From IMG/VR virus record IMGVR_UViG_3300032053_000105, positions 1 through 53,179 of that record: a stretch of DNA of 53,179 bases. One strand, given 5' to 3'. Source of the stretch: a virus. The position numbers and the translations under genes were made by a program. Positions 1-53,179 of the stretch are shown here, piece by piece (position 1 is the first letter of the stretch; the number at the start of each line of letters is the position of its first letter). The notes under the pieces were generated by a model. That model was not told the origin of the DNA and did no database searches. It worked only from the letters and a program-made list of their open reading frames with translations.

Positions 1-125
1 TTAATCACCCAACTTTTAGCCGAACAAAATGACAAACTGAACAAATACTGCGAAAAGAAAATAAACCAAGCCTACGCCGACGCTCAAGACGGAGCGGACG
101 AGGCAACGCACAAAGCGATGGACGA
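1..125. repeat. Terminal direct repeat, left copy
   Basis: This segment is identical, base for base, to 53033-53157 at the other end. After the identity the copies diverge but still encode similar residues (DEELAEQKKE here, DEELEAQKR at the right end). It is probably the overlap of a circular or terminally redundant phage genome. A duplicated coding segment is the alternative. Confidence 0.9.
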
Positions 126-246
126 AGAGTTAGCCGAACAGAAGAAGGAGTTTGTGAAGGTGTTGGAAAATGTTTTAGACCCGACTAAGGGCGACCTGAG
201 GGGTAGACAACAAATTGAGGAAATATCTAACTTTTTAGCCAGATAG
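1..246 (+). CDS. Hypothetical protein, 3' part
   Basis: The reading frame is open from base 1 to the TAG at 244-246 and encodes about 81 residues, rich in charged and Gln/Asn residues with helical character. It is in the same frame as the gene starting at 52868. Joined across the repeat, the two give a 136-residue protein. No family is recognised. A Shine-Dalgarno site for the next gene begins right after its stop. Confidence 0.7.
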   Translation, partial: LITQLLAEQNDKLNKYCEKKINQAYADAQDGADEATHKAMDEELAEQKKEFVKVLENVLDPTKGDLRGRQQIEEISNFLAR

Positions 247-256
247 AAAGGACTAA

Positions 257-577
257 ATGAAAAACATAACGATTGAAAGTATTGAGAAAGAGTTTGATGA
301 AAGATTTATTTTGCCTGACCCAATAGAAATGGAACTACACGGGCAAATAGTTAGGCTTTCACCAAAAATTGCCAGACGAATCAAATCCTTCTACCGCTCC
401 CAAATCAAGGCAATAGTTGAGGGAATACCGAGTGAGAAGTTAAGATCTCCAAAAGCATTAAGGAGAGCTATTAAATATCTTTCTGGTAAAGAGCAAGATG
501 GTAAAGATGTTCAAGGTTACAACGCTAAAGCCCAAGAAGTCTCTAACTATAAGCAACAGGTTTTAGAAAGGATCTAA
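257..577 (+). CDS. Small orphan protein, duplicated family, copy 1
   Basis: This gene encodes 106 residues and starts at the ATG just after AAAGGACTAA. The N-terminus MKNITIE is shared with the next gene at both DNA and protein level. A middle block (SQIKAIVEGIP) and a C-terminal block (SNYKQQ) also recur in the next gene, while the rest differs. It is basic and predicted cytosolic. The function is unknown. Shared blocks separated by unrelated sequence point to local duplication followed by recombination or fast divergence. Confidence 0.75.
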   Translation: MKNITIESIEKEFDERFILPDPIEMELHGQIVRLSPKIARRIKSFYRSQIKAIVEGIPSEKLRSPKALRRAIKYLSGKEQDGKDVQGYNAKAQEVSNYKQQVLERI

Positions 578-829
578 ATGAAAAACATAACGATTGAAAA
601 GAAAGCAAAAAGTATATTGGATAAAGAAGCGTTTTGTTTAGTAAAGAATGGTGTTCATTATCGTCAAGCCACCAAAGAAATTATGTCTTTAATCAAGGCA
701 ATAGTTGATGGAATACCTGAATACAAACACAAAGAAGGTTTAGATATTTTTGAAACAGCAAAGGCAGGAAGTGATTATATGAGTGAAGTCTCTAACTATA
801 AGCACCAACTAAAGAAAGGATTGAAGTGA
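578..829 (+). CDS. Small orphan protein, duplicated family, copy 2
   Basis: This gene encodes 83 residues and begins at the base after the previous stop; its site is AAAGGATCTA inside the end of copy 1. It shares MKNITIE, the block IKAIVDGIP and the C-terminus SNYKHQLKKGLK with its neighbours. The last 29 bases are the first copy of a repeated unit that encodes this C-terminus and carries AAAGGA and GTGA for the next gene. The function is unknown. Confidence 0.75.
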   Translation: MKNITIEKKAKSILDKEAFCLVKNGVHYRQATKEIMSLIKAIVDGIPEYKHKEGLDIFETAKAGSDYMSEVSNYKHQLKKGLK

Positions 830-1002
830 GCATATTTCTAAAGATTGTAGTAGTTTTTTTAATCTTATGGGCTTTGAATATCTGGCTAATTAAAAGACGA
901 TGGTATAAAAATTGGAAATCGTTAGACTTTGAAGATTATAGTATGGCTTTTTTGGGGGTATTAGTAGAACCAGCATTTTTGTTTATACATTTTAGTAGAT
1001 AA
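826..1002 (+). CDS. Small single-pass membrane protein
   Basis: This gene encodes 58 residues from a GTG that overlaps the preceding stop (GTGA), set by the AAAGGA of the 29-base repeat. An N-terminal hydrophobic stretch (about residues 4-20, FLKIVVVFLILWALNIWLI) is followed by a basic segment (KRRWYKNWK), so the tail is predicted cytoplasmic. A second weakly hydrophobic stretch is near the C-terminus. No family is recognised. Confidence 0.6.
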   Translation: MSIFLKIVVVFLILWALNIWLIKRRWYKNWKSLDFEDYSMAFLGVLVEPAFLFIHFSR

Positions 1003-1028
1003 TAGCACCAACTAAAGAAAGGATTGAA

Positions 1029-1223
1029 GTGAAGATAGAGATAAAAGACCCAAAATTTGATGAGGAAATTTACAGAGTAGTATTTCGTGCTTGTGCTATA
1101 TATGGGTTACCTTTTGCCATATGGATAAACAAGAATATGGACAGATTTTACGATGAATACTTGAAAGAAAAAAGATTACCGCCAAATAACTATAAGCAAC
1201 AAATAAAGAAAGGATTGAAGTGA
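1029..1223 (+). CDS. Small orphan protein ending in the KKGLK motif
   Basis: This gene encodes 64 residues and starts at the GTG of the second 29-base unit. The C-terminus NNYKQQIKKGLK is shared with the genes ending at 577 and 829, while the N-terminal 50 residues are unrelated to them. It is predicted cytosolic, with a mixed charged composition. The function is unknown. Confidence 0.65.
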   Translation: MKIEIKDPKFDEEIYRVVFRACAIYGLPFAIWINKNMDRFYDEYLKEKRLPPNNYKQQIKKGLK

Positions 1224-1387
1224 TGAACGATGAGTTATATGTAAAATATAAAGTCAACTTTAGAGGCTCTATCGGTGAATACTTTGAATCGCTTGCCAAG
1301 TTAGACGACAACAAACTGAACCGTTTTAATTTATCTGCCAATGACAGGTACACCGTTTCTTTGGTTAAAAGATTAAACGGACAATAG
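1223..1387 (+). CDS. Small orphan protein
   Basis: This gene encodes 54 residues. It starts at the ATG overlapping the previous stop (TGATG); an in-frame GTG at 1220 is the alternative by analogy with the other repeat-led genes. It is soluble and of mixed charge, with no recognised motif. The fourth 29-base unit begins at its last bases. Confidence 0.55.
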   Translation: MNDELYVKYKVNFRGSIGEYFESLAKLDDNKLNRFNLSANDRYTVSLVKRLNGQ

Positions 1388-1410
1388 CACCAACTAAAGA
1401 AAGGATTGGG

Positions 1411-1569
1411 GTGAATTATTTACACGCTGTCGGTTGGGGAATATTCTCGCTTATTATTTCTATGCTCGTGATAAGTATATTTTTAGTAGGCAATGCGGGA
1501 AAGGTTTATAAGGAAATTATCATCATATCTGTTTTTATTGGTTTGGCGGTATTTTTAATAACCCTTTAA
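1411..1569 (+). CDS. Small two-helix membrane protein
   Basis: This gene encodes 52 residues from the GTG of the fourth repeat unit. Two hydrophobic segments (about residues 8-26 and 36-51) are joined by a short polar loop (NAGKVYKE), so a helical hairpin in the membrane is predicted. It is too small to assign. A holin-like or exclusion role is possible, but only its topology would support that. Confidence 0.55.
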   Translation: MNYLHAVGWGIFSLIISMLVISIFLVGNAGKVYKEIIIISVFIGLAVFLITL

Positions 1570-1589
1570 CAAATATTAGGAGGTAAGAA

Positions 1590-1721
1590 ATGAGTAGATT
1601 TAGTGGAACTTGCGACTGTCAATGCGGTAATTGCCAAAATAAATTACACCAGCATTGTGAATTTAACTGTGATGAACAGGCGAGAAAGGATAGTGAAGAT
1701 GATGCAATGTCCGAAGTGTAA
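1590..1721 (+). CDS. Cys-rich small protein
   Basis: This gene encodes 43 residues behind a strong TAGGAGGTAAG site. The pattern CDCQCGNC followed by HQHC and NC gives seven cysteines and two histidines in the first 30 residues, suggesting metal binding. The C-terminal half is acidic. It overlaps the next gene by 23 bases in another frame. The function is unknown. Confidence 0.55.
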   Translation: MSRFSGTCDCQCGNCQNKLHQHCEFNCDEQARKDSEDDAMSEV

Positions 1722-1848
1722 GAAAGAGATAAAAGAAATAAGGTTAGAAGATTATCTAAATTCTTCTGGAACGCAAGGGACAGAACCTTTATACAAACTG
1801 AAAAAGACAAGTTTTAAAGAAGTTAAATATGTCAGAACAACTCCTTAA
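1699..1848 (+). CDS. Small zinc-ribbon-like protein
   Basis: This gene encodes 49 residues, starting MMQCPKCKKE. One CPKC knuckle is present and no second Cys pair is seen, so any zinc site would be incomplete or intermolecular. The start was chosen because AAAGGA lies at 1685-1690. A longer in-frame version from 1603 would overlap the well-led Cys-rich gene for its whole length and is less likely. Confidence 0.45.
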   Translation: MMQCPKCKKEIKEIRLEDYLNSSGTQGTEPLYKLKKTSFKEVKYVRTTP

Positions 1849-1856
1849 ACATTTTA

Positions 1857-1938
1857 TGGGCTGGGATAGTGGTGTGCCAAGTTGCGAAACTTGATGTATA
1901 CCGCACAGAAAAGTGCAGACTATTTTCGCCCCAGCCCA
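1857..1938 (+). ncRNA. Predicted three-way-junction RNA element
   Basis: A perfect 9-bp closing stem (TGGGCTGGG at 1857-1865 with CCCAGCCCA at 1930-1938) encloses two hairpins. One is CAAGTT-GCGA-AACTTG at 1878-1893, capped by a GNRA-type tetraloop. The other is GCAC-AGAAAA-GTGC at 1903-1916. It sits in the 120-base gap before the gene at 1970. It fits no riboswitch or ribozyme consensus I can recall. It could be a leader regulator or a free small RNA. Confidence 0.5.
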
Positions 1939-1969
1939 ATTGAGCGTTTAAGAAGAAAGGAAAAGAGGA

Positions 1970-2377
1970 ATGAAGATAGAAATTGTTATCCCCAAAGGTG
2001 CTGGAACGAATACTGAATTAGGATTGGTGGCTTTAACCGAAGCCATAAGCAATAAAACTGGTGAAAGTGGAGGTTATGGTTTGGGTGGCGAAAATGGTTA
2101 TGGGCATAATTATGAGAACAAAACTTTTATGATGCACCGCTTCTGTTGGTGTGAAAAAGAGGATTGCGGTTGGTGTGCGGGGATTGGGGCTATGCCTCAA
2201 CTGGTTAGAGATTCTATGGGTGTTAAATACTCTGAAAGCGAAAGATTACCAAATTTTCTTTATAAGCCAACTAATGTAAAAATTTGGTGGTATAAGTGGA
2301 TTGGAAGAAGCCAAGAGCAAAAAGGAAAATTGCCAAAGGGTTGGTTGAAAAAATGTTTAAAAAGTTTAAGTCTTTAA
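1970..2377 (+). CDS. Hypothetical protein with CWC/CGWC cluster
   Basis: This gene encodes 135 residues, ATG after AGAGGA. Around residues 58-68 the pattern HRFCWCEKEDCGWC gives four closely spaced cysteines and a histidine, a plausible zinc or iron site. A Gly-rich stretch (GGYGLGGENGYGHNY) comes just before. The C-terminus is basic and Trp-rich. No family is recognised. It follows the structured RNA at 1857-1938, which may lie in its leader. Confidence 0.6.
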   Translation: MKIEIVIPKGAGTNTELGLVALTEAISNKTGESGGYGLGGENGYGHNYENKTFMMHRFCWCEKEDCGWCAGIGAMPQLVRDSMGVKYSESERLPNFLYKPTNVKIWWYKWIGRSQEQKGKLPKGWLKKCLKSLSL

Positions 2378-2406
2378 AAACTTAATTAGAGAGAGAGGAG
2401 AGAAAG

Positions 2407-2628
2407 ATGGGAAAGATTATGTTAGTTATTGGTTTAATTGTTAGCGGATTAGTTTTTTCGGGATGTACTACCTATAAATATGCTGTTTGCTCGTCAGGAT
2501 TTAATTCAGTTTGTATAGTTACCGATAATCTTAATTCACTAAAAAAAGAAGGTAATTGCATTACTGATGGCGTGGAACAAATTTGTGGTAGTTATAGTAC
2601 TTATGATCGGGGTGGATATTCTAAATAA
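2407..2628 (+). CDS. Small putative lipoprotein
   Basis: This gene encodes 73 residues after a GAGAGGAGAGAAAG site. The N-terminus is a lipoprotein signal: MGK, a hydrophobic core, then the lipobox VFSGC at about residues 16-20. The mature part carries further cysteines (YAVCSSGF, VCIV, NCITDG, QICG) that could form disulphides outside the cytoplasm. Phage lipoproteins of this kind often act in superinfection exclusion, but here that is inference. Confidence 0.65.
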   Translation: MGKIMLVIGLIVSGLVFSGCTTYKYAVCSSGFNSVCIVTDNLNSLKKEGNCITDGVEQICGSYSTYDRGGYSK

Positions 2629-2663
2629 ACTTTTAACTAACCTTAAAGATTAAAAAGACACCA

Positions 2664-2828
2664 ATGAACCGTAAAACATTCTGTAAATTATTAGAAGCCT
2701 TTGAAAGTTATGTCGGTATTACTAATGACTGGTTTGATTTAACACCCTACGAGAAAAGAATCTTAAAGAGAGCCCACCAAAAAGAATTTTTAGACTGTTT
2801 GAGAACATATAAAGTTTTTATAAAATAA
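2664..2828 (+). CDS. Small orphan protein
   Basis: This gene encodes 54 residues, predicted soluble and helical (LLEAFESYVGI, YEKRILKRAHQKEFL). Only a weak ribosome binding site is visible upstream. It ends 19 bases before the dehydrogenase gene and may be its translational neighbour. No family is recognised. Confidence 0.45.
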   Translation: MNRKTFCKLLEAFESYVGITNDWFDLTPYEKRILKRAHQKEFLDCLRTYKVFIK

Positions 2829-2847
2829 TAAAAGTAAAGGAGAAGAG

Positions 2848-3690
2848 ATGACAAGAATCGGAATAATTGGCTTTGGAATGGTAGGTAAAGCGATTGAGTT
2901 TGGTTTTGGTCTAACTCACGAAGTTAAAATCTATGATCCAAAGTATCCTGAATTGGATACGATCAAAGATGTAGTCGAAACAAGTGACTATATTTTTGTA
3001 TCCGTGCCAACACCGATGAAGAAAAATGGCGAAATAAATCTCAAGACTCTGAGTGCGGTAATTGATAATCTGGCTAAAACCATTCCGATAACTCGTCATC
3101 CGGTTATTATCATTAAGTCAACAATCATCCCCGGCACGACTCGAAGATATCAACAGAAGTATTCCTATCTCAAATTTGTCTTTAATCCCGAATTCTTAAC
3201 CGAAAGGAATCACAAGTTAGACTTTATTAACACGGCTCGGATCATACTCGGCGGGGAAAAGGAGATCGTAAATAAGATTGAGAAAGAAGTTTACCGACCG
3301 AGATTCGAACATACACCGATTTTCAAAACTGATTGGGAAACAGCCGAATTTGTTAAATACATGTGTAATACTTTTTTTGCCAATAAAGTCATCTTTATGA
3401 ATGTTATTAGAAAAGCAGTTGACAAATTCAATGAAAGTAATTTGGGTGCAAATATAGATTGGGATATGGCGGTTAAGTGTTTTTTGGCGGATCAGAGAAT
3501 AGGTAATTCTCACTACCAAGTGCCGGGACACGACGGAGATTTTGGTTTCGGCGGAACTTGTTTTCCTAAAGATCTAAACGCTTTTATCTGGTGGCTTAAG
3601 GATCAAGGTTTAAAAGATGAAGCGAATTATTTCAAGAGTGTTTGGAAATTAAATCTTAAATATAGAAAAAACAAGGACTGGGAAAAATGA
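2848..3690 (+). CDS. UDP-glucose/GDP-mannose dehydrogenase-like protein, short form
   Basis: This gene encodes 280 residues. Family members oxidise a nucleotide sugar such as UDP-glucose to its uronic acid with two NAD+. The N-terminal Rossmann motif GFGMVG is at residues 8-13. NPEFLTE and a central KYMCNTFFANK helix follow. The catalytic cysteine is in GGTCFPKD (Cys about 238). Typical enzymes exceed 400 residues; this one stops about 40 residues after the cysteine, so the C-terminal nucleotide-sugar binding domain is missing. It may work as a short variant or with a partner. It overlaps the epimerase gene by ATGA. Confidence 0.85.
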   Translation: MTRIGIIGFGMVGKAIEFGFGLTHEVKIYDPKYPELDTIKDVVETSDYIFVSVPTPMKKNGEINLKTLSAVIDNLAKTIPITRHPVIIIKSTIIPGTTRRYQQKYSYLKFVFNPEFLTERNHKLDFINTARIILGGEKEIVNKIEKEVYRPRFEHTPIFKTDWETAEFVKYMCNTFFANKVIFMNVIRKAVDKFNESNLGANIDWDMAVKCFLADQRIGNSHYQVPGHDGDFGFGGTCFPKDLNAFIWWLKDQGLKDEANYFKSVWKLNLKYRKNKDWEK

Positions 3691-4601
3691 AAACTTTAGT
3701 TACGGGCGGATCGGGTTTTATAGGGAGTCATATTGTTGATAGATTAATCAAAGATGGCCATGAAGTGACTGTGATTGATAATCTTTCGACAGGCAAGTTT
3801 AAAAATTTAGAGAAATCTATTGCTGACATAATTTTTATTAATGGTGATATTAGGGATTTAGATTTACTAATGGACAAATTTAAAGGGATTGATGTAGTCT
3901 TCCACACCGCCGCCAAAGCGAGGGTTCAACCCTCTTTTACCGATCCTTTATTTTACTCGGACAATAATATCGGTGGGACGCTTAATGTCTTATGGGCGGC
4001 GAAGGAGAACAAAGTCAAGAGGGTGGTCTATTCCGCTTCGAGTTCCGCTTATGGTGATCAAGATAAGATGCCTTTAAAAGAAACGATGATCCCGAATCCT
4101 AAATCTCCTTATGCTCTGACAAAGTATGTAGGAGAATTAAATATGAAACTCTGGGCGGATTATTACGGCGTGGAAACTGTGTCTTTGCGTTACTTCAATG
4201 TTTACGGAAAAAGACAGACTGATTTAATTGATGGTGCTTATGCGACTGTAATTGGAGTATTTTTAGGACAAGTAACACAAAAGAAACCAATTACAATCGT
4301 TGGAGATGGGTTTCAAAGGCGTGATTTTACTTATATCGATGACATTACCGAGGCAAATATTAAGGCGGGTATGTCGCAAAATGTAGGTAAAGGTGAAGTT
4401 ATAAATATCGGTTATGGGAAAAATTATTCTATTTTAGAAGTTGCCGATTTAATTGGTGGCAAAGATTATCCTAAAAAGTTTCTGCCAGCGAGAAAAGAAC
4501 CAAAAAATACTCAAGCTGATAATACTTTGTGTCAGAAACTACTCAGCTTTAAACCAGAGATATCTTTAAAAGAAGGATTGAAATGTATAAGCCAGAAATA
4601 A
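3687..4601 (+). CDS. NAD-dependent nucleotide-sugar epimerase/dehydratase
   Basis: This gene encodes 304 residues of the extended short-chain dehydrogenase type (GalE/UDP-glucuronate epimerase-like). TGGSGFIG at residues 6-13 binds NAD. The catalytic Ser lies in SASSSAYG (116-123) and the Tyr/Lys pair is Y142 and K146 in YALTK. The substrate-side motif RYFNVYG follows. It would act on the product of the adjacent dehydrogenase or on a host UDP-sugar. The ATG overlaps the previous stop, so the two are translationally coupled. Confidence 0.9.
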   Translation: MKTLVTGGSGFIGSHIVDRLIKDGHEVTVIDNLSTGKFKNLEKSIADIIFINGDIRDLDLLMDKFKGIDVVFHTAAKARVQPSFTDPLFYSDNNIGGTLNVLWAAKENKVKRVVYSASSSAYGDQDKMPLKETMIPNPKSPYALTKYVGELNMKLWADYYGVETVSLRYFNVYGKRQTDLIDGAYATVIGVFLGQVTQKKPITIVGDGFQRRDFTYIDDITEANIKAGMSQNVGKGEVINIGYGKNYSILEVADLIGGKDYPKKFLPARKEPKNTQADNTLCQKLLSFKPEISLKEGLKCISQK

Positions 4602-5203
4602 GATTAAGTTTTGATGATGCCGGAAGAGATGAAAATGATAGTGACGATATGCAATTAGCAAAGTTATTGAAAAAATACGGATTCGGGAAAGTTGTAACTT
4701 TTTATTGTATGCCATTTCAAAAGGATTTGATTAGGTATTTAGCAAAAGATTTTGAGATCGGTGCTCATACAGTCAATCATCCGCAAGATTTAAAAGAATT
4801 AAGTGGTTGGCAGGTGAAATATGAAATTGAAGAATCAAAGACTTTATTGGAAAAGATTTGTAAACGGACAATTAAATCATTCTGTTATCCAAGAGGACGA
4901 TATGGTAATCGGGAAATCAGATATGTTAAAGGGGCAGGTTTTAATGAAGCAAGAACGACGGTTGTGGGTTGTATTGAGAAGCCGGATAATCCATTTCGGC
5001 TTGACACTTCAGCCCATATCTGCCCGATAAGAAAAGAATATGTAGGCACGACTTGGTTTGATGAAGCGAAGAAGTTATTTGATAAGGTGATGAATGGGGA
5101 AGGTGATTATTACCATTTGTGGTCGCACGGATGGGAAATTAGTAAATATAGCGAATGGGATAATTTAGAGGAGTTTTTATACTATATGAGGAGTAAATTA
5201 TGA
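4583..5203 (+). CDS. Polysaccharide deacetylase, NodB family
   Basis: This gene encodes 206 residues. NodB-type enzymes remove N- or O-acetyl groups from glycans with a divalent metal. Motif 1 is LSFDDAG (D11, D12), the metal His pair is HTVNH (H62, H66), then FCYPRGRYG and the late motif LWSHGWE. There is no signal peptide, so it should act in the cytoplasm on a soluble or lipid-linked sugar. The start, AGGATTGAA-ATG, overlaps the epimerase by 19 bases. A second, divergent deacetylase is at 13272. Confidence 0.85.
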   Translation: MYKPEIRLSFDDAGRDENDSDDMQLAKLLKKYGFGKVVTFYCMPFQKDLIRYLAKDFEIGAHTVNHPQDLKELSGWQVKYEIEESKTLLEKICKRTIKSFCYPRGRYGNREIRYVKGAGFNEARTTVVGCIEKPDNPFRLDTSAHICPIRKEYVGTTWFDEAKKLFDKVMNGEGDYYHLWSHGWEISKYSEWDNLEEFLYYMRSKL

Positions 5204-5334
5204 AAATAGAAGGTGAAAATTGTGGATGTAGTTGTTTAGGTTGTGCATTAGAATTATTTGGATTAGCTTTGGTTATTTATATGCTGACACACTGGGATAA
5301 AGTAATGGGTTTAGTAGAAAGGATTTTTAATTGA
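5200..5334 (+). CDS. Small Cys-rich membrane protein
   Basis: This gene encodes 44 residues, with an ATG overlapping the previous stop (ATGA). CGCSCLGC at residues 8-15 precedes one hydrophobic helix (LELFGLALVIYML). Its end overlaps the TTG start of the next gene. The function is unknown; it resembles the Cys-plus-membrane-helix protein at 13973. Confidence 0.55.
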   Translation: MKIEGENCGCSCLGCALELFGLALVIYMLTHWDKVMGLVERIFN

Positions 5335-6191
5335 AAATCTACATCCCACAACTTTTCAGACAAGGAGTATTTGGAGGGGGTTGGCAATTCAGCCATACCT
5401 TCGCCAAGTTCGCTAAATGGGCGGAGTTCGTTGACGACCCAATGAAAGCGGAAATTTATTTTATTGCTGGTAGTAGCCAAGTTGAAGATAAATACGAACC
5501 CGAAAGAGCCAAAGCCAATGGAGCGAAAATTATACTCCGTATTGACAACGCTTTAAAAAATTCCAATAATCGGGGAACAGGAATGCCGAGAATGAAAAAG
5601 TATTCTGGGCTTGCTGATCTGGTGATTTACCAGTCGCAGTGGGCTCGGGACTATTTGAAACCTTTTACTGAAAAAGATGGTCCCGTTATTTTAAACGGGG
5701 TTGACCAATCAATTTTTAAACCGCCAAAGCAAAGATTAGATAATGTATATCTTTATTCCCGCAGTTCCCGTGATGACCAGAAAGGCTGGCATCGAGCGTG
5801 GTATGAATATCAGATGATCCAAAGAAAAAACCCCAATGCTCAACTATGGATAATAGGAAAATTTAGTAAAGAGAATTTAGAATATAATTTTGATTTTTTC
5901 AATAACGAAAACTGGAAGTATTTAGGTGTTATCAGCAATCAGGAAACAATGGCACAGATTTATCAAGATGCGAGTTATTTACTTTTCACGGCATTTGGGG
6001 ATGCGTGTAGTAATACTTTAATTGAGGCACTGGAAAGCGGAATGCGATTAGTTCCAACTTACGAACTAACTACTGGCGGTTCGCCTGAAATAATGGATTG
6101 CAAAGATTTATCGGCGGAGAGAATGGTAAAAGAATATCACGAGGAGTTTTATGAGTTATTACAAAAACCAGCTGAACGAGTATCTGGCTAA
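5331..6191 (+). CDS. Glycosyltransferase, GT4-like (GT-B fold)
   Basis: This gene encodes 286 residues and starts with TTG, led by AAAGGATTTTTAA. Features typical of retaining GT-B enzymes are the acceptor-side NGVD, and in the C-terminal half GDACSNTLIEALESG, which matches the donor-binding EX7E region. It would transfer a sugar from a nucleotide donor; the acceptor is unknown. The C-terminus overlaps the methyltransferase gene by 41 bases. Confidence 0.8.
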   Translation: MKIYIPQLFRQGVFGGGWQFSHTFAKFAKWAEFVDDPMKAEIYFIAGSSQVEDKYEPERAKANGAKIILRIDNALKNSNNRGTGMPRMKKYSGLADLVIYQSQWARDYLKPFTEKDGPVILNGVDQSIFKPPKQRLDNVYLYSRSSRDDQKGWHRAWYEYQMIQRKNPNAQLWIIGKFSKENLEYNFDFFNNENWKYLGVISNQETMAQIYQDASYLLFTAFGDACSNTLIEALESGMRLVPTYELTTGGSPEIMDCKDLSAERMVKEYHEEFYELLQKPAERVSG

Positions 6192-6744
6192 ATCAGAAGT
6201 AAAGACTGGCAAAGTGCTTGATATTGGAGGATCGGCAGGTTCTGTGAAAGACAAAGTAAAATCATTTAAAGTTGACGAATATCTGATTTTAGATAATAAT
6301 GCAGAAGCCAAATACTGCAAAGATTGGAAACAACCAGATTTATTCTGGGATATGAATAAAGATATCGAGGAATCGTTAGAGTTAAAAGATTACCATAACT
6401 ACTTTGACCAGATATTTATGTTAGAAGTCGCAGAATATTTATACGATCCAATGACTGCTTTTCAAAATATAACGAAACTTTTAAAGCCAGGCGGAGTGTT
6501 AATCTGTTCTGGGCCATTTATTTACCCTTATCACTCGCCAGGAGACATTGATTATATGAGATATACCCTGAAGGGGATTCAAAAATTGATTGAAGAAGCA
6601 GGTTTGACTTTGTGTGCTTTACATAAGAGAGTGGCGAAATATCCGGATGTTTTATCTGATTTTTATATGTTAGAGAAAATGCATCCATTAAAAGGTTCGC
6701 CAGATCACGAAGTCATCGGGTTTATCGTGGAGGCAGTCAAATGA
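6151..6744 (+). CDS. Class I SAM-dependent methyltransferase
   Basis: This gene encodes 197 residues. The SAM-binding motif I is VLDIGGSAGS (about residues 23-32), followed by an acidic strand end (YLILDNNAEA) and KLLKPGGVLICSGPF, which is motif III of the family. It has the size of small-molecule or sugar methyltransferases. It sits between a glycosyltransferase and a membrane protein, so a sugar or lipid-linked glycan substrate is likely but not shown. Confidence 0.8.
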   Translation: MSYYKNQLNEYLAKSEVKTGKVLDIGGSAGSVKDKVKSFKVDEYLILDNNAEAKYCKDWKQPDLFWDMNKDIEESLELKDYHNYFDQIFMLEVAEYLYDPMTAFQNITKLLKPGGVLICSGPFIYPYHSPGDIDYMRYTLKGIQKLIEEAGLTLCALHKRVAKYPDVLSDFYMLEKMHPLKGSPDHEVIGFIVEAVK

Positions 6745-7403
6745 ATATAATTCTTATCGTAGTGGGTTTAATCATATTTGAGATTGTTACCAGCATAGAT
6801 AATGCTATTATTAATGCCGATGTCTTGACTAAAATGCAACCTAAAGCAAGAAAATGGTTTCTGACTTGGGGAATATTTATTGCAGTATTTGTGGTGAGGG
6901 GAGTGTTACCGTTTATACTGATTTATACACTACAATCAAAAATTTTGATAATAGGTGGAGTATTTTTAGTATTATTATTTGCAAGATGGATTATTGAGAA
7001 ACACAAATATTATGAATTTTTAAAGAATAAAGTTAATAAAAGATTCAATATAGATAATGATACCGGAAGAATAGTTTATTTAGAAATTTTAGACGCTTTT
7101 TTCTCAATAGATGGCGTAATAGGAGCATTCGCTTTTACTCTTTCAATACCTTTAATATTAATTGGAAATGGAATAGGTGCGATTGTAGTCAGACAGTTGA
7201 CGATTTATAATATTAGTTTATTAAAACAGTTTGCTTATCTTAAAAATGGAGCTATGTGGGCGATATTATTTCTTGGTTTAATTATGATTCTGGAAGGTAA
7301 TGGACAGAATTTTCCTTATTGGTTTTCGCCTATAATAACTTTCATAATTATTGGAATATTTTTATATAAATCTATTAAAAGAAATAGGAATTATGCGAAT
7401 TAA
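6741..7403 (+). CDS. TerC/DUF475-like integral membrane protein
   Basis: This gene encodes 220 residues with about six or seven hydrophobic segments. Two acidic membrane motifs mark the family: FEIVTSIDNAIINA at the N-terminus and LEILDAFFSIDGVIGAFA in the middle, followed by GIGAIVVRQLTIY and LKNGAMWA. TerC/DUF475 proteins are cellular membrane proteins linked to metal ions (tellurite resistance, manganese export). It is coupled by ATGA to the methyltransferase. Such a protein is very unusual in a phage, and here it sits inside a glycan gene cluster. Confidence 0.75.
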   Translation: MNIILIVVGLIIFEIVTSIDNAIINADVLTKMQPKARKWFLTWGIFIAVFVVRGVLPFILIYTLQSKILIIGGVFLVLLFARWIIEKHKYYEFLKNKVNKRFNIDNDTGRIVYLEILDAFFSIDGVIGAFAFTLSIPLILIGNGIGAIVVRQLTIYNISLLKQFAYLKNGAMWAILFLGLIMILEGNGQNFPYWFSPIITFIIIGIFLYKSIKRNRNYAN

Positions 7404-8436
7404 CATTTTTACAACACTTTCCGATCCTGAAAATAAGCAGTATTTTTGGAAAGAAGCTTTAGAAAACTATTTGGATTTTGCTGATGAGGTTATAGTTGTT
7501 GATGGTATGAATTATAAGGGGAAATGCCAAGATTTCAGTCTTCATGACCAAGATCATGATAAAAAGCATGATAGAGAAGAAACCGCATCAGAAATAAGAT
7601 ATTTATTATATGAAGATTTAGTTATTAAAACACATAAGGATGATGCTTACGATAAATTAAAAATTATTAATTATCCTTGGCCAGAAGAATTTGATTGGAA
7701 ATTTATCGGCGAGCAAATGCAACGAGGTTATGACGCTTGCACTGGTTCGTGGTGCTTGCGACTTGACGCAGATTACCTAATTCACGAAGATGACTTCCAA
7801 GCCATTCGAGACTTTTTAGAACATTGCGACAAACCGATTGCCCGCTTTGCCAAAAAACAATTTCTATTAGCCGATAGATACCGAGTGAAATCACTTTTGC
7901 CGATCGCTTTTAATAAAGGAAAGTTTGGTGATAGAATAAAATTGAATGGTGGTGGTGATTTGTGTCAGCCGACCATTGACGGGCGAGAACCAAGGGGAAA
8001 CGAGGTTGCTCCGATTTACAGACCCAAAATCTTAATAGCGATGGATGATGATACAAAAGAAGTGCAGAAACGAATGCCCGATATATTTGTCAAAAATGGA
8101 ATTACTTATCAAATGGTTGAGAGTATACCGATTTGGAATTATGAGTGTTTATTGAGAACGAAAGAAGTAGAAGCGAAAGAGTTTCATAGATTTGCTAAGG
8201 CTTGGAAGCGAACATTTAAAGAAGACCATTTAGGGGCTACATCAGAAAAGACCGCTTTGAAAAGTTTTATGGATATGCAGTTAGGAAGATTCAAAAATCA
8301 AACTTGGAAAAAGATACCATTAAGTCATCATCCGAAAGTTATACAAGAAACAATTAAAAATTTAAATAAAAACCAGTTCGGGTATTCCTTGTGGGAAAAT
8401 GCCGAACCAGCAAGTTATTTTAAGGAACACAAATGA
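7393..8436 (+). CDS. Glycosyltransferase, GT2-like, paralog 1
   Basis: This gene encodes 347 residues from the ATG at 7393, led by AATAGGAATT; an upstream in-frame ATG at 7351 lies inside the membrane protein gene. The early strand DEVIVVDG and the DxD-type metal motif LRLDADYLIHEDD support a GT-A fold. The C-terminal part (HPKVIQETIKN, then FGYSLW and PASYF) is shared with the proteins at 12469 and 14122, so the three form a local family. The middle carries a long insertion relative to them. Confidence 0.75.
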   Translation: MRINIFTTLSDPENKQYFWKEALENYLDFADEVIVVDGMNYKGKCQDFSLHDQDHDKKHDREETASEIRYLLYEDLVIKTHKDDAYDKLKIINYPWPEEFDWKFIGEQMQRGYDACTGSWCLRLDADYLIHEDDFQAIRDFLEHCDKPIARFAKKQFLLADRYRVKSLLPIAFNKGKFGDRIKLNGGGDLCQPTIDGREPRGNEVAPIYRPKILIAMDDDTKEVQKRMPDIFVKNGITYQMVESIPIWNYECLLRTKEVEAKEFHRFAKAWKRTFKEDHLGATSEKTALKSFMDMQLGRFKNQTWKKIPLSHHPKVIQETIKNLNKNQFGYSLWENAEPASYFKEHK

Positions 8437-9437
8437 AAAATTATTGGCAACTAACGCAAGAATTTTCGACAGTTGGTGACAAAATGCTTCAACATTGCGA
8501 GGTATTAAATAATATTCAGAATAATAAAAAGTGGCGACCAATCACATTTCAGCTTTCACCGACAGGGGTTTGCGATTTTAATTGTCATTTTTGTTCAGTC
8601 GCTAACAGAGATAAAACCTTAATTTTGCCCTTTGAACAGATTGAAAAAGCCTTGAAAGATTTTAAGAGACTCGGGGCGAAAGCATTGGAGATTACAGGTG
8701 GCGGGAATCCGCTTTTATATCCTAAAATAAATGAAGTGATTGATTCGGCATATCAATTAGGCTATGATATTGGCGTGATTTCAAACAGTGTTGAACCTTT
8801 TAAATACCTGACCAGACGATCCGCCGAGCAATTAACTTGGTATCGGGCAAGTTTGAGTGCCTTTGATAATTTCGAGAACTTTAACTGGAAAAGATATAAC
8901 TTTGACGTAATTCCGAAAGGGATATTGGGGTTCTCTTACATCATTAACTCAAAAACGACCGAAGATAAGATCAGAAAGATTTACGAGTTGGTCAAAAGCC
9001 GACCTGATGTTAAGTTTGTGCGGATTGCCCCGAATTGTCTTGAGCCCGATTCAATTAAAACTTTTAAAATAAAATGGCAACCGATTATTGAAAAAATTGA
9101 TGATACGGGCAAATTCTTTTTGAAAGAAATCACCGAAGCCTATTTACCTTATCCTGATTTCTGTGCGGTGGGGATGATACGACCTTATGTCTGTGAAGAT
9201 GGATATATTTATTCTTGTTCAAGTTTCCTACTACGCAAGCGAAGGTTAGAACCTGAATGGCGGATAGGACATATCTCTGATATCAAGGGTATGTATAAAG
9301 AGTGTAATAAACGATATAAAGAAACTGGCAAGCCTTATGATGTGCCGATTGATAAGTGCTTTCATTGTATGCTTCCGAACAATAATAAATTTTTACATAA
9401 TGTTTGTCGAGAGATGAAAGATAAAAACTTTGCATAG
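8433..9437 (+). CDS. Radical SAM protein with SPASM-like C-terminus
   Basis: This gene encodes 334 residues. CDFNCHFC (C47, C51, C54) is the CX3CX2C motif that binds the 4Fe-4S cluster and SAM, and TGGGNPLLYP is the GGE-like strand. The C-terminal third has further cysteines (FCAVG, YVCEDG, YSCSS, KCFHCML, NVCRE) that suggest an auxiliary cluster domain. These enzymes do radical chemistry on peptides, sugars or lipids. Here it is coupled by ATGA to glycosyltransferase paralog 1, so sugar or peptide modification is inferred. Confidence 0.8.
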   Translation: MKNYWQLTQEFSTVGDKMLQHCEVLNNIQNNKKWRPITFQLSPTGVCDFNCHFCSVANRDKTLILPFEQIEKALKDFKRLGAKALEITGGGNPLLYPKINEVIDSAYQLGYDIGVISNSVEPFKYLTRRSAEQLTWYRASLSAFDNFENFNWKRYNFDVIPKGILGFSYIINSKTTEDKIRKIYELVKSRPDVKFVRIAPNCLEPDSIKTFKIKWQPIIEKIDDTGKFFLKEITEAYLPYPDFCAVGMIRPYVCEDGYIYSCSSFLLRKRRLEPEWRIGHISDIKGMYKECNKRYKETGKPYDVPIDKCFHCMLPNNNKFLHNVCREMKDKNFA

Positions 9438-9444
9438 GAGGAAA

Positions 9445-9777
9445 ATGAAAAAAAGATTTATGATTAAATATCTTATTGCGGAAGCGAAAGATCCAACAAA
9501 AAAGTTTGATTCTAAAAAAGAAGCTTTACGATGGGTTGATCAAATGAGAATTAAATTTCTCAAAATGGGACAATATTTTGAATTTGTATATTTATATGAT
9601 AAAAAAATAAAGAAATGGTTTCCTGTAGGTGGAATCAGAGGCTTAATCCGTATATATAATGATGGAACATTATATTATGATAAATGTTTTATTGATACAG
9701 AATGTTTTTCTATCGCTGAAAATCATGCAATAGCTTTGAATGATTTACAAAATTATAAAGCTTATGGATATATTTAG
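9445..9777 (+). CDS. Hypothetical protein
   Basis: This gene encodes 110 residues. The start at 9445 was chosen because AGGAGG sits just upstream, inside a longer in-frame version from 9430. It is rich in Lys, Tyr and Phe, predicted soluble, with no recognised motif. It begins a run of three small genes between the radical SAM enzyme and the next methyltransferase. Confidence 0.6.
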   Translation: MKKRFMIKYLIAEAKDPTKKFDSKKEALRWVDQMRIKFLKMGQYFEFVYLYDKKIKKWFPVGGIRGLIRIYNDGTLYYDKCFIDTECFSIAENHAIALNDLQNYKAYGYI

Positions 9778-9790
9778 AAAAGAGAGATAT

Positions 9791-10054
9791 ATGGATTTTA
9801 AAATCGGTGGTTTTTACGAAACGAAAGATAAAGATTGGTTTTTTATCAATGAAATGAAAGGTAATGATATAAGTGGCAGATTTATTTATATTGATGATGA
9901 ATTTTACGATGAAGATATTGTGGACATTACCAAACAAGAATTGGCAGAAAAGTTATTAGACGGAAAGTGTTGGGTTGGCAGATATGACAAAGACAAAGGA
10001 TTGTACGCAGTTTGGGATGGAGCGAATAAATCAACATTAAGGAAATTAAGATGA
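9791..10054 (+). CDS. Hypothetical protein
   Basis: This gene encodes 87 residues from the ATG at 9791, after AAAAGAGAGA; the upstream in-frame ATG at 9740 overlaps the previous gene. It is acidic and soluble, with alternating aromatic and charged residues that suggest a small beta-rich fold. No family is recognised. Confidence 0.6.
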   Translation: MDFKIGGFYETKDKDWFFINEMKGNDISGRFIYIDDEFYDEDIVDITKQELAEKLLDGKCWVGRYDKDKGLYAVWDGANKSTLRKLR

Positions 10055-10327
10055 GTGAAACTTATGACCATTGATGATTCAGATACAATTTGTAGCTTAT
10101 GTGACAAGTTGAAAGACACGCCATATAAAAATATAGGCGAAAAGATTAGAGAACTTTCAACTTACGACGAATTTCTAATCGGTGATTGCTTGACTTATTT
10201 GGCAATAAAAGAAGGAACGGAAAAGTTTTGGACTTGGCAAGAATTCAATGGAAACAAAAATGCTGGGATTAGAAACTATGATAATGTAGTCATCAAAAAT
10301 AGAAATAATTGCGGAGTATTAGTATGA
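10055..10327 (+). CDS. Hypothetical protein
   Basis: This gene encodes 90 residues from GTG at 10055, directly after the previous stop, with AAGGAAATTAAG upstream; the in-frame ATG at 10064 is an alternative. Three cysteines (DTICSLCDKL, IGDCL) are present near the N-terminus, with no complete zinc motif. It overlaps the methyltransferase gene by ATGA. Confidence 0.55.
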   Translation: MKLMTIDDSDTICSLCDKLKDTPYKNIGEKIRELSTYDEFLIGDCLTYLAIKEGTEKFWTWQEFNGNKNAGIRNYDNVVIKNRNNCGVLV

Positions 10328-10935
10328 GCGAAATTTACGATCGTGAATACTTTGAAGATGGGATCAAAACTGGCAAATCTGGTTATGAGAATTATCGCTG
10401 GCTTCCTGAAAGAATTTACCGAGAAGTAAGAGCGGTAATTCATTTACTTGGAATTGAGCCAGGTCAATCAGTTTTAGATATAGGTTCAGCCAAAGGTTTT
10501 TGGGTTAAGGGTTTTAGACATTACAATATCGAGGCTTATGGCTTTGATACTTCTGAATATGCTCTTTCACATGCTGATAATGAAGTGAAAAGATACTTAG
10601 TTGATTATTTACCAAACCAAAAGTTTGATTATATTGTTTCCCGAAATACTTTTGAACATATAAAAGAAGACGAATTAAAAGAAATATTTAAAAAATGTCT
10701 TAAAATGACCGATGTAATGTTTTTTACCGTGCCTTTAATTGATCCCAAAACTGGCGATTATATTATGCAAGTTTTAGATACGACCCACGAAATAAAATGG
10801 TCAAATGAGCAGTGGATTCGGTTTTGTGAAGATTGCGGCTGGAAAAATGTAAGGATAATGTTTCAGTTGCCTGGCATTCACGATAAATATAACGAGTATC
10901 CTAACTCAATCGGGTTTTATGTATTAAAGAAATGA
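10324..10935 (+). CDS. Class I SAM-dependent methyltransferase
   Basis: This gene encodes 203 residues from the ATG at 10324. Motif I is SVLDIGSAKGFW (about residues 46-57), then YGFDTSEYA, and the post-motif strand FDYIVSRNTFEHI, typical of Methyltransf_11/23 proteins that act on small molecules or sugars. It belongs to a chain of coupled genes leading to the LicD/TagD pair. Its substrate is not predictable. Confidence 0.8.
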   Translation: MSEIYDREYFEDGIKTGKSGYENYRWLPERIYREVRAVIHLLGIEPGQSVLDIGSAKGFWVKGFRHYNIEAYGFDTSEYALSHADNEVKRYLVDYLPNQKFDYIVSRNTFEHIKEDELKEIFKKCLKMTDVMFFTVPLIDPKTGDYIMQVLDTTHEIKWSNEQWIRFCEDCGWKNVRIMFQLPGIHDKYNEYPNSIGFYVLKK

Positions 10936-11552
10936 AATTAACGATCCTTTTTCAATTTGCCGGTCGCCCATACCTTGAAAAGATTGCACGGGATTTTTTA
11001 GAAGATAGTTTAGGTAAATTTAAAGATTATGACTGGATAGAATTAGATTGTAGTAATTTAACAATCGGGGCTGGGTATAACAGATTAGTGGAACAAGTAA
11101 AAACAGAATTTGTGATGACAGTATTAGACGATTTTGGCTTTTTTCCTGCTACGATTGGTGATGAAAGTGGCCAATGGGTAAAAGATGCAATAACGATTTT
11201 AGACGAGAGACGGGATATAGGAGTAATTCAGTTAAGAAAAGAAAATGATTGTGTCGAGTTAGGAAAATTAGGAGAGATAGAAAAAGTTAAAGATACCTCG
11301 TTTATCAATTATAAACCTTGGGATAATCGAGGTTGGGTAATTAATCCAATAATTACGAGAACTGAGGTATTAAAACAGATCGTTCCTTTAGATGAATTAG
11401 ATACGGGCGGTAATGTAACTGAAACCTCTGGCTGGGACAAATGGAAAAAGTTAGGATTAAAAACAGCCAAACTGAATGTGCCCTATAAGGGAGTTTGCTT
11501 TCATCTTGGCTGGCATAGAAGTAAAGTTTTTGGTTGGAAGGACAAATTATGA
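10932..11552 (+). CDS. Probable glycosyltransferase, GT-A type
   Basis: This gene encodes 206 residues. The segment GAGYNRLVEQVKTEFVMTVLDDFGFF resembles the GT2 layout in which a helix follows GxxxxxN and a strand ends in an acidic DxD-like motif. GWVINP and the late Trp/His-rich part (HLGWHRS) could bind the acceptor. It is short for the family. It is coupled to genes on both sides. Confidence 0.55.
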   Translation: MKLTILFQFAGRPYLEKIARDFLEDSLGKFKDYDWIELDCSNLTIGAGYNRLVEQVKTEFVMTVLDDFGFFPATIGDESGQWVKDAITILDERRDIGVIQLRKENDCVELGKLGEIEKVKDTSFINYKPWDNRGWVINPIITRTEVLKQIVPLDELDTGGNVTETSGWDKWKKLGLKTAKLNVPYKGVCFHLGWHRSKVFGWKDKL

Positions 11553-12115
11553 ATAATACTTTACAAATGTTAAATAAAACAATCGGCAGAAAGAGTTTTT
11601 TAATTGGTGGTCAGCTTTTAGGGGCGATTCGAGAAAGTAAATTCTTGAAAAATGAACACGATATTGATTTGGGAATTTTAGTTGAAGATTATAAGGAAGT
11701 TTTAAGTATATTAAAAAAGGATTTATTTCTTGGTAAAATTTCAATTCGTAAAGTCGAAAAGACTAATATAATTAGATGTATAAAGTTTAAAGTTGGCGAA
11801 ATTCTGGTTGATATATTCTTATTTTATTTAATAGGTGATAATAGATTTAATATTACCAGTTGCGATTCATTCGCCTTTCACAAATATCCAAAAGAGATTT
11901 TTGAGAATTTGGGTGAGATTGAGTTTTTTGGCAAACAATATAAATGCCCAAATCCGCCAGAAGCATTTTTACAACTTGAATATGGTGATGACTGGTTGAT
12001 ACCGAGAGGAAATTGGAGTTGTTGTTATGATCCGCCTTGCGTGGTTTGGGATAAAGAGGAGTTAATTAAAATAATAAAGGAATTAGATGAAAATTCTCAC
12101 GATAGGCGTTTTTGA
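11549..12115 (+). CDS. LicD-like nucleotidyltransferase-fold transferase
   Basis: This gene encodes 188 residues from the ATG at 11549, preceded by GGAAGGACA. FLIGGQLLGAIRES followed by EHDIDLGI matches the LicD/fukutin pattern GGxLLGaxR...(D)DIDl. LicD proteins transfer phosphocholine or similar phospho-groups from a CDP carrier onto sugars. The next gene is a CTP-dependent cytidylyltransferase homologue, which could supply that carrier. The pair suggests phospho-decoration of a glycan; the actual group is unknown. Confidence 0.75.
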   Translation: MNNTLQMLNKTIGRKSFLIGGQLLGAIRESKFLKNEHDIDLGILVEDYKEVLSILKKDLFLGKISIRKVEKTNIIRCIKFKVGEILVDIFLFYLIGDNRFNITSCDSFAFHKYPKEIFENLGEIEFFGKQYKCPNPPEAFLQLEYGDDWLIPRGNWSCCYDPPCVVWDKEELIKIIKELDENSHDRRF

Positions 12116-12479
12116 TCTGCTTCACAAAGGACACATCAATTTAATAAAAAAAGCTTCTGAATTAGGCGATCTGATTATAGCGGTCAAATCATCTGAAGGA
12201 ACTTTGATTATAAAAGGTAAAAAACCATTACAATCTCTGGAAGATAGGATTAGAACAATTAGAACGAAACTCGCAAAATATATTAAATTGGTTGTCGGAA
12301 TTGATAATGATGAAGATAAACTGATCGAATTGCTGAAACCAGATATAATTTGTCGAGGTGATGATTGGTTGGATTTTCCAGGAGTTAAGACTGCTAAAAA
12401 ATTAGGGATGAAAACCGTTTATTTTAAATATACTAAAGGGATAAGTTCAACTAAATTAAGGAGTAAAATTGAAAATTAG
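12087..12479 (+). CDS. TagD-like cytidylyltransferase
   Basis: This gene encodes 130 residues, near the size of glycerol-3-phosphate cytidylyltransferase. The nucleotide motif is GVFDLLHKGH (H13, H16), followed by RGDDW and the late ISSTKLR motif, all standard in this family. It would make a CDP-activated alcohol or sugar from CTP. It overlaps the LicD-like gene by 29 bases, a strong sign that the two products act together. Confidence 0.85.
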   Translation: MKILTIGVFDLLHKGHINLIKKASELGDLIIAVKSSEGTLIIKGKKPLQSLEDRIRTIRTKLAKYIKLVVGIDNDEDKLIELLKPDIICRGDDWLDFPGVKTAKKLGMKTVYFKYTKGISSTKLRSKIEN

Positions 12480-13275
12480 TAGTTTTGTTATAATTTCGGA
12501 AGTGGAAAAACTAAAATACCCTTACATTGAAAGCATTAAAAGTTTTTTGCCCTTATGTGATGAGATTAATGTTGTTTATAATGTTGTACCTGGCTTTGAA
12601 GATGGCTCGCTGGAAAAAATAAAAGCGATTGGCGATCCCAAGATTAAACTTATAGCAGGGATTTTTGATTATGATAAGTTTGGCTGGGCTTCGCAGGGGA
12701 TTATGCGGACACTTGGTTATTACGCTTGCAGTGGCGATCTGGCGTTGATGTTTGATGCAGATGGTATATTACACGAAAAAGATGTAGACAAGGCCAAGAA
12801 CGAGCTACAACGCTTGTATGACGATCAGGTTGCCTATGGATTTTGGATGAAACACAGAATCAATCAAAGAGAAACTTGGGTTCGACAATGCAAACATTCG
12901 GGAATTTACAATAAAAGTATTATAGGCAATGGTTTTAATTTTTTTGGCGGGAATGGACTTTCACATCCTAATTGGGGAATCTTGCCAGAGGAACAACAAC
13001 GAGGTAGGCAGACCGATGTTTGGATTTATGGTTATGAGAGATGCTGGGATGATAGGAAATTATTTGATTACAAATTAGCCAAACGCCGAATAATGGAAGC
13101 TTCGGCTCACAAGGTTTTGGGTGAGGAAGATTACATTCAGGATTTTTTAGACGAAAGGCGTGAAAAAAACAATAATGAAGGTCAACATATATCGATAGCA
13201 GAACAGCCGGCAATAATACAAGATAAATTAAGGGAGATAACTGAAAAGCAATTTGGTTATTTGTTATTTAAATGA
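12469..13275 (+). CDS. Glycosyltransferase, GT2-like, paralog 2
   Basis: This gene encodes 268 residues from a TTG start, with AAGGAGTAAAA upstream. LCDEINVVYN and the metal motif LMFDADGILHEKD mark the GT-A fold. The C-terminal segment (AIIQDKLREITEKQFGYLLF) is the same block that ends paralogs 1 and 3. It overlaps the cytidylyltransferase gene by 11 bases. Confidence 0.75.
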   Translation: MKISSFVIISEVEKLKYPYIESIKSFLPLCDEINVVYNVVPGFEDGSLEKIKAIGDPKIKLIAGIFDYDKFGWASQGIMRTLGYYACSGDLALMFDADGILHEKDVDKAKNELQRLYDDQVAYGFWMKHRINQRETWVRQCKHSGIYNKSIIGNGFNFFGGNGLSHPNWGILPEEQQRGRQTDVWIYGYERCWDDRKLFDYKLAKRRIMEASAHKVLGEEDYIQDFLDERREKNNNEGQHISIAEQPAIIQDKLREITEKQFGYLLFK

Positions 13276-13976
13276 AATGTAATTTCGGCTTCCGTCATTA
13301 TTTAGAAATTCTGGAAAAGTTTAAGCGAAAAGGCTATAAGTTTGGTTTGTTTGATGAAGAAACAAAAGATAAAGTAGTCTATTTAAGGCACGATTTAGAT
13401 CATTCTATTGAAAAAGCAGTCCCGATTGCCGATTTAGAGCGAAGTGTCGGAGCGAAAGCAACTTATTGTATCCGTTTAGCCTCACCATTCGATAATCTGT
13501 TTAATCACAAGAGCCGAGATGCAATCCAAAAGATACATAGTCGGGGGCATACTATCGGGCTTCACTATGAGCGAGAAGCTTGGAATGGCATAGTTGAAGA
13601 AGAAATAGCGAGACAATTAGAAATCTTAAAAAAGTATTTTCCGATTCAAAATATTGTTTCTTTCCACCGCCCGCAAGAAGATATATTTAATAAAGAGTTT
13701 AAGGGTTTTATAAATACTTACGGGCAAAGGTTTTTTGGTGATGTTAAATATTTATCCGACTCAACGGGAACTTGGCGAAGCGGTTGCCCTTGTAAGAATT
13801 TAGATCGGATTAAAGATAAGAATTATCAGTTTTTAACTCATCCTGTCTGGTGGGGAAGAGAAGAGGGTGATGCCTGCAAGCATTTACATAATTTTTTTAG
13901 AGAGAAGATATTAAACGAAGAGCAAGATTTTTATGAAGATAATCCGTTTTATACGGAGAGATTGGAGTTAAAATGA
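13272..13976 (+). CDS. Polysaccharide deacetylase-like protein 2
   Basis: This gene encodes 234 residues. YLRHDLDHS (D41, D43) corresponds to the first metal motif of the NodB fold, RGHTIGLHYE (H93, H98) to the His pair, SFHRPQ to motif 3 and LTHPVWW to motif 5. Spacing differs from the copy at 4583, and this subtype is common in polysaccharide clusters. There is no signal peptide, so it should act in the cytoplasm. Confidence 0.75.
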   Translation: MKCNFGFRHYLEILEKFKRKGYKFGLFDEETKDKVVYLRHDLDHSIEKAVPIADLERSVGAKATYCIRLASPFDNLFNHKSRDAIQKIHSRGHTIGLHYEREAWNGIVEEEIARQLEILKKYFPIQNIVSFHRPQEDIFNKEFKGFINTYGQRFFGDVKYLSDSTGTWRSGCPCKNLDRIKDKNYQFLTHPVWWGREEGDACKHLHNFFREKILNEEQDFYEDNPFYTERLELK

Positions 13977-14125
13977 AAGACGATGAAATGTGTACTGATG
14001 ATTGCCAAACTTGTGGTGGTAGTTTAACTAATAAAGAATGTAAAGAGCGAGCAGGAAATAGTTTGCCTTTATTTTTTCTTTTTATTATATTTTGTATTTA
14101 TATAATTATTCGGAGTATTTTATGA
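13973..14125 (+). CDS. Small Cys-rich membrane protein
   Basis: This gene encodes 50 residues coupled by ATGA. The N-terminal part has CTDDCQTCGG and one more Cys; the C-terminal half is a single hydrophobic helix (FFLFIIFCIYIIIRSIL). It could be a membrane-anchored metal site. No family is recognised; it resembles the protein at 5200. Confidence 0.55.
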   Translation: MKDDEMCTDDCQTCGGSLTNKECKERAGNSLPLFFLFIIFCIYIIIRSIL

Positions 14126-14970
14126 CACTCGGTTGCTATATTTTAATGCAAAATCCAAAAACTAATAACTACCCTTATTTAGAAGTGATAAATTGTTGTT
14201 TAGATTTATTTGATGAGATTCTGATTGTTGATGGCGGGACTGATGATGGTTCGATTGAAGAAATTGATAAAAGATATGAATATTTAGGAGATAAAACTAA
14301 GATACCACATGAAGACAAAGTAAAAATTATTGAGAGATTGTGGTCAGTTAATGCCGATTGGGATTTTTTAACTCAACAATATGACTGCGGGCTTCAAAAT
14401 CTCACGACTGATTGGAGAATGAAAGTTGATGCTGATTTCTTATTTCACGAACACGATTTATGGCAGATAAGAGAGTTCTTATATGGACATAGAGATTATA
14501 GAATAGTTTCATTTGAAAAGGCGGCTTTCAACCTGATTGACCGATACCGCTCTAAGACTAAAGTAGGTTTGGCGGTTAATAAAAAAATGTATCCGAATAT
14601 CCACTGGAACACTGATGACAAATACCAAGATGGCGATGAGGTTTTAGAAGAGGAAACTTGGATACCTTCGGGGATTAAAGTTTATTCTTATGATAATTGT
14701 TTCAAGACAAAGGATAATATCAAAAAGACAATGTATAAATTCGCCAAAGCAGTTTATAAAAAATATGGCAAGAACTGGGGACACGAATCGCCAGAAGCGG
14801 CTTTGAAGTTTTTTATTGATATGGCAAGGACAAGATTTGATGCCCATAATCAAAGCGAGATTCCGTTAGAAGCCCACCCGAAATATATTCAAGAGAAGAT
14901 TAAAAATATGACCGAAGAGCAATTAGGTTTTTCGCTATTCGGTTATAAGAAAGCGAGTTATTTTGCGTAA
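14122..14970 (+). CDS. Glycosyltransferase, GT2-like, paralog 3
   Basis: This gene encodes 282 residues from the ATG at 14122, after CGGAGTATTTT; an in-frame ATG at 14092 lies within the previous gene. DEILIVDGGTDDGS and MKVDADFLFHEHD are the GT-A nucleotide and metal motifs. LIDRYRSKTKVGLAVNK and the C-terminal block HPKYIQEKIKN...QLGFSLF...ASYF align with paralog 1 over most of their lengths. It probably arose by duplication within the island. Confidence 0.8.
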   Translation: MTLGCYILMQNPKTNNYPYLEVINCCLDLFDEILIVDGGTDDGSIEEIDKRYEYLGDKTKIPHEDKVKIIERLWSVNADWDFLTQQYDCGLQNLTTDWRMKVDADFLFHEHDLWQIREFLYGHRDYRIVSFEKAAFNLIDRYRSKTKVGLAVNKKMYPNIHWNTDDKYQDGDEVLEEETWIPSGIKVYSYDNCFKTKDNIKKTMYKFAKAVYKKYGKNWGHESPEAALKFFIDMARTRFDAHNQSEIPLEAHPKYIQEKIKNMTEEQLGFSLFGYKKASYFA

Positions 14971-15529
14971 AATCTTTATCGATGTCGGTTGTGGAAATTG
15001 CGAAGATTTATTGAATTTCTACCACAAGAATAAGGATTATATTTATTATGGGATTGACGCTTCACATGATTATCACCACAAATGGATTGAGTTGGAAAAA
15101 AAATACCCGATTACTTTTATCAACCAAGCGGCCTGGATTAAAGATGGTGAGATAATTTTCTATGATGAGCAGTTAGATAATCCGCAAGGTTCGACTTTGA
15201 TTAAAGAGAAAAAAGGCATTGGGAATATGGAAGCAATTTGGGTAAAAGGATTTGATTTTAGCGAATGGCTTAAACAATTCAAAGATGATTATGTAATTTT
15301 ATTTATAGATATTGAAGGGGCAGAATATGATGTCTTGAATAAAATGTTCGAAGACGGAACTATCTCAATTCCAAAAAAGATATTCTACGAAGGACACGCT
15401 CATAAAGTTTATAATGATAGGATAAAAGAATTAGCCTTACAAGTTGAAAAGAAGTTAGAGAAAATTAGACATTGGAAAATAGGCAGTGATGAAGTAATAG
15501 ATACTGAATATTTTGGAGAAAAAAAATGA
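14963..15529 (+). CDS. FkbM-family methyltransferase
   Basis: This gene encodes 188 residues from TTG at 14963, overlapping the previous gene by 8 bases. FIDVGCGNCEDLL is motif I near the N-terminus, and ILFIDIEGAEYDVLNKM is the FkbM signature. FkbM enzymes O-methylate sugars and polyketides and are frequent in glycan clusters. A sugar hydroxyl on the phage-made glycan is the likely target. Confidence 0.85.
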   Translation: MRKIFIDVGCGNCEDLLNFYHKNKDYIYYGIDASHDYHHKWIELEKKYPITFINQAAWIKDGEIIFYDEQLDNPQGSTLIKEKKGIGNMEAIWVKGFDFSEWLKQFKDDYVILFIDIEGAEYDVLNKMFEDGTISIPKKIFYEGHAHKVYNDRIKELALQVEKKLEKIRHWKIGSDEVIDTEYFGEKK

Positions 15530-16614
15530 AAATAATCAAAAATCCCAAAATTGAAATTATGCCCGAACGAGGCAAGCATTGTTTTATAGGTAAGATAGAA
15601 AATGATACCTATCGGATTTTTGATGTGATAAATGCCGATGAGTTGACCGAAGAATGGATGGATAAAAACTTCCATTGGGGTGATTATCCTTCCGAAAATA
15701 AACCTTATCACGGTTGGGCGGGATTGAAAGAAGCGACCATAATTCAGAACATCTGTTGGTATCACGGATTAGCTCCGAGAGTTTACGAGATAGTCGGGAT
15801 TGAGACTGAAGGCAAAAAGTGGTTTGCTCAAAGGATTGAGGATATAAGTAGCTTGTCTTATGTGAATGAACATAAAGATGCCGAACCGATTTATAAGGCA
15901 GTTAAAAAGTTAGGTGAAACTTATGGTTTCCACACTGAGAAGGATGATGTTTCAAGGCGAGATGTAATGGGCGGAAAATTGGTTGATTTTAATACCTTTC
16001 ACTTTACTGATGACTATAGAGAAAAAGTAATGGCGATTGTTAGAGATAAGGGTCATTATGGTAAGACCGTATATCAAGATGAGCCCAAATTGGATATTAT
16101 TAGCACACCAAGAAAAACCGCCCATAGGATTAAGGTAATGAAATTAGATAAGATAGATTTTGCGAACAAAATTGTGTTAGATTTAGGTGCAGCAACAGGC
16201 GGGTTTTGTCGATATGCTAAAGATAGGGGAGCTGGTAGGGTTTTTGGTATAGATTTTGAGGATGTGATAGGGACAGATACTCGGTTAGCCGCTTATCTGA
16301 TTAGTTGGGAGTTAGGATATTTTGATATAGAGTTTGTTCAGCTTGATTTAAGAAATAATTTTAGATTAGAAAGAGGCGAAAAAGCCGATATAGTTTTCTT
16401 TTTATCGATGTCCTTTCACATAGGAATCCCCGATTGGCTTGGTGAAATTACTGAAGAACTTTTAATCTTTGAAGAGAACTCAAGAGGATTTAAAGAAAAT
16501 CCCGAAGTTACTAAAAATACAATAGCAAAATTGGAAACTATGTTTAAAAGGGTCGAGTTAGTTGGTTATAGCCGAGACCGAGAACCACAACCGATATTTT
16601 GGTGCTGGAAATGA
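15526..16614 (+). CDS. Two-domain protein with C-terminal methyltransferase
   Basis: This gene encodes 362 residues. The C-terminal half has a class I methyltransferase core: IVLDLGAATGGFCRYAKDRG with FGIDFED, in the style of FtsJ-like enzymes. The N-terminal 180 residues are not assigned; LAPRVYEIVGIETEGK and MGGKLVDFNTFHF loosely resemble the end of a kinase-like fold, but no ATP loop is clear. Substrate unknown. It is coupled by ATGA to the FkbM gene. Confidence 0.65.
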   Translation: MKIIKNPKIEIMPERGKHCFIGKIENDTYRIFDVINADELTEEWMDKNFHWGDYPSENKPYHGWAGLKEATIIQNICWYHGLAPRVYEIVGIETEGKKWFAQRIEDISSLSYVNEHKDAEPIYKAVKKLGETYGFHTEKDDVSRRDVMGGKLVDFNTFHFTDDYREKVMAIVRDKGHYGKTVYQDEPKLDIISTPRKTAHRIKVMKLDKIDFANKIVLDLGAATGGFCRYAKDRGAGRVFGIDFEDVIGTDTRLAAYLISWELGYFDIEFVQLDLRNNFRLERGEKADIVFFLSMSFHIGIPDWLGEITEELLIFEENSRGFKENPEVTKNTIAKLETMFKRVELVGYSRDREPQPIFWCWK

Positions 16615-16835
16615 TGCGAATAAACTTAAAGAAATATACTGAATGTTGTATTAATGGACATAAATTTGATGGAATTCCACCGAGAAAAAATTTATATAAC
16701 ATTAAAGGAAAATTAATCGGTATGACATCTTTTTGTACTAATTGTTTTTTAGACCATCCAGATTTTTATTTTCCTTTTAAAGAATGGAAAAAATCTAAAT
16801 ATTTTACAAATATACATAAAGGGAGTTTAATTTGA
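16611..16835 (+). CDS. Small Cys-containing protein
   Basis: This gene encodes 74 residues from the ATG at 16611, overlapping the previous gene by ATGA. ECCINGHKFDG and FCTNCFLDH could bind a metal through Cys/His. The rest is basic and aromatic. No family is recognised. Confidence 0.5.
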   Translation: MMRINLKKYTECCINGHKFDGIPPRKNLYNIKGKLIGMTSFCTNCFLDHPDFYFPFKEWKKSKYFTNIHKGSLI

Positions 16836-17407
16836 AACCAAAAAACTGGTGGAAAAATAATTCAGAAACTTGGCTTAAAAAGATGGCAAGTTGGGAAAAA
16901 CAAGAAAAAGGAAATTCAAGGCATTTTGAAGATGAGAAAATGTTTTTGATAACAAGAATTAACCATATTATGTGGCACGATGAAAAGCTAAAAAAAGTTT
17001 TAGAAGTTGGAGCTGGTAACGGAAGGATTATTGGCTGGATTGATGCTGATCGTTCTTCAATAGATATTAATCCAGAATTATCAGCTTATGTAAAAAAGCA
17101 TTATCCAGAAATTAAAACCTTAGTCGGTGAAATAATAGATTTACCCTTTAAAGATAAATCATTTGATTTGGTTTATACCCACGAAGTTTTACAGCATATT
17201 GAACCAAGTGAAATTGATAAAGCTTGTTCGGAATTAAAGCGAGTAGGAAAGGAAGTTTGGACTTTGGAAAACTGGCGAGATAAAGAAATAGACCAAAAAG
17301 TTTCCGATGCTCACGGCGGGAGATGGAACTGGGACTTGAAAAAATACTTTAATGTCTATTATGAGTTTTATACGGATTGGGGACAGATGTTCCTAAAATC
17401 AAAATGA
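16832..17407 (+). CDS. Class I SAM-dependent methyltransferase
   Basis: This gene encodes 191 residues from TTG at 16832, led by GGGAG. Motif I is VLEVGAGNGRI, then SSIDINPE, then DLPFKDKSFDLVYTHEVLQHI, the usual Methyltransf_11 pattern. A basic Trp/Lys-rich N-terminus (MKPKNWWKNN) precedes the domain. It overlaps the next glycosyltransferase-like gene by ATGA. Confidence 0.8.
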   Translation: MKPKNWWKNNSETWLKKMASWEKQEKGNSRHFEDEKMFLITRINHIMWHDEKLKKVLEVGAGNGRIIGWIDADRSSIDINPELSAYVKKHYPEIKTLVGEIIDLPFKDKSFDLVYTHEVLQHIEPSEIDKACSELKRVGKEVWTLENWRDKEIDQKVSDAHGGRWNWDLKKYFNVYYEFYTDWGQMFLKSK

Positions 17408-18354
17408 GTTATAAATGTGTAGTTAAGTTGGCGGACGCTTATCGTTCTGAGTCAAGACGAAATACACTTGCTTCATCAAGGGTTAGGGGTCATTGGCTTT
17501 CAAAATACTGGAAAGAATGTGATGATAACTTTTATCCATCTGATTATAACTGGAAAGGCAATGATTTCTTTTCAATAAAGACGCAACTTGACAATTTAGA
17601 ACCATATGATGTAATAATAATGAATAAGACTTATGAAGCGGAATTGGTTAAACGATTAAGGGAACGAGGACAGAAGGTTATTCTTGATTTATGCGACCCT
17701 GATTGGCAAGAGCCGTATTACTCTGATAAAAATCGAAAGCGAAAATGTTTGGAGACAATGAAGGAAGTTAATGTTTTAGTGATAAATGGTATTGAAATGT
17801 ATCAGTCAGTTAAAAAAATGTTTCCTAAAAAACCGATTTACATTATTCCTGATAGGATTGATCTTGACTGGCACAAACCCCGAAAACAAATTCACAACAA
17901 AGAACTTAAGAATATTTGCTGGTATGGTTATTCGGCAAATCTGGTAACGCTTGAACCTTACATAAAAGATATAATAGATATGGGACTTCAACTGACAGTT
18001 ATCTCGGATAAGTTTTTTGAAAATTTAATCTTATTAGGAGTAAAAAATCCAAGAGAGTTTATCTCGTTTAAAAAATGGGATTTAAAAACGATAAATGAAT
18101 TGATAGTTGAACAAGACTGCGTTTTTCTCGGCGATAAACTGACAAAGTGGAAATCAAATAACAGAATGCTTACCGCTTGGGCTTTAAGAATGCCCGTAGC
18201 CAAAAATATAAAAGACTTAAAGAAGTTAGTAAATATTGATGAACGAATTAAAAATGCCAGTCAAGGTTTTGAAATGGTTAAAGAAAAATTTGATATAAAA
18301 GAGAGCGTAGAAAATTATAAACAACTTATTTGGAAAGAATGGAGAATGAAATGA
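17404..18354 (+). CDS. Glycosyltransferase-like protein (CDPDW family), copy 1
   Basis: This gene encodes 316 residues from the ATG at 17404. It is related to the protein at 21867: both have RNTLASSRVRGHW or the like, then a Rossmann strand ending in CDPDW, then PIYIIPDRID, then a middle WYGYSAN-type segment and a late KSNNR...AWALRMPVA block. The last block resembles the donor site of GT-B enzymes. No strong ribosome site is seen, so coupling to the methyltransferase is likely. Confidence 0.65.
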   Translation: MSYKCVVKLADAYRSESRRNTLASSRVRGHWLSKYWKECDDNFYPSDYNWKGNDFFSIKTQLDNLEPYDVIIMNKTYEAELVKRLRERGQKVILDLCDPDWQEPYYSDKNRKRKCLETMKEVNVLVINGIEMYQSVKKMFPKKPIYIIPDRIDLDWHKPRKQIHNKELKNICWYGYSANLVTLEPYIKDIIDMGLQLTVISDKFFENLILLGVKNPREFISFKKWDLKTINELIVEQDCVFLGDKLTKWKSNNRMLTAWALRMPVAKNIKDLKKLVNIDERIKNASQGFEMVKEKFDIKESVENYKQLIWKEWRMK

Positions 18355-18560
18355 ATCAATATTTAAAGATTATTATTAGCGGAGTACAACTGGCAGTTAT
18401 GGGTATTTTTACATTTTTATTTTATAAACTTTTACTTGGTGATAAAATTTGCTGGTATGAAAACAGCCAGATAATTGCTGGTATAGAACTTACGCTTTTT
18501 GGGATAGTGACTATATTTACTCTAATACAATTTATTAAGTCAGTTGGAGGTAAAAAGTGA
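18351..18560 (+). CDS. Small two-helix membrane protein
   Basis: This gene encodes 69 residues from the ATG at 18351, with GGAGAATGA upstream and an ATGA overlap. Two hydrophobic helices (about residues 4-24 and 38-58) are joined by a polar loop. No family is recognised. It sits between glycosyltransferases, so a role in membrane steps of glycan handling is possible. Confidence 0.55.
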   Translation: MNQYLKIIISGVQLAVMGIFTFLFYKLLLGDKICWYENSQIIAGIELTLFGIVTIFTLIQFIKSVGGKK

Positions 18561-20110
18561 AGAACATTTTAATTGTTTGTGACAAAGAAAATTCAGCGAT
18601 CTGGCGTATGGCAAAAGGCGTTGAAGCGAACCTGCCTCATCTAAGTATTCGAGTGATTGCAGTTCATCCTAAACGACCCGACCCAGACCAACTCAATGCC
18701 TATCTTGACGGCGTTCAATGGGCGGATGTTTGCGATTATCAATATTGGAAAACAGCTCTTATGTTATTAGAAAAATATCCGAATAACAAACCCAAAATTC
18801 TTCAGCATCACAATCCCTACAATTTACACGAAAGCGACTGGAAACAATTTGATAAAGTAGTGGTTAATAATAAAACAATGCAAAATGATCTCAAAGGTTC
18901 GGTTCTTATCGGCAATGCGATCGATCTCAATGTTTTTAAATACCAACGGGAATATCCCGAAGATTCAAAAACAATTATTATGGTGGCAGCAAGGATTGAA
19001 AGTAAAAAAGGGATATTGGAAGTAGCTCAAGTTTGTAAAGATTTAGGTTATAAACTTTTACTGGTCGGTTCAATCTCCGACCCTGATTATTTCAACAAAG
19101 TAATGACAACTGGAGTGGTTGATTTTCGGGAAAAAATTTCCGATGGGGAATTGGTTAAATGCTATCACCAGTCGGCTTTACATATTTGTAATTCGGTGGA
19201 TGATTTTGAATCCGGGACAAATCCGATTTTAGAGGCGATGGCAACCGGCGTGCCTGTAATTACTCGCAGAGTGGGGCATGTGCCAGATTTATTTAATGGT
19301 TTTAATATGGTGGTAAGAAAAGGGCAACTAGATGATATTAGTGATTTAAAAACCGAAATAATAAATTTAATGAATGATTTACCAAGACGAAAAGATATGC
19401 GAGAGAATGCTTGGAAAACTGCCAAAACGAGGGGAAATTGGCGAAGGGCGATTGAATATGAAAAATTATACTGGAAAGTATTCGCTCCTTTTAAGGAATT
19501 GGTATCGATCATTATTCCCACTTTTAATCGTAAAGAATTATTGGCAAAGGTTTTAGAAGGTTGTTTATTACAAGACTGGGAGGCGAGAGAGATTATTATT
19601 TGCGATGACGGATCGTGGGATGGGACAAGGGAGATGGTAATGCTTTTGAATTCTCAATCAAAAATACCGATTAAATATATCAATACGGGTTTAAAAGATA
19701 AATATGGTTTAGCACAGGCAAGGAATCAGGGGATTATCGAAGCGGGTGGAAACATTTTAGTTTTCTTGGATGACAGATACTATCCCGAACCACGATTAAT
19801 AAGTGAGTTTCTCCAAAAATTAAAACCAAAAGTCTGGCTTTATGGCAATAAGGGCAAGAAAAAAGATTTTGTCGAGAATGTTAGTTGTTGTTATCGGGAA
19901 GATATAATCAAGGCAGGAATGTTTAATTCTTCCGTTCAGCTTTATGGTTTTCAAACACAGGAACTCAAAAGCAGATTCAAGTCTCAAGGCTGGAAATTTG
20001 AATATGTTGAAAATGCAAAAGTTAAAACACTTTCAACTACTAAAAGTAAATATACTAAAAAAGAAGAAATAAGGGTTTCGAAGGACTTGTTATGGAAACT
20101 CGGCTTATAA
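18557..20110 (+). CDS. Fused glycosyltransferase, GT4-like plus GT2-like
   Basis: This gene encodes 517 residues from GTG behind GGAGG. Residues 1-310 form a GT-B module (VAARIESKKGILEVAQVC, then GTNPILEAMATGVPVITR with the EX7E region). Residues 315-517 form a GT-A module (VSIIIPTFNRKELL, ICDDGSWDGT, LAQARNQGI, VFLDDRYYPEP). Two transferases of different folds on one chain suggest stepwise addition of two sugars to one acceptor. Confidence 0.85.
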   Translation: MKNILIVCDKENSAIWRMAKGVEANLPHLSIRVIAVHPKRPDPDQLNAYLDGVQWADVCDYQYWKTALMLLEKYPNNKPKILQHHNPYNLHESDWKQFDKVVVNNKTMQNDLKGSVLIGNAIDLNVFKYQREYPEDSKTIIMVAARIESKKGILEVAQVCKDLGYKLLLVGSISDPDYFNKVMTTGVVDFREKISDGELVKCYHQSALHICNSVDDFESGTNPILEAMATGVPVITRRVGHVPDLFNGFNMVVRKGQLDDISDLKTEIINLMNDLPRRKDMRENAWKTAKTRGNWRRAIEYEKLYWKVFAPFKELVSIIIPTFNRKELLAKVLEGCLLQDWEAREIIICDDGSWDGTREMVMLLNSQSKIPIKYINTGLKDKYGLAQARNQGIIEAGGNILVFLDDRYYPEPRLISEFLQKLKPKVWLYGNKGKKKDFVENVSCCYREDIIKAGMFNSSVQLYGFQTQELKSRFKSQGWKFEYVENAKVKTLSTTKSKYTKKEEIRVSKDLLWKLGL

Positions 20111-20340
20111 AAGAAGTTCGAGATTTAAGACGCCGGATACGAATAAACTGCAGAGAATGTACGGGCGGGCAAAGTTTTGATTGTAAGCAAACAGATTGTA
20201 TATTTTATAAAGTTAAAGGAAGGAATAAAAAAAAATTGAATAAAAACGATAATCAAGACAATATACTACAAGATGTACAAGAAGTTATGGATCAAGAAAG
20301 AAAAGACGAAGAAGCATTGGGATATTATGGATCGCATTAA
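20092..20340 (+). CDS. Small zinc-binding-like protein
   Basis: This gene encodes 82 residues overlapping the previous gene by 19 bases. CRECTGGQSFDCKQTDC at residues 20-36 is a compact four-cysteine cluster, a pattern seen in small phage proteins of unknown role. The C-terminal half is highly charged and probably disordered. The start is weakly supported (AAGGACTTGTT upstream). Confidence 0.55.
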   Translation: METRLIKEVRDLRRRIRINCRECTGGQSFDCKQTDCIFYKVKGRNKKKLNKNDNQDNILQDVQEVMDQERKDEEALGYYGSH

Positions 20341-20388
20341 TAATAAATTAAAAGAAAGGAAATCCAATGGATAATGAAAGGAAAACAC

Positions 20389-20436
20389 GCCAGCATCATC
20401 AACAACGACCACTTCGTATTGTTGATGTATGCTGGC
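20389..20436 (+). promoter_or_regulatory. Long hairpin in an intergenic leader
   Basis: GCCAGCATCATCAACAA (20389-20405) pairs with TTGTTGATG-T-ATGCTGGC (20419-20436) over 17 bp with one bulged base; the loop can add CGA/TCG pairs. No T-run follows, so it is not an ordinary terminator. It lies inside a possible 24-codon leader frame (20367-20441) that has AAAGGA upstream. A second hairpin, ATTCCG-AATA-CGGAAT, is at 20472-20487, just before the gene at 20499. Confidence 0.65.
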
Positions 20437-20498
20437 ACTAACATGTATCCCACAATGAAACTTTAACTCATATTCCGAATACGGAATGGTATTATATT

Positions 20499-21656
20499 AT
20501 GAACTTTATCCGAAAACCATGGCAATATAACGCCCGACCGCTCCCTAAAAATGTTCGTTATATCCCTTATTACGAACCGGGAAAATATGATCTGGCTATC
20601 TTACATATTGACCAACAAGCAATAGACCCGATGATTGGTAAAGGAAAGTTGTATCGGCATTTGAATGAAGCGATAAAGGATATTCCAAAGATAGTTATTA
20701 ATCACGGCACACCCGACTGGCCCGAAAGATGGGAATCGGCAGGTAGTTGGTGTTGGAAAATGCCATTAGAAGTTGAGAAAGCAGGTAGTAAAGCGATTAA
20801 AGTCTATCAGAGGGATTTTCTGATCGAAGGAGGTCAGACAATCCAAAAAGATGAATTGGTAGAAATTGAAGGTCTTAAAAAACTGATTGGTAATAATACG
20901 ATGGTAGTCAATTCGTTTGAAGCGGCTAAACAATGGGGATTTGGGATTCCGATTTGGCACGGAATTAATCCTGATGATTGGTTTTATAAATTACCAAAAG
21001 AACCGAGATCTGTAATTGTTATGGGGCCAGCGGGACTCGATCATTATTATGGTAGATTTTTACTCAATGATACCAAATCTAAACTGCGAGATAATTATGG
21101 TCTAAGATTAATTCAGATTGGTGAACCACACGAATGGACAATCCAAAAACATAGAAGATTTAGTAGCGGAGAATGGGACGGATTCAGGGCTTATCGTGAT
21201 TATCTTGGCAGAAGTTTAATTTATGTTAATCTTACTCAAGAATCGCCAATGCCGAGAGGTAGAACAGAAGCAATGCTTTCTGGACTTTGCACTTTGACTA
21301 CTCCTTTTCAGGATGCGGATAAATTTATTAACTGTGATACCAGATTAATATGGAAAAATGTTGAAGGTATAGGCGAGTATATTAAAGTGATTGATGAATT
21401 GATTATAACTCAAAAAGATATTAACGGGTTTATTATACCGAACAACCCTTTGCCTATAGCGGCATTAGTGAATCATCTGATTTATAAAAGATATAATGAG
21501 GCAGTTAGGATTGGTCTGAACGGCCGTAAAACTGCTAAAAAGTTATTTAATCCCGATCGTTACAATTCTGAATGGACAGATTTGTTAAATCGGGTTATAA
21601 AGGAGTTTCATGACCAAAGAAGTAAAACTGACAAGAGCCCAGTTAAGACGGCTTAA
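20499..21656 (+). CDS. Glycosyltransferase-like protein, GT-B type
   Basis: This gene encodes 385 residues. Features are a first half with a short Rossmann-like strand set (YDLAILHIDQQ, IVINHGTPDWPE), and a second half with SVIVMGPAGL, QIGEPHEW, and SPMPRGRTEAMLSGL, the last resembling the conserved acidic donor region of GT-B enzymes. It follows the hairpin region, and no clear Shine-Dalgarno site is present; the palindrome at 20472-20487 occupies that place. Confidence 0.7.
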   Translation: MNFIRKPWQYNARPLPKNVRYIPYYEPGKYDLAILHIDQQAIDPMIGKGKLYRHLNEAIKDIPKIVINHGTPDWPERWESAGSWCWKMPLEVEKAGSKAIKVYQRDFLIEGGQTIQKDELVEIEGLKKLIGNNTMVVNSFEAAKQWGFGIPIWHGINPDDWFYKLPKEPRSVIVMGPAGLDHYYGRFLLNDTKSKLRDNYGLRLIQIGEPHEWTIQKHRRFSSGEWDGFRAYRDYLGRSLIYVNLTQESPMPRGRTEAMLSGLCTLTTPFQDADKFINCDTRLIWKNVEGIGEYIKVIDELIITQKDINGFIIPNNPLPIAALVNHLIYKRYNEAVRIGLNGRKTAKKLFNPDRYNSEWTDLLNRVIKEFHDQRSKTDKSPVKTA

Positions 21657-21870
21657 TAAAGAATTAAAAAACGCCAAAGTGAGAACCGAGATTACAGAAG
21701 CCTGTGAGCATAAAGAGTTAGAACAATTAGTTGAAAAGAATTCTTGGTATCAATGCAAGAATCCAAAATGCAGAGTTATCTTTTTCCTAAATAATATGCC
21801 AGGTTGGAGTCCTTCTGGTCTTATAAATCTATTGGCAAGTTTGGCAAAACATGTCAAGGAGAAAATATGA
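21610..21870 (+). CDS. Small Cys-containing protein
   Basis: This gene encodes 86 residues, with AAAGGAGTTTC upstream and a 47-base overlap with the previous gene. A basic helical N-terminus (RAQLRRLNKELKNAK) precedes CEHKELEQL and WYQCKNPKC, which together could make a Cys/His metal site. The C-terminal helix is amphipathic. Function unknown. Confidence 0.55.
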   Translation: MTKEVKLTRAQLRRLNKELKNAKVRTEITEACEHKELEQLVEKNSWYQCKNPKCRVIFFLNNMPGWSPSGLINLLASLAKHVKEKI

Positions 21871-22736
21871 AAGAAAATATTGAAGGTGCTTTCATTTTGC
21901 ATGAAAATGTACACGGAAAAAGAGATTTAGCATCTTCTCGAATTAGAGGAAGATGGATAATAAAATATTGGCCGGGTGTAGAAGAATATGTAAGTGGTCG
22001 TAAGTATAAATTTTTAATTTATCAAAAAGCCTATCTGGTTGAAATGGCGAAAATGTTTGACGGCATAAAGATATTTGATATCTGTGATCCGGATTGGGTA
22101 AACCAAGAATTAGTAATCGAGATGATCGAGGTTTGTGATGCGGTTACTTGTTCGTCTCCTGCGCTTCAAGAGTATCTTTCAAGGATTACCAAAAAGCCCG
22201 TCTATTATATCCCTGACAGAATAGATATGGAATATGTCGGTAGAAGGAAAAAAATTCACAGAGGACAAGCAAGAGAGGTAGTCTGGTTTGGATATTCGCA
22301 CAATTCCCATACTTTAAAATCAGCTGTTTATGCTCTCAAAAGATATAAATTAGGACTTTCAATTATTACTGAGAATATGAAAACCATTACTGCTTATAGT
22401 AGTTCGCCAGATGAAAGACGAATACCAGAACGCTGGACGAAGTGGGATTTAAATACATTTTGCGATGAGGTTTTGAAATCTGATATTTGTATAATGCCAG
22501 GCAGTTTAAGGGCAAATGATAGGTTTAAATCTAATAATAAAACCACTTTAGCTTGGGCTTTAGGACTGCCAGTGGCGACCGATGCCGATGATCTTAAAAG
22601 ATTCTTAGACCCTAAAGTAAGGCAAGAAGAAGCGGATAAGAGATATAAGGAAGTGAGGGAACTTTATGATGTTAAAACTTCTATAAAAGAAATGCAGAAA
22701 ATAATTGAGGATATAAAAAATGATTCAATTATCTAA
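21867..22736 (+). CDS. Glycosyltransferase-like protein (CDPDW family), copy 2
   Basis: This gene encodes 289 residues from the ATG at 21867, after CAAGGAGAAA, coupled by ATGA. KRDLASSRIRGRWIIKYW, ICDPDW, VYYIPDRID, WFGYSHNS and KSNNKTTLAWALGLPVATD align in order with the protein at 17404. The pair is a divergent GT-B-like family duplicated in the island. The donor and acceptor are unknown. Confidence 0.7.
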   Translation: MKENIEGAFILHENVHGKRDLASSRIRGRWIIKYWPGVEEYVSGRKYKFLIYQKAYLVEMAKMFDGIKIFDICDPDWVNQELVIEMIEVCDAVTCSSPALQEYLSRITKKPVYYIPDRIDMEYVGRRKKIHRGQAREVVWFGYSHNSHTLKSAVYALKRYKLGLSIITENMKTITAYSSSPDERRIPERWTKWDLNTFCDEVLKSDICIMPGSLRANDRFKSNNKTTLAWALGLPVATDADDLKRFLDPKVRQEEADKRYKEVRELYDVKTSIKEMQKIIEDIKNDSII

Positions 22737-23313
22737 TTTAAAGGTTAATAAAGATAACCCAAGAATTATTAAAGATGCTAAATTTGAAAAACTTTGTAAT
22801 TCTATAAAATCATTCCCTAAGATGATGGAGTTACGCCCAATTATTGTAGATGAGGATAATATGGTTCTCGGTGGAAACATGCGTCTAAAAGCCTTACAAT
22901 CGCTTGGATATACCGAGATAGAAGATACTTGGGTAAAACAAGCAGTTGGATTGACTGATGAGCAAAAAAAAGAGTTTATTATTAAAGATAATGTAGGATT
23001 TGGTGAATGGGATTGGGATAGTTTGGCCAATAACTGGGAAAATCAAGTTTTAACTGATTGGGGATTAGATTTAAGGGCTTGGAGTGATATTAATGCTTTA
23101 GGAGATGAAGATTTTGGAGAATTTGACGGGGTTATCCAGAATGATGAATATTTTCATTTAAATATTACTTTTAAAATTGAAGAAGAAATGAATAAATTCA
23201 TGGAAACAAATAATATAATTTTAGATAATAATTTTAAAAAAGTTAATAAAACTATATCAATTCATTGGCCGTTAGAAAAAAGAAGGGATATTAAAAATTT
23301 AGAGTTTAAATAA
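22720..23313 (+). CDS. ParB/Srx-like N-terminal domain protein
   Basis: This gene encodes 197 residues. The first 90 residues have the ParB N-terminal layout: LKVNKDNPRII, then PIIVDEDNMVLGGNMRLKALQSLGY. In phages this domain often precedes a DNA methylase or sits near terminase genes. The C-terminal 110 residues are acidic and not assigned. No helix-turn-helix of a partition ParB is seen. It is followed without a gap by the putative DNA glycosyltransferase. Confidence 0.75.
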   Translation: MIQLSNLKVNKDNPRIIKDAKFEKLCNSIKSFPKMMELRPIIVDEDNMVLGGNMRLKALQSLGYTEIEDTWVKQAVGLTDEQKKEFIIKDNVGFGEWDWDSLANNWENQVLTDWGLDLRAWSDINALGDEDFGEFDGVIQNDEYFHLNITFKIEEEMNKFMETNNIILDNNFKKVNKTISIHWPLEKRRDIKNLEFK

Positions 23314-24173
23314 TGAAAACTAAATATCCTATTTTTATTCCATCTAAGGATCGTTATAATAATTGTTTAACTCCTAAATATCTGATAAAAGATAATATAG
23401 ATTTTAAGATAGTTGTTGAACCAGTCCAATATAATAAATATGCTGAAAAATTTAATAAAAAATATTTATTAGTATTACCTAGAAATAATATGAAATTATT
23501 AGGATCAAGAAATTGGATTATGGAATACTCTATTAAGCAAGGGGATAAAAGACACTGGCAATTAGATGATAATATTAGGGGATTTAAAAGATTATATAAA
23601 AGTATTCGTATAAGAGTTAATGGATATTACGCTTTAAAATTTGTTGAAGATATAACAGATAATTATAAAAATATTGGTATAAGTGGCATGAATTATGAAA
23701 TGTTTGTTACTCCAAAAACTAAATCAGTAATAGTGGTTAATCATCATATATATAGTTGCTCATTGATTAATAACGAAATCCCTTATAGGTGGAGACTGAT
23801 TTATAATGATGATACTGATTTATGTATTCAAATATTAAAAGGTAATTGGTGCACTTTATATACCAATGTTTTTTCGGCTTGTAAAATAAGGACTATGACC
23901 ATGAAAGGTGGGAATACTGATCAACTATATCAAGATAAAGGTAGATTTAAAATGGCTAAATCATTAGAAATGTTACATCCAGATATAGTAAAAACTAAAT
24001 GGAGATTTGGGAGGCCACAACATGTAGTTAATTGGGAAGTATTTAAACAAAGATTAATTCCAGTAGATAATCCTAAAAAAATAGGTTTAAATAATTATGG
24101 GAAGTTGATTGCAGTAGGAAAAATAAAAAATAAACAATTAAAAGAATTATTAATAAAGGCGAATAATGGATAA
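23313..24173 (+). CDS. Putative TET-associated glycosyltransferase-like protein
   Basis: This gene encodes 286 residues. IPSKDRYNNCLTPKYL at the N-terminus, NNMKLLGSRNWIMEYS, and especially RHWQLDDNI (a DD metal motif after an aromatic) resemble the phage glycosyltransferases proposed to decorate oxidised thymine or cytosine in DNA. It is more AT-rich than its neighbours. It lies between the ParB-like protein and the small terminase, a place that fits DNA modification. No dioxygenase or hydroxymethylase that would make its substrate is seen. Confidence 0.55.
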   Translation: MKTKYPIFIPSKDRYNNCLTPKYLIKDNIDFKIVVEPVQYNKYAEKFNKKYLLVLPRNNMKLLGSRNWIMEYSIKQGDKRHWQLDDNIRGFKRLYKSIRIRVNGYYALKFVEDITDNYKNIGISGMNYEMFVTPKTKSVIVVNHHIYSCSLINNEIPYRWRLIYNDDTDLCIQILKGNWCTLYTNVFSACKIRTMTMKGGNTDQLYQDKGRFKMAKSLEMLHPDIVKTKWRFGRPQHVVNWEVFKQRLIPVDNPKKIGLNNYGKLIAVGKIKNKQLKELLIKANNG

Positions 24174-24543
24174 TGAAACCTCAGAACAGGTTAAAGTTCC
24201 TAATCCAACTGGTAAAGGTGGATTTCAAGACCACCCTGAATTAAGGAATTCTGGTGGGAGACCTAAAAACCAAGAATCATTTGCTTATTGGATTAATTTT
24301 TTTAAGAATCTTAAGGTAAAGAAATTTTTAGAATATGAAACTAAAAAACCAGATAATAAAAGATTTGTAGCAGAAAGTATTGCTTATGCTCGGGTTGCCG
24401 CTGCAAGAACAGATTTAAAAGAATTTAAAGAGATTGCTAATAGGACTGAAGGTATGCCAAAACAAAGTTTAGATTTACAGGGAAATTTAAATGTTAGTAA
24501 TGTTATTAATAAACTAAACAAAGAGATCGATGAAAGCGAGTGA
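24166..24543 (+). CDS. Terminase small subunit-like protein
   Basis: This gene encodes 125 residues. The N-terminus NPTGKGGFQDHPELRNSGGRPK is the Gly/Pro/Arg motif typical of DUF5681-type small terminases. A helical middle and a C-terminal oligomerisation-like helix follow. It is placed directly before the large subunit, overlapping it by 14 bases. It should bind phage DNA and load the packaging motor. Confidence 0.75.
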   Translation: MDNETSEQVKVPNPTGKGGFQDHPELRNSGGRPKNQESFAYWINFFKNLKVKKFLEYETKKPDNKRFVAESIAYARVAAARTDLKEFKEIANRTEGMPKQSLDLQGNLNVSNVINKLNKEIDESE

Positions 24544-25855
24544 TTTTGCCAATTTTTTCAAGATTGAGGATAAACCAGTCATACTTTCAAAAGGGCAGAA
24601 CGATATATTCCGAACGATTATTAAAAGAGAACATCCGAGAAACAATGTCATCTGCCCAACCCAATATGGCAAGTCCCTGACGGTAGCACTGGCGGTTACT
24701 TTAAGATTTCTGTTTAGAAACGAAAAATGGGCTTTAATCGCCCCTTCTGAAAAAAAAGCCAAAGTGATAATGAATTATATTATTGAACATTGTTTTGATG
24801 ATCCGTTCTTTTACAATCAACTTGAAATTACCGAACCACTGGAAAGATTAAAAAGAGAAAGAAGCAAATTAAGATTAACAAGTAAATGTGGAGGCGAAGT
24901 ATTTTTGGTAACTGCCGATGCCCGAAACAGACAAGCGGTCAAGAGTTCCTTAATGGGTTTCGGCGCTCAGAATGTTATTGAAGACGAGGCGGCACTTATC
25001 CCCGACGATTTACACTCTACCGTGATGAGAATGTTAGGGGGACATAAAGATAATTTTCTATTAAAGATTTCCAACCCCTGGAATCGGGGACATTTTTTCC
25101 GAAGTTGGCATAACGATAAATATCACAACATTTTTATTGACTATAAGCAAGCAGTTGAAGAAGGCAGATTCAGTCAGGATTTTATTGATGAAATGAAAGG
25201 GGAAGCGTTTTTCAGTATCTTATATGGTTGTAAATTTCCTGAAGCAGACGAAATCGATGCAGAAGGTTGGCGAATTCTTTTAACAGATATTGCGGTTGAA
25301 AATGCTTTTGTTGACGATGCGGAATTCGGCGAGAATAAGAAACTTGGTGTTGATGTTGGTCGGGGTGGAGATTATACGACTTATGTTTTAAGAGATGATA
25401 AATCAATGAAACTTTTAGAAAAAAACCAGAGTAATGATCTGATGGAAATTGTGGGGCGGATAATCCATTATAAAAACGAATTAGGATTAGAAAATAGTAA
25501 TATCTTTGTTGATGATATTGGTGTCGGCGGTGGTGTTTCGGACAGATTAGAGGAACAAGGCTTTGGGATTACGCCAGTTAAAGTAGGAGAAAAAGCTTTG
25601 GATGAAAAGTTTGCTAATAAAAAAGCAGAGAACTACTGGCACTTTAAGGAATGGATTGATAATGGCGGGAAGATTGTTAGGAATAGTGATTGGATGGAAT
25701 TGACACAAGTTAAATATAAAGAAAATTCAAGCGGGAAATTACAGATGGAACCAAAGGAGAGATTATTTAGAAGAGGTGAGCATTCCCCAGATATTGCGGA
25801 AGGTGGAATGTTAACTTTTAGCCAAACAATAGAACCAAGAGTGAGATTTATTTAA
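24530..25855 (+). CDS. terL: Terminase large subunit
   Basis: This gene encodes 441 residues. The ATPase has CPTQYGKS (residues 42-49) as the P-loop and NVIEDEAALI as Walker B; the first loop residue differs from classical Gly. The C-terminal nuclease shows KLGVDVGRGGDYTTYV and FVDDIGVGGGVSD, supplying RNase H-like acidic residues. It packages DNA into the prohead and cuts it. The size is usual. A strong promoter begins six bases after its stop. Confidence 0.95.
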   Translation: MKASDFANFFKIEDKPVILSKGQNDIFRTIIKREHPRNNVICPTQYGKSLTVALAVTLRFLFRNEKWALIAPSEKKAKVIMNYIIEHCFDDPFFYNQLEITEPLERLKRERSKLRLTSKCGGEVFLVTADARNRQAVKSSLMGFGAQNVIEDEAALIPDDLHSTVMRMLGGHKDNFLLKISNPWNRGHFFRSWHNDKYHNIFIDYKQAVEEGRFSQDFIDEMKGEAFFSILYGCKFPEADEIDAEGWRILLTDIAVENAFVDDAEFGENKKLGVDVGRGGDYTTYVLRDDKSMKLLEKNQSNDLMEIVGRIIHYKNELGLENSNIFVDDIGVGGGVSDRLEEQGFGITPVKVGEKALDEKFANKKAENYWHFKEWIDNGGKIVRNSDWMELTQVKYKENSSGKLQMEPKERLFRRGEHSPDIAEGGMLTFSQTIEPRVRFI

Positions 25856-25860
25856 AGGGC

Positions 25861-25888
25861 TTGACAAAAAAAACCAGTATTCTATAAT
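25861..25888 (+). promoter_or_regulatory. Sigma70-type promoter before the capsid genes
   Basis: TTGACA at 25861-25866 and TATAAT at 25883-25888 are both consensus, with a 16-base spacer. It shares TTGACAAAAAAAA and the same spacing with the promoter at 36995. Transcription would start near 25895, leaving only about five bases before the Com-like gene. Confidence 0.85.
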
Positions 25889-25899
25889 AAAGGATAGAA

Positions 25900-26064
25900 A
25901 TGGACTTTAATGATTATCGGTGTGAAAAATGCGGGCATCTGATTTGCAGAGAACGGATATTTATAGGCAGGATGGAATCGAAATGCCCATCCTGTGGTTG
26001 GATGAATTATTTTGAGAATTATAACTTTGACGAAATATTTAGCGGAGAAGCGATAAAAATTTAA
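25900..26064 (+). CDS. Com-like zinc-ribbon regulatory protein 1
   Basis: This gene encodes 54 residues. YRCEKCGHLICR and KCPSCGWMN form two CxxC knuckles about 20 residues apart, like phage Mu Com, which binds an mRNA hairpin and activates mom translation. Here a hairpin follows 20 bases after the stop and precedes the protease gene. A role as an RNA-binding regulator of the capsid operon is inference. From the promoter at 25861 the message would be nearly leaderless, so AAAGGA would lie upstream of the start site. Confidence 0.7.
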   Translation: MDFNDYRCEKCGHLICRERIFIGRMESKCPSCGWMNYFENYNFDEIFSGEAIKI

Positions 26065-26071
26065 AAAACTC

Positions 26072-26126
26072 TTGAGGTCTTGAACCCAACTTGAGGTCTT
26101 TGAACCCACACAAGTTGGGTTTTTTT
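26072..26126 (+). terminator. Terminator or attenuator hairpin in capsid operon leader
   Basis: AACCCAACTTG (26083-26093) pairs perfectly with CAAGTTGGGTT (26111-26121) and a run of seven T follows. The unit TTGAGGTCTTGAACCC occurs twice here (26072-26087 and, with one extra T, 26091-26107), so a smaller hairpin, AACCCA with TGGGTT, competes. The same unit begins the leader at 37032. The prohead protease starts 14 bases downstream. Confidence 0.8.
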
Positions 26127-26139
26127 GTTAAAAGGAAAT

Positions 26140-27489
26140 ATGCCAGAAGAAACAGAACGATTTATAAGATTACCGAATCCAAAACATATACAAACTGGAT
26201 GTCAAAATATTCGGACTATTGCGATTAATAAATCAAAAGGCATATCCGGACTCTATTGTATTGATCATAAAAGTATTAAAACATATCTATTTTTAAGAGC
26301 TAAAGGCTGGACGATGGAAACTGCCCGTGAATGGGTAACCAGCCATTCCAAAGGAGTATCGATGGAAAAAGTTAAGACTGAAGAAAAATTAATGAATGAG
26401 TTAGCAGAAAAAATTAAAGATGCTGTTTATACCAAAGCTGTAAAAGAAAAAGATGAAAAGGGTGATAGTGTTTTTGTTGTTTCAAGTGATGTTGAAGACA
26501 GAGAAGGGGAAGTTATCTCAACTGAGGGCTGGAAATTAGAGAATTACAAAGCATATCCAGTCCTTTTATGGTCGCATAACGCAACGGAACCTTTAATTGG
26601 ACACGGGACAAATTTGCGTTATCGAACAATTAATGGAAAGAAAAAATTAACTTTTACGCCAAAGTTTCATCGAAAGAGTGAGCTTTCTCGATTGGTAGCC
26701 GATTTGGTTGATGAGGATTGGATTAGAGGTGTTTCGGTTGGTTTTAAACCGATAGAGAAAGAAGGCAATGTTTATACCAAACAGGAACTTTTGGAAATCA
26801 GTTTAGTTAATGTTCCCGCTAATCAAGACGCTTTAAGATTAGCAATGGCTAAAGGTTACAAAGAAGATACAATCGGCAAGGTAATGGATGTTAAAAAAGC
26901 TAAAGCAATGCAGGAAAAGATTGACAGAAAAGAAAAAGAAGTTGAAGTAACTAAAGAGATTTTAGAGCAAAAGAAAAAAGAAGCAAAAAAAGTTAAAGAA
27001 GATCCAGAAAAAGCGATTGAAGAAGAAAAGGCCGAAAACAAACCAGAAGAAATAAAACCTGAATTTCCGAAAGAATTAAGTGGCGAAGAGACAGAAAAAC
27101 CAAAAGAGAAACCAGATAAAAAGGAAATGGATAATGAACGCATTGATAAAATTGAAACAACTATTGAAAAACTTGCTGAAATCGTTAAGGGTTATAGTGA
27201 AGTTTTTAATCAGAGTAATAATAAGGTACAGGACGAATTTAAAAAGGTTCGATTAGAACTTAAAGGGTTAAATCCAGATGGTGGATTTGATGAAAGATTA
27301 TCAAATATTGAAGATAATTTAGAGAATTTGGCAAAAAGCCTTAGCTCTAATACTCAAGGTAAATCAGAAGGTCGGGCTGATGAAATCGATGAGTCTAATA
27401 AAGAAACTGCTGATAGAGTAAAAATCCTTAAATGTCTAAACAAAGGTATCAAAGCTCTAATCGCAGGTAAAAAAGAATTGAAGGATTAA
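26140..27489 (+). CDS. Prohead maturation protease with scaffold-like C-terminus
   Basis: This gene encodes 449 residues from the ATG at 26140, after AAAAGGAAAT. The N-terminal 75 residues (SGLYCIDHKSIKTYLF, then WTMETAREWV) are a module often found before HK97-family proteases. The protease follows: VEDREGEVI, LLWSHN (catalytic His) and IRGVSVGFKP (catalytic Ser). From about residue 240 the chain is a Lys/Glu-rich coiled coil, probably the scaffold. An internal start (GGAG then ATG at 26363) could give a shorter form. Confidence 0.88.
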   Translation: MPEETERFIRLPNPKHIQTGCQNIRTIAINKSKGISGLYCIDHKSIKTYLFLRAKGWTMETAREWVTSHSKGVSMEKVKTEEKLMNELAEKIKDAVYTKAVKEKDEKGDSVFVVSSDVEDREGEVISTEGWKLENYKAYPVLLWSHNATEPLIGHGTNLRYRTINGKKKLTFTPKFHRKSELSRLVADLVDEDWIRGVSVGFKPIEKEGNVYTKQELLEISLVNVPANQDALRLAMAKGYKEDTIGKVMDVKKAKAMQEKIDRKEKEVEVTKEILEQKKKEAKKVKEDPEKAIEEEKAENKPEEIKPEFPKELSGEETEKPKEKPDKKEMDNERIDKIETTIEKLAEIVKGYSEVFNQSNNKVQDEFKKVRLELKGLNPDGGFDERLSNIEDNLENLAKSLSSNTQGKSEGRADEIDESNKETADRVKILKCLNKGIKALIAGKKELKD

Positions 27490-27490
27490 T

Positions 27491-28645
27491 ATGTCCGATA
27501 TAGAAAAAGACGAATTGGATAAAAAAGCAGAAGAGATGACCGAAGGTGAAAAGAAAATCGCTGATTCAATTCAAGATACAATGATGAAGTTAATTGATTT
27601 GAAAGCGGCAGAAAAATCTAAAATGGATTCTGATGTTAAAGCCAAAGAGATTGCTGAAAAGTCTGTTTTAACCAAAGATATGGTTACGACAATGAGTGAT
27701 CAAGATAGAACCGGCGAATTCATTAAAGCCTTAGTTAATGGCGATAAAATTCGCTGTAAAGTTCTATCTGAAGGCACAAATGCTGATGGTGGGTTTCTCG
27801 TTCCCCAAGAGTGGTATAATACCATAATTGCGGATTTGAGAGACCTTTCTTTCTTGGTTAGTAAAGTGACCAGAGTTCCGATGACGACAAACCAGATGGA
27901 TATGGCGCAACTTGCTTCTCAACCCCAGACTTATTGGCAGGGTGAGCAGGCAATTAAAGAGACTTCAACGGCGACCTTCTCGGAAATCTCACTCACTCCT
28001 TACTCTCATGCTGTCATTGTCGTCTTCACAAAACAATTAGTAGCAGATGCTTCGATTGGACTTCCACAAGGAATCATCGACTTTGTTACTAAACTGATTG
28101 TTGAAGAAATGGCGGCTAATGACGACTGGATGATCATGAGAGGTTCAGGTGCGACTCAACCAACAGGTTACGAAACCTATCGAGCGGCTGGAACGATTAC
28201 ATCAGTTGCCACCGGTGCAAATGTAGCCAGTTACACATCAATGGTTGACGCTTGGGCGAGATTAGGTGCAAGGTATCGACAAAAAGCAGTCTGGATTATG
28301 AATAACATTTCATTGAGAAATGTGATGAATATTGTTGATACGACTAATCGACCAATTTTTGTAGCTGATCCAACTGGAAATCTACCTGGCACAGCTCTTG
28401 GCAGACCGATTCTTGAAGCTAATAGTTTACCTAACGGAACTATCTATCTTGCTGACCTTTCAGGTTATTACTGGGGTGTCCGTGAGGGCATTTCCGTAAT
28501 GCAATCTGAAGAAGCCTCTATTACAAGAGGTGTTAGCGAAATCAACTTATTTGAACGCAATATGGTTGCGGTTCGAGTTGAGGAAAGAGTAGATGGCGAG
28601 TTGGGAGATGTTCGTTCTTGTATTGCTGTAACTGGGTTTAATTAA
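27491..28645 (+). CDS. Major capsid protein, HK97 fold
   Basis: This gene encodes 384 residues. The N-terminal 95 residues are a helical delta-domain-like segment (MSDIEKDELDKKAEEM). LSEGTNADGGFLVPQEW begins the capsid core, as in many HK97-type capsids. RGSGATQPTG and NIVDTTNRPIF, then the C-terminal RVEERVDG, follow the usual order. It forms the icosahedral shell, the delta domain being cut off by the adjacent protease. Confidence 0.93.
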   Translation: MSDIEKDELDKKAEEMTEGEKKIADSIQDTMMKLIDLKAAEKSKMDSDVKAKEIAEKSVLTKDMVTTMSDQDRTGEFIKALVNGDKIRCKVLSEGTNADGGFLVPQEWYNTIIADLRDLSFLVSKVTRVPMTTNQMDMAQLASQPQTYWQGEQAIKETSTATFSEISLTPYSHAVIVVFTKQLVADASIGLPQGIIDFVTKLIVEEMAANDDWMIMRGSGATQPTGYETYRAAGTITSVATGANVASYTSMVDAWARLGARYRQKAVWIMNNISLRNVMNIVDTTNRPIFVADPTGNLPGTALGRPILEANSLPNGTIYLADLSGYYWGVREGISVMQSEEASITRGVSEINLFERNMVAVRVEERVDGELGDVRSCIAVTGFN

Positions 28646-28664
28646 ACCATAACTTTCTGATATA

Positions 28665-28747
28665 CAGCCTCTTCATTTGAGCAAACAAAAATTGCTTATC
28701 CGCTAAGGGCGGTTGAGTGGGGACGGAGACCACACCTCAAGAGGCTG
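28665..28747 (+). ncRNA. Predicted multibranched RNA after the capsid gene
   Basis: A perfect 9-bp closing stem (CAGCCTCTT at 28665-28673 with AAGAGGCTG at 28739-28747) encloses three hairpins: AGCAA/TTGCT, CCGC/GCGG with loop TAAGG, and GTGG/CCAC. The element fills the 118-base gap between the capsid gene and the next start. It is not a tRNA, since no T-arm motif is present. It could control relative expression of capsid and connector genes. Confidence 0.55.
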
Positions 28748-28763
28748 GCATTAGGAGGTAACT

Positions 28764-28943
28764 ATGCAAACAATTATATTTTTAAAAGATGCGGAAGGTT
28801 TTTTAAGGGGCGATGTTAAGATTCTACCAAATAACGATGCCCATCGGCTGGTTTTTAATAGAGCGGCGAAACTTTACAATTATGCTGATAAAATGATGAG
28901 TGCCAAGCAGAGGAAAGGCAAGAAAGGTTATAAAGTCAAATGA
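28764..28943 (+). CDS. Small head-region protein
   Basis: This gene encodes 59 residues behind TTAGGAGGTAA. The start is well led and the end overlaps the connector gene by ATGA. The N-terminal half (IIFLKDAEGFLRGDVKIL) looks beta-stranded, and the C-terminus is Lys-rich (KQRKGKKGYKVK). Small basic proteins at this position are common in HK97-type head clusters. The exact role is unknown. Confidence 0.7.
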   Translation: MQTIIFLKDAEGFLRGDVKILPNNDAHRLVFNRAAKLYNYADKMMSAKQRKGKKGYKVK

Positions 28944-29539
28944 CACTTGTCGCTTATGCTTTGGTAAATCTTGCTGATACGAAAGAAACTCTTGGCATTA
29001 CTGATAATATACAGGATAGTTTGTTGACTAATCTGATTAACCGAGCAACGGATATTATTGAACGATACTGCAATGGAAGAAGATTCGCTTCTACTGTTTA
29101 TACTAACGAGGAATACGACGGTAAGGGTTCGGATTATCTTAATGTAAAACACTACCCAATTACGACCTTAACGAGTATTGATGGACGATCTGGCGACTTC
29201 TCTAACCCGAATTGGAGTTCATTAGATGACGCTCTTTATAAACTGATTGACGATGGCACAAGCGGTCCCGGACAGATTTATTATTCGGGCAGATTTATAA
29301 AGGGTGTAAGGAATTATCGGGTCAGTTATACTGCAGGTTTTGCGACAATACCCAATGATTTACAACAGGCGTGTATTACGCTTATCGCCTTTTTGAAGAA
29401 CCAGACAAAGTCGACTGGAATGAAATCAGAAACACTTGGTAGGTATAGTTATACTAAATCAGACGAGGAAAAAGATATTAAGGAATTAGGTTTAGATGCG
29501 GTTTTGGATTATTACCGAACTCCCGTGATTGGAGGTTAA
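28940..29539 (+). CDS. Head-tail connector (adaptor), gp6/gp15-like
   Basis: This gene encodes 199 residues. LADTKETLGITDNIQDSLLTNLINRATDIIERYCNG is the typical helical start of connector proteins, and VSYTAGFATIPNDLQQACITL the late signature. It should form the ring under the portal. Position after the capsid and before the closure protein fits. Only a long central loop is unusual. Confidence 0.88.
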   Translation: MTLVAYALVNLADTKETLGITDNIQDSLLTNLINRATDIIERYCNGRRFASTVYTNEEYDGKGSDYLNVKHYPITTLTSIDGRSGDFSNPNWSSLDDALYKLIDDGTSGPGQIYYSGRFIKGVRNYRVSYTAGFATIPNDLQQACITLIAFLKNQTKSTGMKSETLGRYSYTKSDEEKDIKELGLDAVLDYYRTPVIGG

Positions 29540-29855
29540 AATTTTATACTTTTTAGATCGAACATTTACAATACGACGATTATCAAATATCGACGGCACA
29601 CGCTCAATCTTTTCGGCAACGGGAACAGCGGCAGGTTATCCTTGTTCTTGGCAAGAACCCTCACCTGAGACTTTAGAAGCACAAGGACATGTTCAGAACT
29701 TGTATGAGTGTTATACCGATATTTCCTGCCCGATTAAGGATGGCGATCAGATCGTTCAGGCAGGGATTACTTATGCGGTGAGAGATGTTGAGGTGATGGA
29801 CTTCGGTTCAACCCAATATAAGATGATTATTGCTTCTAAAGGAGATATAGGTTGA
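29529..29855 (+). CDS. Head closure protein-like
   Basis: About 105 residues of small beta-rich protein with DGTRSIFSATGTAAGYPCSW and PIKDGDQIVQAGITYAVRDVE, like head-closure or stopper proteins. The start is unclear. No ATG or GTG lies near the GGAGG at 29531-29535, so translation may begin at ATT (29541) or at TTG (29529), which has no upstream site. The coordinate given is the TTG. Confidence 0.75.
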   Translation: MEVKILYFLDRTFTIRRLSNIDGTRSIFSATGTAAGYPCSWQEPSPETLEAQGHVQNLYECYTDISCPIKDGDQIVQAGITYAVRDVEVMDFGSTQYKMIIASKGDIG

Positions 29856-30223
29856 ATATTACTATCAAGATTAAGAATTTAGATAAGTTTATGCGGGCTT
29901 TAGCAAGATCACCCCAGATTGTTAGTAAATATGCTAATACTGCTATTAGGCAATCTATTTATCAAATTGAAAGGGAAGTAAAACCAAGAACACCGGTTGA
30001 TACAGGTCAATTAAGGAATACTCAAGAATCGAGTTATGGTAATCTAATAGGTAGATATTATCCGACTGTTGAATATGGGATATATGTTGAAATGGGAACT
30101 TACAAAATGGCGGCACAACCCTATTTGAGACCTGGCGTTGAAGCCTCTTTACCAGCGATCACCAAGATATTTGAACAAGAGATAAATAAAGCAATGGACG
30201 AAATAGCGAAAGAGAGCAACTAA
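29852..30223 (+). CDS. HK97 gp10-like tail completion/neck protein
   Basis: This gene encodes 123 residues from TTG at 29852 behind AAAGGAGATA. PRTPVDTGQLRNTQESSYG, then VEYGIYVEMGTYKMAAQPYLRPGVEA, are the standard signature of the gp10-like neck family. It should sit between the connector complex and the tail. It overlaps the next gene by one base. Confidence 0.88.
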   Translation: MNITIKIKNLDKFMRALARSPQIVSKYANTAIRQSIYQIEREVKPRTPVDTGQLRNTQESSYGNLIGRYYPTVEYGIYVEMGTYKMAAQPYLRPGVEASLPAITKIFEQEINKAMDEIAKESN

Positions 30224-30687
30224 TGGCAAATAGAACCGAAATTGATGAAATAAAAACAGAAATCCAACACTTAATTGACGATAATATTACGACAGTCCAA
30301 GAAGTCAATAAATACTACAAAACTATTTTTAAAGGTTATCCAGTCGTTAATATCGTCTTTATGGGCGTTGAGAACGAATTCAGAAGCACAGCGGAGAATT
30401 TACGCACTTTTCACTTTCGCTTGCAGATTTTAGAGCAGGTTTCCCAAGTGCCAGACGGGGCAATTGAAGATGTCCAGATGGAAAGGGCAGAAAAGATTAT
30501 TGATGCTGTCGTCTCGGATATGATTGATATCTTTGACCAGAAATATGACAGTTCTGATATGGATAGTACGATCACTTATGGACTTCCCTCTAATACTGAA
30601 CCGAAAATGGTGGTCAAAATGGGAAACGGGGCGTGTTTAATGCAAGAAATAAATATAAGATATACAAAGTTATTTAATGTAACTTAA
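30223..30687 (+). CDS. Tail terminator-like protein
   Basis: This gene encodes 154 residues. Position between gp10-like and tube genes, an alpha-beta composition (NTFHFRLQILEQV-like strands) and size fit the tail terminator that caps the tube. Similarity by sequence alone is weak, so the call rests largely on order. AAAGGAGAAAA follows for the tube gene. Confidence 0.7.
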   Translation: MANRTEIDEIKTEIQHLIDDNITTVQEVNKYYKTIFKGYPVVNIVFMGVENEFRSTAENLRTFHFRLQILEQVSQVPDGAIEDVQMERAEKIIDAVVSDMIDIFDQKYDSSDMDSTITYGLPSNTEPKMVVKMGNGACLMQEINIRYTKLFNVT

Positions 30688-30698
30688 AGGAGAAAATT

Positions 30699-31664
30699 AT
30701 GACAAACTATGTGGGTCGACGAGCAACATTAGGGCTGGCGGTTGAAGCAATAAGAGGGACAGCAACTGTGCCAACTTTTTATTTGCCTTACAAATCTCTC
30801 TCAATCGACGATAAAGCGGTGGCAGTAGTCCAAGATACAGCTTTTGGGCAGTTGGGCGATTCGGATGAGACTTATATTACTAAAAAATATGGCGAAGGTG
30901 ATATTGAATTTGATATGGAAGATTTGGCATTAGGAGCGATCCTTTCGGCAGTGATGGGAGCTTCGCCTTCATCAACTGGGCCAACAACTTTCACTCATGC
31001 TTATACTTTGGCAGATACTTCCAATCAACATAAAGCTTTATCACTTCTTATTCAAGATCCAAATGGATCAACCATTTTCCCGATGTCAATGGTAGACACT
31101 TTCGAAATCACGGTTGAGCCAGAAGGATTGGTTAATTGCAAAGTTGGTTTCAGAAGTAGAAAAGGTAAGGATTGGGGAACAGTAACACCAGTTTATACGA
31201 CACTCGGTAATAAATTCCTGCATCAGCATCTTGAATTCAGGGTGGATACGACTATTACTGGTTTGGCAACGATTGGCGAGATTGATTTGCGGGGATTGAC
31301 ACTGACAATCGAGAAAGCCCCAGTTGATTGGGATGATATAGGAACGGTCAGTGCTAATGATATTCTCAACAGACAAATCTCGGTCAGTGGACACATTGAT
31401 TTGGCTTATGGCGATAGGACTTGGAGAGACTATTTCTTAAAAGAAACTGCATTGGCGGTTGAGATATTCTTAAGTAGGGCGACCAATTCCTCGCTAAAAA
31501 TTCAATTGCCGAAAGTGAAATTTCAGAGTTGGGAACCGAGTAAAGATTTAGACGAGATTGCTGTTCAGGGGATTGACTTTAAAGCCCACTACGATGCGGC
31601 TAATGCCCAAAAGATAATTCACCTTTGTAATTTAATAAATACTTATGCTGGTACGAACTATTAA
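30699..31664 (+). CDS. Major tail tube protein
   Basis: This gene encodes 321 residues. The N-terminus RRATLGLAVEAIRGTATVP is typical of large tube proteins that begin with a switch-like strand. The long beta-rich body repeats paired-strand patterns (DIEFDMEDLAL, FEITVEPEGLVNCKVGF), consistent with a two-domain tube subunit. It is followed directly by the tail chaperone and tape measure. Confidence 0.82.
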   Translation: MTNYVGRRATLGLAVEAIRGTATVPTFYLPYKSLSIDDKAVAVVQDTAFGQLGDSDETYITKKYGEGDIEFDMEDLALGAILSAVMGASPSSTGPTTFTHAYTLADTSNQHKALSLLIQDPNGSTIFPMSMVDTFEITVEPEGLVNCKVGFRSRKGKDWGTVTPVYTTLGNKFLHQHLEFRVDTTITGLATIGEIDLRGLTLTIEKAPVDWDDIGTVSANDILNRQISVSGHIDLAYGDRTWRDYFLKETALAVEIFLSRATNSSLKIQLPKVKFQSWEPSKDLDEIAVQGIDFKAHYDAANAQKIIHLCNLINTYAGTNY

Positions 31665-31681
31665 AATAAAGAAAGGTAAAT

Positions 31682-32023
31682 ATGGAAAGACCAACAAAAG
31701 TGCTGGAAACACCGATTGATAAGCACAAAATTGAGGTCAAATCTTGGGTTTCTGGTGGTGAAATGGAACAGATACAAGGAGTCTGGCTTGAAGGTATGGA
31801 AATGCAAGTCGGCGAAGAAACCCAGCCAAAAGTTAAAGGTTCTCAACTGACAACGGCGAATCATAAATTAATTGAATTATTAGTAGTTAAATTTGATGAT
31901 TCGGCTGACGGGATTTTGGAAAAAGTCTTGGATATGAAAAATGATGATTATCAATTTTTAGTAGCTGAATTAAACACAATAACAAATCCTTCGGCTGAAA
32001 AAAAAATAGCCAAAAAGGATTAG
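31682..32023 (+). CDS. Tail assembly chaperone, short (G-like) product
   Basis: This gene encodes 113 residues, with AAAGAAAGGTAAAT upstream. Position between tube and tape measure and the small size fit the tail chaperone, whose G-like product binds the tape measure during assembly. The end (SAEKKIAKKD) lies over a nine-A run that allows a -1 frameshift to a longer product. Confidence 0.82.
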   Translation: MERPTKVLETPIDKHKIEVKSWVSGGEMEQIQGVWLEGMEMQVGEETQPKVKGSQLTTANHKLIELLVVKFDDSADGILEKVLDMKNDDYQFLVAELNTITNPSAEKKIAKKD

Positions 32024-32181
32024 TTAGTTTATGTCGGGCTTTAAACTGGACATATCAAGATTATATGGATAATCCGAGTTGGTTTAATGAAATGATGTTT
32101 AAATTTTTAATGGAAGAACAGAATGAAATGAAACGACAGGATTCGGCAAATACAAGAACATTAAGGAGTTACCGTGGCTGA
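31682..32181 (+). CDS. Tail assembly chaperone, -1 frameshift (GT-like) product
   Basis: At 31998-32006 there are nine A in a row, giving A AAA AAA in the correct register. A -1 shift there continues through an open frame to TGA at 32179-32181, adding about 58 residues (starting NSQKGLVSLCRALNWTYQ). That extension has Trp and acidic residues like known T domains. The stop overlaps the tape-measure start. This is the normal arrangement in siphoviruses and indicates programmed frameshifting. Confidence 0.8.
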
Positions 32182-33670
32182 TGTCAGATTACAAGCTATT
32201 TTATCGGCAAGAGATAATACCGGAGGCGCTTTTAAAAGTGCTTCTATGGGTGTGGGAAAATTGGCGGCTGGCGTTGCCTTGGGACAGGCTGCTTATATGG
32301 CATTTAGTAAAGCGGTTAATCTTGCCACTGGTTTTATTAAAAGTTCTATCAAGGCTGGACTGGAAGCGGAAGATGCCCAAGTAAAAATGGCTCATTTGCT
32401 TAAAAATTCTGGCAAGGTTACAAACCAACAGATAAAATCTCTACAAAAGTGGGCAGAAACGATACAATATAAAACTGGCATTGACGATGAATCAATCAAA
32501 AAAGGTATCGGAATGCTGGGAACTTTTAAATTACAATACTCATCGATCAAAAAGTTAGCTCCCGTTATGCTTGATTTAGCAACTGCTTATTCAAATGCAA
32601 CTGGCGAGGAAATGGATTTACAGCACTGGGCAATTATGCTCGGAAAACCAGGAGCTTTACCAGAGCTTGCTACTAATTTAAGACGAATTGGTATTGTTTT
32701 ATCAAAATCCCAAATTGAAATGATGAAGATGGGAAATGAAGAGCAGAGGGTGGCGATTTTAACCAAGGAGTTAAAAGCAGAGTTCGGCGGGTTAGCAGAG
32801 AAAATGGGCAAAACGCCTGCTGGACGATTAAGGATTTTAAATATTGCTTGGGGGGAATTTAAAGAAAAAATAGGTTCAGCACTTATAAAAGGTTTGTATC
32901 CAATGATAACAGCGATGGGAAAATTAGCCCAAGACCCATCATTTCAAAAGAGAATTCAAGATATTGCCACAAAGGTTGGGGAATTAACGACTAAAGCGGT
33001 GAATTGGATTACATCTGTTGCAGTTCCATGGGTAAATAAACACTGGCCTGCAATTAAAACTGCGATTAAAAATGCTTACGATAAATTGGTTAGTTTTATA
33101 AGTAAAGTCCAAGCGTTTATAGATAAATATCCATTTATGGCGACTGCACTTGGAGTAATATCGGCTGCATTATTACTTCTTTCAGCAACAAGAATCCCTA
33201 ATACGATTCTTGCAATAAGTCGATTAATAACAAAAATTGGGTTAATCCCTTCTTTAATCACTATTGGTCTTGTCCTCGCTACTGCTGATTTTTATAAAAC
33301 TTACAATAGGGTAAGAGAGAAATTAAGAACCATACAAGGTCCTTGGTATATTAAGATTATTCCCGCTATGCAAGAAGCCTTCGATCCGAGAAAGGCTGGA
33401 ACTCCTTGGTTTGGTAATATCCCAAGATTGGGTGCATTGGTTGCTGGATTAATAAAAGGAAAACAATCAGGTGGCGTCATTTCTTCTACTGGCCAATATA
33501 TGCTTCATAAAGGCGAAATAGTTAAAGCCCAAGGAACTCATACTGGCGGTGGTGGAGATGTAAATGTTTATATTACTGGCCCATTAAATATGGGTTCAAA
33601 CACCGACATTGACGCTTTTGCTAAAAGACTGGGACGGCAAATTCAACTGGCGAAAGTTGGTGCCCTATGA
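32174..33670 (+). CDS. Tape measure protein
   Basis: This gene encodes 498 residues from GTG at 32174, behind TTAAGGAGTTAC. SARDNTGGAFKSASMGVGKLA is the usual start of tape measures, and helical Ala/Lys-rich stretches, a central pair of hydrophobic segments (ALGVISAALLLLSATR; IGLIPSLITIGLVLA) and a Gly-rich C-terminus follow. At about 0.15 nm per residue the tail would be about 75 nm, a short siphovirus tail. Confidence 0.88.
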   Translation: MADVRLQAILSARDNTGGAFKSASMGVGKLAAGVALGQAAYMAFSKAVNLATGFIKSSIKAGLEAEDAQVKMAHLLKNSGKVTNQQIKSLQKWAETIQYKTGIDDESIKKGIGMLGTFKLQYSSIKKLAPVMLDLATAYSNATGEEMDLQHWAIMLGKPGALPELATNLRRIGIVLSKSQIEMMKMGNEEQRVAILTKELKAEFGGLAEKMGKTPAGRLRILNIAWGEFKEKIGSALIKGLYPMITAMGKLAQDPSFQKRIQDIATKVGELTTKAVNWITSVAVPWVNKHWPAIKTAIKNAYDKLVSFISKVQAFIDKYPFMATALGVISAALLLLSATRIPNTILAISRLITKIGLIPSLITIGLVLATADFYKTYNRVREKLRTIQGPWYIKIIPAMQEAFDPRKAGTPWFGNIPRLGALVAGLIKGKQSGGVISSTGQYMLHKGEIVKAQGTHTGGGGDVNVYITGPLNMGSNTDIDAFAKRLGRQIQLAKVGAL

Positions 33671-34908
33671 TAACCATCACTTTAAATAGTTTAAATATAA
33701 ACTCAGGTAATTACTCGGTTAATACAATCCAACACGACTCGGGGACGCCATTAGAGTTGAACACTTTAGTTTTGGCAAGAGAAGATGGCGAGAAGTTAAT
33801 CTCAACCAGATATAGTGCTAAAAAGTTTACCATTGAAGGTTTGATTAAGGGTGATACTCAACAAGAATTGGAATACCGGCTTGATACTTTCAAAAAGACG
33901 GTTTCTGGTTCGGCTTTAAATCTTGATATTGATTATGGTTATGGCAGAACGAGAAGATATGTGGTGGCGGTTTCTAATATAGCGATTACAAGAGAATTTT
34001 TTAATCTTACTTTTGCTCCTTATAGTTTAGAATTATCAGTTTTAGATCCGCCTTTTGGGCAGGAAACGACAGAAGAGGAAGTTTTTAGTGGTAATGCTTT
34101 TACTTTACCAACTGAAACTTTTTCTTGTGTTTTTTCGGGAACGGCAGAACCGAAACCAGAAATTGAGATGACGATGGATACGGTGGGTGGATTAGGAAAT
34201 ATCGCTCTTAAAAATCAAACTACTGATACTCAAATGGATATTTATACGGCTTGGGCTAATTCTGATATTTTACAAATTGATACTGCTCTTAAAAAAGTTC
34301 AACTCAATAGCCAAGATATTGAATTTGAGGGGATATTTCCTGAATGCGAATTAGGTTTGAATAATTTACTTGTTCAATTCGATGCTGCTACTTCTCTAAA
34401 TCAAACACAAACAGAGTGGACTAATCCTAGTAATAGTTATGCAAGTAAATGGAATGCACAGTCATTTTTAGGAACAGCCGAGACATATAATAGATTGGAT
34501 TTAATTTTATATGCTGGTGATTATTGGGATGATCCAGTGATTAGAATTGAAACTGATAATGGCGGAAAGCCATCAGGGACATTGGTTCACGCTAATGCAA
34601 CCGCCACCCTTTCCAGTTCTGACATTCCGTCTACGCCGAATTGGGTATCAATTAATTTCAATCCTTTTAATTTAACTGCAGCAACTTATTGGATTGTTGT
34701 AAAATCACCAGGGACAACTTCGTTGAGACCTCTCTTATGGGAATTAAAGAATTCGAGTGTCTATGCTGATGGTGTTGCCGCTTATACACTTAATAGTGGA
34801 TCAACTTGGACATCAACCAGTTATGATTTTACATTTAAATTATATCGTCAAGTAACACCAAACTGGTCGATTGATACTAAAGTTAAATATACCCGACGGT
34901 ATTTATAA
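33667..34908 (+). CDS. Distal tail protein (Dit) with added sugar-binding-like domain
   Basis: This gene encodes 413 residues. Residues 1-200 have the Dit layout: STRYSAKKFTIEGLIKGDTQQELEYRLD, then a second beta domain. Residues 245-400 are an extra module, with WNAQSFLGTAETYNRLDL, DNGGKPSGTL and AATYWIVVKSP. It resembles the choice-of-anchor R type of beta-sandwich found in secreted proteins. This likely gives the tail tip an extra carbohydrate-binding surface. Confidence 0.75.
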   Translation: MITITLNSLNINSGNYSVNTIQHDSGTPLELNTLVLAREDGEKLISTRYSAKKFTIEGLIKGDTQQELEYRLDTFKKTVSGSALNLDIDYGYGRTRRYVVAVSNIAITREFFNLTFAPYSLELSVLDPPFGQETTEEEVFSGNAFTLPTETFSCVFSGTAEPKPEIEMTMDTVGGLGNIALKNQTTDTQMDIYTAWANSDILQIDTALKKVQLNSQDIEFEGIFPECELGLNNLLVQFDAATSLNQTQTEWTNPSNSYASKWNAQSFLGTAETYNRLDLILYAGDYWDDPVIRIETDNGGKPSGTLVHANATATLSSSDIPSTPNWVSINFNPFNLTAATYWIVVKSPGTTSLRPLLWELKNSSVYADGVAAYTLNSGSTWTSTSYDFTFKLYRQVTPNWSIDTKVKYTRRYL

Positions 34909-34917
34909 GGATTAAAT

Positions 34918-36993
34918 ATGGCTAAAACTATTCACAATTGCGATACATATGATGGGAATGGGACTTGGGTTAATTTAGGCGATCCACATATTTTTAATAT
35001 TGCTACTGATAATAATATAAAACAAGAAGGAATTGGATCTGTTAGTTTTGAAATTAATAATGACGGAAGCAGTGAAAGTGCAATAAGTATTAGTGATATG
35101 GTTTCTGTCAATTTATCTAATTATGAAAATACTGGTAAAATCAGATTTTGGCTTTATTTACCCACTCAAGAAATTGCTAATATAATTACGGGGCTTGAAT
35201 ATCCTTGTATATTTGGTTGGGGAAATGATATATCAAATAAATGGTATAAGCATTTTACTACTCAATATAATGGTCAACCATTTATTCAAGGATGGAATTT
35301 GATTGAAATAGATTGGTCTATTGCATCTAAATCTGGTTTGCCCACCAGTAATAATATAACTTTTATGTATATAGTGATTAATTATGATATTAATTTAAAC
35401 GCAGTCGGTTATCGATTAGATTATTTTAGGGTAATTGCCGCCGATGAAAATGAAGATATTGTAGTAACCCAACGATCTAAAAAATATTTTATTAAAATCT
35501 ACAAACCAAATGGCAATTACATCACCACCATTTCTGATGCCTCCTTTGACGGATTTAGAAAACAGATCAACGGTGGATTGGGTGAATTGACTTTTAAATT
35601 GGCAAGAAAGTTTGATGATTTTAATGAGGGAAACGAAATCACTCTAAATAATAAGGTTGAGATTTGGTTATCGGATAGAGACACCGATTCCACTGGTCGC
35701 AAAATATACACAGGCTATATCAGTTCTTATTCGCCTTGGATTGACGGGGAAAATGAAGGTGTGAATGTAACTTGTCTTGGTTATGCGACAAAACTGGCAA
35801 CTTCTATTTACAAGAACGGTTCATCGGTGGAGATAGTTCATACTTCGGTTGATCCTTCTGCAATTATCAAAGATGTTATCACCAGATATCGAGCCGAAAC
35901 AATGAAGGGACAGAAGTATATGCAATCTGGAACTGATTATATTCAAGATACAGGCACGACAGTCAGTTATACTTTCAACTCAAGCACCTTTTTAGATGTT
36001 TTAAGTAAAGCGGTTGAACTTTCACCCGCTGGTTGGTGGTGGTATTTAGACGAGAATGGATATTTGAAGTTTGGCTCAACTCTTGCCATTCCAACTCACC
36101 GATTTACTTTTGGCAGGCATTTTAAAAAAGTGGAAGTAGTTAAAAATATGGAAAACGTGACAAATGATGTTTTATTTATGAGTGCTGATGGCGAGAAAAA
36201 GATTTTCAAACATTATAATAATTCGGATTCAGAAGATCAATACGATGAGAGATTTGAAGTTATTAACGATGGGCGGGTAACGATTGAAGCAACCGCAGAC
36301 GAGATGTCTAATGCGGTTATCAATCAGAAAAAAGACCCAGAAGAAACAACGGTGGTTGAGATAATCGACAATAACGGCAGTGATTTTGGTTATGATATTG
36401 AGTCAATTCAACCCGGCAATACCTGTAAATTTATGGGATTTAACTCAATTACTTCGAAAACTTTTGCTGACGTGATGCTAATTAAAGCGGTTGAATATAA
36501 TCTTAATTCGGTTACTTTGGAACTTGAATCTTTACAAGAACAGATTGCCAGAAAACAGGCAAAGGCAAGCAAAGATTTGCAAGAGCAAGTCAGCCACGAT
36601 TATCCAACTTCTTATCCGAGTGTCAATGTTGCAGATACGATTGGTAGGAAAATAATCTTATTTGATCAAATAGTACAGGTACTTAATCAAACAAATAGAT
36701 CTGATTTAACTTGGACTGATTTAGATCTTTCAAGTTATATTAGTGATCAAGCAAAGGGAATCATTATTGAAGTATTAGCTAATGATACTGGTGGTTATGG
36801 TGCTTATTTAGCAATTAGGAAAAATGGTGATATTTCTGGTGCAAGTTTGGCGGCGAGAACACAAGTGGCCGGCTGGATTCATAATGCGGGTATTATTCCC
36901 TGTGATGCCAATCAGGTGATTGAATATTCAAGAAATGCAACAGGAACAGGGACACTCGATTGTCAAATAAATCTGTTCGGTTATATTGAATAG
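34918..36993 (+). CDS. Tail-associated baseplate hub protein (Tal-like)
   Basis: This gene encodes 691 residues. Residues 1-185 form a beta-rich module (SVSFEINNDGSS, IRFWLYLPTQE, GWNLIEIDWS, YRLDYFRVIA) like carbohydrate-binding or LamG-like domains. Residues 190-560 resemble the gp27-like hub of siphovirus Tal proteins (KYFIKIYKPNGNYI, WLSDRD, LSKAVELSPAGWWWYLDENG). A coiled segment (QEQIARKQAKASKDLQEQ) and a C-terminal beta domain follow. It should form the tail tip. Confidence 0.78.
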   Translation: MAKTIHNCDTYDGNGTWVNLGDPHIFNIATDNNIKQEGIGSVSFEINNDGSSESAISISDMVSVNLSNYENTGKIRFWLYLPTQEIANIITGLEYPCIFGWGNDISNKWYKHFTTQYNGQPFIQGWNLIEIDWSIASKSGLPTSNNITFMYIVINYDINLNAVGYRLDYFRVIAADENEDIVVTQRSKKYFIKIYKPNGNYITTISDASFDGFRKQINGGLGELTFKLARKFDDFNEGNEITLNNKVEIWLSDRDTDSTGRKIYTGYISSYSPWIDGENEGVNVTCLGYATKLATSIYKNGSSVEIVHTSVDPSAIIKDVITRYRAETMKGQKYMQSGTDYIQDTGTTVSYTFNSSTFLDVLSKAVELSPAGWWWYLDENGYLKFGSTLAIPTHRFTFGRHFKKVEVVKNMENVTNDVLFMSADGEKKIFKHYNNSDSEDQYDERFEVINDGRVTIEATADEMSNAVINQKKDPEETTVVEIIDNNGSDFGYDIESIQPGNTCKFMGFNSITSKTFADVMLIKAVEYNLNSVTLELESLQEQIARKQAKASKDLQEQVSHDYPTSYPSVNVADTIGRKIILFDQIVQVLNQTNRSDLTWTDLDLSSYISDQAKGIIIEVLANDTGGYGAYLAIRKNGDISGASLAARTQVAGWIHNAGIIPCDANQVIEYSRNATGTGTLDCQINLFGYIE

Positions 36994-36994
36994 A

Positions 36995-37022
36995 TTGACA
37001 AAAAAAATACAATTTGTATAAT
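36995..37022 (+). promoter_or_regulatory. Sigma70-type promoter before the portal gene
   Basis: TTGACA at 36995-37000 and TATAAT at 37017-37022 are both consensus with a 16-base spacer. The start site would be near 37029, so the message begins almost directly with the repeated leader unit at 37032. Confidence 0.85.
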
Positions 37023-37031
37023 ATAATTAAA

Positions 37032-37070
37032 TTGAGGTCTTGAACCCGAATTATGTTCGGGTTCTTTTTA
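37032..37070 (+). terminator. Attenuator-like leader hairpin before the portal gene
   Basis: TTGAGGTCTTGAACCC (37032-37047) is the same unit as at 26072. GAACCCGAA (37042-37050) pairs with TTCGGGTTC (37056-37064), loop TTATG, followed by five T. It lies within the first 40 bases of the predicted message and 15-20 bases before the portal start, so it would stop transcription unless something lets polymerase through. Confidence 0.75.
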
Positions 37071-37084
37071 TGAAAGGACTATTT

Positions 37085-39667
37085 ATGAGTTTTATTGATG
37101 ATTTCTTCACTAAAAGGTTGAAACCGCAATTAAGTAAAGAAATACGGCCAAAGATTGAAAAACAAGTTGAACAGAAATTAGAAAAAAAGTTCTCAAAAAG
37201 TCTCGACAAGTTTGTCCGCAATCTTGATCCATTTTTGAATCGTAAAGATGCTGTTTTACCTGGGAATTGGAAAGTTGTCAATCCAGGTGATTTGGGTTTG
37301 GGAGCAAAAAGCAGTGAATATTTGAAACAATATATGGAGTGGGTCTATGCCAATGCTTCGGCGATTTCAGAAGCGGTAAGTGCGATTGAGTTTCAATTAT
37401 TCAAATATATCGATAGTGGCGATGAAGGGGAAGATGTCGAGGAAATACACGAACATGAACTTTTGGAAATACTTTATAAGGTTAATAACTATACTACAAA
37501 AACAGATTTTATTTATGCGATGCAACTTTATCTTACTCTAACCGGCGAAGCCCCTATCAGATTAAGGATGACTGGTAAAACGATTGATGAGTTGTGGCTT
37601 TTGAACCCTGCTTATTTTAAGGTTTTTGTCGGTAAGGACAATGAGGGTTTTGAAATGATTACAGGATATAAATATTCTGATCCGAGAACGCCAGGTAAAG
37701 ACATTGATTTGAAACCATGGGAAGTAATTTTTATTAAAACTCCCAATCCCGAAAATCAATGGCGAGGAATTGGTGTAATCGAGGCGGCGGCAAGAACGAT
37801 TGATATCTTGAATTATTCCGAGCAATACAATCTGCAATTCTTCAAAAACTCAGCCATTCCATATATTGCTCTTCATACCGACCAGAAGTTAAGTGATGCC
37901 ACCTTTGAACGATTGAAGGAGAATTTTAAGGCTGAACATCAGGGAGTTGATAATGCCTACAAGACTGCCATTTTGGAATCAGGTTTGAAGATTGAACGCT
38001 TACAAACTTCGGCAAAGGATATGGACTTTCTGGAACAGCAAAGATTTATGCGAGATAAATTGATGGCAATGTTTAAAACGACTAAAGTAGTTTTGGGAAT
38101 TACCGAGGATGTCAACCGAGCCAATGCCGAAGCCTCTGAATATGTCTTTATGAAACATTGTGTCAGACCAAAAATGAGAAGAATCTGCGACCAGTTGAAT
38201 GAATTTTTTGTACCGTTATTTGATACTTCTAAGAAATTGTTTCTGGATTTTGAAGACCCGATTACTCAGGATATGACAGAGAAATCTAAAGAATACGCTT
38301 TAGCAGTTGACAAATGGATGACCAAGAACGAGATCAGGCGTGAACTTGATTTGCCCGATATTGATGGCGGTGATGAGATCTGGCAACCTTTGATGCTGGC
38401 GCCAATGGGAGAAAAACCCGAACCGATTATCCAAGAAAAACCAGTTGAAGAAAAACCAACCGAAGAAGAAATTCAAAATCCCGATGAAGAAAAACCAAAA
38501 GAAGAATTACCAAAAACAGAAGAAGGTAAAGTCATTAACTATCGTGTCTTAAAAGTTAAAAATGATCCGAAAAAGAGATTACTTAAAAAATATAAAGAGC
38601 AAATTGCCAGACTCAAAAACAGAAATGTAACCATTAAACAATTAACCAAGAAACTCGAAACCCAAATTAATAAAGTGGCTAAAAGTTATGCGATTAAAAA
38701 ACGGGTAGTGATCGAAAAGAAATATAAAGATTATAAAACTTTTGATACTCAAGAATTCTTCTGGAAAAACCAGATTAAGATGTCTGAGCCTTATGAGAAT
38801 AAGATCAAATCTGAAATTAGATTAAAAATCTATAACGAGCAGAAAATAGATATCTTAAATAAATTACGAAAAGCGGGCAAAGGATTAAAGTTTATTATCC
38901 GAAAACCTCGAAAAGTAGTTGTTAAATCCGCTTCCGATTATATGTATGACAAAGATTTGTATGTTAAAGCGGGAATTGATCTCTTGACGCCAATAATGAA
39001 AGAACTGATCGAGCAACACGGTGAAGAGGCATTAGAACTTTTGGGAAGTGATGTTTCCTACGAGTTATTGAGTGAAGCCCGTAAATACCTCACCAGCGAG
39101 CCTTTGAAGGCCTCAAAAAGCCTAAATAAAACGATCTATGGCAAAGTAAGGAAATCTCTGGCTGATGGTTTGGAAAATGGCGAAGGGATTCCTAAACTCG
39201 CAAAGAGGATTGATAAAGTTTATTCAGGTTTGGAAGCCTATCAACTTAATGCAATTGCCCGCACTGAAACTTCAAGGGCGGTTAATTTTGCGACAGTGGA
39301 TGGTTACCGTCAGTCAGGTGTAGTGAATGGCAAAGAATGGTTGACAGCCTTTGATGAACGCACCTGTGATTGGTGCGAGGAAATGAACGGAAAAGTGATT
39401 GCTCTTGATGAAGATTATTTTAAAGAAGGCGATACAATGAAAGTTGGTAAAGAAAGTTTGGATATATCTTATGAAGATGTTGGAGAACCTCCTTTGCATG
39501 TTTCTTGCCGGTGTACCACTATCCCAGTTATTGGTAAAAGTTTCAAACCAAAGATCAAACGAACTAAAAAAGTTAATCCAAAAGAAAAAGCCAATAAACT
39601 TTTAGAGCAAATTGAAAAGGAGATAAATGGACCAGAAACCGGACAAGGAAAAGCTCAAAAAGTATAG
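37085..39667 (+). CDS. Portal protein fused to MuF-like head morphogenesis domain
   Basis: This gene encodes 860 residues from the ATG at 37085, led by AAAGGA. Residues 60-460 are a portal (LTGEAPIRLRMTGKTIDELW, DLKPWEVIFIKTPNP, RFMRDKLMAMFKTTKVVLG). An acidic Pro/Glu-rich linker and Lys-rich helices follow. The last 150 residues are MuF-like: NAIARTETSRAVN, then TAFDERTCDWCEEMNGK and PPLHVSCRCT. The fusion puts a scaffold-like domain on the portal. The gene lies after the tail genes instead of next to the terminase. Confidence 0.9.
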   Translation: MSFIDDFFTKRLKPQLSKEIRPKIEKQVEQKLEKKFSKSLDKFVRNLDPFLNRKDAVLPGNWKVVNPGDLGLGAKSSEYLKQYMEWVYANASAISEAVSAIEFQLFKYIDSGDEGEDVEEIHEHELLEILYKVNNYTTKTDFIYAMQLYLTLTGEAPIRLRMTGKTIDELWLLNPAYFKVFVGKDNEGFEMITGYKYSDPRTPGKDIDLKPWEVIFIKTPNPENQWRGIGVIEAAARTIDILNYSEQYNLQFFKNSAIPYIALHTDQKLSDATFERLKENFKAEHQGVDNAYKTAILESGLKIERLQTSAKDMDFLEQQRFMRDKLMAMFKTTKVVLGITEDVNRANAEASEYVFMKHCVRPKMRRICDQLNEFFVPLFDTSKKLFLDFEDPITQDMTEKSKEYALAVDKWMTKNEIRRELDLPDIDGGDEIWQPLMLAPMGEKPEPIIQEKPVEEKPTEEEIQNPDEEKPKEELPKTEEGKVINYRVLKVKNDPKKRLLKKYKEQIARLKNRNVTIKQLTKKLETQINKVAKSYAIKKRVVIEKKYKDYKTFDTQEFFWKNQIKMSEPYENKIKSEIRLKIYNEQKIDILNKLRKAGKGLKFIIRKPRKVVVKSASDYMYDKDLYVKAGIDLLTPIMKELIEQHGEEALELLGSDVSYELLSEARKYLTSEPLKASKSLNKTIYGKVRKSLADGLENGEGIPKLAKRIDKVYSGLEAYQLNAIARTETSRAVNFATVDGYRQSGVVNGKEWLTAFDERTCDWCEEMNGKVIALDEDYFKEGDTMKVGKESLDISYEDVGEPPLHVSCRCTTIPVIGKSFKPKIKRTKKVNPKEKANKLLEQIEKEINGPETGQGKAQKV

Positions 39668-40184
39668 AGAAAAAGTCCTCAAAATTCTTGGCAAACCCGA
39701 ACTCCTTGAATTGACCGAGATAAAAGAACTTTTACAGGAACTCATAAAAAAGGAAGTAGTAGAGCGTAAAGTTATTACTCGAGAAACTTTACCTGATTTG
39801 ACATCGGTTATTAAAAAACTCGATGAGATTTTGAATAAAGAACCTTTGAAAATCGAACAAAAAAATGTGCATTTCCCCGTAGTCATGAAAACAAAAGTAA
39901 CTAATTTCCCTGATAAACCCGTTAAAGTCGAGGTAACAAATAATCCTGAGATAGACTGGTTTAAACCTTTTAAATGGCTCTGGGATAATTTGGAGAAAAT
40001 TTTAACGCCATCATTAAATAAGATCATCTCCCTAATTAGCGAACCAGATAAGACAGAAATAAATCGCACTGGTTACGGCTATATCCAAAGTATCACTGAT
40101 CATTACGGTAATCGAAAGGTTACTTATCAGATTGAGCGAAATGATACCAATAAAATAAAATCGGTCATAAGAAGTGAAAAATGA
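39627..40184 (+). CDS. Coiled-coil protein between portal and fibre
   Basis: This gene encodes 185 residues overlapping the portal gene by 41 bases, with AAAAGGAGATAA upstream. The N-terminal 80 residues are helical and charged. The middle has repeated beta-like phrases (KVTNFPDKPVKVEVTNNPE). The C-terminus (YIQSITDHYGNRKVTYQIER) looks like a strand-rich cap. Its position suggests a virion part joining fibre or neck; the function is not known. Confidence 0.6.
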   Translation: MDQKPDKEKLKKYREKVLKILGKPELLELTEIKELLQELIKKEVVERKVITRETLPDLTSVIKKLDEILNKEPLKIEQKNVHFPVVMKTKVTNFPDKPVKVEVTNNPEIDWFKPFKWLWDNLEKILTPSLNKIISLISEPDKTEINRTGYGYIQSITDHYGNRKVTYQIERNDTNKIKSVIRSEK

Positions 40185-43100
40185 ACGGCAAAACACTCAA
40201 AGAACATGAATTAGAACATGACATACTGGGCGTTACTGAAGAAATTGGTAAGGCTAAATTTTTGGGTGGTGGCGGAGGGGCTGGAAGCAATGCTTCTGAA
40301 ACCGACCCTATCGTCGGTGCTGTTAATGGAATAGTAAAAGCTGACGGGGCGGGGAATATCTCGGTTGCAAGTGATGGGACAGATTATCTTTCCCCAATTA
40401 CTGGGTTAAAACTCGACCAAACTACTCCGCAGAATGTTACAGGCGGTCAACCAGACTTTAACGCAGGACTTCGTGCAGGTTCTACTGACCAATTAAGCAT
40501 AGACGCTTCAGGAAATCTCACCACCACAGGCACAGGTTCATTTAATTCTGTAGTAATCCCAACTGTCTTTACCGCAATGACCGAGCCATCTGGATTTGTG
40601 GATAGGACGGCGACTTTAAGTTTTGTGGATGCCACGAGAGTCTTCACTATTACGGGTAATCACGATATTTATATCAACGGGGTAAAGACAACCAAAGGAA
40701 CTGCCTCAATTACCATAAATGACGCAACAGGAATGAATTGGATTTACTATAATGCTTCAGGAGTCTTATCACAGGCGACTTCTATCCCCTCTTTTTCTCT
40801 GCCTTTGATAGCAACACTTTATTACAACACGGTAACCGACAAAGGGCTTTTAGGCGAGGAACGCCACGGTATCAAAATGGATGGAGATACCCACCATTTA
40901 ATGCACAATACCGTAGGAGTAAGATATGAAAGTGGACTTGCGGGGACTTTTGCCGATACTACATTTTCAATCGCATTAGGCAAAATAGATGACGAAGATT
41001 TAGAACACACTATCACCCCAGCACAGACGACCTGTAATGTCTTATACAAAGATGGTGCGGCAGATTTTAAGTGGCTTGCTGGACAGACGGTTTATTATTA
41101 TACTTCTGGTGGAAATCTTTATTATAATAATGGAAATACTTTAACTGCTTTAGGTGCTAATAAGTATATGGCGGTATGGATATTTGCCACTAACGATACG
41201 ACCACACCGATAGTTTCATTAATAGGGCAGAGAACAGATGATAATATAGCCGATGCGAGAGCAAATAATAAATATGAGAGTTTAACTCTTGGAACTTTAC
41301 CATTTCAAGAGATGAAACTTCTTTACAGGGTAATATTAAGAAACGACGCAACGCCCTATGAAGAAGCACAGGACTTAAGGAATATCTCTAACTTACCAGC
41401 AGGAACTTATGTCGCTACCGACCACGGAGTATTGACAGGTTTGGGCGATGACGACCACGCTCAATACTGGGCAGATACTACCATAGGAACAAGGACAACA
41501 AACTATGCCACCACAGGAAGCCTAAGTGCGGGGGCGATAACAGGAACTTCATTTATACTCGGTGTGAATACAATGGATGCTGATGTATTTACTTTATCTC
41601 TCCCTGCCAATACTACAATTTCAACTTTTGGAGCTTCCTTGATTGATGATGCCGCCGCCGCTAATGTGATTGCTACTTTAGGTTTAGACGCAGACATTGC
41701 TACCCTATCTTTACCAGCTTCTACGACTATCACCGCCGCCGCCGCTACAATTCTTGATGATACAACGGTGGGAGCGATAGCGACGACTTTAGGTTTGGGG
41801 ACTACTGATAATCCTACTTTTGGACATTTACACCTCAACGACGACACAAACCAAATAGTCTTAAATGCTGACGGCGGAGTAGCGGCTCTTACTTTGACAG
41901 GGGCTTCTGTCACTTCAGCGAAAACGATAACTTTCCCTAACTTTACTGGAACGGTCTATGTTTCAAGTGGAACCGATGTCGCTGTCGCTGATGGCGGAAC
42001 GAATCTTTCAACGATTGCCGATGGTTCTGTTTTAGCCACCAATGCGGTAGATGTATTATCGGCTATCACTTGGCATTCCGCTGGCACTAAAGTATTGACC
42101 AACACTTCGGGAACGATAAGTTGGGAAACGGCATCTGCTGGTGGTCTTGCCGACGGCGACTATGGCGACATCACGGTGGGTGGCACGGGGACGACTATGA
42201 CTATAGATGTTGAAGCCGTTACCTACGCCAAAATGCAACACATCTCGGCCACAGATAAGTTATTAGGCAGAGTATCTGCTTTAGCGGGTGATGTCGAAGA
42301 AGTAACCTGCACGGATTTTGCTCAATCAATTTTAGACGACGCTGCTGCTGTTAATGTTATTGCTACACTTGGTTTAGATGCAGATATTGCGACTCTTTCT
42401 CTCCCTGCCTCCACCACTATCACCGCCGCCGCCGCTACAATTCTTGATGATGTCAGTGTTGCGGCAATAGCCACTACTTTGGGATTGGGGACGGCTGATA
42501 GTCCGCAATTCGCCACTATTGAACTCGGAGCGGCAACGGACACAACTATCGCTCGTGTGTCGGCTGGAGTGGTTTCTATTGAGGGAAAGAATATTTATCT
42601 GGCTGGCGGAGCAGATGTCGTTGTCGCTGACGGCGGAACTAATAAGAGTTCTTGGACACAATACGCTATCCCTTACGCTTCAACAACTACTGTTTTATCA
42701 GAAATCGCTATCGGAGCGGCAGGTAAAGTATTAGCTGTTGCCGCTGGAGCGACGGGATATGAGTGGGCTTCAATGCTTACCAACCCAATGACGGCTGTCG
42801 GAGATATTATTTACGGCGGAGCGTCTGGTGTGCCGACAAGATTAGCCGATGTTGCTGTGGGTTCTGTCTTGGTTTCTGGCGGAGTAACGACTGCCCCTGC
42901 GTGGTCAAGTAGTCCGACTATAGGTGGAAACCTGACGGTCAGCGGCGAACTGCTCGGAGCGAGAGAATCATTTGTTTTAAGTAATGCGACAGGTGGCAGT
43001 GGGGCAATTATTTACTTTAAAGCGGGCGAAATAACGATGACAGCCACAAAAGGACTTTTAATGCCGAGAGCGGGTTCTATTGTTGGTATTTCTCTCCAGT

Positions 43101-43345
43101 ATGACATTACCGCCGACAACGTCGCTGCTATGGCTCTGGAAGTTTATAAAGACGGAGTAAGCGTCTGGAGTAATACTTTAAGTCACACTGTCGCCGCAGA
43201 CAAAGAAGCATATTTTACACAGGCAAGAAATACAGACACTTTTACGGCAGGTCAGGTCTTAACGGTGGGGGTAACACAGGGTGGAGGTGCTAAATCATCT
43301 TGGGATGATGGAATATGTGTGCTTGAGGTGGTATTTGATTCATAA
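40181..43345 (+). CDS. Tail fibre protein with internal repeats
   Basis: This gene encodes 1054 residues, coupled by ATGA. Repeats typical of phage fibres are seen: VIATLGLDADIATLSLP..., ILDDxxVxAIATTLGLGTxDxP and VxVADGGTN. A large Thr/Ala/Gly-rich body ends in a compact C-terminal domain (from about residue 925, ESFVLSNATGGSGAIIYF) which probably binds the receptor. Base composition is visibly richer in G and C than the neighbours, a sign of exchange. Confidence 0.85.
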   Translation: MNGKTLKEHELEHDILGVTEEIGKAKFLGGGGGAGSNASETDPIVGAVNGIVKADGAGNISVASDGTDYLSPITGLKLDQTTPQNVTGGQPDFNAGLRAGSTDQLSIDASGNLTTTGTGSFNSVVIPTVFTAMTEPSGFVDRTATLSFVDATRVFTITGNHDIYINGVKTTKGTASITINDATGMNWIYYNASGVLSQATSIPSFSLPLIATLYYNTVTDKGLLGEERHGIKMDGDTHHLMHNTVGVRYESGLAGTFADTTFSIALGKIDDEDLEHTITPAQTTCNVLYKDGAADFKWLAGQTVYYYTSGGNLYYNNGNTLTALGANKYMAVWIFATNDTTTPIVSLIGQRTDDNIADARANNKYESLTLGTLPFQEMKLLYRVILRNDATPYEEAQDLRNISNLPAGTYVATDHGVLTGLGDDDHAQYWADTTIGTRTTNYATTGSLSAGAITGTSFILGVNTMDADVFTLSLPANTTISTFGASLIDDAAAANVIATLGLDADIATLSLPASTTITAAAATILDDTTVGAIATTLGLGTTDNPTFGHLHLNDDTNQIVLNADGGVAALTLTGASVTSAKTITFPNFTGTVYVSSGTDVAVADGGTNLSTIADGSVLATNAVDVLSAITWHSAGTKVLTNTSGTISWETASAGGLADGDYGDITVGGTGTTMTIDVEAVTYAKMQHISATDKLLGRVSALAGDVEEVTCTDFAQSILDDAAAVNVIATLGLDADIATLSLPASTTITAAAATILDDVSVAAIATTLGLGTADSPQFATIELGAATDTTIARVSAGVVSIEGKNIYLAGGADVVVADGGTNKSSWTQYAIPYASTTTVLSEIAIGAAGKVLAVAAGATGYEWASMLTNPMTAVGDIIYGGASGVPTRLADVAVGSVLVSGGVTTAPAWSSSPTIGGNLTVSGELLGARESFVLSNATGGSGAIIYFKAGEITMTATKGLLMPRAGSIVGISLQYDITADNVAAMALEVYKDGVSVWSNTLSHTVAADKEAYFTQARNTDTFTAGQVLTVGVTQGGGAKSSWDDGICVLEVVFDS
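41636..42512 (+). repeat. Duplicated segment in the tail fibre
   Basis: A block of about 160 bases near 41636-41800 is repeated near 42325-42490. Both encode IATLGLDADIATLSLP, then ASTTITAAAATILDD. Part of the DNA is identical (ATCACCGCCGCCGCCGCTAC). Third-position changes elsewhere indicate an old duplication with a recently matched core. A shorter relative is near 41570. Confidence 0.75.
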
Positions 43346-43362
43346 AATAGAAAGGAAATAAA

Positions 43363-43560
43363 ATGTTAAATCTTGAAGAAAAGAAAATTAAGTTAGACGA
43401 ATTCTTGGCTAAAAAGAAAACAGCAGACGACCAATCGGCTCTTTTGAATCGGGCGATTGATGTTTTACAAAAAGAAATTAACCAAGAAGAAAACCCGCCC
43501 GTAAAAGCCGAAGTGTTGGTGGCGGAGGCGGAAGCAATAGCAAAAGAAATAATTAAATAA
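43363..43560 (+). CDS. Small helical protein after the fibre
   Basis: This gene encodes 65 residues, with GAAAGGAAATAAA upstream. It is almost entirely charged helix (LEEKKIKLDEFLAKKKTADD) and is probably a coiled coil. In this position small proteins often act as fibre chaperones or tail accessories; that is only positional inference. Confidence 0.6.
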   Translation: MLNLEEKKIKLDEFLAKKKTADDQSALLNRAIDVLQKEINQEENPPVKAEVLVAEAEAIAKEIIK

Positions 43561-43571
43561 TTGGAGGAAAA

Positions 43572-43916
43572 ATGAAATTACGGATCAACGAGCGAATCAA
43601 TCTTTTGGAATTACTGCCAAAAGAGAACGACTTTCTGACGATGAAAAAGATTAGTGAATTAGCGGAGAGACTAAACTTTACCGATGAGGAAGTGAAACAG
43701 TATGAGATTAAAGTGAGTCCCGCACAGATGGGTGGTCGGTGGACTTGGAACAAAAAAGGTCAAGATTACAAAGCAGACATTGAGATTGGCGAGATTGGCG
43801 AAAAAGAAATCGTGGAAGCATTAAAGAAAAAGAACGAAGAAAAACAACTAAAAGCATTTGAAGTTTCGCTCTATGAGAAATTTGTAGAAAAGAACTTCGA
43901 GGAAGAAAAAAAATGA
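43572..43916 (+). CDS. Hypothetical protein
   Basis: This gene encodes 114 residues behind GGAGGAAAA. The N-terminal half is helical (ERINLLELLPKENDFLTMKKI), a small strand-rich middle (GGRWTWNKKGQDYKADIEIGE) and a Lys/Glu-rich end follow. Soluble; no family recognised, although similar small proteins are found near phage lysis genes. Confidence 0.65.
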   Translation: MKLRINERINLLELLPKENDFLTMKKISELAERLNFTDEEVKQYEIKVSPAQMGGRWTWNKKGQDYKADIEIGEIGEKEIVEALKKKNEEKQLKAFEVSLYEKFVEKNFEEEKK

Positions 43917-44179
43917 AAGGGGCAGTGTTGGATAAAGTATCTCGATCCGAGTTTGAAGAACATTGTGTCGCAAATCTTAAAACCGATCATAAATTAGACA
44001 GACTAATGCCTCTGGCAGAGTTGATTCCGACTCTTAGAAGGATCGCAGAGGACGAGCAGAGCAAGCGCTGGCTGGCTAAAAGAATCGTTAGTTTTCTTAA
44101 AATTACAGCGATCATTATTGGTTCAACGGTGGCTGTGATTGGAATCGTATGGCAGCTTATAAAAGAAATAAGAAAGTAA
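43913..44179 (+). CDS. XhlA/holin-accessory-like membrane protein
   Basis: This gene encodes 88 residues, coupled by ATGA. A soluble helical region of about 60 residues is followed by one hydrophobic helix (LKITAIIIGSTVAVIGIVWQLI) and a basic tail (KEIRK). This layout resembles XhlA-type proteins or other single-helix holin partners. It comes immediately before the peptidase gene, so a lysis role is likely. Confidence 0.6.
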   Translation: MKGAVLDKVSRSEFEEHCVANLKTDHKLDRLMPLAELIPTLRRIAEDEQSKRWLAKRIVSFLKITAIIIGSTVAVIGIVWQLIKEIRK

Positions 44180-44192
44180 CATAGGAGGAATT

Positions 44193-44600
44193 ATGTTTCC
44201 TTTAAGAAAAAGAATTGTCATCAGGGGTTGCCAAGCTCACATTAACGCTGGTCTTGGCTGTGCCACCGATTACAAAACTCAAGGAATCTGGATTGGTGAT
44301 TTACCGTTTTGGAGCAAAAAGAAATTAAGAGCACCTTTTTCGGGTAGCGTTCTGGCACTTCCCGACGATTACGATCCAAGAGGCGGAAAATGGTTGAGAT
44401 TGACTCGCAGTAACGGTGACAAGATTGAATTTTCTCACCTTGATCGTAGATTTGTCGGCAACAGGATTAAAACGGTCAAACAAGGACAGTTGATGGCTTA
44501 CACTGGTAATACGGGAACTTTGACAACGGGTGCGCATTTACATTTACAGGTCAAAAATAGAGCGGGTTTGCGTTTGAATCCTGAAAATTACAGGTGGTAA
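44193..44600 (+). CDS. M23-family peptidase endolysin
   Basis: This gene encodes 135 residues behind TAGGAGGAAT. FSHLD (H82) and GAHLHLQV (H115, H117) match two of the M23 zinc and catalytic motifs. The first motif is unusual: instead of HxxxD, the candidate pair is H16 and D26 (AHINAGLGCATDY). It should cut peptide cross-links in cell wall during lysis. There is no signal peptide and no wall-binding domain. Confidence 0.8.
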   Translation: MFPLRKRIVIRGCQAHINAGLGCATDYKTQGIWIGDLPFWSKKKLRAPFSGSVLALPDDYDPRGGKWLRLTRSNGDKIEFSHLDRRFVGNRIKTVKQGQLMAYTGNTGTLTTGAHLHLQVKNRAGLRLNPENYRW

Positions 44601-44602
44601 AT

Positions 44603-44692
44603 ATGTTCTGGGACAAGCTTTGTGTTTATTTATTCATTTTAATGGCAATCATTGTATTGGCAATGTGGGTGGGTTTATGTACAACGATCTAA
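44603..44692 (+). CDS. Membrane microprotein 1
   Basis: This gene encodes 29 residues: MFWDK, then a single hydrophobic helix (VYLFILMAIIVLAMWVGL) and a short polar end. GGTGGTAAAT precedes it. It overlaps the next microprotein by 16 bases in another frame. It could be a spanin-like or antiholin-like part of the lysis cassette; its size prevents assignment. Confidence 0.45.
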   Translation: MFWDKLCVYLFILMAIIVLAMWVGLCTTI

Positions 44693-44769
44693 AACCTATC
44701 ATCTGGGTAGCTATTCTTTTAATGGCTACCTTAATGATGGGTTACTTCTATTCCCACTCTTGGCTATAG
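44677..44769 (+). CDS. Membrane microprotein 2
   Basis: This gene encodes 30 residues, one helix (IIWVAILLMATLMMGYFY). The start overlaps microprotein 1. There is only a weak ribosome site (GTGGGTGGG). Its stop is within the AGGAGGTGAG site of the next gene. Confidence 0.4.
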   Translation: MYNDLKPIIWVAILLMATLMMGYFYSHSWL

Positions 44770-44777
44770 GAGGTGAG

Positions 44778-44861
44778 ATGGTACTGGGATTGGTCGCCTT
44801 TCTGGTTTGTATCGGACTGCTGATGCTTATCAAGTGGCATCTGGACAGGAGATTTCTATGA
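44778..44861 (+). CDS. Membrane microprotein 3
   Basis: This gene encodes 27 residues, starting at the ATG just after AGGAGGTGAG. One helix (VLGLVAFLVCIGLLMLI) is followed by KWHLDRRFL, so the basic tail should face the cytoplasm. It overlaps the Com-like gene by ATGA. Three consecutive single-helix microproteins in the lysis region are notable. Confidence 0.5.
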   Translation: MVLGLVAFLVCIGLLMLIKWHLDRRFL

Positions 44862-45040
44862 AGGCAACCTACGAGTTCCTCTGTCCCCGCTGTAAGACTT
44901 CACTCTTCCGCACAGGCGGAACGCCCGAACGACTGGAAGTGCGTTGTCCTTTGTGCAGACACTGCTACATTGTCCTTGCACCGCAAGTGCTGGACACTCC
45001 CAATCCAAGGGGAGGCGACAATGAGTCCCAAGTGGCGTAA
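44858..45040 (+). CDS. Com-like zinc-ribbon regulatory protein 2
   Basis: This gene encodes 60 residues from the ATG at 44858, behind CAGGAGATTT. YEFLCPRCKTSLFRTGG and LEVRCPLCRHCYIVLAP match the Mu Com pattern closely: two CxxC pairs about 20 residues apart and a hydrophobic strand after the second. Com controls translation by binding an RNA hairpin. It precedes a structured RNA at 45085. It is GC-rich compared with the genome. Confidence 0.75.
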   Translation: MKATYEFLCPRCKTSLFRTGGTPERLEVRCPLCRHCYIVLAPQVLDTPNPRGGDNESQVA

Positions 45041-45071
45041 GTGGTTGCGAAAGCGACGAGCGAGGAGGTGA
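45021..45071 (+). CDS. 16-residue Arg/Lys/Trp-rich peptide
   Basis: The frame MSPKWRKWLRKRRARR starts at 45021, five bases after GGAGG, and ends at TGA 45069-45071. It has nine basic residues, two Trp, and no acidic ones. This makes it look like a cationic membrane-active peptide. Some phages encode cationic lysis peptides (disruptins), and this one lies between endolysin and holin. It may instead be an overlooked non-coding piece of the RNA leader. Confidence 0.45.
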   Translation: MSPKWRKWLRKRRARR

Positions 45072-45084
45072 TCCACAATCTAAC

Positions 45085-45221
45085 GGGGAGAGGGAACTGA
45101 GCGGCAGCTACTTATGTAGCACACAAACAAGCGAAGCCCCCTCCCCCATTCTTTACGAATAAAGCGGGATCGACCGCTTTAGAATATAAACAGGCTGGCG
45201 GGGAAACTGCCCTTGCCAGCC
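45085..45221 (+). ncRNA. Predicted structured RNA before the holin gene
   Basis: Three domains are seen. GGGGAGAGGG (45085-45094) pairs with CCCCCTCCCC (45137-45146) with one mismatch and encloses GCTAC-TTAT-GTAGC (45107-45120). ATTCT...AGAAT (45148-45185) encloses AAAGCGG-GATCGA-CCGCTTT (45161-45180). GGCTGGC pairs with GCCAGCC (45193-45221). It is GC-rich in an AT-rich genome and fills the gap before the holin. It shares motifs with 51058-51278. Confidence 0.6.
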
Positions 45222-45242
45222 AGAAATTAATCAAGGAGTATT

Positions 45243-45431
45243 ATGTTAGAAAAAATTAAAACTCTTTTAGGATCAATCCGATTTTGGCTTATTACTATCG
45301 CTTGGTTGGGTGTGTATTTAGCAGTAGTTGAAAAGAGCGGTTTCCAACTTCCAGAATTATTTACTCAAATCGGTATTTGGCTTGGAAGTATTGCGACGGT
45401 AGGAACGGTTGACAAGTTTAGTAAAAAGTAG
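45243..45431 (+). CDS. Putative holin
   Basis: This gene encodes 62 residues after CAAGGAGTATT. Two hydrophobic segments (FWLITIAWLGVYLAV and IGIWLGSIATVGTV) are joined by a short loop with KSGFQLPE, and both ends are basic. Size, topology and location near the endolysin fit a small class II holin, which opens the membrane for lysis. Confidence 0.65.
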   Translation: MLEKIKTLLGSIRFWLITIAWLGVYLAVVEKSGFQLPELFTQIGIWLGSIATVGTVDKFSKK

Positions 45432-45441
45432 TCCAAAACCC

Positions 45442-45471
45442 TTGACAAAGACAGACCTTTTGTGTTAGTAT
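45442..45471 (+). promoter_or_regulatory. Promoter upstream of a hairpin-rich leader
   Basis: TTGACA at 45442-45447 and TAGTAT at 45466-45471 are separated by 18 bases, with TG just before the -10 (extended -10). The start site would be near 45478, right before the hairpins at 45481-45554. No well-led gene follows for about 480 bases. Confidence 0.75.
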
Positions 45472-45480
45472 ATTGTCAAA

Positions 45481-45554
45481 GAGAGTTTTAGGTCTCTCTG
45501 AATCTAAACCGAAATAGAGTTCCGAGCATAGAAGCCAGAACTCTATTTTTGGTT
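45481..45554 (+). ncRNA. Short RNA with two hairpins downstream of a promoter
   Basis: GAGAG (45481-45485) pairs with CTCTC (45494-45498). AAATAGAGTTC (45512-45522) pairs perfectly with GAACTCTATTT (45538-45548), extended by AACC/GGTT (45507-45510 with 45551-45554). Five T in the 3' arm make it terminator-like, so the promoter at 45442 would give a transcript of about 75 bases. A small RNA or an attenuated leader is likely. Confidence 0.6.
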
Positions 45555-45562
45555 AAATTCGT

Positions 45563-45622
45563 GCCTAAAATTAAATTATCTTCCCTAAAACTATTTACAA
45601 ATAAAAAGGGATTTGTTATAAT
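45563..45622 (+). promoter_or_regulatory. Promoter with a duplicated upstream element, copy 1
   Basis: GCCTAAAATTAAATTATCTT (45563 on) is an upstream element repeated at 46092. TTTACA (45594-45599) and TATAAT (45617-45622) are spaced by 17 bases. Transcription would start near 45629. The extra upstream element may be bound by a regulator or the RNA polymerase alpha subunit. Confidence 0.75.
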
Positions 45623-45628
45623 GAATTT

Positions 45629-45733
45629 ATGAAGAATAAAAAACTTGATTTACAATTGTATGAAAGTTTAGTATTCTCATCCAATAATGAGCCCGTGATT
45701 TATATCTGGGCTCATTTTGGTTCTCACAAATAA
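45629..45733 (+). CDS. Possible 34-codon gene over a hairpin
   Basis: MKNKKLDLQLYESLVFSS begins at the predicted transcription start, without a ribosome binding site, so it would be leaderless. The frame runs over a perfect hairpin, AATGAGCCC (45686-45694) with GGGCTCATT (45708-45716), followed by TTGGTT. The hairpin may be the real feature, as a small RNA or attenuator, and the frame accidental. Confidence 0.3.
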   Translation: MKNKKLDLQLYESLVFSSNNEPVIYIWAHFGSHK

Positions 45734-45784
45734 ATTAGAGAAAAAGGAGTTTAAGGTAATCTCCAAAGAATAAAATACCTTCAG

Positions 45785-45888
45785 TAGACTAATAGTATAC
45801 GACCTGTGTCCTAATCCTATCGTGAGATAGAAAAAAAACCAGGCAACGGTTATTCCACCCAGATCGCAGAGGTGCGATAGTTAGTCTA
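45785..45888 (+). ncRNA. Predicted multibranched RNA with GNRA tetraloop
   Basis: TAGACTAA (45785-45792) pairs with TTAGTCTA (45881-45888), extended outward by CAG/CTG with a bulge. Inside are CTATC-GTGA-GATAG, capped by a GNRA tetraloop, AACC/GGTT around AGGCAAC, and ATCGCA-GAGG-TGCGAT. No gene is led from within. It fills the gap upstream of the small gene at 45957. No known riboswitch or intron consensus is recognised. Confidence 0.55.
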
Positions 45889-45926
45889 AATACTGATTTT
45901 TGATCTCCATTTTTAGACAGTTAATA

Positions 45927-45947
45927 TTACCTATTAGTATTAGGTAA
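45927..45947 (+). promoter_or_regulatory. Hairpin just upstream of a start codon
   Basis: TTACCTA (45927-45933) pairs perfectly with TAGGTAA (45941-45947), loop TTAGTAT. The ribosome site AGAAGGG and the ATG at 45957 follow at once. It could limit or time translation of the small gene. Confidence 0.6.
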
Positions 45948-45956
45948 GAAGGGTGT

Positions 45957-46097
45957 ATGACAATAGAAGAAGCTAAACAAATTCAATGGGAACGGTTTGC
46001 TAACGGTGAATTGTCTGTGGATAACTATATCAAGAATATTAATTTTATTTATAAAAGAGCGAAAAGAAATAAAGAAAATACGATAAATCGAGCCTAA
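45957..46097 (+). CDS. Small orphan protein
   Basis: This gene encodes 46 residues, with AGAAGGG upstream. MTIEEAKQIQWERFANGELS and the Lys/Arg-rich end (YKRAKRNKENT) look helical and could bind nucleic acid. It is framed by the structured RNA before it and the promoter after it; the promoter's upstream element overlaps its last codons. The function is unknown. Confidence 0.6.
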   Translation: MTIEEAKQIQWERFANGELSVDNYIKNINFIYKRAKRNKENTINRA

Positions 46098-46151
46098 ATT
46101 TAAATTATCTTTCCCAAAACACTGGACAAATAAAATCGTATAATATATAAT
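46092..46151 (+). promoter_or_regulatory. Promoter with a duplicated upstream element, copy 2
   Basis: The upstream element at 46092-46120 matches the one at 45563-45591 except for a few bases. TGGACA (46123-46128) and TATAAT (46146-46151) are spaced by 17 bases. Another TATAAT at 46139 is too close to the -35. It should drive the small-gene operon starting at 46228. Confidence 0.75.
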
Positions 46152-46227
46152 ATAATTAATATATAAAAGGTTGGGGATAACTTTGCTTTTTAACAATCCG
46201 GCAGGAAATTGAGAGAGAGGAGAAAAT

Positions 46228-46347
46228 ATGAAAGTCATTGCTTGCGAAAGCGTTTTGGTGAAAGCGGAAAAATTAACACACAGCGAAAGAGGGACACGAG
46301 AAGTTTGGATTTCAGTAAATGTAAATGATGTCAAAGAGGTAATATGA
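46228..46347 (+). CDS. Small orphan protein
   Basis: This gene encodes 39 residues after GAGAGAGAGGAGAAA, a strong site. MKVIACESVLVKAEKLTH and EVWISVNVND suggest a small beta-strand fold. It is the first gene after the promoter at 46123 and is coupled by ATGA to the next. The function is unknown. Confidence 0.6.
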   Translation: MKVIACESVLVKAEKLTHSERGTREVWISVNVNDVKEVI

Positions 46348-46643
46348 AATATGGAACTTGGACGACAATTGATGCCCCGACAAAAAAACAAGGTGAGGCT
46401 TTTGTATGGTTGAAAAAGCAATTTGATAAAATAGATGGCAAAGTGAGAATCCTGAATAATCCGCACGACTTCGGACCATATCAGAGTTTCGAGGTGGACT
46501 ATCCAGTAGATATGGAAAATGTAGAAGATGATGATGGCTCTAAAGATTATATTAAAGAAGAATGGTTAGTGAAAGAGGAATGGATTGAGAAGGCAAATAA
46601 TATAGAGACAGATTACAATAAAAAATTTAACAAATATTTGTGA
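46344..46643 (+). CDS. Hypothetical protein, acidic
   Basis: This gene encodes 99 residues, coupled by ATGA. Repeated aromatic and acidic phrases are seen: GEAFVWLKKQFDKIDGKVR, NPHDFGPYQSFEVDYP and EEWIEKANNIE. The pattern looks like a conserved family of small phage or plasmid proteins, but no function is known to me. Predicted cytosolic. Confidence 0.65.
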   Translation: MKYGTWTTIDAPTKKQGEAFVWLKKQFDKIDGKVRILNNPHDFGPYQSFEVDYPVDMENVEDDDGSKDYIKEEWLVKEEWIEKANNIETDYNKKFNKYL

Positions 46644-46647
46644 TAAT

Positions 46648-46767
46648 ATGAAAACATTTAAAGTTTCTATTAAAAGTCATTGCGATTATCCTACTTATGA
46701 AGATACTTGTCAGGCAAAAGATAAAGATGAAGCAATAGTAAAGTTTTTAAAAATAATTCTCAATTAA
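46648..46767 (+). CDS. Small orphan protein
   Basis: This gene encodes 39 residues (MKTFKVSIKSHCDYPTYEDT...). The pattern of a short strand followed by AKDKDEAIVKFLK resembles the start of small beta-alpha proteins. The ribosome site is weak (TTTGTGATA). A terminator-like hairpin follows its stop. Confidence 0.5.
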   Translation: MKTFKVSIKSHCDYPTYEDTCQAKDKDEAIVKFLKIILN

Positions 46768-46776
46768 GCCACTCAG

Positions 46777-46811
46777 AGGCTTCTCTTAGCTGAGAGGCGA
46801 GAGAAGCCTTT
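46777..46811 (+). terminator. Terminator-like hairpin
   Basis: AGGCTTCTC (46777-46785) pairs perfectly with GAGAAGCCT (46801-46809), followed by only three T. An alternative CTCAG/CTGAG pairing overlaps it, so two folds compete. It lies after the gene at 46648 and before the inverted repeat. Confidence 0.6.
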
Positions 46812-46898
46812 AATCCTGCCGGGTTGTTAGAAAGTAAAGGGAGGGGGCGGATCAATCAACGCCATTCTAAAGGTTGGGGATAACTTTTGAAGGAAAAT

Positions 46899-47057
46899 AT
46901 GAAACTTTATACATTTATAGGAATTAATATCCAAAATCATAATATAAAAGATATTGATCGATTTATTAAAGACAGTCGAGGAATATTTAGAAATAGAACT
47001 CATTTTTTCGAGGTAGCGGCGATGGAATATATAAAAAATAAAAAAGGAGGAGTATGA
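46899..47057 (+). CDS. Small orphan protein
   Basis: This gene encodes 52 residues after GAAGGAAAAT, with the repeated AAAGGTTGGGGATAACTTT immediately upstream. It is basic, with NHNIKDIDRFIKDSRGIF in the middle. The stop overlaps the next start (ATGA). The function is unknown. Confidence 0.6.
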   Translation: MKLYTFIGINIQNHNIKDIDRFIKDSRGIFRNRTHFFEVAAMEYIKNKKGGV

Positions 47058-47182
47058 ACATCGGATTGACGGTTTTCTTGACCGCTTTCGGTTTATTCGC
47101 AATTTGGGGGATTTGGAAGACGATTAAAGAGGAAAAGTTGGAGGACTATGCCAAATGGTATAGAGATACTCACGAAGTGTGA
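47054..47182 (+). CDS. Small membrane protein
   Basis: This gene encodes 42 residues behind AAGGAGGAGT. One hydrophobic helix (IGLTVFLTAFGLFAIWGIW) is followed by KTIKEEKLEDYAKWYRD. The tail is predicted to be cytoplasmic. It overlaps the zinc protein at 47148 by 35 bases. Confidence 0.6.
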   Translation: MNIGLTVFLTAFGLFAIWGIWKTIKEEKLEDYAKWYRDTHEV

Positions 47183-47309
47183 CTGGTGCCATAAGGCGGT
47201 GAAAAGAATTGAAAAGTATGTTGATTTGCAAGGTGAGGTTCATCGAATATGTAAAGACTGTGAGGATTATGCTGATGAGACGAAAGTATTAGAGGCAAAT
47301 AATTTTTAA
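47148..47309 (+). CDS. Small zinc-finger-like protein
   Basis: This gene encodes 53 residues, with GGAGGACT inside the previous gene. KCDWCHKAVKRIEKYVD and HRICKDCED form two CxxC knuckles about 20 residues apart, a four-Cys zinc fold. The end is acidic. It could bind nucleic acid or a host protein; the function is unknown. Confidence 0.65.
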   Translation: MPNGIEILTKCDWCHKAVKRIEKYVDLQGEVHRICKDCEDYADETKVLEANNF

Positions 47310-47320
47310 AAGGAGGGTTT

Positions 47321-47467
47321 ATGTGGTCAAAAGCAAAAGAGATCTACTTCGGAAGAATTATATCTCAGGTCGATCAGAGACTGGTCGCCAAACATATTAT
47401 TAAGTATGTGGCTGGCGATCAAGCGGAAGAAATAGAAAAAGAATTAAATATTGACGAGGAAAAATGA
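47321..47467 (+). CDS. Small orphan protein
   Basis: This gene encodes 48 residues behind AAAAGGAGGGTTT, one of the strongest sites in the window. The protein is helical (IYFGRIISQVDQRLVAKHIIKYVAG). It is coupled by ATGA to the next gene. The function is unknown. Confidence 0.6.
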   Translation: MWSKAKEIYFGRIISQVDQRLVAKHIIKYVAGDQAEEIEKELNIDEEK

Positions 47468-47919
47468 AAGTAAAAATTGTTGAACCAAAAGAGTGGACAA
47501 CTAAAACGGGAAAGAAAAAAGTACTTTTTAAAGACGGGAGTGGTAATATGCTTGATAGTTGGGATTTAGGGCTTTTAAAAATGGTAAATCAAGAAATTGA
47601 AGGAAACTTATCAAGCCGGGAATATAATGGAAAGACATATACGACCTTTACGCCATCAGAAGAAAAAAAGATTAAAGAGGAAATTCCAGAACCTATAAAA
47701 ACCCAAGAACCGTCAAAAGTACCATCGGAAGTTTGGGAAGCCAAAGATAAAAGAATGGTGAGAATGCATACCCAAAAAGTAGCCGGTGAGATAGTTAGTG
47801 ATTGGTTACAGGCAGATATGTGGACCAAAGAAACCAAAACCGCTGAAGAGATTGTTAAAAGAATTAAAGCGATTGCTCACGAATTAGAGGATGATGTATA
47901 TAGAAAAGAAATGGAATAA
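47464..47919 (+). CDS. Hypothetical protein, possibly OB-like
   Basis: This gene encodes 151 residues. The N-terminal part (WTTKTGKKKVLFKDGSGNML, then REYNGKTYTTFTP) has short strand patterns like OB-fold proteins such as single-strand DNA binders. A Pro/Glu linker and a helical C-terminal half (RMHTQKVAGEIVSDWLQADM) follow. No conserved acidic tail of SSB is present. A DNA metabolism role is possible but unproven. Confidence 0.5.
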   Translation: MKVKIVEPKEWTTKTGKKKVLFKDGSGNMLDSWDLGLLKMVNQEIEGNLSSREYNGKTYTTFTPSEEKKIKEEIPEPIKTQEPSKVPSEVWEAKDKRMVRMHTQKVAGEIVSDWLQADMWTKETKTAEEIVKRIKAIAHELEDDVYRKEME

Positions 47920-47920
47920 T

Positions 47921-48259
47921 ATGGAATACCAAGAATATACAATGCCCAAGATAACTAATCGTTTAATTGAATTGCCTGCTTCTATTGCTAAATCTGAATA
48001 TGATTGGGAAATAGAAAAGATTGAATTAGAAACATTAGAGGCAGATTTAATTAATGAAATTGATAATACTATTTACAAGAATGCCGAGATGCGTCAAGCA
48101 TTTATAAATAGTAATGCAGGATATTTGATACAAGCAAAAAAAGTAGTTAAATTGAGGGTTGAATATCATAAATTAATTAACGAAAAAGATTGTCTATTCG
48201 AGATTGCCCGAAACAAAAGAGCTGAAATGAAATCTCAAATAGATAGTATTAAGGAATAG
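47921..48259 (+). CDS. Helical hypothetical protein
   Basis: This gene encodes 112 residues from the ATG at 47921, just after the previous stop, with GGAATAAT upstream; a longer frame from 47891 lacks a site. It is almost all charged helix (EIEKIELETLEADLINEID; EYHKLINEKDCLFEIARN), a probable coiled coil. It pairs with the previous gene and could be its partner. Confidence 0.6.
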   Translation: MEYQEYTMPKITNRLIELPASIAKSEYDWEIEKIELETLEADLINEIDNTIYKNAEMRQAFINSNAGYLIQAKKVVKLRVEYHKLINEKDCLFEIARNKRAEMKSQIDSIKE

Positions 48260-48260
48260 T

Positions 48261-48461
48261 ATGGAAGTGATCTTAGTAAATATCGCCATTGCCATTCTCT
48301 GTTATGTAATGGCAGAACACAGAGGTCGTGAGAAATGGTTGGGTTTTGCTTCTGGGTTGTTATTTGGTTTATTTACGGTTATCTATTACTGGATTGTCGG
48401 AGATACACGAGAATTAAGGATTCAAAAGGCAAAAGAATTAGTAAAATTAATTAAGGAATAA
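48261..48461 (+). CDS. Small membrane protein
   Basis: This gene encodes 66 residues, with AAGGAATAGT upstream. Two hydrophobic stretches (VILVNIAIAILCYVMA and WLGFASGLLFGLFTVIYYWIVG) are joined by EHRGREK; the C-terminal tail is charged. No family recognised. Confidence 0.6.
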   Translation: MEVILVNIAIAILCYVMAEHRGREKWLGFASGLLFGLFTVIYYWIVGDTRELRIQKAKELVKLIKE

Positions 48462-48462
48462 T

Positions 48463-48552
48463 ATGGAATTGTGGGACTTTTTAGGTATCTACGGCGTAAT
48501 CGGTTTGACTTTTATGGCAGTTACGGGTTGGGTTTTATACCTAAAAAAATAA
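48463..48552 (+). CDS. Membrane microprotein
   Basis: This gene encodes 29 residues behind TTAAGGAATAAT. MELWDFLG is followed by a hydrophobic helix (VIGLTFMAVTGWVLYL) and KK. It is similar in design to the microproteins of the lysis region. Confidence 0.5.
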   Translation: MELWDFLGIYGVIGLTFMAVTGWVLYLKK

Positions 48553-48559
48553 TTAGTCA

Positions 48560-48596
48560 GGGTGGCACACCTCACATTAAGGGGCGAGTGCCACCC
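48560..48596 (+). promoter_or_regulatory. Intergenic hairpin
   Basis: GGGTGGCAC (48560-48568) pairs perfectly with GTGCCACCC (48588-48596) around a 19-base loop. There is no T-run. It comes 24 bases before the start at 48620 and could insulate or protect the downstream message. Confidence 0.65.
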
Positions 48597-48619
48597 AAGA
48601 CTAAATCAAAGGAGAGAAA

Positions 48620-48955
48620 ATGGGGATTTTCAAAAGATTTTGGGGGATGCCAGTTGAGGAAATATTGGATAATGGTAAAATTATTTGGAAAGTAATCATT
48701 GTCAGACCTTTTATTCGTAAAGATAAAGAACCGATGTTTGGTTTAAATTATAGATTATTAGATAAAGCAATTAACGCTAACGCAACCTTACAAGTTGAAT
48801 TTCAGGATAGAGATGTTATTTTAAGAATAAGTCCATTAGAGATTGTGGGTTATAAAGAAATACATAAAGAACCTTCGAAGTTATATCCAGGAACGACCTT
48901 TAACATATTTTTATACCCGATACCAAAAGACGAGATCGGGAATTTACCTCGATAG
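48620..48955 (+). CDS. Hypothetical protein
   Basis: This gene encodes 111 residues after AAAGGAGAGAAA. It is mixed alpha/beta (EEILDNGKIIWKVIIVRPFI, LQVEFQDRDVILRISPLEI), soluble, with no recognised motif. Its stop codon is inside the 5' arm of a strong hairpin at 48951. Confidence 0.65.
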   Translation: MGIFKRFWGMPVEEILDNGKIIWKVIIVRPFIRKDKEPMFGLNYRLLDKAINANATLQVEFQDRDVILRISPLEIVGYKEIHKEPSKLYPGTTFNIFLYPIPKDEIGNLPR

Positions 48956-49016
48956 CAGACGCCTTCTTGAGTTTGAGTCCCTCCTTTTTCTCAAGAAGTG
49001 GTACTTGTCTGCTATC
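48951..49016 (+). promoter_or_regulatory. Two-tier intergenic hairpin
   Basis: GATAGCAGAC (48951-48960) pairs perfectly with GTCTGCTATC (49007-49016); inside, CTTCTTGAG (48963-48971) pairs perfectly with CTCAAGAAG (48990-48998). The five T are in the loop, so it is not a normal terminator. The upstream stop codon is part of the stem. It precedes the HNH gene at 49049. Confidence 0.75.
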
Positions 49017-49048
49017 AGGGTGAGTTAAAGATAATTTACGAGGTTTAT

Positions 49049-49480
49049 ATGTCAAGAGGAATTTACAAACATAAACCGCTTTCAAGACAAGCTAAACTAA
49101 AACTAAGTCTCGCCCGTAAGGGTATAAAATTTTCGGAAGAACATATAAAAAAATTAAGTTTAGCTAATAAAAATCAAAAAAGACCATGGATGGTAGGAAA
49201 TAAAAATCCAAATTGGAAAGGCGGAATATCAAAATATCGTAGAACCGAACGTCAATTGATGATGATAACTATAAAGTATAAACGATGGCGTAGTGATGTT
49301 TTTCAACGAGATAATTGGACTTGCCAAACTTGTAATAATAGAGGTTGTCAATTAGAAGTACATCATATAAAATCTTGGAGAGATTTTCCAACATTGCGTT
49401 TTGACATTGATAATGGTGTTACGCTTTGTAAAGAATGTCATAAATTAACTGATAATTATGGTAATAGAAAACACAGTTAA
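49049..49480 (+). CDS. HNH homing-type endonuclease with NUMOD-like repeats
   Basis: This gene encodes 143 residues from the ATG at 49049, behind CGAGGTTTAT. Two NUMOD3-like DNA-binding repeats (KLSLARKGIKFSEEH; KLSLANKNQ then NPNWKGG) come before an HNH domain with CQTCNNRG, LEVHHIKSW and DNGVTLCKECH. These proteins cut DNA at a target lacking the gene and spread by repair. It is probably a selfish insertion after the hairpin at 48951. Confidence 0.85.
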   Translation: MSRGIYKHKPLSRQAKLKLSLARKGIKFSEEHIKKLSLANKNQKRPWMVGNKNPNWKGGISKYRRTERQLMMITIKYKRWRSDVFQRDNWTCQTCNNRGCQLEVHHIKSWRDFPTLRFDIDNGVTLCKECHKLTDNYGNRKHS

Positions 49481-49507
49481 AATTGGATTATCAAGGCAAG
49501 GAGATAA

Positions 49508-49654
49508 ATGGAAAAAGATTACAAAAAGAACCAAATTAAACACGATAAAGATTTTGTCACCTGTCCTAAATGTAAACAAAAATATTTTTATCCTTATATA
49601 GATTCAGTTCAAAAATGTAATTATTGTGGTTATGAGAAAAAGGCAGAGACTTGA
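49508..49654 (+). CDS. Small zinc-ribbon protein
   Basis: This gene encodes 48 residues behind AAGGAGATAA. VTCPKCKQKYFYP and KCNYCGYEKK form a classic two-knuckle zinc ribbon. It overlaps the HNH gene after it (TTGA). It may bind nucleic acid or work with the endonuclease. Confidence 0.6.
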   Translation: MEKDYKKNQIKHDKDFVTCPKCKQKYFYPYIDSVQKCNYCGYEKKAET

Positions 49655-49998
49655 AACTAAAATCATTAAGAAATAGAGCAGATAAAGCTTTTAAAGAAAA
49701 AGTATTAGAAATTAACAAGTATTATTGTGAGGTCTGCGGATCGGAAGCCTCAACTGCTCACCACTTCATTCCCCGCTCTCAAAGCAATGCTACGAGATAC
49801 TACCTGCCTAATGGAATAAGTATTTGCCAGAAATGCCACTTTCAGCATCATACCAAAGGCGATCCCTCAATCCACGCTGAACTTATCAAGCTGAAAGGCT
49901 GGGACTGGTATAACGATCTTCAGCTCAAACGCCAACAAATATGTAAAGTAAATAAGTCGTTTTATGAGAATATAATATCTAACTTTAAGGAGGAGTAA
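49651..49998 (+). CDS. HNH endonuclease-like protein
   Basis: This gene encodes 115 residues from TTG at 49651. YYCEVCGSEASTAHHFIPRS and NGISICQKCHFQHH are the HNH Cys/His motifs, with the catalytic HH pair. No separate DNA-binding repeat is present. It could be a homing enzyme or a packaging or recombination nuclease; HNH proteins often support terminase, but this one is far from it. Confidence 0.8.
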   Translation: MKLKSLRNRADKAFKEKVLEINKYYCEVCGSEASTAHHFIPRSQSNATRYYLPNGISICQKCHFQHHTKGDPSIHAELIKLKGWDWYNDLQLKRQQICKVNKSFYENIISNFKEE

Positions 49999-50052
49999 AG
50001 CGAATAAAGCAGTTTACGATATAAGTAATATTCACTAACAAGGAGTTTTTCT

Positions 50053-50634
50053 CTGTACAAACTTCTGTGGCTACTTGCCGCTTCTCTGATTCTCGCTATG
50101 AGCATTACCGATAAAGCTCAAAGTAGCCCCAAGACACACGAGGTTCGACTGACCCTCAACCAAAATGTCGTCCAAGTAATAGCAATTAAAAAACCGCATT
50201 TCAAACTGACCAAAGATCGTTATGTAATTCAAAGGAGCAATCTTGAAACTCCCTTCATTCGTCCCGAAAAGGATCAACCAGTTAAAAGACAATCGGCTGT
50301 CAAGGCTGGAGTGGTTTCTCATCGGTCTGTCACTCGGAGTTTCAGTTACTCTCATGGCAGTATTACTGAGTATGCTCGGACACTTGTAGTTGAGAGGTGG
50401 GGCGAATCAAACTGGTATGCTTTTTACCAAATAGTCAATCACGAATCTGGCTGGAATCCTTACGCTGTTAATAGAAGTTCGAAAGCGTGTGGTTTATTCC
50501 AAGCCCTGCCCTGCTCAAAGATGGGAGGGATGGGGATAACGAATCAGCTAAACTGGGGAATAGGTTACATTGCTGGGCGTTACGGATCGCCCAATCAAGC
50601 GTGGGCGTTCTGGCAAGCACATCGATGGTATTAA
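50053..50634 (+). CDS. Exported lytic transglycosylase-like protein (probable CTG start)
   Basis: Codons from CTG at 50053 read (M)YKLLWLLAASLILAMSITDKAQ, a good signal peptide, seven bases after AAGGAG (50040-50045). The first ATG, at 50098, would cut it off. The C-terminal domain has NHESGWNPYAVN (catalytic Glu), ACGLFQALP and WGIGYIAGRYGSPNQAWAFW, typical of lysozyme-fold transglycosylases. It should act on cell-wall glycan outside the membrane. Length is 193 residues with this start. Confidence 0.8.
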   Translation: MYKLLWLLAASLILAMSITDKAQSSPKTHEVRLTLNQNVVQVIAIKKPHFKLTKDRYVIQRSNLETPFIRPEKDQPVKRQSAVKAGVVSHRSVTRSFSYSHGSITEYARTLVVERWGESNWYAFYQIVNHESGWNPYAVNRSSKACGLFQALPCSKMGGMGITNQLNWGIGYIAGRYGSPNQAWAFWQAHRWY

Positions 50635-50653
50635 ATAATTTTAGGAGGATAAG

Positions 50654-51040
50654 ATGAAAAAGTGGTTACTTGTTCCGTTAGTGGCGTTAATGGCGTTGAT
50701 GTTTGCTGGTTGTTCAACAGATGCAGATGTCGCATCATACAACCTGTCAAGATCCGCCGATATGTTCGAGGTGAATAGACGGATAGTGTTTTATAACGGA
50801 ATCACAGGGGAATATATGCTGACAATAGAGGGGTATTGTTCTCTTGGCAATAATGACACTGACAGAAAAAGAACAGTCACCTGCAAGACTGGGGAAGATC
50901 AATACAAAAAGCATTTTCTGGGGCTGTCGGACAATGTTACATACTTTGCCGAGCAATTAGAGTCGAAAAATGTTAGTAAATATCATTATCGGGTTATTTT
51001 CAAACCTTCGACGATAATTCCTGATATAGATATAAAATAG
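50654..51040 (+). CDS. Phage lipoprotein
   Basis: This gene encodes 128 residues behind TTAGGAGGATAAG. The signal peptide ends in the lipobox MFAGC (residues 16-20), followed by STDADVASYNLSRSADMFE. The phrase NRRIVFYNGITGEYMLTIEG and YKKHFLGLSDNVTYFAEQLE look like a family I remember from unrelated phages. It should be anchored at a membrane; a role in blocking superinfection is plausible but not shown. Confidence 0.8.
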   Translation: MKKWLLVPLVALMALMFAGCSTDADVASYNLSRSADMFEVNRRIVFYNGITGEYMLTIEGYCSLGNNDTDRKRTVTCKTGEDQYKKHFLGLSDNVTYFAEQLESKNVSKYHYRVIFKPSTIIPDIDIK

Positions 51041-51057
51041 TTTAACAAAATAGAGTT

Positions 51058-51278
51058 GGGCGGCAGATCCACTTTATCCTCGTGTAGGAGTATGTGGAGT
51101 CGCTCAGGGCGGTGTGGAACAAATAAACAAAGCCCCGCCCCCTTCTGGCGGATAGAGACAAGCTGACGAACCGAAAGGTGGGGCTAACGCCCCTGCTCGG
51201 CTAAATCTCTATCCACCTGAGGGGCTTTCTGGCGGATAGATTGCGGGGGGTTTATCTTTTGCTCTTCACAATCTATCC
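51058..51278 (+). ncRNA. Predicted structured RNA, three domains
   Basis: This element fills most of the gap between 51040 and 51299. GGGCGG (51058-51063) can pair with CCGCCC (51135-51140); inside are TCCAC/GTGGA and TCCT/AGGA. GGATAGAGA (51150-51158) pairs with TCTCTATCC (51206-51214), enclosing ACC-GAAA-GGT and GGGG/CCCC hairpins. GGATAGATTG (51234-51243) pairs with CAATCTATCC (51269-51278). The last two stems share flanks (TTCTGGC before and CAC-TGAGGG after), so they are a duplicated unit. Confidence 0.65.
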
Positions 51279-51298
51279 ACTTGAGGGAAAGGAATATT

Positions 51299-51520
51299 AT
51301 GTCAGCTGATAATTACATTTACATTGATAAAAAGAATAAGGTTTGGGATTGTATTGCTTCTTGTGTATCTGATGATATTCGGGATCAGAAATCGTCTTTA
51401 TTGGGTAAGGCAAAAACCCTTGATGATGCAATGAAAATTGCCGAAGAATACGAGAAAGAATTAGAATCAGAGGGTTGTTATGTCGAGTATGGCATTACAA
51501 GAAAATTATGGTGTAAATAG
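51299..51520 (+). CDS. Small orphan protein
   Basis: This gene encodes 73 residues from the ATG at 51299, behind AAAGGAATATT, directly after the structured RNA. ADNYIYIDKKNKVWDCIAS and a later AKTLDDAMKIAEEYEKE helix suggest a small alpha/beta fold. Four cysteines are present. The function is unknown, though RNA control of it is possible. Confidence 0.6.
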   Translation: MSADNYIYIDKKNKVWDCIASCVSDDIRDQKSSLLGKAKTLDDAMKIAEEYEKELESEGCYVEYGITRKLWCK

Positions 51521-51557
51521 TCTCCAGCCTTGCGTTAAATTAAAACGGAAGGAATAT

Positions 51558-51665
51558 ATGAAAAAACAAAAGATTTTATACGCCACTGACAAAGCCGTTG
51601 AATGGGCGACTAAAATAGTTATTAAAAAATACAAATGGGATTTAATTGAATTGGCTAAATATTAA
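51558..51665 (+). CDS. Small basic orphan protein
   Basis: This gene encodes 35 residues behind GGAAGGAATAT. It is Lys-rich (MKKQKILYATDKAVEW; KIVIKKYKWDLIELAKY), probably one long helix. The function is unknown. Confidence 0.5.
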   Translation: MKKQKILYATDKAVEWATKIVIKKYKWDLIELAKY

Positions 51666-51674
51666 GGAGCTTAA

Positions 51675-51770
51675 ATGAAACAACTTGATGATATTGATAA
51701 AAAAATAGTTCGAAAATGGTATCAGGAACTTCAAGAAAAAAAAGAAATGTTAAAAAGGATTTTTAATTAA
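51675..51770 (+). CDS. Small helical orphan protein
   Basis: This gene encodes 31 residues after TTAAGGAGCTTAA. It is a single charged helix (IVRKWYQELQEKKEMLKRIF). The site and the regular spacing support translation. Confidence 0.45.
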   Translation: MKQLDDIDKKIVRKWYQELQEKKEMLKRIFN

Positions 51771-51779
51771 AGAGCTTAA

Positions 51780-51911
51780 ATGAACATCATTGAGAATTGT
51801 ATCTGTGGCCATTGTGGGCAAGAAGACGATCTCGGCAAAACGATCAATAATGAAGAAACTAATAATACTGATCAATATTGGTGTTTTGAATGTACAAAGG
51901 AGTCCAAATGA
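51780..51911 (+). CDS. Small zinc-finger-like protein
   Basis: This gene encodes 43 residues. CICGHCGQEDD and YWCFECTKE provide four or five cysteines in two knuckles. AAAGAGCTTAA, similar to the site of the previous gene, is upstream. It overlaps the next gene by ATGA. Confidence 0.55.
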   Translation: MNIIENCICGHCGQEDDLGKTINNEETNNTDQYWCFECTKESK

Positions 51912-52450
51912 AAAAGTTTAAACTGACAATCGGCTGTAAAACTAAAGCACAGTTATTAAAAGAATTAAAGAAAATCAATATTTCTGATTACGCAATGGAT
52001 ATGATTAAAAAAATTGATTTTCAAAAAGAGAAAGAAACATTAGAATTAGTAAGAATAAGTGTCAAAGAACTCGGATTTAATAATTTGGCAACTATTGAAG
52101 AAATCTACAAAAAAGCCAAAGAACAAGGATACGAACTTTGTCCGCCCGAGGTAGGGGTATATCAGAGACTAAAAGAGACAAAACAAACATCAGACGATCG
52201 GTATTTAATTGGAATGAAGACCATCGCTGACCGGAACGGCAACCCGGACGTTTTCGACCTCCGTCGCGATGCTGGGGGCTTGAGGCTCTGCCACTATTGG
52301 GCTGATCCAGACTACGAGTGGAGTCCTGACGATGAGTTTATGTTCCGTGTCCGCAAGTCCCAGACTCTTAAACCCTTAGACACTTTATCTCTGGAAATTT
52401 CTGAAATTAAAATAAATAATAAGGTTTATAGGAGAATTGATAATGCCTAA
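51908..52450 (+). CDS. Conserved hypothetical protein
   Basis: This gene encodes 180 residues from the ATG at 51908, behind AAAGGAGTCCA. The N-terminal 80 residues are helical and AT-rich. The middle, ELCPPEVGVYQRLK then YLIGMKTIADRNGNPDVFDL and WADPDYEWSPDDEFMFRVRK, resembles a family of uncharacterised proteins in diverse bacteria. Bases 52210-52370 are strikingly GC-rich against the rest, so the C-terminal half looks like a recent import. Confidence 0.65.
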   Translation: MKKFKLTIGCKTKAQLLKELKKINISDYAMDMIKKIDFQKEKETLELVRISVKELGFNNLATIEEIYKKAKEQGYELCPPEVGVYQRLKETKQTSDDRYLIGMKTIADRNGNPDVFDLRRDAGGLRLCHYWADPDYEWSPDDEFMFRVRKSQTLKPLDTLSLEISEIKINNKVYRRIDNA

Positions 52451-52871
52451 AACATTAACTAATGAACATCGTAAAAATATATCTTTGGGTCTTAAAAATT
52501 ATCATCAAGGTGGCAATGGTTACTTTGATTCCAATGGATATAGAAGAAGATTTGTTAATGAAAAAGAATATTATGAACATAGGTTAATTATGGAAAATTA
52601 TTTAGGAAGGAAATTATTATCTACGGAATGTGTACACCATATAAATTACGACAGGACAGATAATAAAATAGAGAATCTTCAATTAATGAGTAACAACGAA
52701 CATGCAAAAATGACTATAGGACCAAAGAAATATTACCCAGAGCCAAAAAAATGTAAGTCGTGTGACAAGGATTATAAATATAATAATAAATCGGGTATTA
52801 AACAGTTTAATCTTTCTAAATATTGTTCTAATAAATGTAAATATAATAGAAACAGATTGGTGGACAAATGA
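52443..52871 (+). CDS. HNH homing endonuclease with C-terminal zinc motif
   Basis: This gene encodes 142 residues from ATG at 52443, after AGGAGAATTGATA. LTNEHRKNISLGLKNYHQGG is NUMOD3-like. The HNH domain has EYYEHRLIMENYLGRKL, CVHHINYDRTDNKIENLQLMSNNEHAKM. The C-terminus has CKSCDK and YCSNKCKYNR, likely a zinc site. It overlaps the gene at both ends, so the insertion is well fitted into the operon. Confidence 0.85.
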   Translation: MPKTLTNEHRKNISLGLKNYHQGGNGYFDSNGYRRRFVNEKEYYEHRLIMENYLGRKLLSTECVHHINYDRTDNKIENLQLMSNNEHAKMTIGPKKYYPEPKKCKSCDKDYKYNNKSGIKQFNLSKYCSNKCKYNRNRLVDK

Positions 52872-53179
52872 ACGAAAAACAAACCGAAAAAGCTGAAGCA
52901 ATAGCCGATGATTTGAGGGAACACGGGATTTATCCGAAGGGTTCGATTCGAGATTGGATCGAAAGATTCCATAAAATCTCACCGATAATTGGAGATACTT
53001 ATGATTGTGAGAGCGAAAGTAAAATTATGTCTTTAATCACCCAACTTTTAGCCGAACAAAATGACAAACTGAACAAATACTGCGAAAAGAAAATAAACCA
53101 AGCCTACGCCGACGCTCAAGACGGAGCGGACGAGGCAACGCACAAAGCGATGGACGAGGAACTGGAAGCCCAAAAGCGG
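52868..53179 (+). CDS. Hypothetical protein, 5' part
   Basis: This gene begins at the ATG of 52868, coupled by ATGA to the HNH gene, and is open to the end of the window (104 residues). MNEKQTEKAEAIADDLREHG and SIRDWIERFHKISP are helical. The frame continues without break into base 1, giving a joined protein of 136 residues. The last 22 bases differ from the matching part at the left end. Confidence 0.7.
   Translation, partial: MNEKQTEKAEAIADDLREHGIYPKGSIRDWIERFHKISPIIGDTYDCESESKIMSLITQLLAEQNDKLNKYCEKKINQAYADAQDGADEATHKAMDEELEAQKR
53033..53157. repeat. Terminal direct repeat, right copy
   Basis: Identical to bases 1-125. The 22 bases that follow (53158-53179) do not match 126-147, although the encoded residues are similar. 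This is best explained by a circular assembly with variant reads at the end, or by a true duplication. Confidence 0.9.

Follow-up and report, generated by a model that had tools for sequence, protein, structure and literature searches.

Known systems of virus-encoded glycosylation

The mycobacteriophages Che8, Corndog and Myrna use their own glycosyltransferases (GTs) to glycosylate the capsid and the tail tube (PMC12363180, citing Freeman 2023). As far as that source describes it, and in line with general knowledge, known virion glycosylation in phages uses few GTs. In chloroviruses (PBCV-1), the capsid glycans are made in the cytoplasm, largely with machinery supplied by the virus. They combine a common core with virus-specific decorations, and a methyltransferase (MT) has been proposed as the cap (PMC5408694). 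Sugar/heptose clusters have also been found in cyanophages and pelagiphages (SynMITS9220M01, HTVC008M).

The window analysed here is a viral stretch of 53,179 nucleotides (IMG/VR record IMGVR_UViG_3300032053_000105). At 2848-22736 it carries about 29 genes on one strand (+), most of them overlapping. As in the mycobacteriophages, the GTs are encoded by a tailed phage, and a virion-protein acceptor is the proposed parallel. Whereas that source describes one or few GTs, the window combines nine GT proteins with genes for sugar nucleotides, deacetylation and methylation, all in a fixed order. Three of the cassette GTs (GTe, GTd and GTa) had no match at E 1e-5 in a tblastn search of 50,697 phage records, and megablast of the 2848-22736 region against phage records gave no match. 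The chlorovirus traits of virus-supplied machinery, common core, virus-specific outer sugars and capping methyltransferase have likely counterparts in the cassette. Chloroviruses are, however, eukaryotic NCLDV whose glycosylation genes are scattered and belong to other GT families, whereas here a tailed phage bears one contiguous cassette beside its packaging genes. The cyanophage and pelagiphage clusters share with the window GTs and an adjacent radical SAM-like and methyltransferase pair (matching 8433 and 10309), but these phages have much larger genomes, a heptose pathway and no match to GTe or GTd.

The sugar gene cassette

An earlier note on this DNA had described a sugar-modification island of about 25 coupled genes in a siphovirus. 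The gene run is as described, and its open reading frames and coordinates match; between 2848 and 25855, 29 of 32 pairs of neighbouring genes overlap or abut. A siphovirus is supported by TerL, an HK97-type protease and portal-MuF (Pfam), and PHROGs add a head-tail adaptor, tape measure and Dit. To call the genes an island misleads: they form a syntenic, apparently virus-restricted cassette rather than a local acquisition. The same-strand run continues beyond 22736 through ParB and TAGT genes up to the terminase, so that the right edge given earlier is a naming boundary only. Promoter and terminator scans stayed near the shuffled expectation and were uninformative.

The enzyme set comprises a nucleotide-sugar dehydrogenase, an epimerase, a NodB-type deacetylase with a weak second one, nine GT proteins, five methyltransferases, a radical SAM enzyme, LicD and a TagD/RfaE-like nucleotidyltransferase. 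The sugar-nucleotide and tailoring genes, with one membrane protein, are:

2848..3690, +, short nucleotide-sugar (UDP-glucose type) 6-dehydrogenase (PF03721/PF00984; UDPG_MGDP_dh E 3e-18)
3687..4601, +, NDP-sugar epimerase, EPI (PF01370, Epimerase, 2e-59)
4583..5203, +, NodB-type polysaccharide deacetylase, cassette core (PF01522, Polysacc_deac_1, 5.5e-15)
6741..7403, +, TerC/DUF475-family membrane protein (PF04332 2.8e-35; PF03741)
8433..9437, +, radical SAM enzyme (PF04055 7e-11)
11534..12115, +, LicD-family phosphotransferase (PF04991 2.6e-9)
12087..12479, +, nucleotidyltransferase of TagD / RfaE-II type (CTP_transf_like, PF01467 5.8e-15)
13272..13976, +, probable second polysaccharide deacetylase (no Pfam match; NCBIfam PdaB 7e-4)

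The dehydrogenase, the epimerase and the radical SAM enzyme were correctly named before. The dehydrogenase retains the GGTCFPKD motif, lacks the usual C-terminal UDP-binding domain and scores under the NCBIfam NDP-sugDHase cut-off; homologues occur in 22 loci. EPI is nearest to the WbgU/WbpP/TviC type (phmmer against PDB, WbgU 4e-56 and wbpP 1e-50; best NCBIfam family TviC). Of the two deacetylases claimed, the one at 4583 is sound and that at 13272 is backed by the PdaB match only. LicD likewise stands, but its supposed TagD partner is slightly closer to RfaE domain II (5e-21) than to TagD (1e-18), both NCBIfam scores being under cut-off. For a teichoic-acid pathway formed by TagD and LicD, support stops at the family level (NCBIfam). 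The radical SAM, LicD, TagD-like and TerC genes are window-specific or rare among the loci: TerC has a homologue in none of the other cassette loci, and a search of IMG/VR with the radical SAM enzyme gave no match.

The GT proteins, of which the earlier note had counted about eight, are nine:

5331..6191, +, GTa, GT4-like, cassette core (PF13692; 26 loci)
7351..8436, +, GT2-like paralogue (no Pfam; aligns with 14092 and 12469; 18 loci)
10932..11552, +, GTc, glycosyltransferase-like by sequence resemblance only (no Pfam; homologue in locus L002)
12469..13275, +, GT2-like paralogue (no Pfam; L002 homologue 68% identical)
14092..14970, +, GT2 paralogue (PF00535 0.004, sub-threshold; aligns with its paralogues)
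17377..18354, +, GTd1, paralogue of GTd (alignments)
18557..20110, +, GT4-GT2 two-domain glycosyltransferase, cassette core (PF00535 1e-19, PF00534 1e-13; 57 loci)
20499..21656, +, GTe, GT4-type C-terminal half, cassette core (PDB profile HepE/PglA/TarM; 64 loci)
21804..22736, +, GTd, GT-B glycosyltransferase, cassette core (AlphaFold pLDDT 89.5; 65 loci)

Six of them (7351, 10932, 12469, 17377, 20499 and 21804) have no Pfam match; proteins without a Pfam match above threshold were assigned from profile, fold or paralogy, and 10932 from resemblance only. GTe has no PHROG match either. The predicted structure of GTd matched the GT-B folds of 7qsg, PimA and SdgB in Foldseek. GTd was absent outside phage contigs in about 970 sampled bacterial genomes. 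Apparent GTe matches, seen in 159 of the 380 Patescibacteria genomes, are mostly short C-terminal GT4 alignments, with a full-length GTe in one genome only (G006). On these searches, GTe and GTd appear to be two virus-restricted glycosyltransferase families, usable as markers of this phage group.

The several methyltransferases noted before are five, all with Pfam matches:

6151..6744, +, MTa, class I SAM methyltransferase, cassette core (PF13489/PF08241; 35 loci)
10309..10935, +, MTb, SAM methyltransferase (PF13489 1.6e-12)
14963..15529, +, FkbM-family methyltransferase (PF05050 1.7e-5; TIGR01444 above cut-off)
15526..16614, +, KMT, N-terminal domain without assignment fused to a SAM methyltransferase (FtsJ/MT Pfam; 13 loci)
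16832..17407, +, MTc, SAM methyltransferase (PF08241 4.5e-15)

KMT has an AlphaFold model with pLDDT 86. Its methyltransferase domain matched the methyltransferase fold in PDB and is closer to generic methyltransferases than to WbdD. The N-terminal domain had no match in PDB, and the succession of its strands and helices does no more than recall a kinase N-lobe. A WbdD-type kinase-methyltransferase chain terminator was considered for KMT and stays an idea, as the methyltransferase domain alone matches.

Conservation among related phages

Downstream of the cassette lie the following genes:

22720..23313, +, ParB-like protein, cassette end (NCBIfam Noc 1e-3, under cut-off; 19 loci)
23313..24173, +, TAGT-family glycosyltransferase, possible DNA base GT, outside the conserved core (PF20691 4e-34)
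24166..25855, +, putative small terminase subunit (by position only) and TerL (PF03237 1.8e-8)
26125..28645, +, prohead protease (PF04586) and major capsid protein (27491..28645; assigned from position and conservation in the family)
37040..39667, +, portal-MuF fusion (PF04860 9e-64, PF04233 2e-20)

The ParB-like protein has a PADLOC match to MTase_II in its N-terminal part. A TerL search of IMG/VR gave no relatives. In IMG/VR scans, 68 non-redundant contigs carried the cassette with its gene order kept; this recurrence, together with the Pfam E-values, excludes chance as the source of the pattern. The order is NodB, GTa, MTa, a variable middle, the GT4-GT2 fusion, GTe, GTd, (ParB), terminase/portal, protease and capsid; the portal-MuF gene is shifted downstream in the window genome. 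No strand switch occurs among the 378 core genes checked. NodB is 5' of GTa in 21/21 loci, GTa 5' of MTa in 26/26, GTe 5' of GTd in 62/62 and GTd 5' of the portal in 54/54, the distance from the GTd end to the portal gene being 125-680 bp in 28 of these 54 contigs. The variable middle (126 ORFs in 55 clusters) includes methyltransferases, GT2/GT1, radical SAM, NTP_transferase, aminotransferase and cytidylyltransferase representatives. One relative is a prophage within a Patescibacteria (Magasanikbacteria) chromosome.

In an independent ascertainment by the portal only, GTd was found in 13 of the 23 new contigs that reach 3 kb or more upstream, and in 8 of the 13 that reach 6 kb or more. The 10 of 23 portal relatives missing it upstream indicate that GTd is not essential to this virion type. 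Distances of the core GTs GTe and GTd followed portal distances (rho 0.75-0.85, 0/300 permutations), more weakly so for MTa or GTa (rho 0.34-0.42). The GTs are thus linked to virion genes by order, by portal co-variation and by portal-first ascertainment, which supports virion glycosylation without strictly defining it. Synteny and co-variation are measures of linkage, not function, and vertical inheritance alone could yield both.

The acceptor of the glycan

The recurrence of the cassette next to the shell genes of dozens of uncultured phages suggests that the particles may be coated with custom sugars of their own. We judge the chances about even that the phage-borne cassette makes a methylated glycan in the cytoplasm and places it on a virion protein, the core being constant and the decoration variable. 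Soluble enzymes would provide the activated sugars, the dehydrogenase and the WbpP/TviC-like epimerase probably yielding a uronic or N-acetylhexosaminuronic NDP-sugar, and LicD with the nucleotidyltransferase may add a phospho-substituent. On a structural protein of the phage, the constant GTa, GT4-GT2 fusion, GTe and GTd would build the core oligosaccharide, still within the cytoplasm. Trimming and capping would fall to the deacetylase and methyltransferases, and genes of the variable middle would add a phage-specific outer decoration. The advantage would probably be an altered particle surface that changes adsorption or shields the particle. The earlier proposal that the genes build, decorate and methylate one glycan fits the enzyme content and is partly supported overall. 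A collagen-like or Thr-rich acceptor was looked for beside the portal; the proteins there are too varied to name one. Structural proteins that are candidates for carrying the sugars are the capsid protein (27491-28645), the product of 40181-43345 and the portal.

The earlier note had named virion, DNA or host surface as possible acceptors. The virion is favoured by the position of the cassette in the packaging and capsid run, the co-variation of core GTs with the portal and the lack of export or lipid-carrier machinery. More tentatively, the cassette may mark a widespread undescribed class of tailed phages, some on Patescibacteria, whose complex methylated glycan, constant in its core and hypervariable outside, is made wholly in the cytoplasm and attached to particles, as a bacterial-virus counterpart of chlorovirus capsid glycosylation. 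If the virion reading is right, a glycan coating would be a standing property of a whole uncultivated phage group, not an occasional trait, and sugar genes that surveys class as "auxiliary metabolic genes" directed at the host would in fact belong to the virion programme.

It is rather unlikely that the cassette alters a host surface polymer through the host lipid-carrier and flippase pathway, with receptor masking, superinfection exclusion or changed adhesion as the outcome. Loci for envelope polysaccharides typically contain the NodB, LicD and epimerase families, LicD and NodB usually acting on envelope polymers; the radical SAM and methyltransferase pair resembles the one in the cyanophage cluster, and one cassette is located in a prophage. 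Sugar genes of Patescibacteria phages have also been interpreted as surface-modification auxiliary metabolic genes (PMC12911398). Against this, a hydrophobicity scan of about 720 cassette ORFs revealed no flippase, polymerase, GtrA-like or phosphoglycosyltransferase-like membrane protein; at least two hydrophobic segments were present in nine ORFs, all short except the TerC gene of the window. In this the cassette differs from a Wzx/Wzy or ABC-type locus, with its multi-TM flippase, polymerase or initiating phosphoglycosyltransferase, although the phage could draw on the flippase and lipid carrier of its host. The GtrABC O-antigen conversion prophages also bring a phage-made sugar change, and the GT2 half of the cassette fusion is labelled GtrB-like by PHROG, but the cassette has many soluble GTs and no multi-TM GtrA or Gtr protein. 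Its place within the structural gene run, not in a lysogeny or moron region, and the co-variation of its GTs with the portal further weaken a host-surface acceptor.

That the glycan sits on the phage DNA, forming a hypermodified base that protects from restriction or CRISPR, is improbable. In the window and in G009/L005, the cassette is immediately followed by TAGT (TET-associated glycosyltransferase family) and the ParB-like gene, which recalls TET/JBP-associated DNA glycosylation. TAGT, however, occurs in no more than 3 of the 14 records tested and was rejected as a core member, and thymidylate synthase homologues were found, with working search controls, in 0 of 10 records, two of which (the window and G009) are apparently complete genomes. 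These two results disfavour DNA as the acceptor for the core cassette. A Tet_JBP search, run without a positive control, gave no match. To our knowledge, known cases of base glycosylation do not show a long GT series combined with a deacetylase.

That the genes make several separate small products rather than one glycan, for instance a secreted sugar compound, a radical SAM-tailored peptide or a modified lipid, is improbable: the rare window genes and the strong variation of the middle genes among phages would suit them, but no peptide-precursor or synthase gene was noticed and the core GT set is jointly conserved in fixed order.

Gene content of the cassette

The run of sugar genes that an earlier note had described at 2848-22736 is real. 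It comprises about 29 ORFs, all on the plus strand and nearly gapless; 29 of the 32 gene junctions between 2848 and 25855 overlap or abut. Pfam upholds its enzyme families, supporting a dehydrogenase, an epimerase, a deacetylase, a GT4 enzyme, five methyltransferases, a radical SAM enzyme, LicD, a cytidylyltransferase-like protein, and a GT4-GT2 fusion. The first of two proposed deacetylases and the LicD half of a LicD/TagD pair are thereby confirmed; the calls of a second deacetylase and of TagD are provisional. Most GT2-like proteins and the glycosyltransferases GTd and GTe have no Pfam match and were assigned by paralogy, profile, or fold. GTc, the ORF at 10932, is tentatively glycosyltransferase-like, purely by resemblance. 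The nucleotide-sugar dehydrogenase (2848-3690) lacks the C-terminal UDP-binding domain, as do its homologues of 267-295 aa in the cassette contigs L005, L007, L013, and L073. A TerC/DUF475-family membrane protein, absent from all other loci, is found within the cassette at 6741-7403. Families for the head-tail adaptor, the tape measure, and Dit agree with the proposed siphovirus identity.

Features associated with the cassette
Window, 3' of the cassette, in this order: ParB-like, TET-associated glycosyltransferase (TAGT), terminase, protease, capsid
Window, 37040 to 39667: portal-MuF fusion, behind the tail genes
G009 (nearest long relative), 48319-50832: portal-MuF fusion, behind the tail genes
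L092 / G006:C48:44303-77600 (Magasanikbacteria): very probable cassette prophage, tRNA-Gly at its right edge

Order and linkage in other viral contigs

The cassette is more general than could be seen in that note from the window alone. Scans with GTe and GTd recovered 66 and 20 contigs, respectively, 68 non-redundant overall, with the common order (dehydrogenase)(epimerase) NodB-GTa-MTa-variable-GT4:2-GTe-GTd-(ParB)-TerS/TerL-portal-protease-capsid, where NodB is the deacetylase, GTa a GT4-like enzyme, MTa a methyltransferase, and GT4:2 the GT4-GT2 fusion. Among these contigs, selected via GTe or GTd, NodB precedes GTa in 21/21, GTa precedes MTa in 26/26, MTa precedes GT4:2 in 31/34, GT4:2 precedes GTe in 48/52, GTe precedes GTd in 62/62, and GTd precedes the portal in 54/54; all core genes (378/378) lie on a single strand. 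Because of this selection, the test was repeated starting from the portal, and GTd was present in 13 of 23 new contigs that extend at least 3 kb upstream and in 8 of 13 that extend at least 6 kb. The link between cassette and portal is strong, not universal. A scan with KMT, an N-terminal domain fused to a SAM methyltransferase, gave three relatives, one of them 80% identical, with the GTc-to-GTd order kept and a different terminase.

The cassette pairs a constant core with a variable middle. ORFs outside the recurrent families number 126, in 55 clusters from 50 cassettes, and cluster representatives match methyltransferases, GT2, GT1, radical SAM/SPASM, NTP_transferase, DegT aminotransferase, and cytidylyltransferase. 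Sequence distances of GTe (rho 0.75) and GTd (rho 0.85) follow portal distances, a co-variation that is linkage and not functional proof; MTa (rho 0.42) and GTa (rho 0.34) track them less. A MoxR-like AAA ATPase and DUF2201 VWA/metallopeptidase pair is inserted mid-cassette at L005:3938-6508, and similar-looking ORFs occur at L004:13359-16016. On the same 86-kb contig, TROVE-like, TerD-like, and cation-exchanger-like ORFs, as read from sequence only, adjoin the cassette (L004:3-3214).

Distribution and fold of the glycosyltransferases

GTe, GTd, and GTa gave zero tblastn matches at E 1e-5 in 50,697 phage records, a set possibly omitting records very near the window. In genome samples from two Patescibacteria classes (381 and 295 genomes) and from the phylum of a cassette-bearing Nitrospirae MAG (296 genomes), GTd was found at E 1e-25 only in already known phage contigs. 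The three families look viral. GTd has a confidently predicted GT-B fold (pLDDT 89.5), resembling GT4-type enzymes (PimA, 7qsg, SdgB) and also phage and archaeal-virus glycosyltransferases.

Candidate acceptors of the proposed glycan

The mechanism proposed for the cassette, assembly of a glycan on a virion protein, is in our estimate about as likely as not. DNA is a possible acceptor, given the TAGT gene that follows the cassette; however, TAGT occurs in 3/14 records, and ten records yielded no thymidylate synthase homologue. A search for TET/JBP, run without a positive control, gave no match. A host surface polymer is also less favoured than the virion: a host pathway could be borrowed, but when about 720 cassette ORFs were scanned for hydrophobicity, none was a candidate flippase, polymerase, or phosphoglycosyltransferase, and the window TerC was the only large membrane protein, which counts against a self-contained surface-polymer locus. 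The virion is the remaining and, from gene position, most natural candidate acceptor. There are two precedents: virion glycosylation has been described in mycobacteriophages (PMC12363180), and chlorovirus capsids receive, in the cytoplasm, glycans that share a common core and carry decorations specific to each virus (PMC5408694).

In a survey, sugar-nucleotide genes carried by phages of Patescibacteria were interpreted as AMGs acting on the host surface (PMC12911398). Our analysis suggests classing this cassette, at least, as part of the virion programme instead, and it would be a new variant of phage-encoded glycosylation. No description of the cassette was found in the open literature on clustered phage glycosyltransferases, glycosylated virions, and sugar genes linked to the terminase; a prior description is possible, subscription papers being mostly outside this scope.

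Genome ends and hosts

The displacement of the portal behind the tail genes in the window and G009 is unusual; most relatives have the portal immediately after the cassette. An imperfect 147-nt repeat is common to both termini of the window (1-125 and 53033-53157), which connect in frame across it, and G009 (51,794 bp) has an exact terminal repeat of 121 bp; because of these repeats, both are probably complete circular assemblies. The window ends suggest an assembly broken inside a gene with internal repeats. No tyrosine integrase was detected at Pfam level in either genome. Three HNH endonuclease ORFs lie in the small-gene region of the window (48998-49480, 49651-49998, and 52437-52871).

Four MAG contigs carry the cassette, assigned to Saccharibacteria, Nitrospirae, Magasanikbacteria, and Cloacimonadota, although MAG binning can err. 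No tyrosine integrase was found on the Magasanikbacteria contig (78.5 kb), where the cassette phage is joined to chromosomal genes (ATP synthase, mreB, lysS, serS, and ftsQ-like, as read from the sequence). This junction and the tRNA-Gly make it very probable that at least one of the cassette phages is a prophage of Patescibacteria.
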